34,826 bases of DNA from an uncultured Lachnospiraceae bacterium. GTDB lineage: Bacteria > Bacillota > Clostridia > Lachnospirales > Lachnospiraceae. The notes under the pieces were generated by a model. The model did no database searches. It saw nothing but the letters and a program-made list of their open reading frames with translations, and was not told where the DNA came from. Position 1 is the first letter of the stretch. Every line of letters begins with the position of its first letter. A program made the translations under genes and the position numbers. Below are positions 1-34,826 of the stretch, piece by piece. The stretch is taken from assembly GCA_947594855.1 (NCBI GenBank), contig CANQEL010000024.1, positions 1 to 34,826 of the forward strand, read 5' to 3'.

Positions 1-227
1 TCCAGACGTATCCCCTTGTAATCCGGATTATACATTATGCTGTACTCATAATCCACAGAAACAACCTTTACCGGGAATCCAAGTGCCATACCTAACAGCC
101 TGCGGCAGTTCTCTTTGTCTGACATCACGGCAGTAAACATAAAATTGTCTTTTATTGTAAGTTCCTTAAATGTCTTTTTCCTATCTTCTTCATTCGTATT
201 ATTTTCGTCTTTCTTTTCTTCCGCCAA
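1..227 (-). CDS. Rpn-family (PD-(D/E)XK) recombination-promoting nuclease / transposase-like protein, 5' part only
   Basis: Reading the minus strand gives an open frame running off the left edge of the window. After an acidic, low-complexity start it contains FKELTIKDNFMFTAVMSD, then a leucine-rich stretch, then YNPDYKGIRLD. The 'LT.KDNFMF..VM.D' block and the 'KGIRLD' block are typical of the N-terminal half of Rpn-family proteins, which carry a PD-(D/E)XK nuclease fold and often multiply in Lachnospiraceae genomes. The Asp of GIRLD would be a catalytic acid; the rest of the active site lies outside the window. No in-frame ATG precedes the conserved region. The best start is TTG at 227-225, about 8 nt after GAGGGGG. 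The frame stays open further upstream, so the start is uncertain. The family call is from memory of its motifs. Confidence 0.72.
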   Translation of the reverse strand, partial: MAEEKKDENNTNEEDRKKTFKELTIKDNFMFTAVMSDKENCRRLLGMALGFPVKVVSVDYEYSIMYNPDYKGIRL

Positions 228-334
228 TACACCAGCCCCCTCATTTTCAAAATCAGGGAATCCCGTGTATAAATTCTTTACACACTTATTGTAACACGCA
301 TTGTTATGTAATGCAATAATAAAATTTAATTTAT

Positions 335-390
335 CAGGTGCTGCGGAGCGAGGGCAGCGAGAGCGTGCCTGTGTTGGTATGCGAAAACTG
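335..390 (+). repeat. Half copy of a dispersed palindromic repeat (element A)
   Basis: This G+C-rich island stands out in an A+T-rich intergenic region. Its core GCGAGGGCAGCGA, followed by GAGCGTGCCTG and GGTAT, matches the reverse complement of 26476-26507 with about one difference in 24 bases. The matching left arm expected upstream is absent, so this looks like a truncated copy. It lies about 110 bp upstream of the Rpn-family gene. The rest of 228-508 shows no gene. Confidence 0.65.
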
Positions 391-508
391 CGCAATCGGT
401 TACAGGCTATTCCTTGTTTTACAATAAAAGAGTCAACAGACTGTGTGCATATATATTTTCTTGTATCATAAAATATATATAACTACTTTTTAAAGCGTGG
501 TATTATCA

Positions 509-970
509 ATGAAAATTAACATTAAAACCCTTATTATCTGTATAGCTGTCCCATTAGCCGTGGGCGCACTGGCAGCATTTTTAATTAAAGACTCCATACC
601 TCTGTATGCTGCAATGCCCAAACCTCCCCTTGCGCCTCCGGGCTGGCTTTTTCCAATTGTGTGGACTATACTGTACATTCTTATGGGAATAAGCTCATAT
701 CTGGTTTATGTTTCCGATTCACCGTACCGTCAGAGTGCTCTAACCATATATGCCATACAGCTTGTTCTTAACTTCATATGGCCGCTTGTATTTTTTAATA
801 TGCAGAACTATCTTTTTGCCCTGATAATACTTATACTGCTTTGGGCTGCGGTATTCAAAATGATACAGAAATTCCATGCTGTAAGCCCCGTTGCCGCCAA
901 ATTACAGATTCCTTATCTTATATGGCTTACATTTGCCGCATACCTTAATCTTGCAATTTATTTGGCTTGA
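509..970 (+). CDS. TspO/MBR family tryptophan-rich sensory membrane protein
   Basis: The product is a very hydrophobic protein of 153 residues, the normal size for TspO/MBR proteins, with about five predicted membrane spans. The loop after the first span has the family signature MPKPPLAPPGWLFPIVW, followed by further spans and a C-terminal AAYLNLAIYLA helix. TspO proteins bind porphyrins and related ligands and are linked to stress or tetrapyrrole handling; the ligand here cannot be told from sequence. I chose ATG 509. An in-frame GTG at 497 would add four residues, and neither start has a strong Shine-Dalgarno site. The gene lies 54 nt upstream of a CobW-type GTPase on the same strand, so co-transcription is possible. 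Confidence 0.88.
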   Translation: MKINIKTLIICIAVPLAVGALAAFLIKDSIPLYAAMPKPPLAPPGWLFPIVWTILYILMGISSYLVYVSDSPYRQSALTIYAIQLVLNFIWPLVFFNMQNYLFALIILILLWAAVFKMIQKFHAVSPVAAKLQIPYLIWLTFAAYLNLAIYLA

Positions 971-1024
971 CATTAAAAATAAGAGGTATATACTAATAAA
1001 TACTAAGATTTGGGAGGTAATAAA

Positions 1025-2062
1025 ATGGCAAAGATAGATATTGTATCAGGCTTTCTGGGAGCCGGAAAAACTACCCTTATTAAGAAACTTATAAGCGAAG
1101 CATTAAATGGAGAACAGATTGTTTTAATTGAAAATGAATTTGGTGAAATAGGTATAGACGGAGGCTTCTTAAAAGATGCAGGCATTGAAATTACGGAAAT
1201 GAATTCAGGCTGTATATGCTGTTCACTTGTTGGCGACTTCGGAACAGCCTTAAAAGAAGTCATAGATAAATATGCACCTGACCGCATTATTATTGAGCCG
1301 TCAGGTGTAGGTAAGTTATCCGATGTTATTAAAGCTGTACTTGACGTAAAAAAATCCGCGGATATCGAATTAAACAGCGCTGTAACGGTAGTTGACTGCG
1401 GCAAGGCAAAAATGTACATGAAGAATTTTGGTGAATTCTTTAATAACCAGATTGAAAGCGCCGGCTGCGTAATATTGAGCCGTACACAGAGTACTGCAGA
1501 AGATAAAATCCAGGACTGTGTGGACAGGATAAGACAGTTAAATTCAAACGCAGCCATTGTTACTACTCCATGGGAAGAAACCGATGCCAAAGTTATCCTT
1601 GGTGCCATGGAGCATACCAATGTTTTGGACAACCTTATTGAAGAAGTTATACATGACCACGAACACGATCATGAACATTGTGAACATCATCATGACCATG
1701 AGCATCATCACGACCATGAGCATGAGCATCACCACGACCATGAGCATGAGCACCACCACGACCATGAACATGGTCATCATCATGCTGATGATATATTTAC
1801 AAGCTGGGGCAGAGAAACCCCGAAAGTATTTTCAAAGGAAACCCTTACATCCATACTCTCAAAATTATCTGAAACAAACGACTATGGTTTCATATTACGT
1901 GCAAAGGGTATGGTTCAGGGTGAAAATTCTACATGGCTGCACTTTGATTTAACACCGGGAGAATATGAAATACGCGAAGGCGCTGCAGATTATACCGGAA
2001 AATTATGTGTTATAGGTACTGATATTAATGAAGACAAACTTACAGAACTGTTTTTAGGCTGA
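1025..2062 (+). CDS. COG0523/CobW-family GTPase with His-rich metal-binding tract (putative zinc chaperone)
   Basis: This is a 345-residue G3E GTPase. The Walker A motif GFLGAGKTT is at residues 9-17, ENEFGEIGID lies in switch I, and the family's metal-binding GCICC is at residues 62-66. Residues 209-254 are almost entirely His, Asp and Glu in a repeating HDHEHEHHH pattern. Beyond it is the usual CobW C-terminal domain (FDLTPGEYEIREG). COG0523 proteins deliver metals, often zinc, to client enzymes or act in metal homeostasis; the His tract favours zinc or nickel binding. At the position of the guanine-specificity NKxD motif the protein reads SRTQ, which is unusual. ATG 1025 follows GGGAGGT; an in-frame TTG at 1010 lies on the ribosome site itself and is rejected. 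A second CobW-type gene starts 16 nt downstream, so the two very likely form an operon. Confidence 0.9.
   Translation: MAKIDIVSGFLGAGKTTLIKKLISEALNGEQIVLIENEFGEIGIDGGFLKDAGIEITEMNSGCICCSLVGDFGTALKEVIDKYAPDRIIIEPSGVGKLSDVIKAVLDVKKSADIELNSAVTVVDCGKAKMYMKNFGEFFNNQIESAGCVILSRTQSTAEDKIQDCVDRIRQLNSNAAIVTTPWEETDAKVILGAMEHTNVLDNLIEEVIHDHEHDHEHCEHHHDHEHHHDHEHEHHHDHEHEHHHDHEHGHHHADDIFTSWGRETPKVFSKETLTSILSKLSETNDYGFILRAKGMVQGENSTWLHFDLTPGEYEIREGAADYTGKLCVIGTDINEDKLTELFLG
1650..1785 (+). repeat. Degenerate tandem repeat encoding the His-rich tract
   Basis: Short units such as CATGACCATGAGCATCAC recur with small changes inside the CobW-type gene and encode alternating His, Asp and Glu. Such tracts can change length by slippage. 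Open frames seen in other phases here are by-products of the repeat. Confidence 0.85.
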
Positions 2063-2078
2063 TATAAAGGAGAAAATT

Positions 2079-3026
2079 ATGTTTCATCGGGAAATTCCTG
2101 TATTTTTATTTACCGGTTTTCTTGAAAGCGGTAAAACTTCTTTCATCATTAATACGTTAAACCAGGACTACTTTGCAACCGGTGAGCGTACACTTATAAT
2201 TGCATGTGAAGAAGGCGAAATTGAATATAATGTGAAAGATTTACAAAATTCCAACGTATATGTGGAATTTGTTGAAAATGAATCTGATCTCACGCCCGGA
2301 CTTCTTAAAAACTGGAATACGGCGCACAAACCGCGCCGTGTTCTTATCGAATACAATGGTATGTGGAATTTAGATTCAGTTATGGAAGAAATCTATCCTG
2401 AAAACTGGGTACTTACACAGGTCATATCTACCATAGATTATACAACTTTTAATATGTACTGGAACAATATGCGAAGTATGGTTATAAACCAGCTTGCTCT
2501 GTCTGATATGGTTATATTCAACCGTTGCGATGCAACAACAAAAAGAAATGAACTTCGCCGAAGCATAAAAGTATTTAACAAAAAAGCACAGGTGGCATAT
2601 GACTGGGTTGATGGAATAACTGCCGAAGATGTACCGGAGCAGCTTCCTTTTGACATAGATGCTCCCGTTATCAATATAGAAGATGACGATTATGGCATAT
2701 GGTATATGGACGCCATGGAAAATCCGAATAAATATGCGGGAAAAACCGTAAATTATAATTGTCTGTTCTTCAGGCCGTCAAATTATTCAATGGATAAATT
2801 TGTACCGGGCAGATTCGCAATGACCTGCTGTGCTGATGATATAGCATATCTTGGTCTTGTATGCCATACAAAAAGCGATATAGATCTGCCTGAACGTCAG
2901 TGGATTAATATTACCGCAGAGATTAAAGTTGAATATGTAAGGGATTATCATGACCTGGGACCGGTATTATATCTGACCGATATTACCACAGGGGAACGCC
3001 CTGAAGATGATCTTGTGTATTTTTAA
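2079..3026 (+). CDS. CobW-type GTPase fused to a YcgQ-like (DUF1980/TIGR03943-type) C-terminal domain
   Basis: This 315-residue protein begins with a G3E-type GTPase domain: Walker A GFLESGKTS at residues 13-21, and FNRCD as the NKxD-like specificity motif. It lacks the GCxCC metal site that follows switch I in ordinary COG0523 proteins. From about residue 215 the sequence changes to YAGKTVNYNCLFFRP, then PGRFAMTCCADD with Cys 250-251, then QWINITAEI and GPVLYLTDI. That block resembles the C-terminal domain of YcgQ-type proteins, which are linked to zinc homeostasis in Firmicutes. I therefore read it as a fusion that has moved its cysteine pair to the C terminus. The ATG follows AAAGGAG. It is the last gene of the tspO/cobW run and faces a tRNA gene. 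The GTPase part is secure; the C-terminal match is from memory. Confidence 0.78.
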   Translation: MFHREIPVFLFTGFLESGKTSFIINTLNQDYFATGERTLIIACEEGEIEYNVKDLQNSNVYVEFVENESDLTPGLLKNWNTAHKPRRVLIEYNGMWNLDSVMEEIYPENWVLTQVISTIDYTTFNMYWNNMRSMVINQLALSDMVIFNRCDATTKRNELRRSIKVFNKKAQVAYDWVDGITAEDVPEQLPFDIDAPVINIEDDDYGIWYMDAMENPNKYAGKTVNYNCLFFRPSNYSMDKFVPGRFAMTCCADDIAYLGLVCHTKSDIDLPERQWINITAEIKVEYVRDYHDLGPVLYLTDITTGERPEDDLVYF

Positions 3027-3046
3027 TCTAAACATCTAAACACGAA

Positions 3047-3120
3047 TCGGGGCAACAGGATTTGAACCTGCGACCTCACGGCCCCCAGCCGTGCGCGCTA
3101 CCAAGCTACGCCATACCCCG
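3047..3120 (-). tRNA. tRNA-Pro (anticodon GGG)
   Basis: Reading the minus strand, a 7-bp acceptor stem (CGGGGTA with TGCCCCG), a 4-bp D stem, a CACGG/CCGTG anticodon stem with loop CTGGGGG, and a GCAGG/CCTGT T stem with TTCGAAT all fold correctly. Loop positions 34-36 are GGG, which reads CCC/CCU proline codons. The discriminator base is A and no 3' CCA is encoded. Confidence 0.95.
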
Positions 3121-3151
3121 AAAGTCTGAATAATCTCACCCATAGCCACAG

Positions 3152-3179
3152 AATATCATGATTATACTGTTATCGTCAA
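3152..3179 (-). promoter_or_regulatory. Possible promoter of the tRNA-Pro gene
   Basis: On the minus strand TTGACG (3179-3174) is followed after 16 nt by GATATT (3157-3152), about 30 nt ahead of the tRNA. The -35 is good and the -10 is weak, so this is tentative. Confidence 0.4.
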
Positions 3180-3264
3180 TACTTATTTACATTTTGAGGT
3201 TCATCCAGAAACATTTAACATAAATGTATTTTTTATATGTATAAGTAGGGAAGGGAGAAATAAT

Positions 3265-4038
3265 ATGGAAAAAATATATTCTTTGTTGATAGTCTGCAGT
3301 ATGCTTATATTAACCGCATGTGGCGGGACAGGAAGCGCTAAGGAAGAGCAAACCGCGGTTTCACTGGAAACACAGGTGCCGACCGAAAATGAAAAAGTTG
3401 TCTGGTGGGAAAAGACAGAAGATTTAGGCTTGGGAGAAGAAAGCAATATCAGTCTGGAATCTGATGAGGATAATTCGGGATTAAAAATGATTATAGACCA
3501 GTGTGTGGTTGATTTAAGCCAGGAATCACTTCAACATAATAATTATAACTTTACTAAAATATTAAAAAAAGACTGGAACCGTGACGGCGTCATGGAGGTC
3601 TTTTTACTGTTCTACGGCGGTTCGGGAGGAAGTTTTCAAAATTTCCGCATGATTAAATTTGATGGACAAAAATGGAGCGTAATTCCCATGGACTGGAACA
3701 GTGAAGAAGGGTTTGTTGATGTAAAAGCGTTAAAGGATAGTTTTGTGCAGATTAATATAAAAGACCTCGGATATGAAAAAACCGTACAGGTAGCGGGAAA
3801 TGATTACCTGAAAAATGAGGGCAGTAAGGCAGCTGTAGGTTCGGGATATCAGTTTTTCGAACTGTTGGACGATAGTGTTGTAGTGGCATATCGGTTATAT
3901 GCGGATAACTTAGAGAATGGATTCGGGGATTTACAGCAAAAAATCCAGTTGAATCAGGATGGTACACGGTTGATATTTGGGGAAACTAATTATATGCCGA
4001 TTAAAAAAGCGAAAAAAAGAGCTTATGAAATGTATTAA
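3265..4038 (+). CDS. Hypothetical lipoprotein with an EF-hand-like DxNxDG segment
   Basis: The 257-residue product starts with a lipoprotein signal peptide: basic N terminus, hydrophobic core, and lipobox LTAC with the lipidated Cys at residue 19. It should sit on the outer face of the cytoplasmic membrane. After a Glu/Ser-rich linker, residues around 105-140 read KKDWNRDGVMEVFLLFYGG. This resembles the calcium-binding loop (DxNxDGxxE) of FG-GAP/VCBS-type repeats, here as a single unit followed by FRMIKFDGQKW. No catalytic motif is visible. I do not recognise a named family. The ATG follows AAGGGAG at a suitable distance. It appears to be transcribed alone, between a divergent tRNA gene and a convergent ligase gene. 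Confidence 0.8.
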   Translation: MEKIYSLLIVCSMLILTACGGTGSAKEEQTAVSLETQVPTENEKVVWWEKTEDLGLGEESNISLESDEDNSGLKMIIDQCVVDLSQESLQHNNYNFTKILKKDWNRDGVMEVFLLFYGGSGGSFQNFRMIKFDGQKWSVIPMDWNSEEGFVDVKALKDSFVQINIKDLGYEKTVQVAGNDYLKNEGSKAAVGSGYQFFELLDDSVVVAYRLYADNLENGFGDLQQKIQLNQDGTRLIFGETNYMPIKKAKKRAYEMY

Positions 4039-4087
4039 AATACAAAAACGAATGTGACATTTGCATGTCCTGAAAGCAGAATCCATT

Positions 4088-4152
4088 GCCGGATGGGAAG
4101 GATGGAAAAATTGTTACGACCTTATATAATTTTGCCATGCCTCTCATCCGGT
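4088..4152. repeat. Long imperfect hairpin between convergent genes
   Basis: The left arm from 4088 (GCCGGATGGGA ... AAAAATT, to 4112) pairs with the right arm 4129-4152 (AATTTTG ... TCTCATCCGGT). The stem is roughly 23 bp with a few mismatches and G-U pairs, around a loop of about 16 nt. It sits in the 211-bp gap between the lipoprotein gene and the convergent paaK. No clear T-run follows on either strand, so a terminator role is possible but unproven. No gene is visible in this gap. Confidence 0.5.
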
Positions 4153-4249
4153 ATAATATTGGCGTCCGAGGTGCATCATGAAATTCATCAGAACTTATAT
4201 CTGCAAAATACCTCTGTCGCCATTTGGTATAATCGGTCATCTGTAGTTA

Positions 4250-5572
4250 TTACTTCCCAATCTTACTCTCTTCAAACAGATTCCTCTTATCAATAACCCT
4301 GACAGCCTTGCCCTCGCTTCTCGGTATGGTCTTTGGCTCAACAAGATGAACCTCTACTCCGATTCCAAGCATTGACTTCAGGGAAGAAACAAGCTTCTTT
4401 TCCCTGCCCGCCTTATCAGCATCATCTGCCGGCGGATTTTCAGGAATCCACTCCACATCACAGGAAATTGTATCGCTGTTATTTACTCTGTCTACAACAA
4501 GCTGATAATTTGCTTCATAACCATTGTTAAGAAGAACTGTCTCTATCTGTGAAGGGAATACGTTTACCCCTTTAACAACCATCATATCATCACTACGGCC
4601 AAGAGGTTTGCTCATCCTTATATGTGTTCGGCCGCAGGAACATTTCTTACGCGAAAGCACGCATATATCACGTGTACGGTAACGAAGCAGCGGAAATGCC
4701 TTCTTGGTTATACATGTAAATACCAGCTCGCCTTTTTCACCCTCCGGAAGTACTTCACCTGTATTAGGGTCAATAATCTCAGCTATAAAATGGTCTTCAT
4801 TAATGTGCATACCGCGCTGTTCACTACATTCAAAAGATACGCCCGGACCGCTGATTTCGGTAAGTCCATATATATCATAAGCCTTTATTCCAAGTGATTC
4901 TTCAATATTGTGGCGCATTTCCTCAGTCCATGCCTCTGCGCCAAATATACCTGCCTTAAGTTTAATCTGGTCTTTAACGCCCTTCTCCTTAATGCTTTCA
5001 CCCAAAAATGCCGCATAAGAAGGAGTACAGCAAAGAATAGTAGAACCAAGGTCTGTCATAAACTGAATCTGCCGGTCGGTATTACCTGATGACATCGGAA
5101 GTGTAAGGGAACCAACCATATGTGAGCCTCCATTAAGACCCGGACCTCCTGTAAACAACCCATAACCGTAACATACATGTACAACATCGTCTTTCGTTCC
5201 GCCTGCTGCCACAATTGCCCTTGCACAACAAGTATCCCATATATCAATATCATCCTGCGTGTAAAAAGCAACTACACGTCGCCCTGTAGTTCCGCTTGTT
5301 GACTGAATACGAACACATTCTGAAAGTGGAACTCCAAGAAGTCCATACGGATACTGATCACGAAGATCATCCTTATTAATAAACGGAAGTTTATGTAAGT
5401 CCTCAATACCGTGGATATCTTCCGGCTTTACACCTGCTTCATCCATTTTGTTATGGTAAAACTGAACGTTATTATATACATGTTTTACCTGTTCCACCAG
5501 TCTCTCGCTTTGGAGTTTTTTAATATCCTCCACCGCCATGGTTTCAATTTCGGGATTAAAATAATTTGACAT
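4250..5572 (-). CDS. paaK: Phenylacetate-CoA ligase (AMP-forming, PaaK family)
   Basis: The 440-residue product is full length for PaaK-type ligases, which join phenylacetate or related aryl acids to CoA using ATP. The adenylate-forming P-loop STSGTTGRR is at residues 91-99. YGLTEISGPGV follows in the middle (the usual YG-TE motif), then the LLRYRTRD core motif and VKGVNVFPSQIE near the C-terminal lid. A CSCGR segment lies in the lid region, as in many family members. No other phenylacetate or indolepyruvate genes are nearby, so the true substrate is open; clostridial homologues often work with indolepyruvate:ferredoxin oxidoreductase. The start follows TAGGAGGT. The gene has its own promoter and is monocistronic in this window. 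Confidence 0.92.
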   Translation of the reverse strand: MSNYFNPEIETMAVEDIKKLQSERLVEQVKHVYNNVQFYHNKMDEAGVKPEDIHGIEDLHKLPFINKDDLRDQYPYGLLGVPLSECVRIQSTSGTTGRRVVAFYTQDDIDIWDTCCARAIVAAGGTKDDVVHVCYGYGLFTGGPGLNGGSHMVGSLTLPMSSGNTDRQIQFMTDLGSTILCCTPSYAAFLGESIKEKGVKDQIKLKAGIFGAEAWTEEMRHNIEESLGIKAYDIYGLTEISGPGVSFECSEQRGMHINEDHFIAEIIDPNTGEVLPEGEKGELVFTCITKKAFPLLRYRTRDICVLSRKKCSCGRTHIRMSKPLGRSDDMMVVKGVNVFPSQIETVLLNNGYEANYQLVVDRVNNSDTISCDVEWIPENPPADDADKAGREKKLVSSLKSMLGIGVEVHLVEPKTIPRSEGKAVRVIDKRNLFEESKIGK

Positions 5573-5612
5573 GTTGTACCTCCTAATACATTTGTTTTTA
5601 CTACATTTTACA

Positions 5613-5641
5613 ATTATATCATCTAAACTGCCTCAAAGCAA
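5613..5641 (-). promoter_or_regulatory. Sigma-A-type promoter of paaK
   Basis: On the minus strand TTGCTT (5641-5636), a 17-nt spacer and a perfect TATAAT (5618-5613) lie about 40 nt upstream of the ligase start. The -35 overlaps the hairpin that follows the upstream gene. Confidence 0.65.
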
Positions 5642-5658
5642 CATATACGGCAGTTTTA
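5627..5658 (-). terminator. Possible hairpin terminator of the pth-mfd-foldase-glycosidase run
   Basis: AAACTGCC and GGCAGTTT form an 8-bp stem around a loop of about 15 nt, overlapping the stop codon of the large secreted protein. The T-tract is short (GTTT), so termination may be weak. The arms also overlap the paaK -35 region. Confidence 0.4.
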
Positions 5659-8600
5659 ACCCCTGTACCGCCATATAACGGTTTTACTCCATTTGCCGTA
5701 CACCCTCTTTTGGCCGTTTACCTTATATGCCTTTATTCTTATGTAATATTTTCTGCCGGCTTTAAGATGCTTTATCTTTATTTTTACTAATTTGCCTTTC
5801 TTTATGCTGATAGTTTTCAATTTCTTGTTTAATTTCTTATTTAATGCATACTGAAGCTTGTAACCGTCTGCCATGACATCTTTTTTCCATTTTACGGTAA
5901 GCCTCTTATTTTTCGTTAATTTTAATTTTAAGATTTTTACCCTGCCCGGTCTTTTATTCGTATCATTATCTGATATAACATTGCCGGTATCCGAAACAGG
6001 GTTTTTTAAAACATCCAGTCTGTCAGCTGCTGCCGGATTATCCGCTGCGTCAGGCTTGTCAGTTGCCGCCGGTTCTTCTGCTGCACTAGGCTTATCTGTT
6101 GCCGCCGGTTCTTCTGTTACATCTGGCTTATCCGTAACATCCGGTTTCTCTTCATATATTTTTGCCGGAGCAATTTCAAAATTATCAAGTCTCGGTGTAA
6201 AATCATCCTGCAGCGAACTGAATTTATATGAGTTATCATTTGAGATGGTTATTGTATTTGTTCCTTCTTTTAATACGACATCCATCACTGTATTTTTATA
6301 AGTATCCCAGCATAAAGTATTTCTGCAATATACCGTCTGAGGGGATTCCCCATTGACCTCAACCTGTACATACCTTTCTACAAGGTCTGTATTATATGGA
6401 TGTACATAATATTCTCCGTACTGTGTTATCATAACCGGAGCAGGCTCATTATTGGAATACCTTATCGATAATACATAATCACCCGCTTTGGGCACATTCA
6501 CATTAAATATCAGCTTATTATCCGAACCTCCTCTGAATCCTTCTACCGCCTTTCCTCCTACCGCGTATTCTGTTTCAATTACTTTTGGCACTGCTTCACT
6601 GCCCGGCAGATAATTATAACCATCTTCTTTTTTGGTTCCTGACAATTCACAATCTTCGGCCTCTTTTAGAATAACCGCTTTTTCTGTCTTTTCCCTGTCC
6701 TCGGTAAATATCATTCTATCTATGCTATTACCTTCAGCATACAAATGGTTCATGCCCGAAACAAGATATACATATCCTCCGTTTTCTGCCTCTGCGCTAA
6801 TATCAAAAAGCTTTATCCGGCTTATATTTATATCTGCATCTGCCTTTGCATTTTCAGCATAATTCACCTTATATTTTGAAATTGCTGTACTTTCCTTCCC
6901 TGAAACAACGGCTTTATAATATCCATCGCGTGGTGCGCATACGTAAAAATCATAACCGCCTGTTTCTTTGTTTTGTTTTAAGAATTCTTCTTCTCCTACC
7001 GTTATTACTGCGTTTTCATAGGGTTCATAGGTGAGGTCGATTTTATCAAGCGTTGCGCAAAGTATCGAATCTAATTCTTTTATATTCTGGTTATCACCCT
7101 CATACATTAATAATATCCTATGGCTTCCTGCCGACAGGTCTGTATATATTGTCTTATAATTATAATATCCCCATTTTACCGTAGAATCATATATTATTTC
7201 CTGTTTTGGTCCGCCATCTATGGATAACATATGGCGGCTAAGCGCTCCGATAGCTCTGTTCTGTCCTCCGCTGTCCACATATTCTAATGTAAGTGGGTCT
7301 ACCTGCGGCGCCTGACTGCTATAATAAATATTCATCCGGTATCTTCCGTTATAAGGCACATTTACAGTAAATTCCACCCCGTCATTTTCGGTATTCATAT
7401 GACCCACATCATAACGGTTTGAACGTGCAAGCGCGCCATCGTCTGTCTGTTCATACTTTTCCGCACCGCCAATCAGCTTTGCGTTTTCCGCCTCATATGT
7501 TTCTTCCCAGTTCTTTGTATAATCTTTAACCGTTGTATTTGCATCATTTTTTGCAGGCATTATCACTGCAAAATACGCATCGGTTAATTCTGCGTCAGGC
7601 ACAGTAAATATTAAATCATTTCCGGAAAATGAAAGATTCCCCTCAAACTGTAACGGAGTCGTATCTGCAAATCCCTGCTGCCCTGTATACTTAGTTCTAT
7701 AAATCCTAACATATGCATTTTTCTCATCCTTAAATGTCTGCGTAGAACATATATTTTCAATACTTACCGTCTGATTACCTGCCTGTCCTCCAAACAGGCT
7801 GTATATAATTCCTGCCTCATCATCTGCGCTCGTGAGTCCGTATAATCCCCCATATGCCCCAAAAGGTTTGGTATTCTCGGCAGTAAGCGGCATTTTATCC
7901 CCGCTCATTTCGGCATACCACTTATATACCCACCATGCGCCATTTGGTTTATTCGTATCCGCCGCAAGCTCATTTAAACTGTTTGCAAGTCCCCAAAAGG
8001 GAAGCGACGCATATACATTCTGCTCCTCAAAAACAGACAGCCAGCCTACAAGCGCGCCCGGATTACCAATATCTGAGAAATTAACTGTTTCATTAATAAA
8101 TATTTCAGGCTCTATTCCTGAGCCGGTATAATATGTATTAATATAATTTTTTACTTCATCACACCTTGCGGCAAAGCTTCCCAGTCTGTATTTCTGAAGT
8201 TCATGCCATGTTATATATTCCGGCAGACATTTGTTACGTTTGCAGAATTCAAAAAATGTTTTATAATCATTACTGTCATAGAGCGAATAATTAGGACCGG
8301 CAACCTTTAAAGCCGGATTAATATTTTTTACTGTTTTATATATTGTCAGCCAGTCCCTGCACAGAGCGTTGATATTCTCCCCGTACCATATCATATCTGG
8401 CTCATTAAAAAGTACAAAACTGTAGTGGGATAATTCCTCTTTGCTCTTTCCTTTTACCATTTTAGTTACAACGGTCTTTACTTTTTCGTTGTAATCATCT
8501 ATTCCATTATATTCATAAGGCCATTCCAGATAATAATCCTGAATATACACCTGAATATTTTCCACGCCGCACTCACGCAAAAACGGCGTCAGCCTGTATG

Positions 8601-8901
8601 CATCTCCGGATGGATGCTGTTTCCCGTCTGCCGCCTTCTGCACAAGTATTTTTGGCGAAACCGCCTGTATCAGATTTGCTGATGGTACTCCCGGCTCACT
8701 AACTCCATACAGAAAACCTGTTGAACCATGGAGCAGTTTCCCCATACTGCGTTCCTTAGATGCGTCAAAATGAAGACATGCTTCTCCTCTTACTTCAGAC
8801 CCATCATTTTCATATGCCCGCAGTATACTTGCAGGGATTACCATACTTACAAATACAAACATAATTATGGCAAATATTCCTCTAATCTTTCTTTCCACCA
8901 T
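5656..8901 (-). CDS. Large secreted glycoside hydrolase-like protein: clan GH-A-type domain, two CBM6/35-like modules, FnIII-like C terminus
   Basis: About 1081 residues, exported by an N-terminal signal peptide (basic start, long hydrophobic stretch, cleavage near ILRAYEN). Residues about 50-400 look like a clan GH-A barrel: FNEPDMIWYGE near residue 168 would carry the acid/base Glu, and EIFINETVNF near residue 268 the nucleophile Glu. Two carbohydrate-binding-like modules follow, opening with YEAENAKLIGG (about 470) and LKEAEDCELSG (about 750). Then comes a Pro/Thr/Glu-rich linker (DVTDKPDVTEEPAATDKP, about 915-965) and a very Lys-rich fibronectin-type-III-like domain. Substrate and GH family number cannot be given from sequence alone. 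I prefer ATG 8901, six nt after AAGAGAG followed by ATGATT; the ATG at 8907 lies too close to that site. The foldase gene ends only 13 nt upstream, which suggests co-expression. Confidence 0.78.
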   Translation of the reverse strand: MVERKIRGIFAIIMFVFVSMVIPASILRAYENDGSEVRGEACLHFDASKERSMGKLLHGSTGFLYGVSEPGVPSANLIQAVSPKILVQKAADGKQHPSGDAYRLTPFLRECGVENIQVYIQDYYLEWPYEYNGIDDYNEKVKTVVTKMVKGKSKEELSHYSFVLFNEPDMIWYGENINALCRDWLTIYKTVKNINPALKVAGPNYSLYDSNDYKTFFEFCKRNKCLPEYITWHELQKYRLGSFAARCDEVKNYINTYYTGSGIEPEIFINETVNFSDIGNPGALVGWLSVFEEQNVYASLPFWGLANSLNELAADTNKPNGAWWVYKWYAEMSGDKMPLTAENTKPFGAYGGLYGLTSADDEAGIIYSLFGGQAGNQTVSIENICSTQTFKDEKNAYVRIYRTKYTGQQGFADTTPLQFEGNLSFSGNDLIFTVPDAELTDAYFAVIMPAKNDANTTVKDYTKNWEETYEAENAKLIGGAEKYEQTDDGALARSNRYDVGHMNTENDGVEFTVNVPYNGRYRMNIYYSSQAPQVDPLTLEYVDSGGQNRAIGALSRHMLSIDGGPKQEIIYDSTVKWGYYNYKTIYTDLSAGSHRILLMYEGDNQNIKELDSILCATLDKIDLTYEPYENAVITVGEEEFLKQNKETGGYDFYVCAPRDGYYKAVVSGKESTAISKYKVNYAENAKADADINISRIKLFDISAEAENGGYVYLVSGMNHLYAEGNSIDRMIFTEDREKTEKAVILKEAEDCELSGTKKEDGYNYLPGSEAVPKVIETEYAVGGKAVEGFRGGSDNKLIFNVNVPKAGDYVLSIRYSNNEPAPVMITQYGEYYVHPYNTDLVERYVQVEVNGESPQTVYCRNTLCWDTYKNTVMDVVLKEGTNTITISNDNSYKFSSLQDDFTPRLDNFEIAPAKIYEEKPDVTDKPDVTEEPAATDKPSAAEEPAATDKPDAADNPAAADRLDVLKNPVSDTGNVISDNDTNKRPGRVKILKLKLTKNKRLTVKWKKDVMADGYKLQYALNKKLNKKLKTISIKKGKLVKIKIKHLKAGRKYYIRIKAYKVNGQKRVYGKWSKTVIWRYRG
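6007..6150 (-). repeat. Tandem repeat encoding the Pro/Thr/Glu linker
   Basis: Units such as GCCGCCGGTTCTTCTG (plus-strand reading) repeat within the large secreted protein gene. They encode the repeating (A/V)(A/T)(D/E)KP linker between the binding modules and the C-terminal domain. Confidence 0.75.
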
Positions 8902-8914
8902 AATCATCTCTCTT

Positions 8915-9895
8915 TTACAATATAAGATTGCTTATCTCTACTTCATAACCCGCAGCCCAGTCTGCATACTTAGCCTCAAATATTTTCTTTTGCTCCGCCG
9001 CAATCATCTCTTCCCGTTTCTGCTTTGTCATATCCTCATTATAATCGCTAACGCAGTATATTATATAATATCCGCCGTCGGCAGCAATAACATCGCTCAA
9101 CTGTCCTGTTGTAAGGGAAAATGCTGCGTTTGTAAATTCACTTCCCATATCGCCCTGGCCAAACGTAATCTCCGTTTTATCTGCTTCGGTTTCTTTCTCG
9201 GCAAATGTCTGGAAGTCAGTACTTTTTGCAGCGGCCTTTTTAATCTTTCTCATATCGCTGTCAGTTGTGTTTTGCGCATTTTTATACAGATACTGTACGG
9301 TAATCTGTTTGACAGCGTCTTCACTTATATTCGTATCTACGCCGCTTATGCATGAATCATATACTTTATTGGCAATTTCATTTTCCATGTATATCTCTGT
9401 CAGCAAATCAGTGTTAATATCATATTCAGAAATCTCCTCTTCAGGTATCTCCTGAAATATTGTTTCCACGTATCTTTTTATATCTTCCTTCTCGTCGCTG
9501 TTAAGCTCTATTCCAACATCTTTGGCCTCGCGCGCTATGATTTTAAGTTCGGTAATAAGGCTTACAGTTTCTTCTTTAGCCATATACTCAAAACTTCTTC
9601 CGTCTTCAAAATTATAAGACCATATAGCTTCATCTATGGAATCCTGGTATCTGTTTTTCAATATGTACATATATGCCATAAACTCCCTGTATTCCACTGC
9701 TTCATTGCCAACAGCAATAACTATTGAATCAGGGGCAAGATTTTTCTTCTCAACCTTTGCTGCCTTCTCGGCCTTCTTATTACTTTCAGTACTTCCCGCC
9801 GGTGTATTACTGCTGCCCTTTTTACATCCGCCAAAAGCTGCAGTTACTGCAGCCAGACATATTATTACTGCTACTAATCTAAATCTGCTTTTCAT
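8915..9895 (-). CDS. PrsA/SurA-type peptidylprolyl isomerase (foldase) lipoprotein
   Basis: The 326-residue product is a lipoprotein with FGGC lipobox (Cys 24), so it acts outside the membrane. A helical SurA-N-like region with a high Glu content spans about residues 55-190. It is followed by a parvulin-like segment at about 195-290 that includes FGQGDMGSEF, AAFSLTTGQLSDVI and GGYYIIYCVSDY, the usual core of rotamase domains. Proteins of this kind help exported proteins fold. The ATG overlaps the mfd stop codon by 4 bp (ATGA), showing translational coupling. A foldase gene next to mfd is a common clostridial arrangement, as I recall it. The next gene downstream encodes a large secreted enzyme, a plausible client. 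Confidence 0.85.
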   Translation of the reverse strand: MKSRFRLVAVIICLAAVTAAFGGCKKGSSNTPAGSTESNKKAEKAAKVEKKNLAPDSIVIAVGNEAVEYREFMAYMYILKNRYQDSIDEAIWSYNFEDGRSFEYMAKEETVSLITELKIIAREAKDVGIELNSDEKEDIKRYVETIFQEIPEEEISEYDINTDLLTEIYMENEIANKVYDSCISGVDTNISEDAVKQITVQYLYKNAQNTTDSDMRKIKKAAAKSTDFQTFAEKETEADKTEITFGQGDMGSEFTNAAFSLTTGQLSDVIAADGGYYIIYCVSDYNEDMTKQKREEMIAAEQKKIFEAKYADWAAGYEVEISNLIL

Positions 9896-12800
9896 ATCTT
9901 TGTATCATCTCCAATAATTAAACTTTTCATTTTACCAAGTAATTCCTGTATTCTTTCAAACAGGTTCTCCCCATCTTTAAGCCGGTATACAAATCTCGGC
10001 TTTCCTTCCGCTTCAAAACGAAGCCGTTTGCTTTCCCCTTCAAGAAATAAAGGTATCTTATTAATATCAAACGGCGAATTCTCATACAGCATAAATGTTA
10101 CAATATCCTGTGGTTTTTTTACCTTGAACCCTGATTTGTCTTTTTTATGCGTTACCTGCGTAACGTATACGGAGTGTGCCATTGATTTAATAAGCGCAAT
10201 TTCCATAAGATTCTGTACCGCCTCCGGATATTTTCCAAAACGGTCCGTAAGCTCATCCCTGCAGTCAGACATTTCTTCCTCATTTTCTATATCTGCAATT
10301 CTTTTATACATTTCAAGTTTATGGAATTCACTTTTAATATAAGATGAAGGAATATAGGCGTCAACCTCCATATCAACAGAAGTTTCAAATATTGCCTCTC
10401 CCTCCGGCTTTTCTCCTTTAAGCGCTGCTACCGCTTCGTTAAGCATCTTGCAATATAAATCATATCCTACGGCCTCAATATGCCCATGCTGCTCTGCTCC
10501 AAGAATATTTCCGGCGCCCCTGATTTCCAAATCGCGCATTGCTATTTTAAAACCGCTCCCCAAATCAGTAAATTCTTTAATTGCCGCAAGTCTCTTTTCT
10601 GCTTCTTCTTTAAGCATTTTATCTCTTTTATACATAAGAAACGCATAAGCAGTCCTGTTAGAGCGCCCTACACGCCCGCGAAGCTGGTAAAGCTGCGACA
10701 GTCCCATGCGGTCTGCCTCGTCAATAATGATTGTATTTACATTGGCAATGTCCAGTCCTGTTTCAATAATAGTCGTTGATACAAGCACATCTATATCGCC
10801 ATGTATAAAATCAAACATTATATTCTCAAGTACCCTCTCACTCATCTGCCCGTGCGCAAACGTAACATTAGCTTCAGGCACAAGTTTTGCAACCATATTA
10901 GTTATTACATCTATATTATTAACCCTGTTATATACATAATACACCTGTCCGCCTCTTGAAATCTCTCTCATTATGGCTTCACGTATAATCTCATCATTGT
11001 GTTCCATTACAAATGTCTGTACAGGCAGCCGGTCCATCGGAGGCTCATCAAGCACACTCATATCCCTTATTCCCACAAGGCTCATATGCAGCGTTCTCGG
11101 AATTGGTGTCGCAGATAATGTAAGTACATCTATATTTTCTTTCATCTGTTTAATCTTTTCCTTATGCGTAACCCCAAAACGCTGTTCTTCATCTATTATA
11201 AGAAGCCCCAGATCTTTAAATAAAACATCTTTGGAAAGCAGCCTGTGCGTACCAATTACTATATCAATATTTCCTTTTCTCAGTTTTTCCAACGACTTCT
11301 TTATTTCAGCAGGCGTACAAAAGCGTGACAACATTGCTATATTTACCGGAAAATCCTGCATCCTCTCCATAAATGTATTATAATGCTGCTGCGCAAGAAT
11401 CGTCGTCGGTACAAGATACGCCACCTGTTTACCCTCGGAAACAGCTTTAAACGCAGCCCTTATTGCAATTTCAGTCTTACCGTAGCCCACATCACCGCAT
11501 ATTAACCTGTCCATGATTCGTGTGCTCTGCATATCACGTTTGGTATCTTCAATTGCAGCAAGCTGATCTTCTGTTTCTTCGTATGGAAACATCTCCTCAA
11601 ACTCTTTCTGCCAGACCGTATCCTCACCATAACAGTAGCCCGTTTTTTCCTGCCTTTTTGCATACAGCTCTACAAGGTCCTTCGCTATATCTTTTATCTC
11701 CGAGCGCACTCTCGTTTTAGTATTATTCCATTCCTGGGTATTAAGCTTATTAAGTTTAGGTTTCCTCTTTCCTGCCTCTGCTGATGCAGAATATTTCTGA
11801 AGCACCGAAAGCCCGGTTGCAGGAATATACAAAACGCCGTCTTTTGCGTACTCAATCTTAAGGTAATCCTTAATTATCCTGTCTACTTCAATTTTTTCAA
11901 TACCCCTGTATATTCCAAGTCCATGGTTTTCATGCACAACATAATCCCCGGCGTTAAGTTCAGAAAAACTCTGTATTGCCTTGCCGCTGTAACGTTTACG
12001 CTTCTTTCTGGTTTTTTTATCACCGAAAATGTCTGCTTCAGTAACAACTGCAAATCTTATCTGAGGATAAAAAAAACCTTTATGTATTGAACCATAGGCA
12101 GTCATTATTTCACCTTTATCAAGAACTCTGTCCGCGCTGTCGCTGTAAAATGCTGATATACCATATTCATTAAGGTTTTCACTAAGTCTTTTGGCCCTTG
12201 TAGTCGAAGGAGAAAATACAAGTACCCTGTATCCGTTTTTCTTCCATCTCTCAAAGTCTTTTACCATTATATCAAACTTGCCGTTATACGACTGCACTGA
12301 CTGTACGCTCAAAGTATGCGCCGATTCATATTCAATATGCCTGGGGCGCGTATCTATTGCTGAGAGCATAACTGTCCGCCTTGCGCCAAGCTTACCAAAT
12401 ATTTCAGACGGCTGGTAAAGCACATTCATCTGTCCTGATATTATATAACCTTTTTCCAGCCTGTTTTTCATACTCTCGGAAAATTCAAGAAAAACTGCCT
12501 GCCCATGCTCATACGTCATGGTTGGTTCATCTATAAAAAATACCGTTTCATCTTCTTTAAAATACTCATAAAACGATTCCGTTTTATCGTAAAAATAGTG
12601 CAGATAACTTTCAAGGCCTGCCATTCCCTTATAATATTCAATATTTTCTTTAAGCTGTTCAAACGATTTACGAATGTTTCCTGCTGCTACAGGATTATGC
12701 TCCTTCATAAATTTCGCTTCATACTTTTTTACTTCATCCCCTATTTTTGCAAGCCCTCTGAGAATCCTGTCCCCGTCAGCCATTATTTCCGTGGCTGAAT

Positions 12801-13461
12801 ACAGGACAAACCCACTTACGGAATCTACTGACCTCTGGCTCTCCACATCAAAAGCATGAATCCCGTTTATCGTATCTCCCCAAAGTTCAATCCTGTAAGG
12901 TACTTCCTCAGTAAGGGAAAATATATCTATAATTCCCCCTCTTATCGAAAACTGGCCCGGCATCTCAACCTGTGCAGTGTGCTCATACCCAAGTGCAGAA
13001 AGCTCTTTTCTTAAAAACTCCAGATTAATATCTTCATCTACCGCAAATTTTATTATATGATTTTCATAACTTGTCACCGGAATACAATGTTCCATTCCAC
13101 AGTCAAGTGTTGTAATAATCACCGCAGGACTTCCTGAAAGAATCTGTTTCATAACCTGCATACGTTCTTTTACTATTGTATGCCCGTGAACATCAGCGCT
13201 GTAGAATATTATATCTTTTGAAGGATACAGAAAAACAGGCATATCATAAAGCTTCATATCGTCATAAAGCTCCCGTGCCTTTGATTCACTGTAAGTTATA
13301 ATTACCTTGTACTTATATCCTTCGCCAAGTCCGTTAATAAGGTGGCATTTCTGTGTATCCACACAGCCCGATACAAATACAGGTGTCCTGTTCCGTACAA
13401 CACTTTCCCGTGCTTCCCTGAATTCCGAAAGTTCACTTAATGGTTCCGTTAACGCCTTCAA
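9892..13461 (-). CDS. mfd: Transcription-repair coupling factor (Mfd)
   Basis: At 1189 residues this is full-length Mfd, the ATP-driven translocase that removes stalled RNA polymerase and recruits UvrA. The N-terminal UvrB-like part includes QFSIRGGIIDIF and PYRIELWGD. The RNA-polymerase-interaction region with GDYVVHENHGLGIYRG lies near 500. The helicase core has Walker A GDVGYGKTE near 655, DEEQ near 756, LSATPIPRT, and the TRG-type QLRGRVGRS motif. The C-terminal domain follows. It sits between pth and the foldase gene: 13 nt after pth and overlapping the foldase start by 4 nt, so it is part of one operon. pth-mfd linkage is common in Firmicutes. Confidence 0.97.
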   Translation of the reverse strand: MKALTEPLSELSEFREARESVVRNRTPVFVSGCVDTQKCHLINGLGEGYKYKVIITYSESKARELYDDMKLYDMPVFLYPSKDIIFYSADVHGHTIVKERMQVMKQILSGSPAVIITTLDCGMEHCIPVTSYENHIIKFAVDEDINLEFLRKELSALGYEHTAQVEMPGQFSIRGGIIDIFSLTEEVPYRIELWGDTINGIHAFDVESQRSVDSVSGFVLYSATEIMADGDRILRGLAKIGDEVKKYEAKFMKEHNPVAAGNIRKSFEQLKENIEYYKGMAGLESYLHYFYDKTESFYEYFKEDETVFFIDEPTMTYEHGQAVFLEFSESMKNRLEKGYIISGQMNVLYQPSEIFGKLGARRTVMLSAIDTRPRHIEYESAHTLSVQSVQSYNGKFDIMVKDFERWKKNGYRVLVFSPSTTRAKRLSENLNEYGISAFYSDSADRVLDKGEIMTAYGSIHKGFFYPQIRFAVVTEADIFGDKKTRKKRKRYSGKAIQSFSELNAGDYVVHENHGLGIYRGIEKIEVDRIIKDYLKIEYAKDGVLYIPATGLSVLQKYSASAEAGKRKPKLNKLNTQEWNNTKTRVRSEIKDIAKDLVELYAKRQEKTGYCYGEDTVWQKEFEEMFPYEETEDQLAAIEDTKRDMQSTRIMDRLICGDVGYGKTEIAIRAAFKAVSEGKQVAYLVPTTILAQQHYNTFMERMQDFPVNIAMLSRFCTPAEIKKSLEKLRKGNIDIVIGTHRLLSKDVLFKDLGLLIIDEEQRFGVTHKEKIKQMKENIDVLTLSATPIPRTLHMSLVGIRDMSVLDEPPMDRLPVQTFVMEHNDEIIREAIMREISRGGQVYYVYNRVNNIDVITNMVAKLVPEANVTFAHGQMSERVLENIMFDFIHGDIDVLVSTTIIETGLDIANVNTIIIDEADRMGLSQLYQLRGRVGRSNRTAYAFLMYKRDKMLKEEAEKRLAAIKEFTDLGSGFKIAMRDLEIRGAGNILGAEQHGHIEAVGYDLYCKMLNEAVAALKGEKPEGEAIFETSVDMEVDAYIPSSYIKSEFHKLEMYKRIADIENEEEMSDCRDELTDRFGKYPEAVQNLMEIALIKSMAHSVYVTQVTHKKDKSGFKVKKPQDIVTFMLYENSPFDINKIPLFLEGESKRLRFEAEGKPRFVYRLKDGENLFERIQELLGKMKSLIIGDDTKI

Positions 13462-13474
13462 TAATAATCTCCTG

Positions 13475-14038
13475 CTAATTGTTATGTCTGTTCATCGCTT
13501 CATCTATTCCATATAAAATATAATCCCTGCAGGCTTCACTTCCTTTTGCAAGCATAGCCCTCATAAGTTTATTTTCATCATCTGAAAATCTTCCAAGGAC
13601 ATAGTCTTTCAAATCCCATTTGTCAGGTTTCTTTCCTATGCCTATTTTCATCCTGGGGAACCGGTCTGTTCCAAGTTCCGTAATTATATTTTTTATTCCG
13701 TTATGGCCTCCTGCGCTTCCGGACTTGCGCATACGTATTCTGCCTATATCCATACTGACATCATCATAAATTATCATAAGCTCCTCTTCAGGGTCAATCT
13801 TATAATAATTCACAAGGCTCCTTACACTTTCACCGCTTAAATTCATATATGTCTGCGGCATTGCAAGCAGAACCTTACTGCCATTTATAAATCCCCTGCC
13901 GCATACTGCTTTATGTTCCTTATCATTCACCTGAATCTTATAATCATCCGCTATCCTGGTCACCACGTTAAAGCCGACATTATGCCTTGTCCCTGCGTAC
14001 TCCCTGCCCGGATTGCCAAGACCGACTATTATATACAT
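13475..14038 (-). CDS. pth: Peptidyl-tRNA hydrolase
   Basis: The 187-residue enzyme recycles peptidyl-tRNA released by stalled ribosomes. Family motifs are complete: GLGNPGREYAGTRHNVGF, with catalytic His 19 and Asn 9; MPQTYMNLSGESV; IYDDVSMDIG; SGSAGGHNGIKNI; and RMKIGIGKKP. The ATG follows AAAGGGG. It is the first gene of the pth-mfd-foldase-glycosidase run. No clear promoter was found just upstream, so part of its transcription may read through from the esterase gene. Confidence 0.96.
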   Translation of the reverse strand: MYIIVGLGNPGREYAGTRHNVGFNVVTRIADDYKIQVNDKEHKAVCGRGFINGSKVLLAMPQTYMNLSGESVRSLVNYYKIDPEEELMIIYDDVSMDIGRIRMRKSGSAGGHNGIKNIITELGTDRFPRMKIGIGKKPDKWDLKDYVLGRFSDDENKLMRAMLAKGSEACRDYILYGIDEAMNRHNN

Positions 14039-14059
14039 ATTATCCCCTTTCAGTAAAGA

Positions 14060-14089
14060 ACTGCTACATCAATTCCTTAATGCAGCAGT
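14060..14089 (-). terminator. Hairpin between the esterase gene and pth
   Basis: On the minus strand ACTGCTGCAT pairs with ATGTAGCAGT (10 bp, one G-U pair) around a 10-nt loop, followed by TCTTT. It may act as a weak terminator after the esterase gene or as leader structure for pth. Confidence 0.45.
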
Positions 14090-14129
14090 CCGTATCATTT
14101 GTCACTACATCAATATTAAATACTTACCC

Positions 14130-15449
14130 TTATGCTTTCTTATGGAATATTCTCATAAAGAAATTATACATTCCCGGTTTGTATACTCCGCCGTCATGTC
14201 CGCCGCCCGGTACTTCATAGAATATATGCGGTACTCCGTTTTCCTTTAATGCCTCATGGTACTCCATAGGAAACTGCTTAACAACGCTGTCATTTCCGCC
14301 CTTTACTATCATTACAAGCGTATCATCCATATATTTGTCCTGCAGAGTAAATGTTTCCTTTGTAAACAACCCTGTGTCAGTTACGCCGTTATCCGTAAAG
14401 TCGAATATTCCGGGCGCAGGACAGAAAGCTCCGACATACCTGAACGTATCCTGAAGCGCAAATCCCAAATGAAGCGTTACCCTTCCTCCCATGGAAAAGC
14501 CGCCTATTGCCGTATATTCACGCCCTGTAAGTGTTGAATAATTTTCATTAATGTATGGCATAAGGCACTCCTGCAGATCATTCAGGAAATTGTTATAACC
14601 CTTATAATGCTCCACACTAAAGAAAGGATTTGTTCCCTGGCCGTTTGCTTCATTAGCACAGCAGCTTGGAAATACTGCTATCATTTCTTCAGCATCGCCG
14701 TTTGCAATTGAATTCCATATTACATTCTGTACATTATCTGCCGGCAGCGAGCCCTCATTTCCTCCTATACCATGGCACAGATATACTACTGGATATTTTT
14801 TATCTTCGGTATATCCCTTCGGAAGCGCTACTTTCGCTTTCCTCTGTACCACAGCGCCATCTTTAATTACGGTAGAATCATAGGTAATGTCTACCATGGT
14901 ACCCTCATTTTCTGCAATCTTTGCATCAAAACCATCCGGTACCGGATAGCTCTCATAATTCTCATCACCCAGATACTGCGCAATAGGCTCCATTTCATCT
15001 TCAGGCACAGCCGTTTCAACAGGATTTTGTGTAGCCTTAGGCTGTTCGGTAACATCAGGCTGTGGGACAGGCGTCGCCGAAGGACTGACCGTCTGCTGCG
15101 GTGCGGTCTCTTCTTTCGGATTAACAGTAACCTTTACTTTTCCGAGTTTTGTTGTTTTTTTCTTATATATCTCTTTTACGGTAATATTAACCTTTCCGGC
15201 TTTCTTAGCCTTAATAACGCCATTCTTTGAGACTGACGCTTTTGCTTTTGATGAAGAAACATACTTGTAAACTGCTTTTTTATTCTTATTTTTTATAACA
15301 ATTTTTTTCTTCTCGCCAACTGACATCGTAACTTTTTTATTCTTAATAGCTGCTTTCTTTGCCGCATGTATAACATCAGATGATACACCCGTAAATACAA
15401 GACCGGCAACAAGCATAATACAAGTCAGTTTCTTTATCATATTCCTCAT
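14130..15449 (-). CDS. Secreted esterase (feruloyl/acetyl-esterase-like alpha/beta hydrolase) with N-terminal Ig-like domain
   Basis: A 439-residue secreted protein. A signal peptide (residues 1 to about 30) is followed by a Lys-rich bacterial Ig-like (Big2-type) domain at about 35-110, with SKNGVIKAKKAGKVNITVK. A Pro/Thr linker comes next. The catalytic part is esterase-D/CE1-like: oxyanion region VVYLCHGIGGNEG, nucleophile elbow GGFSMGG (Ser near 318), an Asp candidate in GGNDSVV (near 386), and His in PGGGHDGG (near 416), a complete triad. Such enzymes release feruloyl or acetyl groups from plant polysaccharides; the exact substrate is unknown. The ATG follows GGAGAGGGG. It has its own promoter, so it need not depend on the spoVAF gene upstream. 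Confidence 0.85.
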   Translation of the reverse strand: MRNMIKKLTCIMLVAGLVFTGVSSDVIHAAKKAAIKNKKVTMSVGEKKKIVIKNKNKKAVYKYVSSSKAKASVSKNGVIKAKKAGKVNITVKEIYKKKTTKLGKVKVTVNPKEETAPQQTVSPSATPVPQPDVTEQPKATQNPVETAVPEDEMEPIAQYLGDENYESYPVPDGFDAKIAENEGTMVDITYDSTVIKDGAVVQRKAKVALPKGYTEDKKYPVVYLCHGIGGNEGSLPADNVQNVIWNSIANGDAEEMIAVFPSCCANEANGQGTNPFFSVEHYKGYNNFLNDLQECLMPYINENYSTLTGREYTAIGGFSMGGRVTLHLGFALQDTFRYVGAFCPAPGIFDFTDNGVTDTGLFTKETFTLQDKYMDDTLVMIVKGGNDSVVKQFPMEYHEALKENGVPHIFYEVPGGGHDGGVYKPGMYNFFMRIFHKKA

Positions 15450-15489
15450 AACAAATTTCCCCTCTCCAGTATATTTTATTACAAGCCTT

Positions 15490-15519
15490 ATTATATAATT
15501 ACTTCATATTAGATGTCAA
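15490..15519 (-). promoter_or_regulatory. Sigma-A-type promoter of the esterase gene
   Basis: On the minus strand a perfect TTGACA (15519-15514) is separated by 18 nt from a perfect TATAAT (15495-15490), about 40 nt upstream of the esterase start. It begins right at the spoVAF stop codon. Confidence 0.8.
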
Positions 15520-16947
15520 TTACTGTTTCTCGCTGTGCGGCAGGCTTACCCTGAAAAATCTCCTTGCAAGATGACGCGCATTAAACGGTACCAGCGGATA
15601 CAGGTAACTCCTGCCCTTAAACGTCTTATTAAACACCAGACCCGCTACCGCAAGAACTATGCCTCCTATATATCCATATATACCAAATAATGAAGTTGCT
15701 ATGAGTGTAATAATTCTTAAAAACTTAAGCGCATAGCCAAGCTCAAAATTGACCTGCGTATAATTTGCTACCGCCACAAACGCCATATATAACATTATTT
15801 CAGCGTTAAACCACCCTGAGCTTACAGTAAAATCCCCAAGCACAATACCCGCTACCACACTTAACGGCGTACTTAACATATTAGGCGTATTAAGGGAAGC
15901 AAGCCTTAGTCCGTCTATTGCAAATTCCAGTATAAGAAGCTGGAATATTATGGGTATATTTATCGGGTCGTCAATCATTATAAATTTAAGACTTTCCGGT
16001 ATATACGACGGATGCATTATTAAAAGAAGAAATGTCGGGGACAGAAGAAGCGCCGCAATGTTTATTATAAATCTTGAAAGCCTGAGATATGTTCCCGTAA
16101 CAGGCGGAAAATAATAATCATCAGCATCTTCAACAATATCAAACATTGACGTAGGCACAATGATTGCAGACGGAGAATTATCAACAAGAATAGCTATATT
16201 GCCTTCCAGAATACATGCCGCCGTGGTATCGGGCCTTTCCGAAAATTTGAATTTTGGGAAAGGGTTGTACCACCTGTGTGGATAAAAACATTCTACAAAA
16301 CTTTCCTGATTCATTGTAAGGGAATCAACATCTATAGCATTAATCCGCCTTTCTACCTCTTTCAGCACGTCCTTTTCCACCCTGTCTGACATATAAGATA
16401 CAACCACGTCAGTCTTGGAACTCCTTCCCACTGAGTATATTTTCATTACAAGTTCAGGATTACGTATGCGTCTCCGTATAAGGGCAGTATTAAATACAAC
16501 AGTTTCAACAAAACCATCCCTGGAGCCTCTCATAACTTTATCCTTTTCAGGTTCATCCACACTTCTTGCGGGATAAGTCCTGAAATCCGTTCCGATAAGC
16601 ATATCGTAACCGTCTACAAGCAAAATCGGTATTCCTGCCATAAATGACTGTACAAATGTATCCTTATCTCCAATAAGGTCACATTCGCCATATGGTATAA
16701 ATCCTCTCATAAACCCGTCAACATTTTCCGGCAGTTCTTCCGGTTGTATTTTAAACAAAAATTCCATTACCTTTTCCATAACCTCATCTTTGCAGAAACC
16801 ATCTATAAAATAATAGCAGGCTCTTCTGCCTCCGATGAAGAAAGGTTTTTCCATTACATCAAAGCTGTCTTTGACATGTATAAGATTATCCAGGTATTCT
16901 TTATTTTTTCCATAATCCGCTGAAAATTTTGATTTATTTACCGGCAT
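15520..16947 (-). CDS. spoVAF: SpoVAF/GerA-family spore membrane protein
   Basis: About 475 residues, the usual length. The N-terminal soluble domain contains FMAGIPILLVDGYD, and RSVDEPEKDKVMRGSRDGFVE matches the GerA-family 'PxxExxxRGPRxGF' block. Several membrane spans follow from about residue 290, with IPIIFQLLILEFAIDGLRLA and NTPNMLSTPLSVVAGI, ending in LYPLVPFNARHL. These match SpoVAF and germinant-receptor A subunits. There is no B or C receptor subunit gene beside it, which favours SpoVAF, a partner of the SpoVA/5AF germination channel, over a receptor. Possible starts are TTG 16962, ATG 16953 and ATG 16947; the last is best placed, nine nt after TTTGGAG. A sigma-G-type promoter upstream fits forespore expression. 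Confidence 0.85.
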   Translation of the reverse strand: MPVNKSKFSADYGKNKEYLDNLIHVKDSFDVMEKPFFIGGRRACYYFIDGFCKDEVMEKVMEFLFKIQPEELPENVDGFMRGFIPYGECDLIGDKDTFVQSFMAGIPILLVDGYDMLIGTDFRTYPARSVDEPEKDKVMRGSRDGFVETVVFNTALIRRRIRNPELVMKIYSVGRSSKTDVVVSYMSDRVEKDVLKEVERRINAIDVDSLTMNQESFVECFYPHRWYNPFPKFKFSERPDTTAACILEGNIAILVDNSPSAIIVPTSMFDIVEDADDYYFPPVTGTYLRLSRFIINIAALLLSPTFLLLIMHPSYIPESLKFIMIDDPINIPIIFQLLILEFAIDGLRLASLNTPNMLSTPLSVVAGIVLGDFTVSSGWFNAEIMLYMAFVAVANYTQVNFELGYALKFLRIITLIATSLFGIYGYIGGIVLAVAGLVFNKTFKGRSYLYPLVPFNARHLARRFFRVSLPHSEKQ

Positions 16948-16976
16948 ATCCATCAACTCCAAAAATATTTACAACT

Positions 16977-17005
16977 TAGTATGTGAAAATAAATGGTAAA
17001 TATTC
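16977..17005 (-). promoter_or_regulatory. Sigma-G-type (forespore) promoter of spoVAF
   Basis: On the minus strand GAATA (17005-17001), a 17-nt spacer and CATACTA (16983-16977) agree with the Bacillus sigma-G consensus GHATR and CATNHTA. It lies about 30 nt upstream of the spoVAF start, and expression in the forespore is what the gene needs. Confidence 0.65.
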
Positions 17006-17066
17006 ATGGAACTATTAGTTTTAATATGTTAAAATATAGTCCGTACTGCAAAAGGAGGCATCGTAT

Positions 17067-17243
17067 ATGTCGTTACCAAAAGACCCCGTAATACTTTTAA
17101 GTTATATTAATACGCTTTTAAGAGACAAATATAGCAGCCTTACGGAACTGTGTTCTTCCATGTCCATATGTATGTCGGATATCACAGAACCCCTGGCTGC
17201 TATTGATTATACTTATAACGAAAAAACCAATCAGTTTGTATGA
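17067..17243 (+). CDS. DUF4250 family microprotein
   Basis: A 58-residue open frame with a strong AAAGGAGG site seven nt before its ATG. It starts MSLPKDPVILLSYINTLLRD and ends YTYNEKTNQFV. This pattern (MxLPxDPxxLLSYIN ... LRDxYxSLxELC ... LAAIDYxYxExxNQFV) is that of the DUF4250 family, small cytosolic proteins of unknown function found widely in Clostridia. No signal peptide or membrane span is present. It is divergent from spoVAF, and its last 13 bp overlap the 3' end of glgB on the other strand. Function unknown; the family call comes from memory of the family pattern. Confidence 0.88.
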   Translation: MSLPKDPVILLSYINTLLRDKYSSLTELCSSMSICMSDITEPLAAIDYTYNEKTNQFV

Positions 17244-19459
17244 GGTTTCTTCCTCTCTGTATAATTATATTCAAATACTCTTGCAGAAAGCGGCGGAAGC
17301 TTAATTTCAAGGCTGTACTCACGCCCATAATATTCTTCCTTAACGGCCTTCAGCACTTTTTCCTGCGCATGTCCTTCTCCGCCAAATTCCACATCATCAG
17401 AATTCAGAATCTCAGTATATTTACCCGGACACAGTACCCCTACCTTGTAAGCTTCATGTTCTACCGGTGTAAAGTTAAATATAAATAACAGATGCTTTTT
17501 CGTGCCTGAACCTCTCCTTACAAACGAAACCACGCTGTTTTTATTATCATCACATGTAAGCCACTCAAAACCTATAGGGTCACAGTCGTTATAATACATT
17601 GAATCATTCGACGCATAAAGCTCATTAAGCTTCTGCACAAAACGCTTAACTCCGCTATGGGCTTCGTACTCCAACAGATTCCATTCAAGTGAAACCGCTT
17701 CATTCCATTCATGGGTCTGCGCAAATTCCTGTCCCATAAACAAAAGCTTTTTACCCGGATGACCATACATAAATGCATATGCCGTCTTAAGATTGGCAAA
17801 TTTATGCTGCATATCACCCGGCATCTTATATATCATCGAGGCCTTTCCATGAACCACTTCGTCATGTGAAAGTACCTGAATAAAATTCTCACTGTAAGCA
17901 TACATCATGCTAAAGCATAACTTGTTGTGATTGCCTGAGCGAAACAGCGGGTCGGTTTTCATATAATCTAAGAAGTCATTCATCCAGCCCATATTCCATT
18001 TAAACATAAATCCAAGTCCGCCAAATTCCACCGGCGCAGTAACGCCTGCCCACGCCGTAGACTCCTCCGCTATCATATACACTCCCGGAGCCTGCTTTTC
18101 TATTACTGAATTAAGATGTCCAAAAAATCTTATAACATCTTTATTATCATTACTTCCATCGGGGTTAGGCAGCCATTCCCCGTCCTGCTTGCCATAATCC
18201 AGATACAGCATTGATGCGACCGCATCCACCCTTAAAGCGTCTATATGAAATTCATTAGCCCAGTACAGTACATTGGAAATAAGGAAGTTACATACTTCAT
18301 TGCTTCCATAGTCAAATATATATGTTCCCCAGTCAGGATGCTCTCCCTTTCTCGGATCACTGTATTCATATAAAGGCGTGCCGTCAAACCTTCCAAGTCC
18401 GTGGGCATCTCTCGGGAAATGTGCCGGAACCCAGTCAAGTATAACTGATATTCCATAGGAATGAAGAGTGTCTATCAAATATTTAAACTCTTCAGGCGTT
18501 CCGTACCTGCTCGTCGGCGCATAATAACCTGTAACCTGATATCCCCACGAACCGTCAAACGGATATTCCGATATACCCATAAGTTCAACATGGGTATAAT
18601 GCATATCTTTAAGATAATTCCCAAGTTCGTCGGCAAGTTTTGCATAACTATAAAAGCTGCCGTCAGGATTTCTGCGCCATGAACCTACATGACATTCATA
18701 TATGGACACCGGCATCCTCTGTCTGTCACTGCGGGTAACATTTTTCCGTTTATTCATCCATACAGTATCTTTCCACTTATATCCGTCCGAATCATATACT
18801 ACAGACGCATTCTGTGGTCTTATTTCACAATATGACGCATATGGGTCTGTCTTAAATAAAGTCTCACCGTCAGCAGTCGTTATACTGAATTTATATACAG
18901 CGCCCTGTCCTATTCCCGGAATGAAAAGTTCATGTATGCCTGAATTATCAAGCCTTCTCATCTGATGAATCCTTTTATCCCACATATTAAAATCACCGAC
19001 AACGCTTACCGCTCTTGCATTAGGCGCCCACACTGCAAACAATGTTCCGCTTACACCGTTTATTGTCATAATATGTGCGCCCAGTTTCTTATATATCTGA
19101 TAATGCGTACCTTCGGCAAAAAGATACTTGTCCACATCACCAAGCACAGGTTCATATATATACGGGTCTTTATATGTTATTATATCTTCTTCTGAGTACT
19201 GTACGCTGTATTCATATGATTTAATACTGCCGCAATTATCATATAGCGCAAAAAATCCCTCGTTCCCTATATTCTCCATGTCATATTTTTTATCATCACA
19301 TATAATACATATATTTTTTGCGCCGGGTCTGTATGCGGCAAATATCTCACCGCCTTCATATTCATGACGTCCAAGCAGTCTGTGCGGATTATCACACTCC
19401 CCCGCTATTATACGGTCATAGCGCTGCCAGTCCATCCATTTTTCTATTTTATCGTGCAT
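17231..19459 (-). CDS. glgB: 1,4-alpha-glucan branching enzyme
   Basis: A GH13 enzyme of about 742 residues that makes alpha-1,6 branches in glycogen. The N-terminal CBM48-type part includes FAVWAPNARAVSVVGDFN. The catalytic barrel has DALRVDAVASM (nucleophile Asp near 413), MIAEESTAW (acid/base Glu near 464) and LSHDEVVHGK, all diagnostic of GlgB. The ending PPLSARVFEYN is the usual beta-sandwich. I prefer ATG 19459, eight nt after CAGGAG; a GTG at 19468 lies too near the ribosome site. Phosphoglucomutase is 35 nt upstream on the same strand, forming a glycogen/glucose-phosphate operon; glgA, glgC and glgP are not in the window. Confidence 0.95.
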   Translation of the reverse strand: MHDKIEKWMDWQRYDRIIAGECDNPHRLLGRHEYEGGEIFAAYRPGAKNICIICDDKKYDMENIGNEGFFALYDNCGSIKSYEYSVQYSEEDIITYKDPYIYEPVLGDVDKYLFAEGTHYQIYKKLGAHIMTINGVSGTLFAVWAPNARAVSVVGDFNMWDKRIHQMRRLDNSGIHELFIPGIGQGAVYKFSITTADGETLFKTDPYASYCEIRPQNASVVYDSDGYKWKDTVWMNKRKNVTRSDRQRMPVSIYECHVGSWRRNPDGSFYSYAKLADELGNYLKDMHYTHVELMGISEYPFDGSWGYQVTGYYAPTSRYGTPEEFKYLIDTLHSYGISVILDWVPAHFPRDAHGLGRFDGTPLYEYSDPRKGEHPDWGTYIFDYGSNEVCNFLISNVLYWANEFHIDALRVDAVASMLYLDYGKQDGEWLPNPDGSNDNKDVIRFFGHLNSVIEKQAPGVYMIAEESTAWAGVTAPVEFGGLGFMFKWNMGWMNDFLDYMKTDPLFRSGNHNKLCFSMMYAYSENFIQVLSHDEVVHGKASMIYKMPGDMQHKFANLKTAYAFMYGHPGKKLLFMGQEFAQTHEWNEAVSLEWNLLEYEAHSGVKRFVQKLNELYASNDSMYYNDCDPIGFEWLTCDDNKNSVVSFVRRGSGTKKHLLFIFNFTPVEHEAYKVGVLCPGKYTEILNSDDVEFGGEGHAQEKVLKAVKEEYYGREYSLEIKLPPLSARVFEYNYTERKKPHTN

Positions 19460-19494
19460 AGAATCCACTCCTGTATTTTATTATCCCTGCAATG

Positions 19495-21231
19495 CTAAGC
19501 AGTTATCGAATCAATCATTTTAATTACCGAATCGGCAAATGATTTTGATTTCTTCTCTGCATCATTGAGATTATCCGCTACTATTCCATAGTAAAATTTA
19601 ACCTTTGGCTCAGTACCTGACGGCCTCACACAGAACCATGCATTATTATCAAGCTCATAATAAAGAACATTTGACTTTGGAAGCCCTGTCTCTGTAATAT
19701 TGCCTGTTGCCATATCAGTTATCGTATTCAGCTCATAATCCCTTGCAGCAAGAACTTTGTATCCGCCTACCTCTTTTGGTGTGTTTTTACGGAGAGAATC
19801 CATTATTGCCTGTATCTTTTCAAGTCCTTCCTTACCCTTCATTGTAATTGCCGTAACGTCATCTTTGTAATAACCGTATCTCTCGTACATATCAAGCATG
19901 GCATCCCATAAAGACTTGCCCCTGGTTTTATAATATGCTGCTGCCTCGCATAACTTCATAACAGCAACAATTGCGTCTTTATCGCGCGCATGTGTTCCCA
20001 CAAGGCATCCGTAACTTTCCTCAAAACCAAAAAGATAATGACCCTTTCCGCTCGTTTCAAATTCAAGTATCTGCTGTCCTATATATTTAAATCCTGTAAG
20101 AACTTCAATAAGCTTTACCCCGTAATACCGCGCAATGGCGTCTGCCATATTCGACGACACAATTGTTTTTACCAGTACTCCGTCAGAAGGAAGGCCTTCT
20201 ACAGCTTTTCTCTGTCCGATTTCATAATCGCCTATAAGACATCCTGACATATTGCCTGTAAGAGTAATATATTCACCGCTTTCAGTATCCTTAACATATA
20301 CCCCAAGCCTGTCTGCGTCAGGGTCTGTAGCAAGTATGATATCCGCATCCTTTTCTTTTGCAAGTTTAAGCGCAAGCTCAAACGCTTCTGCAGCTTCAGG
20401 GTTAGGATAACTTACGGTTGGGAATTCACCGTCAGGAAGCTCCTGCTCAGGGACAATATATACATTTTTGAATCCTATTTCCCTAAGAATCCTTCTTGCA
20501 GGAATGTTTCCGGTTCCATGAAGCGGAGTATACACAATTTTAATACTATCGCCTACTTCATCTATACACTCCTGATGAATAATGAGCTTCTTAAGTTCTG
20601 CAATATATTTATCATCAACAGCCTGTCCGATAACCTCATATAAACCTTTGGATACAGCTTCTTCTTTTGGCATTGTTTTAACGGTATTGTAATCCGTTAC
20701 AGCCTTTACTTCAGCCATAATGCCCGTATCATGAGGCGGAGTAATCTGCGCGCCGTCCTCCCAGTATACTTTATATCCATTATATTCAGGAGGATTGTGG
20801 CTTGCCGTAATGTTAATGCCGGCAATACAGCCAAGCTCCCTTACTGCAAACGAAAGTTCCGGCGTTGGCCTTAGGCTTTCAAATACATATGCTTTTATTC
20901 CGTTTGCCGCCAGACATAACGCGGCTTCATCTGCAAATTCCGGAGACATCCTTCTGGAATCGTAAGCAATTGCCACTCCTTTTGATGAGCCTTTCTGCTT
21001 AATAATATAATTGGCAAGTCCCTGTGTTGCCTTACGTACCGTATATATATTCATGCGGTTCGTTCCCGCACCGATAACTCCTCTGAGTCCTGCCGTACCA
21101 AATTCAAGTTCTTTATAAAACCTGTCCTGTATTTCCTGCTCGTTTCCGGCAAGTTCTTTAAGCTCCCGTATTGTAGCTTCGTCAAAATATGGATTATTAA
21201 TCCATGACTGGTATATCTCCTTATAATCCAT
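19495..21231 (-). CDS. Phosphoglucomutase (alpha-D-phosphohexomutase family)
   Basis: This 578-residue enzyme interconverts glucose 1-phosphate and glucose 6-phosphate. The phosphoserine loop ITASHNPPEYNGYK sits near residue 140, the metal-binding loop DPDADRLGV near 305, the sugar-binding GFEESYGCL near 400, and the phosphate-binding RPSGTEPKVKFYY near the C terminus. All four domains of the family are present. Length and motifs match the Firmicute PgcA/Pgm group rather than the shorter phosphoglucosamine mutases. The ATG is eight nt after GGGAGG. A strong promoter lies upstream, and glgB follows after a short gap, so the pair likely links glucose-phosphate supply to glycogen branching. Confidence 0.94.
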   Translation of the reverse strand: MDYKEIYQSWINNPYFDEATIRELKELAGNEQEIQDRFYKELEFGTAGLRGVIGAGTNRMNIYTVRKATQGLANYIIKQKGSSKGVAIAYDSRRMSPEFADEAALCLAANGIKAYVFESLRPTPELSFAVRELGCIAGINITASHNPPEYNGYKVYWEDGAQITPPHDTGIMAEVKAVTDYNTVKTMPKEEAVSKGLYEVIGQAVDDKYIAELKKLIIHQECIDEVGDSIKIVYTPLHGTGNIPARRILREIGFKNVYIVPEQELPDGEFPTVSYPNPEAAEAFELALKLAKEKDADIILATDPDADRLGVYVKDTESGEYITLTGNMSGCLIGDYEIGQRKAVEGLPSDGVLVKTIVSSNMADAIARYYGVKLIEVLTGFKYIGQQILEFETSGKGHYLFGFEESYGCLVGTHARDKDAIVAVMKLCEAAAYYKTRGKSLWDAMLDMYERYGYYKDDVTAITMKGKEGLEKIQAIMDSLRKNTPKEVGGYKVLAARDYELNTITDMATGNITETGLPKSNVLYYELDNNAWFCVRPSGTEPKVKFYYGIVADNLNDAEKKSKSFADSVIKMIDSITA

Positions 21232-21283
21232 TCATGTATCCTCCCTTAATTTTATTAAATAAATATAATTAAAAAACTAATTA

Positions 21284-21312
21284 ATTATACCAATTTTTTG
21301 GTTTTTTTTCAA
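21284..21312 (-). promoter_or_regulatory. Sigma-A-type promoter of the phosphoglucomutase-glgB operon
   Basis: On the minus strand TTGAAA (21312-21307), a 17-nt A+T-rich spacer and a perfect TATAAT (21289-21284) lie about 50 nt upstream of the ATG. Confidence 0.8.
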
Positions 21313-21328
21313 CCTTATTTTGCCATTA

Positions 21329-22315
21329 TTACTTGATTTTATCTACGAATTTCATACGGTTATCAAACTGCTCATTTAACAGTGTAAGCTTTTTCATGTT
21401 TTTTTCCGTCATAAGCGTTTTTTTACCGTTCATATAATAGCTTGACAACTTCCAGAATTTTTCCGGATACATCAAAAGAATGGCAAGAATATGCCTTTCC
21501 TCCCCGCTAAGTTTTTTGACGCTCTCATAGCCGTTTATTACAGCCTCTCCGTATTTTATATCCCATTCATTTTTCTCCATAACCTTTCTGATAAAATAAT
21601 ACAAATCCATTATCTGCATACCAAATGCACATTTATCAAACACGGTAGTTGCAATGCCTTCATCACACATTAATATATTATGGTAGGTGTACGAGCCATG
21701 ATAAACTTCCCCTTTATCATATACCCGGGAATACATATCTGCATATGCGCTTTCATACAGCATATCCGCCGCGCTTTTAGCCTGCTCAAAATACATCGGA
21801 AATACTTTTAAAAAGGCTATTTCAAATTCATTTTTATCATTATGGGATCTTATATAATTTTTTATATGCTTAAGTTCAGCATTGTGGCGTTTAAATACCT
21901 GAGACATATTTTCCGTTGTAGTGCATACATCTCTGTTTTCGGATTTAATGCCTCTCATACTTATATGAAGCCTGCCCATATTTTCTGACGCCATGTATAT
22001 ATCATCTAAACTTTTCAGGTCACATTCATCGCCAATATACCAGTCCTTTATGACATACCGCGCTCCGCTCTGGTCTGCGCTGCTTATATTACCTTCATTA
22101 TTAAGGCAGAAACTGTCTATTCTATCAAATCCATTTTTTTTAATATGTGTCTTTATCATATTTTCCCATACAAGCCTTGTTGCAGATGTATGGGTTTCCT
22201 TAATAAGTTTATAACCCCTGTCTGTTTCAAAGAGTACCGCTCCACGTACTCTTTTTGCCCCCTTTACCTCAAAATCATATTTTGCAAGCACCTCATCATA
22301 TCTGTCCTCCAACAA
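21329..22315 (-). CDS. CotS-like spore-coat-associated kinase-fold protein
   Basis: A 328-residue protein with the layout of CotS/CotI-type spore coat proteins, which belong to the aminoglycoside-phosphotransferase/protein-kinase fold. An N-terminal lobe includes AVLFETDRGYKLIKETH. The catalytic-loop segment reads VYHGSYTYHNIL near residue 208, with Ser where active phosphotransferases usually have Asp (HGDxxxxN). The later VFDKCAFG block keeps the Asp of the metal site, and DLYYFIRKVMEKN follows, as in CotS proteins. It may be a catalytically weakened member with a structural role in the spore. The start must be TTG (22315 or 22312), five or eight nt after AGGAGG, as no in-frame ATG is nearby. 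A sporulation role is inferred from the family. Confidence 0.72.
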   Translation of the reverse strand: MLEDRYDEVLAKYDFEVKGAKRVRGAVLFETDRGYKLIKETHTSATRLVWENMIKTHIKKNGFDRIDSFCLNNEGNISSADQSGARYVIKDWYIGDECDLKSLDDIYMASENMGRLHISMRGIKSENRDVCTTTENMSQVFKRHNAELKHIKNYIRSHNDKNEFEIAFLKVFPMYFEQAKSAADMLYESAYADMYSRVYDKGEVYHGSYTYHNILMCDEGIATTVFDKCAFGMQIMDLYYFIRKVMEKNEWDIKYGEAVINGYESVKKLSGEERHILAILLMYPEKFWKLSSYYMNGKKTLMTEKNMKKLTLLNEQFDNRMKFVDKIK

Positions 22316-22386
22316 TAACCCTCCTTTTCCGACTGTTTTGTCGGCAAAATGTGTCTGTTCAATATTTATGAAAATACGGCCTTATA

Positions 22387-22410
22387 TATTCTTACAAATA
22401 ATTAAGAATA
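22387..22410. repeat. Perfect 8-bp inverted repeat in the cotS-like/DUF885 divergent region
   Basis: TATTCTTA, an 8-nt spacer and TAAGAATA form a perfect dyad 49 bp upstream of the DUF885 gene and 72 bp upstream of the divergent CotS-like gene. It could be an operator; there is no direct evidence of a binding protein. Confidence 0.35.
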
Positions 22411-22458
22411 CTTACCTTTATTATGAATAGATTATTGTAACAGGAGGAATGATTGATT

Positions 22459-24255
22459 ATGCGACGTCACTTAACCAGACTGCTTTGCCTTTTTTTAACA
22501 ATATTTCTTATAGCCGGATGCGGCGGTAAAAACACTCCGCCTGTAAATGATATTTCCCCGGTTTCCGACAGCGCTCTTTCCGCAGACGGCGAATCGGCTG
22601 CAGCTGAATTTAAAGCTTTATGTGATGAACTTTTCTCACATATGCTGCTCTCTGACAGTATTACACTTAATTACTCGCTTTCAGACCCGTCTGTATATGG
22701 AATTACTAAAACACCGGCAACACTTGGGGAGTATTCCGAAGAATCCGTTTTAGTTGAAAATATTTATTATGAAAATATCCTTACCCGTCTTAATAATATT
22801 GATAAAAATTCTTTATCGGAAAAAGACTGTCTTACATACGATATTATTTACAAAACACTTTCCCAATATGCCCGGTCTGAAGATTATGTTCTTTATGAAG
22901 AGCCGCTTTCCCCGATATCCGGAATACAGGCAAAACTTCCCGTACTTCTTGCCGAATATCATTTTTATAATATTGAAGCGATTGAAAAATATTTTGACAT
23001 TATCGAATGTATCCCCGGCTATATTAATAATATAATTGAATTTGAGCAGAAGAAAAAAGAAGCCGGTCTTTTCATGAGTGATTCACAGGCAGATGAAATA
23101 ATTAAGCAGTGCATGGATTTTATATACAGTCCTGACAATAATTATCTTATAAAAATATTTAAAGATAACATATCTGCTGTAGAAGGCTTAACAGAAGAAC
23201 AGGTTAAAAACTACTGCGCCCAAAACAAAAAGCTGGTTATTGAAACACTTATCCCTTCTTACAAAACATTAATTAATTCACTTTCAGAATTAAAGGGAGG
23301 CACTTCGGTATCAGGCGGCCTCTGCCATTTTCCAAAAGGAAAAGAGTATTACACTGCCCTCGTTCATTCACAGACAGGTTCAGAAAAATCACCAAAAGAA
23401 ATATACTCCCTTCTTGAGTCAACCCTTGCCTCATGCCAGAAAAACATGGCACGTATTGTCTCAGCCAATCCCGATATATACGACAACATAAGCAATCCTG
23501 CATTTGCCGAATCGGAACCCGATGCAATCATGCAGTATCTTATAGCAAATACGGGCAATACTTTTCCTGCCCCTGCAAATAAATATACTATAAAATATGT
23601 ACATCCTTCACTTGAAAATACCCTGAGCCCTGCAATGTATATTACCCCTCCAATTGATTGTGAAACAGCAGATTCAATATACATTAACCGGGCGTCGACA
23701 GGTGACTCATCCCTGTTTCCAACACTCGCGCACGAAGGTTATCCGGGACATATGTGCCAGACCAGAACTTTCATGGCGACATCGCCTCACCCGGTAAGGC
23801 TTATACTTGATTTTGGGGGTTACTGCGAAGGCTGGGCAACCTATGCGGAACTTTTATCTTATGATATATCTGGCCTTGACAGCAATGTAGCCGAACTTCT
23901 AAAAAATAATAAACTTGCTATATTATGTATATACTGCCTTATTGACGTAGGAATACATTACTACGGCTGGGATATGTCCGACGTCTGCAAACTGCTTAAC
24001 GACAACGGAATAACAGACGCTTCCGACATAGAAGAGATATATTCAGGGGTACTTTACGAACCGGCTCTCTATCTCAAATATACCCTTTCCTGCCTTGAGT
24101 TTATGAGTATGAAGGAACGGTCGGCAAAAGCGCTTGGCAGCAGCTTCAGCGCATACAAATTCCATGAATTTATACTCACCACCGGGCCTGCATGGTTTGA
24201 CATACTTAATGAACAGCTTGACATATGGATTAAACAATGTTTATCAGATACTTAA
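22459..24255 (+). CDS. DUF885-family metallopeptidase-like lipoprotein
   Basis: The 598-residue product has a lipoprotein signal with lipobox LIAGC (Cys 21), so it should be anchored outside the cell. The C-terminal half carries the DUF885 metal signature AHEGYPGHMCQT (HExxxxH, His near 425) and GYCEGWATYAE about 30 residues later, which would supply the third zinc ligand. The family is related to M3-like gluzincin peptidases but substrates are mostly unknown. The N-terminal half is mostly helical, as is usual. ATG 22459 lies 11 nt after AGGAGG, while an in-frame TTG at 22453 lies five nt after it; either is possible. pckA follows from its own promoter. Confidence 0.85.
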   Translation: MRRHLTRLLCLFLTIFLIAGCGGKNTPPVNDISPVSDSALSADGESAAAEFKALCDELFSHMLLSDSITLNYSLSDPSVYGITKTPATLGEYSEESVLVENIYYENILTRLNNIDKNSLSEKDCLTYDIIYKTLSQYARSEDYVLYEEPLSPISGIQAKLPVLLAEYHFYNIEAIEKYFDIIECIPGYINNIIEFEQKKKEAGLFMSDSQADEIIKQCMDFIYSPDNNYLIKIFKDNISAVEGLTEEQVKNYCAQNKKLVIETLIPSYKTLINSLSELKGGTSVSGGLCHFPKGKEYYTALVHSQTGSEKSPKEIYSLLESTLASCQKNMARIVSANPDIYDNISNPAFAESEPDAIMQYLIANTGNTFPAPANKYTIKYVHPSLENTLSPAMYITPPIDCETADSIYINRASTGDSSLFPTLAHEGYPGHMCQTRTFMATSPHPVRLILDFGGYCEGWATYAELLSYDISGLDSNVAELLKNNKLAILCIYCLIDVGIHYYGWDMSDVCKLLNDNGITDASDIEEIYSGVLYEPALYLKYTLSCLEFMSMKERSAKALGSSFSAYKFHEFILTTGPAWFDILNEQLDIWIKQCLSDT

Positions 24256-24296
24256 ATTGTTCATATCTTCTTTAAACACAATTCACTTTATTTTGC

Positions 24297-24325
24297 TTGA
24301 CTTTTATGCCGCTCAAATCTATAAT
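24297..24325 (+). promoter_or_regulatory. Strong sigma-A-type promoter of pckA
   Basis: TTGACT (24297-24302), a 17-nt spacer and a perfect TATAAT (24320-24325) lie about 80 nt upstream of the pckA ATG. The leader from about 24332 contains small alternative hairpins (24328-24355). Confidence 0.85.
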
Positions 24326-24403
24326 AGGAAGCAAATTTGGCTTCGCGGAAGCGAATCTTTAAATATATTTATACGAATTTACTATTTAGGAGGTAATAAG
24401 GAA

Positions 24404-26095
24404 ATGGCAACAAAAGCAAATTATCCAATCAGTGAAATTGGAAAAGGTAAAGTTGGCTTCTCAAAAACCCGTTCTATTATTGAAGCAGCTTTCTATGGTA
24501 ACAACGTAGTTCCGGTTAATACCCTTAAAGAGGCTTATAATCTTGCAAAGAATTCACCGGGAACCATCGTAACAGACATGCCTGTTTACAGAGGTGAAGA
24601 ATTTGGTCTTGACAGCGATGCAAAAGTTCTTCTTTTCAATGACGGCGCAGTTACAGGCCGTTATGCAGCAGCACGCCGAATCAAGGGTGAGCCCGGTGTA
24701 GATGAGGTTAAGCTCGATAAGGTTGTTATGGATGCTATATATGAAACACGTTGGAAGAAAATGTATCATGCAACCGTATTCGTAGGTCTTGACCCTGAAT
24801 TCATGGTTAAAGCTCATCTTCTTATTCCGGAAGGAGAAGAGAATATAATGTATAACTGGATGCTTAACTTCCAGTATATGTCTGATGAGTATGTAAAGAT
24901 GTACAAGGAATCTGTTCCTGTAGGCGGTGGAAACGAGCCTGATATCTATATCTTCTCTGACCCACAGTGGTATCCGCAGGAGCGTCCTGACGTTGATTAC
25001 AGCTGCTTAAGCGACCCGCTTACATGCTGCTATTTTGATACAAACGAAAACTGCGCTGCAATTCTTGGTATGAGATACTTCGGCGAACACAAGAAAGGTA
25101 CACTTACAATGGCTTGGGCTATTGCTAACAGAAACGGTTATGCTTCATGCCACGGCGGACAGAAAGAGTACACTCTTCCTGACGGCAGCAAATATGTTGC
25201 ATCCGTATTCGGACTTTCAGGTTCAGGTAAATCAACACTTACGCATGCTAAGCATGGCGGCAAATATCCTATTACAGTTCTTCATGATGACGCATTTATC
25301 ATCAACTCAGATACATGCTCATCTGTAGCGCTTGAGCCTACTTACTTTGACAAGACTGCAGATTATCCTACAGGCTGCGATGACAACAAGTATCTGCTTA
25401 CTGCACAGAACTGTTCAGCAACACTTGATGATGAGGGCAAACTTCAGTTAGTAACAGAGGATATCAGAAACGGTAACGGACGTGCTATCAAGTCAAAACT
25501 CTGGTCACCAAACCGTGTTGACAAGATTGACGCTCCTGTTAACGCAATCTTCTGGATTATGAAAGATCCTACAATTCCTCCTGTAGTTAAGCTCAAGGGA
25601 GCAGCTCTTGCTTCAGTTATGGGAGCAACTCTTGCAACCAAGACTTCTACTGCAGAACGTGTTAAGGCAGGAACAGACCTGAATGCGCTTCGTATCGTTC
25701 CTTACGCTAACCCATTCAGGACTTATCCTCTCGTAAACGACTATGAGAAGTTCAAGAAGCTCGTTGCTGAGAAGAACGTTGACTGCTACATCGTAAACAC
25801 AGGTGATTTCATGGGCAAAAAGGTTCAGCCTAAGGATACTCTTGGAATCCTAGAAGCAATCGTAGAAAGAAAAGCTTCATTTGAAAAATGGGGACCATTT
25901 GAAGACATTGAAATCATGAACTGGGAAGGATTTGTACCTGACCTTAATGATGCTGACTACAAAGCACAGCTTAAGAGCGCAATGGAGAACCGTGTACACG
26001 CAGTAGAAGGCTTTGCAACTGATAAAGACGGTTATGATAAACTTCCTGATGAAGCTCTTGAAGCTCTTAAGAAACTTGTTGACGCATTGAGCTAA
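24404..26095 (+). CDS. pckA: Phosphoenolpyruvate carboxykinase (ATP)
   Basis: The 563-residue enzyme converts oxaloacetate and ATP to phosphoenolpyruvate, or the reverse in fermenting bacteria. The kinase-1 P-loop FGLSGSGKSTLTHAKHGG is near residue 272, and the kinase-2-like ITVLHDDAFII follows. TSTAERVKAGTD and the nearby NPFRTYPLVNDYEK are in the C-terminal part. ATG 24404 comes shortly after TAGGAGGT. The frame stays open upstream into the end of the DUF885 gene, but that extension reads as non-conserved sequence. Codon use is cleaner and richer in GCT/CTT than in its neighbours, which suggests high expression. No clear terminator follows: the trp leader promoter begins only 11 nt after the stop codon. 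Confidence 0.96.
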   Translation: MATKANYPISEIGKGKVGFSKTRSIIEAAFYGNNVVPVNTLKEAYNLAKNSPGTIVTDMPVYRGEEFGLDSDAKVLLFNDGAVTGRYAAARRIKGEPGVDEVKLDKVVMDAIYETRWKKMYHATVFVGLDPEFMVKAHLLIPEGEENIMYNWMLNFQYMSDEYVKMYKESVPVGGGNEPDIYIFSDPQWYPQERPDVDYSCLSDPLTCCYFDTNENCAAILGMRYFGEHKKGTLTMAWAIANRNGYASCHGGQKEYTLPDGSKYVASVFGLSGSGKSTLTHAKHGGKYPITVLHDDAFIINSDTCSSVALEPTYFDKTADYPTGCDDNKYLLTAQNCSATLDDEGKLQLVTEDIRNGNGRAIKSKLWSPNRVDKIDAPVNAIFWIMKDPTIPPVVKLKGAALASVMGATLATKTSTAERVKAGTDLNALRIVPYANPFRTYPLVNDYEKFKKLVAEKNVDCYIVNTGDFMGKKVQPKDTLGILEAIVERKASFEKWGPFEDIEIMNWEGFVPDLNDADYKAQLKSAMENRVHAVEGFATDKDGYDKLPDEALEALKKLVDALS

Positions 26096-26105
26096 TTTTT
26101 AGCAC

Positions 26106-26134
26106 TTGACATTGTCACCTTTGTGTGATATTGT
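26106..26134 (+). promoter_or_regulatory. Promoter of the trp operon
   Basis: A perfect TTGACA (26106-26111), 17-nt spacer and TATTGT (26129-26134), directly upstream of the T-box leader. Transcription would start near 26141. Confidence 0.8.
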
Positions 26135-26140
26135 ATATAA

Positions 26141-26430
26141 AATTTAATAATTAAACCGTAGAGACGGAGATAAAAATAAGATAAGAACTTACAGAGAGTC
26201 CGGGATGCTGGGAACCGGACAGCCACTGCTTATTAAATGGGCCGTTGAGGGCACAGTCAAAAGCATAATATGCCTAGTATTCTGTGACGTTATGACTTAC
26301 GTTAACAGTCGGAAATATGATAGTATTTCGCAAAGTGTATGGCATTACAGCCATAAAGCAAGGTGGCACCACGGGTTATTAACTCGTCCTTGGCAGGTAA
26401 TAATAATATATCTGCCAGGACGAGTTTTTT
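26141..26430 (+). promoter_or_regulatory. Tryptophan-specific T-box riboswitch leader
   Basis: Hallmarks of a T-box leader are present in order: an AGAGA motif (26191-26200 area), the distal stem I hairpin GTCCGGGATGCTGGGAACCGGAC, a specifier region ATTAAATGGGCC with TGG at 26238-26240, and the conserved T-box AAGGTGGCACCACGG at 26360-26374, followed by a terminator. UGG is the Trp codon. The antiterminator bulge TGGC ends in C, which would pair with a G discriminator base, as tRNA-Trp has. Uncharged tRNA-Trp should stabilise the antiterminator and allow reading into trpE. The exact stem boundaries were judged by eye. Confidence 0.92.
26381..26430 (+). terminator. T-box-controlled intrinsic terminator
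   Basis: AACTCGTCCTTGGCAG pairs with CTGCCAGGACGAGTT around an A/T-rich loop, followed by TTTTTT. The 5' arm lies just behind the T-box sequence, as needed for a switch with the antiterminator. Confidence 0.93.
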
Positions 26431-26440
26431 AATGCGAGTT

Positions 26441-26610
26441 GTATAGGTGTATATGCGATTATCGGGGTTTACGATACCACCGCAGGCACGCTTTCGCTGC
26501 CCTCGCCACGCAGCGGTACTAAGGCGTTTCTTACGCACCGCCTAAGTACCGGCGGGCTCACAGCACCTGCGTGTGGTATGTAAACCCCGATAACCGCCAT
26601 AACCTGATAC
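26441..26610. repeat. Long fold-back repeat (element B) in the trp leader
   Basis: Imperfect arms of about 40 bp (26441-26480 and 26573-26610) share ATCGGGGTTTAC and ATACCAC. Inside is a second hairpin (GGTACTAAGGCG at 26515-26526 with CGCCTAAGTACC at 26539-26550), and the core 26482-26507, whose reverse complement matches element A. No gene is visible; possible frames here are short and unsupported. Together with element C it makes up most of the 488-bp stretch between the terminator and trpE. Confidence 0.8.
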
Positions 26611-26713
26611 ACATCGGACAAAACCTGCAGTATGTCATAAACTCCCTGTACTTTCCGGTTAAAACTTTGTAAAATTACATTAATTATCTCTCAGGCTTTT
26701 GCGATTGTACATA

Positions 26714-26864
26714 CTGTATCATGCACATTTATTGTCTGACGGTACCGTGTGACGCCGCCGGTACTTAGTTTGCGGAAAGTATTTTTCGCAAACTTATGTA
26801 TCCGCTGCGTGCGGAGCCGAGTGAGAACGTGTACCGGAAGACAATACAATGTTGCACGATACAG
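26714..26864. repeat. Long fold-back repeat (element C) in the trp leader
   Basis: Arms 26714-26745 and 26831-26864 (CTGTATCATGCAC and ATTGTCTGACGGTAC against their complements) enclose an inner hairpin AGTTTGCG/CGCAAACT (26767-26774 with 26787-26794). The interior GCCGGTACTTAG and CCGCTGCGTG match element B read in reverse, so both are members of one family with different outer arms. Confidence 0.75.
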
Positions 26865-26918
26865 ATTAATACCTATAGCTGTAGCTTAACCTGATAATTT
26901 TAAAAAGGAGGTCTTTTT

Positions 26919-28349
26919 ATGAACCTATATCCGGCTTATGCCGATGCGCTGAAAATACTTAAAGAGGATAACTACAAAACTTTCCCTGTCAGTTTCAGTA
27001 CCGGTTTCAATAAAACTTCTGATGATATTTACCGTATCCTGAAGAACAAAAGCCGCAATGTATTTGTACTGGAATCTGCTGAGGACAGCGAGAACTGGGG
27101 TCGTTATACATTCCTTGGCTATAATCCCACTCTTGAAATAACAAGCAAGGATTCTCCTCCGCACGCGCGTATAAGGCAGGTTATAGCTGACCACAAAAGT
27201 CCTCGTATTAAAGGACTGCCTCCATTTACCGGCGGTCTCGTAGGATATTTTGCGTATGAATTTATCAAATACAGCGAACCGGTGCTTACGCTTGACGCGC
27301 TTGATGAAGAAGCATTTAAAGACGTTGACCTGATGCTTTTTGATAAACTTATTGTCCTCGATAACCTTATGAAGAAAATTATATATATTGTAAATATAAG
27401 TACCGACAATTTTGCAGATAATTATAAAAAAGCGGAAAATACCCTTAAGGAAATGGAAGAGCTTGTAAATCACGGCGAACCGGTATGTGAAGAAGAAGGC
27501 AGGCTTTTAGAACCGCTTACACCGCTTTTTAATAAATCCGAGTACTGCGAAATGGTAAATAAAGCTAAAAATTATATATATGAAGGGGATATTTTCCAGG
27601 TTGTATTATCTAACAGATTATCCGCAAAATACAGCGGCAGCCTGTTTAATACATTCCGCAAACTTAAGAAAACCAATCCTTCTCCTTATATGTTTTATTT
27701 TTCAAGCGATAATATAGAGATTGCCGGCGCTTCTCCCGAGACGCTTGTAAAACTTGATAATGGAACAGTTACAACTTTCCCGCTTGCCGGCACAAGGCCA
27801 AGGGGAAAAACACCGGAAGAAGATATACAGCTTGAGAAAGAACTTCTAGCCGACGAAAAAGAACGCGCCGAGCACAATATGCTAGTAGACCTTGGAAGAA
27901 ACGATATAGGAAAAATAAGTGAATTCGGAACGGTAAAAGTGGAAAAATACATGGAAATAGAAAGATTTTCCCACGTCATGCATATAGGTTCTACAGTTTC
28001 GGGAAAATTAAAAGCTGACAAAGATGCCCTGGATGCAGTTGATTCCATTCTTCCCGCCGGAACACTTTCAGGCGCGCCGAAAATAAGGGCGTGTGAAATA
28101 ATAAATGAACTTGAGAACAACAAACGCGGCATATATGGAGGCGCCATAGGATATCTCGATTTTAACGGAAATGTCGATACATGCATAGCCATACGCCTTG
28201 CATTTAAGAAAAATGGAAAAGTATTTGTCCGTTCAGGCGCAGGAATCGTAGCTGACTCCGTTCCTGAAAAAGAATATGAAGAATGTATCAACAAGGCTAA
28301 AGCCGTAGTCAACGCACTGGAGGTGAATACAAATGATTCTTCTGATTGA
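26919..28349 (+). CDS. trpE: Anthranilate synthase component I
   Basis: The 476-residue chorismate-using subunit makes anthranilate with ammonia delivered by TrpG. The allosteric tryptophan-binding LES motif is at residues 51-53 (VLESAEDSENWGRY), which suggests normal feedback inhibition. The catalytic C-terminal half contains YEGDIFQVVLSNR, IAGASPETLVKL, PLAGTRPRGKTPEED, DLGRNDIGKI and GTLSGAPKIRACEII, all standard for chorismate-binding enzymes. The ATG follows AAAAAGGAGG. It is the first structural gene of the operon and overlaps trpG by 17 nt, which points to coupled translation of the two subunits. The gene lies about 490 nt past the T-box terminator, further than usual. Confidence 0.97.
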   Translation: MNLYPAYADALKILKEDNYKTFPVSFSTGFNKTSDDIYRILKNKSRNVFVLESAEDSENWGRYTFLGYNPTLEITSKDSPPHARIRQVIADHKSPRIKGLPPFTGGLVGYFAYEFIKYSEPVLTLDALDEEAFKDVDLMLFDKLIVLDNLMKKIIYIVNISTDNFADNYKKAENTLKEMEELVNHGEPVCEEEGRLLEPLTPLFNKSEYCEMVNKAKNYIYEGDIFQVVLSNRLSAKYSGSLFNTFRKLKKTNPSPYMFYFSSDNIEIAGASPETLVKLDNGTVTTFPLAGTRPRGKTPEEDIQLEKELLADEKERAEHNMLVDLGRNDIGKISEFGTVKVEKYMEIERFSHVMHIGSTVSGKLKADKDALDAVDSILPAGTLSGAPKIRACEIINELENNKRGIYGGAIGYLDFNGNVDTCIAIRLAFKKNGKVFVRSGAGIVADSVPEKEYEECINKAKAVVNALEVNTNDSSD

Positions 28350-28908
28350 TAATTATGACAGTTTTTCTTATAACCTGTATCAGTTCATAGGAGAAATCAA
28401 CCCTGACATTAAAGTTATAAGAAATGACGAACTGACTGTAGACGAGGTGCGTGGCCTTAATCCTTCACACATTATTCTTTCACCCGGACCAAAAAGGCCT
28501 TCAGATGCGGGAATATGTATAGAACTTGTCCAAAAACTCCATACAGAATTCCCTATACTCGGTATCTGCCTGGGACATCAGGCAATATGCGAGGCATTTG
28601 GCGCAAAAATCGTATATGCAAAACAGCTGATGCACGGTAAAACTTCCGTCATTTCAGTAAAAGATGAAGATATATTCAAAGGACTTCCTTCGTCTATACC
28701 TGTTGCAAGATATCACTCACTTGCAGCAGATAAAGATACAATGCCTGAATGTCTTATTGTCACGGCAGTAACCGAAGACGGTGAAATAATGGCAGTAAAG
28801 CATAAAGATTATCCGACTTTCGGGCTTCAGTTCCACCCTGAGTCAATACTTACGCCGCATGGCAAATCTATTATTAAAAACTTTTTAGGAGGTAACTACA
28901 ATGATTAA
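28333..28908 (+). CDS. trpG: Anthranilate synthase component II (glutamine amidotransferase)
   Basis: The 191-residue class I amidotransferase provides ammonia to TrpE. The start [11 protein letters not shown] is typical of TrpG/PabA. The nucleophile Cys 79 lies in GICLGHQ, and the His 168 and Glu 170 of the triad lie in FHPES. Residues [11 protein letters not shown] form the oxyanion-side loop. A separate, unfused TrpG is usual for Clostridia. It may also serve folate synthesis if no pabA exists. It overlaps trpE by 17 nt and trpD by 8 nt. Confidence 0.96.
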
Positions 28909-29908
28909 AGAAGCAATATCCACACTTATGAACAATGAAAACCTTTCTTATGATACGGCATATACCGTAATGGATGAAATTATGAGCGGAAATGTAACTG
29001 ACATTGAGATAAGCTCATACTTGACCGCCCTTTCAATGAAAGGCGAGACTGTAGACGAAATTGCAGGTTCAGCTGCGAGCATGAGAAAACACGCAGTAAC
29101 TATCAGTCCTGAAGGCGACGTACTTGAAATAGTAGGAACCGGCGGCGACAAATCCAACTCATTTAACATATCAACCACTTCAGCGCTTGTTCTTGCTGCA
29201 GCAGGAATACCTGTAGCAAAACACGGAAATCGCGCTGCTTCAAGTAAAAGCGGCGCAGCAGATGTGCTTGAAGCGCTTGGTGTAAATATAACAATTTCTC
29301 CTGAACAGAGCAAAGAAATACTTGATAAAGCAGGCATCTGTTTCTTATTTGCGCAGAAATACCACAGTGCAATGAAATACGTTGCGCCTGTCAGAAAAAC
29401 TCTCGGCATACGTACAATATTTAACATACTTGGACCTCTTGCCAACCCTGCAAACGCAACATTTCAGGTAATGGGCGTATATGATGAAGCTTTAGTTGAA
29501 CCTCTTAGCGATGTCCTTTCAAAGCTTGGCGTTAAAAAGGGAATGACCGTATACGGCACGGACTGCCTTGACGAGATATCAATGAGCGCGCCTACCAAAG
29601 TATGCGAATTCAGAAACGGAGAAAAGAAAATATACACCATCAATCCTGCTGATTATGGTTTTACCCTTTGCAGTAAAGATGAACTTATAGGAGGAACTGC
29701 CGAAGAAAATGCAAAGATTACGCTTGACATATTAAACAGCGTAAAAGGACCTAAGAGAGACGCCGTTGTACTCAATTCTGCAGCAGGCATATATATCGCA
29801 AGAGATGACGTTTCACTTAAAGAGGCAATTACAATTGCAGAAGAAACTATTGACAGCGGCAAAGCTCTTGCCAAACTTAATGAATTCATTGCCCTGTCAA
29901 ATAAGTAA
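28901..29908 (+). CDS. trpD: Anthranilate phosphoribosyltransferase
   Basis: The 335-residue enzyme joins anthranilate to PRPP. The glycine-rich PRPP site [16 protein letters not shown] and the anthranilate-site [21 protein letters not shown] are intact, as is [21 protein letters not shown]. The start codon lies inside the last codons of trpG, following TTTTAGGAGGT. The next gene, trpC, starts 14 nt after the stop codon. Confidence 0.97.
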
Positions 29909-29922
29909 TAAAGGAGCATGAT

Positions 29923-30714
29923 ATGATATTAGACGATATAGCAGCAGCTACACGAAAAAGAGTCGATAACGACATAAGCAGAGTCAGCCTTAATGAAATG
30001 AAAGAGCTTGCAGCTAATTCACCCGATAGTAATTTTGCATTTAAAAAAGCTCTTATGGGCAATGGCATATCGCTTATATGCGAAGTTAAAAAAGCTTCTC
30101 CCTCAAAGGGCGTAATCGCAGAACATTTTCCATATACGGACATTGCAAAAGATTATGAACTTTCGGGCGCAGACTGTATATCGGTACTGACTGAACCACA
30201 GTGGTTTTTGGGAAGCGACGAAATATTTAAGGAAATAAGAAAAACCGTATCCATCCCAATGCTGCGCAAGGACTTTACAATAGACGAATACCAGATATAC
30301 CAGGCTAAGGCAATGGGCGCCGACGCCGTACTTCTTATATGCGCATTGCTTGATGACGACACTCTTAAAAGATATATGGATATATGTAACAGCCTTACAT
30401 TATCGGCGCTTGTAGAAACCCACGATGCTTCCGAAATAAAATCAGCAGTAAATGCCGGCGCAGAAATTATAGGAGTTAATAACCGCAATCTGTATAACTT
30501 TTCAGAAGATATTACCAATACATCAAAACTAAGAAACCTTATACCTGACGATGTAATATTTGTATCTGAAAGCGGAATCAAAACTCCTGAAGATGCTTTT
30601 ACCCTTATACATGAAGGCGCCGACGCGCTGCTTATAGGCGAAGCCCTTATGCGGAGCAGCAATAAAGGAGGCTTTATAAGTGAAATTAAAAATATGCGGC
30701 CTGTCACGGCCTGA
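29923..30714 (+). CDS. trpC: Indole-3-glycerol-phosphate synthase
   Basis: The 263-residue (beta/alpha)8 enzyme closes the indole ring. Motifs in order: CEVKKASPSKG (catalytic Lys), SVLTEPQWFLGS, MLRKDFTIDEYQ, LVETHD, IGVNNRNLYNF, FVSESGI, and LLIGEALMRS. It is monofunctional rather than a TrpCF fusion. Its 3' end overlaps the 5' end of trpF by 35 nt in a different frame, so the two are translationally coupled. Confidence 0.97.
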   Translation: MILDDIAAATRKRVDNDISRVSLNEMKELAANSPDSNFAFKKALMGNGISLICEVKKASPSKGVIAEHFPYTDIAKDYELSGADCISVLTEPQWFLGSDEIFKEIRKTVSIPMLRKDFTIDEYQIYQAKAMGADAVLLICALLDDDTLKRYMDICNSLTLSALVETHDASEIKSAVNAGAEIIGVNNRNLYNFSEDITNTSKLRNLIPDDVIFVSESGIKTPEDAFTLIHEGADALLIGEALMRSSNKGGFISEIKNMRPVTA

Positions 30715-31294
30715 AGATATAGCATACGTAAATGAGGCAGGCGCTGATTATGCAGGTTTTATAATTGATTATCTTAAGAGCCGCAGGTGCCTTATGCCGG
30801 ACGAAGTACTGCCGCTAACAGAGCTTCTGTCCCCGGACATAGAACCTGTAGGCGTATTTGTAGACGAGAGCATTTCTGTCATATACAGATTATACCTGCA
30901 TCATGCATTTAATATTGTACAGCTCCACGGACATGAAGATAACGACTATATACTTTCCCTCAGACAGCTTATGCCTTATCTGGAAATATGGAAAGCATTT
31001 AAAATCCGTACAGAATCTGATATTAAGGCATGCATGGATTCTGCTGCCGATATGGTTATACTTGACAACGGATATGGTACCGGGAAAAATTTTGACTGGT
31101 CCCTTGTAAAAAATATGAACCGTCCTTTTATACTGGCAGGAGGACTAACGCCTGATAATATAGAAGACGCCGCCCGGCTCCTTAACCCATGGGGAATCGA
31201 TATAAGCTCAGGCGTTGAAACAGACGGATATAAAGACAGAACAAAGATACTTGCTGCTGCAGAATGTGTACGCAGATTAAACCGAAAGGAGTAA
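30680..31294 (+). CDS. trpF: Phosphoribosylanthranilate isomerase
   Basis: The 204-residue enzyme carries the Amadori step before Trp[12 protein letters not shown] at the start carries the catalytic Cys near residue 5, VQLHGHED follows, and the later [15 protein letters not shown] contributes the acidic catalytic residue. [10 protein letters not shown] and [13 protein letters not shown] form the phosphate-binding end. The start is GTG 30680, nine nt after AAAGGAGG; no in-frame ATG near it would keep the conserved N terminus. This places the start inside trpC. Confidence 0.94.
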
Positions 31295-31298
31295 TAAA

Positions 31299-32483
31299 AT
31301 GTCAAAAGGAAGATTTGGCGAACATGGCGGTCAGTACATTCCTGAAACGCTTATGAATGCCGTAATAGAGCTTGAAGAAGCATATGAACATTACAAAAAT
31401 GATAAGGAGTTCAATGATGAACTTACTACCCTTTTTAATGAATATGCAGGACGTCCTTCCCTTCTTTATTACGCTGAAAAGATGACTAAAGACCTTGGAG
31501 GGGCAAAAATATATCTTAAAAGGGAAGACCTTAACCATACCGGTTCCCATAAAATCAATAACGTACTGGGCCAGGTTCTTCTTGCAAAAAAAATGGGCAA
31601 AACCCGTGTTATAGCAGAGACAGGAGCAGGACAGCACGGCGTTGCCTGCGCTACGGCAGCCGCCCTTATGGGTATGGAGTGTGAAGTATTCATGGGGCGT
31701 GAAGATACCGAAAGACAGGCGCTTAACGTATACAGGATGAGACTTCTCGGCGCAAGCGTGCATCCCGTAGATTCAGGAACCGCTACCCTTAAGGACGCCG
31801 TGTCGGAAACAATGCGTGAATGGACAAGAAGGTTAGCCGATACGCATTATGTTCTCGGCTCAGTAATGGGCCCCCATCCTTTCCCTACTATTGTAAGGGA
31901 TTTCCAGTCTGTCATTTCAAAGGAGATAAAACAACAGTGTCTTGAAAAAGAAGGCAGGCTTCCTGATGTAGTAATGGCGTGCGTAGGAGGCGGCTCCAAC
32001 GCAATGGGTGCATTTTATAATTTCATAGACGATTCATCTGTAAAACTTATCGGCTGCGAAGCAGCAGGAAGAGGCATAGACACATTTGAAACAGCGGCAA
32101 CCATATCAACGGGAAGCTCAGGAATCTTTCATGGAATGAAGAGTTATTTCTGCCAGGATGAGTATGGACAGATAGCCCCCGTATATTCCATATCGGCAGG
32201 GCTTGATTATCCGGGCATCGGTCCTGAACACGCTTATCTTCATGACATAGGCCGTGCCGAGTACGTTGCCATTACCGACGACGAGGCAGTAAATGCCTTT
32301 GAGTATCTTTCAAGAACCGAAGGAATCATACCTGCAATAGAAAGCGCCCACGCCGTCGCACATGCAATAAAAATAGCTCCGGATATGCCTAAAGACAAAA
32401 TAATAGTAATAAATATTTCAGGACGCGGAGATAAAGACTGTGCGGCCATCGCACGGTACAGAGGGGAGGATATATCAGAATGA
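31299..32483 (+). CDS. trpB: Tryptophan synthase beta chain
   Basis: The 394-residue PLP enzyme joins indole to serine. [11 protein letters not shown] carries the PLP-binding Lys 85. [19 protein letters not shown] (phosphate loop) and [11 protein letters not shown] are standard for the TrpB1 class that pairs with TrpA. The ATG follows AAAGGAG and lies four nt after the trpF stop. Its 3' end overlaps trpA by 4 nt (ATGA), fitting coupled synthesis of the alpha-beta complex. Confidence 0.97.
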
Positions 32484-33244
32484 AAACAGCAGACGCCTTT
32501 AACAACAAAAAAGCTTTTATCGCATTTCTGACGTGCGGAGACCCTGATATAGAAACAACCGAAAAACTTATACCCGAAATGGAACGGGCAGGAGCAGACC
32601 TTATAGAACTTGGCATACCTTTCTCAGACCCTACTGCAGAAGGCCCGGTCATACAGGCTGCAAATGAAAGAGCTTTAAAAGCCGGCATAACAACCGATAA
32701 AATATTTGACATGGTAAGACGCATAAAGGATAAAGTTAATATCCCTCTCGTATTTATGACATACGCTAATGTGGTATATTCATACGGCACGGAACGTTTT
32801 ATAAAGACGGCTTCCGATATAGGCATGAGCGGAATCATACTTCCCGACGTGCCATTCGAGGAAAAAAGCGAATTTTCCGTGACCTGTGAAAAATACGGTC
32901 TGGACTTTATATCGCTTATTGCCCCTACATCAAAGAACCGTATAGAAACCATAGCAAAAGAAGCTTCCGGTTTCATATACTGCGTATCTTCCCTGGGAGT
33001 TACCGGCGTAAGAAGCAGCATATCTACCAATGTAGCGGAAATAGTAGAACATATAAGAAACGCCACGGATATACCCGTAGCAATAGGTTTCGGTATATCC
33101 ACCCCTGTTCAGGCCCACGATATGGCCGCATGCTCGGATGGCATTATTATCGGTTCGGCTATAATAAAAATTGTTGAAAAGTACGGCAGGGAATGTATAC
33201 CTCATGTATATGACTATATGAAAGAAATCAGGCAGGCTATATAA
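32480..33244 (+). CDS. trpA: Tryptophan synthase alpha chain
   Basis: The 254-residue TIM-barrel enzyme splits indole-3-glycerol phosphate and channels indole to TrpB. The catalytic Glu is residue 43 in [11 protein letters not shown]. The usual second catalytic Asp, which forms 'ADGP' in E. coli, reads Glu 54 here (TAEGP). I recall the same motif in other Clostridia. [14 protein letters not shown]-like and LPDVPFEE segments and the GFGISTP phosphate loop are present. It is the last gene of the trp operon, followed by a hairpin terminator. Confidence 0.96.
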
Positions 33245-33248
33245 AAGT

Positions 33249-33292
33249 AAGGCTTAAGCAGGGTTATCGTAACTCCGCTTAAGCCTTATTTA
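33249..33292 (+). terminator. Terminator after trpA
   Basis: AAGGCTTAAGC and GCTTAAGCCTT form an 11-bp perfect stem around a loop of about 17 nt, followed by ATTTATATT. It lies between two convergent genes and may serve both strands. Confidence 0.8.
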
Positions 33293-33302
33293 TATTGTAT
33301 TA

Positions 33303-34418
33303 CTATATTGAAATAACAACTTTAACTTTTTCTTTGTTTTTCATACTGTAATTTGTATTTTTTGTTGTTGTCAAAAGCCTGTATTCACCTGCTTTTTTAA
33401 CATATATGTCATACGAGGCTTTCTTTCTGGTGTTTTTCACCTTCCATTTACCTTTTTTGTTTATTGAATAATCGGTTTTTTTCACATATGCCTTCTTCCA
33501 ACTGTATATATACCCTTTTTTATTCTTTTTTATGCTTGTCTTTACTTTTTCCGGCGCAGATACCGTTGTATAATCAATTTTGTGCTTCTTTGCAAACGTG
33601 ACAGCCTTTGCGCCTTTACATGTTATTATCTTTTTGCATATAACATACTGTGCGTTATCCAGCGGGCTATCCTTTTGCAGCTTTATATCTGTTTTTTTAT
33701 CATATATATAAAGATTGCTAACGGCTGCTTTATCCGTTATAGTCAGACTGCTGATACCTTTGTTTATATATAAATTATTTGCAACAGGCAGACCGTCTGT
33801 ATCAAAATTCGTACCTGACGTTCCCGGCGATACCGTAATTTTTTTTATCTTTCCGCTTATTGAAGGTCCCTTATCATCTCCGCCGTTCCAACTGCCCGTT
33901 ATGTTAAGTTCATCCAGGTTAAGCTCTGTAAATCCATCGTATCCGATAAACCGTACATTTCTAAGGTCAAGCTTTCTAAGCGACAAAGCCCCGCAAAACC
34001 CACGTTCCTCAATATGAACATTCTCAGGCAGGATAAGTTCTGTCATGGCAGAAAGTCCTGCGCAGGCATCATAGCCAACATATTGTACCGATTCAGGAAT
34101 TTCCAGTTTCTTTATAATGTTGTTCTGTTCATTTACGCTGTTAACAAAAACCGGCCGGCTATCTGCCCATTCATCCAACGTACCAAGCAGCCTTACAGTA
34201 TATCCGTCTATCTGCTCCGGTACCGTTACCGTTTCGCCGTAGTTTGATATTTTTCTTACCGCAATTGTTTTATCGGCCTCACTTATAACAACATATTGAT
34301 AATCACCGCTTGTTATAAGATTTTCAGCCGGCGCGCTTTCAGCGCCTGAAACGTCAAACCCAATCAGCCCCACCGCCATAAGGCTGAGCGCCATTACTAA
34401 TATTTTTAATCCTTTCAT
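33303..34418 (-). CDS. Secreted BspA-like leucine-rich-repeat protein
   Basis: A 371-residue exported protein. The signal peptide starts MKGLKILVMALSLMAVGLIG and is cleaved near SGAES. The middle part has LRR_5/BspA-type units: VTVPEQIDGYTVRLLG, LEIPESVQYVGYDACAG, LILPENVHIEERGFCG and LRKLDLRNVRFIGYDGF. The C-terminal 90 residues are Lys-rich (KTSIKKNKKGYIYSWKKAYV), like those of the other secreted proteins here. BspA-like repeats usually serve surface or host contact. I chose ATG 34418, right after GGGAGGAAA; the longer frame from 34502 has no ribosome site and would bury the signal peptide. Exact role unknown. Confidence 0.82.
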   Translation of the reverse strand: MKGLKILVMALSLMAVGLIGFDVSGAESAPAENLITSGDYQYVVISEADKTIAVRKISNYGETVTVPEQIDGYTVRLLGTLDEWADSRPVFVNSVNEQNNIIKKLEIPESVQYVGYDACAGLSAMTELILPENVHIEERGFCGALSLRKLDLRNVRFIGYDGFTELNLDELNITGSWNGGDDKGPSISGKIKKITVSPGTSGTNFDTDGLPVANNLYINKGISSLTITDKAAVSNLYIYDKKTDIKLQKDSPLDNAQYVICKKIITCKGAKAVTFAKKHKIDYTTVSAPEKVKTSIKKNKKGYIYSWKKAYVKKTDYSINKKGKWKVKNTRKKASYDIYVKKAGEYRLLTTTKNTNYSMKNKEKVKVVISI

Positions 34419-34543
34419 TACAATTTCCTCCCATTCTTTCCTGTTATTTTGTAACCATATATTAACAGATATATCCATATCATGTGTGTTATTTCTGTAC
34501 AACTATCATGTCAATATTATGGTTCTTTTATAAAGAATATGAT

Positions 34544-34600
34544 ATAAATATGGCGGATTAAGCAGTATTACCTTAATTATACTTAATCCGCCATATTTAT
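34544..34600. repeat. 19-bp perfect inverted repeat, probably a terminator of the ABC transporter gene
   Basis: Arms 34544-34562 and 34582-34600 are exact complements (core ATGGCGGATTAAG) with a 19-nt loop. It follows the ABC transporter stop codon by about 60 nt on the minus strand and precedes the BspA-like gene. The T-run is short on both strands. Confidence 0.6.
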
Positions 34601-34658
34601 TAATATTTCTTTTCATCATATAACCTATACTTGTAGTTTTGTTTCTAATACGTCCGTA

Positions 34659-34826
34659 TCAGACGATTCTCCCGCAGTCTATCTCATAAGTGCGGTCGCA
34701 CAGATATGAAATATCACTTTCATTATGCGATACCAAAAGAATCGTTTTGCCCCTGTCTTTTTCATCCATAAGGATATCCCTGATCTTATTCGACATATTC
34801 TTATCAAGCCCGTTAAACGGTTCGTC
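34659..34826 (-). CDS. ABC transporter ATP-binding protein, C-terminal end only
   Basis: The window ends inside this gene. The visible 55 residues begin with the end of Walker B and the D-loop (DEPFNGLD), continue through an alpha/beta region, and include the H-loop LLVSHNESDI, then CDRTYEIDCGRIV before the stop. This is the C-terminal part of an ABC ATPase domain. The transported substrate and the partner permease are not visible. Confidence 0.85.
   Translation of the reverse strand, partial: DEPFNGLDKNMSNKIRDILMDEKDRGKTILLVSHNESDISYLCDRTYEIDCGRIV

Follow-up and report, generated by a model that had tools for sequence, protein, structure and literature searches.

A dispersed family of covarying foldback elements with a strand-specific tip in Lachnospiraceae, and its divergent pairing with itself and with TwoAYGGAY

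Self-complementary DNA is familiar in bacteria from MITEs and other intergenic repeats such as ERIC, RUP, Correia and BOX, from the REP/BIME hairpins with their RAYT transposases, and from the attC sites of integrons. Among structured RNAs, TwoAYGGAY (RF01731, Rfam clan CL00106) has been listed as a candidate since 2010 and is an orphan without known function. Here we describe a family of foldback elements, found through three copies (A, B and C) in a stretch of 34,826 nucleotides from an uncultured Lachnospiraceae bacterium (contig CANQEL010000024.1 of assembly GCA_947594855.1; hereafter the window). Rfam searches placed no match on the element itself, either in six loci at E <=1 (T-box only) or in six loci of the genome G046 at E <=5; the initial annotation could not name the family either. 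Elsewhere in the window and the loci they returned T-box, tRNA, lysine and ZMP-ZTP riboswitches and TwoAYGGAY on adjoining units, and the remaining weak sub-threshold rows all lay off the element.

Table 1. Positions of the foldback elements and of their surroundings in the window
Feature	Position	Strand	Basis or remark
T-box leader, trp operon	26150..26394	+	Rfam RF00230, 96.5 bits against a gathering threshold of 93; context, outside the element
Element B, foldback repeat, subfamily here named S2	26441..26610	- (GNRA strand)	fold and core match
B mini-hairpin GC-GAAA-GC	26490..26497	-	sequence
Spacer between B and C	26611..26713	.	faced by the 5' sides of both cores
Element C, foldback repeat, subfamily here named S1	26714..26864	+ (GNRA strand)	fold and core match
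C mini-hairpin GT-GAGA-AC	26821..26828	+	sequence; stem covaries among copies
ORF 3' of C, context	26919..28349	+	ORF list
Element A, what deletion has left of an S2 element (core right half and right arm)	334..405	+	model match

Elements B and C are placed between the terminator of the trp T-box, which we read by eye as a hairpin and T-run at about 26382-26430, and an ORF that we take from its position and sequence to be trpE. Both fold far better than expected, B with -92.9 kcal/mol (z -6.56) and C with -79.2 kcal/mol (z -6.52), and none of 200 shuffles of either equalled it. A core covariance model built from 13 copies of the window's own genome located the core of B at 26482-26570 on the minus strand (93.0 bits, E 2.1e-23) and that of C at 26740-26836 on the plus strand (90.3 bits, E 1.4e-22), which bears out the earlier description of two fold-backs sharing one core on opposite strands. 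Element A, noted there as a core without its other half, matches the model at 334-372 (28.8 bits, E 2.1e-4); as judged by eye, it retains CAGGTGC, the GAG-rich right half and a right arm similar to those of L002-L004, whereas terminal hairpin and left arm are missing, and its surroundings fold no better than shuffles (z -0.41). Between 26350 and 26930, five weak promoter-like matches were found against 1.2 expected, and the terminator scan gave no site, missing the T-box terminator read by eye as well. No conserved promoter was evident by eye in the spacers between paired copies.

Counting copies with a covariance model had been proposed along with the initial annotation, and further copies proved abundant: the window's own genome (2.48 Mb) yields 38 model rows, 34 of them full length at >=59.6 bits, and the core word GCCGGTACTTAG has 12 exact occurrences there, against 0 for the reversed control. 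Model matches are present in 8 of the 10 genus genomes and in 110 of 299 from the bacterial family, while in a class-wide sample 11 of 391 genomes match, all 11 from within that family. A core pattern searched in genome records found 120 loci, and 10 of the 80 listed are titled as other phyla, metagenome-assembled entries to which mis-binning may apply; one core pattern searched in viral contigs found none. Close relatives differ in the presence of the element. At the trp locus G007 has both B and C, G006 a remnant and G009 neither, the C1:94395/94977 pair is missing from G006, and the C1:88349 unit is missing from G007. The suggested look at empty sites, at two loci where a relative lacks the element, revealed no clean target-site duplication; at one site the relative has a terminator-like sequence in its place, so that replacement, as opposed to insertion, is possible.

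The element is about 150-220 bp long, and its arms lead to a conserved tip, made up of a two-base-pair stem, a three-way junction that includes an A linker and the mini-hairpin GC-GNRA-GC, a CGGTAC stem that is conserved and bears a pyrimidine-T bulge, and a terminal hairpin, which often carries a 7-nt GUNNUNU loop (GTNNTNT in 64 of 106 copies). The outer arms are unlike among copies and self-complementary inside each, in the own genome as in relatives, just as they had first been described, and compensatory change, suspected at that time, is supported by the core pairs. Already among the 13 own-genome copies 12 of the 25 core pairs had changed at both bases, with further pair types, one of five measures, not above shuffles (123/500). 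In 108 distinct copies from many genera, 23 of 25 pairs did so against 8-13 in slid controls, and all five measures were reached by 0 of 500 shuffles, in an alignment that is fitted to the model and with shuffles that ignore relatedness. The locus set comprised 52 loci out of the 80 listed from genome records, together with 48 others. Between B and C and their orthologues in the sister genome G007, 105 of 119 pairs are unchanged, four keep pairing after a change at both bases and two after a change at one, seven are broken and one is lost.

The structure has a strand. The mini-hairpin loop is GNRA in 102 of 106 parsed copies (four depart from it) with a parser that favoured G as the first and A as the fourth loop base; in a second count that required this G and A and left the third base free, all 89 loops were GNRA, and the third base is a purine in 106/106 copies too. 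Unpaired bases are kept as well, the T after P2 in 104, the A linker in 103 and the pyrimidine-T bulge in 105 of 106. In the arms, isolated mismatches over the first 16 columns, counted in 88 copies, are G-U 49 times and A-C 15 times, and with one element per genome (28 genomes, 24 columns) the figures are 23 and 6 (p 0.002); the own genome alone gives a non-significant 19 against 13 (p 0.38), and 35 of the 56 G-U cells in the core come from a single position. Such a strand-specific tip points to selection on a single strand in its folded form, for which an RNA copy is the likeliest candidate.

Neighbouring elements are usually divergent. Of the pairs <=700 bp apart, 17 of 21 are divergent and four are not, although the 21 are not all independent, since the window pair and that on G007 C1 are orthologous, two on C2 are tandem copies, and L231 and L275, like L210 and L218, belong to one organism or to related ones. 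The count takes the own-genome and genus model rows nearly in full, the exceptions being A, two weak rows on C8 that overlap, a partial row from G002 and a weak one from G008; the locus set contributed two-match loci only, and the family and class scans close neighbours picked by eye among the matches listed. Between the cores of paired modules lie 76-523 bp.

In five genera, TwoAYGGAY can be the partner of the element in the same divergent geometry. One such divergent pair is present in the record of Lachnospiraceae bacterium GAM79, a cultured carrier. Among six loci scanned in G046, four have RF01731 on the adjoining unit and opposite strand, the two modules being fused into composite units; at L368, as a counterexample, the element lies about 1 kb from TwoAYGGAY and is convergent. 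TwoAYGGAY itself occurs in 42 of the 299 family genomes, many of which have more than one copy (with <=9 candidates per genome scored), and in none of the 10 genomes of the window's genus or of 14 control genomes. Among the matches listed it pairs divergently with itself in G017 (twice), G046 and G217, and it does so at L365, a second copy being present in 2 of the 20 loci of that set; one pair in G175 runs in the same direction. Strandedness, divergent neighbours and TwoAYGGAY as a partner were features that the first reading of the window had no means to see.

Spread is recent in G046, where ten copies with near-identical cores sit at different places and a composite unit recurs at 20 places with 83-93% identity to the query, itself one of the 20, with differing flanks beyond the repeated unit (by eye). 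The terminus pattern AAACTGYAGNTTA has 116 matches there against 0 for its reversed control, palindromic sites being counted on both strands, and the composites with these termini are dispersed similar copies with terminal inverted repeats, as expected of a MITE. Units of more than ~1 kb, as a possible autonomous parent, were not seen by eye among 100 listed of the 116 matches. Solo TAAACTGCAGTTTA sites in G046 were considered as empty targets, and most sites read were unit ends. No transposase or reverse transcriptase could be tied to the element among ten neighbouring ORFs, five of which match ordinary Pfam families and five of which have no match. Candidates for a mobile gene were rejected: a 476-aa frame beside three copies reads by eye as a leucine-rich-repeat (LRR) protein, the gene between the inverted copies C1:139907 and 142433 encodes an LRR protein (PF13306), and the fragment between C1:94395 and 94977 has no Pfam family match.

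We propose, with a probability of roughly 0.6, that B, C and A belong to a mobile, non-autonomous foldback family that is recognised through its strand-specific fold, most likely as RNA. Covariation, dispersed copies and presence differences among relatives support the earlier view, which saw in it either an RNA structure or a mobile repeat recognised by its hairpin. One module consists of long, drifting, self-complementary arms, which would be needed only as a long stem, and of the conserved tip; the folded strand would be bound by a protein supplied in trans (transposase, reverse transcriptase or an RNA-binding protein of the host), and the element would owe its maintenance and spread to this binding. 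Neighbouring modules usually stand divergently, and one partner can be TwoAYGGAY. The family, its fold and covariation, the dispersal, the differences in presence and the pairing are observed, whereas the RNA form, the protein, the manner of spreading and the reason for the placement of copies are inferred.

Several other explanations have to be weighed against this one. The element might act as a single-stranded DNA hairpin bound by an HUH/Y1-type transposase (cf. REP and IS200/IS605 ends) or a recombinase, with no RNA involved. Strand-specific fold and dispersal would fit, GCGAAAGC makes very stable DNA mini-hairpins as well, and 30 own-genome loci show no standout element orientation relative to adjoining ORFs (heuristic ORF calls). 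However, stable DNA tetraloops tolerate GNNA, so the purine-only third loop base (89/89 and 106/106) points to RNA, and the linked partner TwoAYGGAY is modelled as RNA; we hold this explanation to be unlikely. Much the same weight falls to a cis-acting element of mRNA 3' ends, in which foldbacks would end or protect transcripts and would have been duplicated with gene ends, not transposed. By eye, a convergent reading frame terminates within the element end at 7 of 10 copies in G046, the element lies downstream of three LRR-type genes of the own genome, and G006 carries a terminator-like hairpin at a site where G000 has the element pair. On the other side, own-genome copies lie in both orientations between co-directional ORFs, B and C sit in a leader and not at a gene end, the terminator scan found nothing around them (nor the T-box terminator), and the G046 copies differ in their flanks.

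A small RNA that acts as a protein sponge is improbable. TwoAYGGAY, with which the element forms divergent pairs, is proposed as a CsrA-binding RNA in PMC4333381. The element itself is made of copies that are dispersed and in some cases degenerate, unlike one dedicated sRNA gene, and its loops are mostly GNRA and, in 64 of 106 copies, GTNNTNT. A CsrA site is a GGA in a loop, which these are not. We disfavour most of all, as barely credible, pure DNA palindromes kept near-perfect through template-switch correction of quasi-palindromes, with neither recognition nor selection on the fold: self-complementary arms that differ among copies and change in step between orthologues are what such correction would leave, yet it predicts no strand bias, whereas G-U exceeds A-C, the GNRA loop is strand-specific and the three unpaired positions of the tip are kept in nearly all copies.

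A mobile foldback element read as folded RNA during its spreading would be a bacterial counterpart of SINEs. More tentatively, and with doubt prevailing, one may think of a SINE-like class in which each unit holds two divergent structured RNAs, both with a conserved tip borne by a palindromic stem that drifts, in which the tips are interchangeable (the element or TwoAYGGAY) and in which a shared machinery that reads the folded RNA brings about the spread; TwoAYGGAY would then be a tip type of a mobile element and not a regulator. Divergent pairing in any case places this orphan in a genomic context and offers the testable idea that the two RNAs serve as tip modules within a single mobile unit. 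A strongly covarying structure without a match in Rfam 15 is present in over a third of the family genomes sampled, with dozens of copies in that of the window, and even if it is not read as RNA, it deserves annotation as a structured element of intergenic DNA and should be excluded from naive regulatory inference, for instance on the trp leader.

Like bacterial MITEs and other intergenic repeats (ERIC, RUP, Correia, BOX), the element is short, dispersed, non-coding, self-complementary and mostly intergenic, while a covarying tip with a GNRA loop, arms that keep pairing and not sequence, and divergent pairs set it apart; in the loci read, neither a transposase sharing its ends nor a duplicated target was found. 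Integron attC sites also have variable self-complementary arms and a structure recognised on one strand (putative for our element), whereas the element stands outside cassette arrays in the loci read and has different conserved boxes. With REP/BIME it shares alternating hairpin orientation and strand-specific recognition, again putative here, though it is longer and has a three-way-junction tip. The core of TwoAYGGAY is built of two hairpins with AYGGAY-type loops, in contrast to the GNRA mini-hairpin and CGGTAC hairpin of the element, whose loops (GNRA in 102/106, GTNNTNT in 64/106) do not make it a member of that family. In both, nevertheless, an outer stem carries a conserved tip that branches, both form divergent pairs, and in G046 units of both kinds close, as read by eye, in AAACTGYAGNTTA-like termini.

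The foldback elements B and C, which the initial annotation had described as fold-back structures, form folds of -92.9 kcal/mol (z -6.56) and -79.2 kcal/mol (z -6.52), respectively, and none of 200 shuffles of either was as good. Element A had been taken for a copy of the core lacking the other half; it is matched by R1, a covariance model of the 25-pair core built from 13 copies in this genome. Its region folds no better than shuffles (z -0.41), and A is a deletion remnant of the element. Further copies were recovered in number by the suggested covariance-model search of the genome and its relatives. GCCGGTACTTAG occurs 12 times in the genome versus none for its reversed control, and R1 returned 38 rows at E up to 1, comprising 34 full-length copies (each at least 59.6 bits), one copy cut near a contig end, two weak, overlapping rows on opposite strands of one place, and A. 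These copies split into subfamilies with different arms. A variant with a GTAGCGAAAGCGTGCC right half and a different core (L197), seen in G046, a carrier outside the genus, hints at more subfamilies than R1 detects. Three copies (L036, L038, L044) were seen by eye downstream of similar leucine-rich-repeat protein genes, and joint duplication with these genes may account for some of the copies.

Within the genus, R1 has matches in 8 of 10 genomes, this one counted; in the family it has them in at least 110 of 299 (E up to 1e-5), the family figures being floors because at most 14 candidates per genome were scored under stricter filters. Class-wide, 11 of 391 genomes matched (E up to 1e-6), and every one of them belongs to the same family. 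The exact core pattern was present in at least 120 stretches of named genome records and in no viral contig; among the 80 matches with titles listed, the title gives Lachnospiraceae in 37 cases, Clostridia-type genera or orders in most others, and Gastranaerophilales or Muribaculum/Muribaculaceae in 10, these 10 all being metagenome-assembled and of one isolate series. Full-text literature searches, judged by title or abstract start, gave no description of the element among the papers listed.

Compensatory change, proposed earlier, is evident in the core. In an alignment of 13 copies from this genome, pairing holds in 96.0% of cells and both partners have changed in 12 pairs. Four of five covariation measures exceed almost every shuffle; the measure of further pair types is the exception (20 versus 18.4; 123/500). 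In 108 distinct copies from 100 chosen sources, where counts lean towards the model because R1 fitted the alignment, pairing holds in 95.2% of cells and both partners have changed in 23 of the 25 pairs. The covariation score there is 0.530 versus 0.170 shuffled; slid controls reduced pairing to 22-44%. When 106 of these copies (two with N were dropped) were separately parsed into blocks, 104 had kept the T after the core stem P2, 103 the A linker and 105 a pyrimidine-T bulge. The mini-hairpin loop is GNRA in 102, AAAA in three and AGGA in one, as called by a hairpin finder biased towards G at the first and A at the fourth loop base. Of the 106 terminal hairpins, 69 have a 7-nt loop, which takes the form GTNNTNT in 64. 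The outer arms, as had been claimed, differ between copies and are self-complementary within most of them; a few score low (e.g., L063, score 2). Compared with the orthologous locus of the relative G007, 105 of the 119 pairs of B and C are unchanged, four changed on both sides and two on one side still pair, seven are broken and one is lost.

Isolated mismatches in the first 16 arm columns, read on the strand with the GNRA loop, are G-U in 49 cases versus A-C in 15 (from 88 of the 89 copies). Taking a single element from each of 28 genomes gives 13 versus 2 over 16 columns (p 0.007) and 23 versus 6 over 24 columns (p 0.002), and 28 copies from the other genomes of the genus gave 27 versus 10 over 24 columns (p 0.008). 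The 33 copies of this genome alone showed no significant bias (19 versus 13, p 0.38). In the core the counts are 56 versus 20, and a single position, where T-G occurs 35 times, accounts for most of the G-U cases. In PMC2864571 the strand of another element was chosen by these two signs, the presence of G-U pairs and of GNRA loops. We read the bias and the loop as suggesting selection on a folded single strand, and the third loop base, a purine, would favour RNA over DNA.

Close relatives lack some units, as a look at sites without the element in close strains revealed. Between matched flanks, the interval with the C1:94395/94977 pair is 828 bp long here versus 81 bp in G006, and that with the C1:88349 unit 334 bp versus 12 in G007. 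At the trp locus, B and C are both present in G007, a short remnant hairpin is left in G006, and G009 has no similar sequence. The sites without the element that were read show no clear target duplication; at one site a terminator-like hairpin was seen by eye in the relative where this genome carries a pair. Both B and C lie between the T-box leader with its terminator and the putative trpE frame. They would fall in the trpE leader transcript once the T-box is read through, and a regulatory role for them in the trp operon is hypothetical.

Features of the window around the foldback elements
Feature	Position	Strand	Basis
Element A	334-405		
tRNA gene	3047-3120	minus	RF00005
T-box leader	26150-26394		Rfam match
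T-box terminator	about 26382-26430		by eye
Element B	26441-26610	minus	
Element C	26714-26864	plus	
Reading frame taken for trpE	26919-28349		ORF list; name from place and sequence

The analysis shows the existence of the family, its fold and covariation, the dispersal and uneven presence of its copies, and their pairing. Covariation, dispersal and presence differences fit the initial proposal of a structured RNA or a hairpin-recognised mobile repeat, with a transcript, a protein partner, a mobiliser and a way of spreading that we infer. All this is most simply explained by a mobile foldback module whose folded tip is strand-specific. Such modules would often be arranged as divergent twos, in which the partner is sometimes of the type of TwoAYGGAY (RF01731), an orphan candidate RNA. 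Among 21 neighbouring pairs within 700 bp, from partly hand-selected rows and not all independent, 17 are divergent, three same-direction and one convergent. Inside one divergent pair on C1 of this genome (L135, 8560-8960), what seems to be a small, broken gene was seen by eye, preceded by a plausible promoter and having a plausible start; two hand-translated pieces of it had no Pfam match. In two genome records (L231, L275) the spacer between divergent modules appears self-complementary, perhaps as the outer arms of both modules or a third foldback.

G046 holds 10 copies with near-identical cores, picked for equal or close scores, and at least 20 places, the query's own included, where the complete composite (about 600-640 bp) stands with 83-93% identity, 40 of the 122 candidates having been scored. 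Its AAACTGYAGNTTA-like unit termini gave 116 pattern matches versus none for the control, palindromic sites being counted twice, and a convergent reading frame stops within the element's end in 7 of 10 copies by eye, among the matches listed. In four of six loci scanned, the composite's second half is a TwoAYGGAY match lying on the opposite strand (69.8-95 bits against a gathering cut-off of 43). The divergent arrangement recurs in GAM79 (L247; one of 18 loci scanned), G189 (L091; one of 20), and G277 (L375) and G069 (L364), two of 30 TwoAYGGAY loci; a second G069 case (C73: 41861-42027 minus, 42162-42279 plus) has the same layout, and in one more of the 30 (L368) the element lies about 1 kb away in convergent order. 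Most scanned loci of either kind thus showed no partner of the other. TwoAYGGAY matches 42 of 299 family genomes and none of the 10 of the window's genus. In the same bacterial family it too is a repeat dispersed in multiple copies, and its units share similar termini with the foldback element, with which they are fused into composites (G046, L169-L176).
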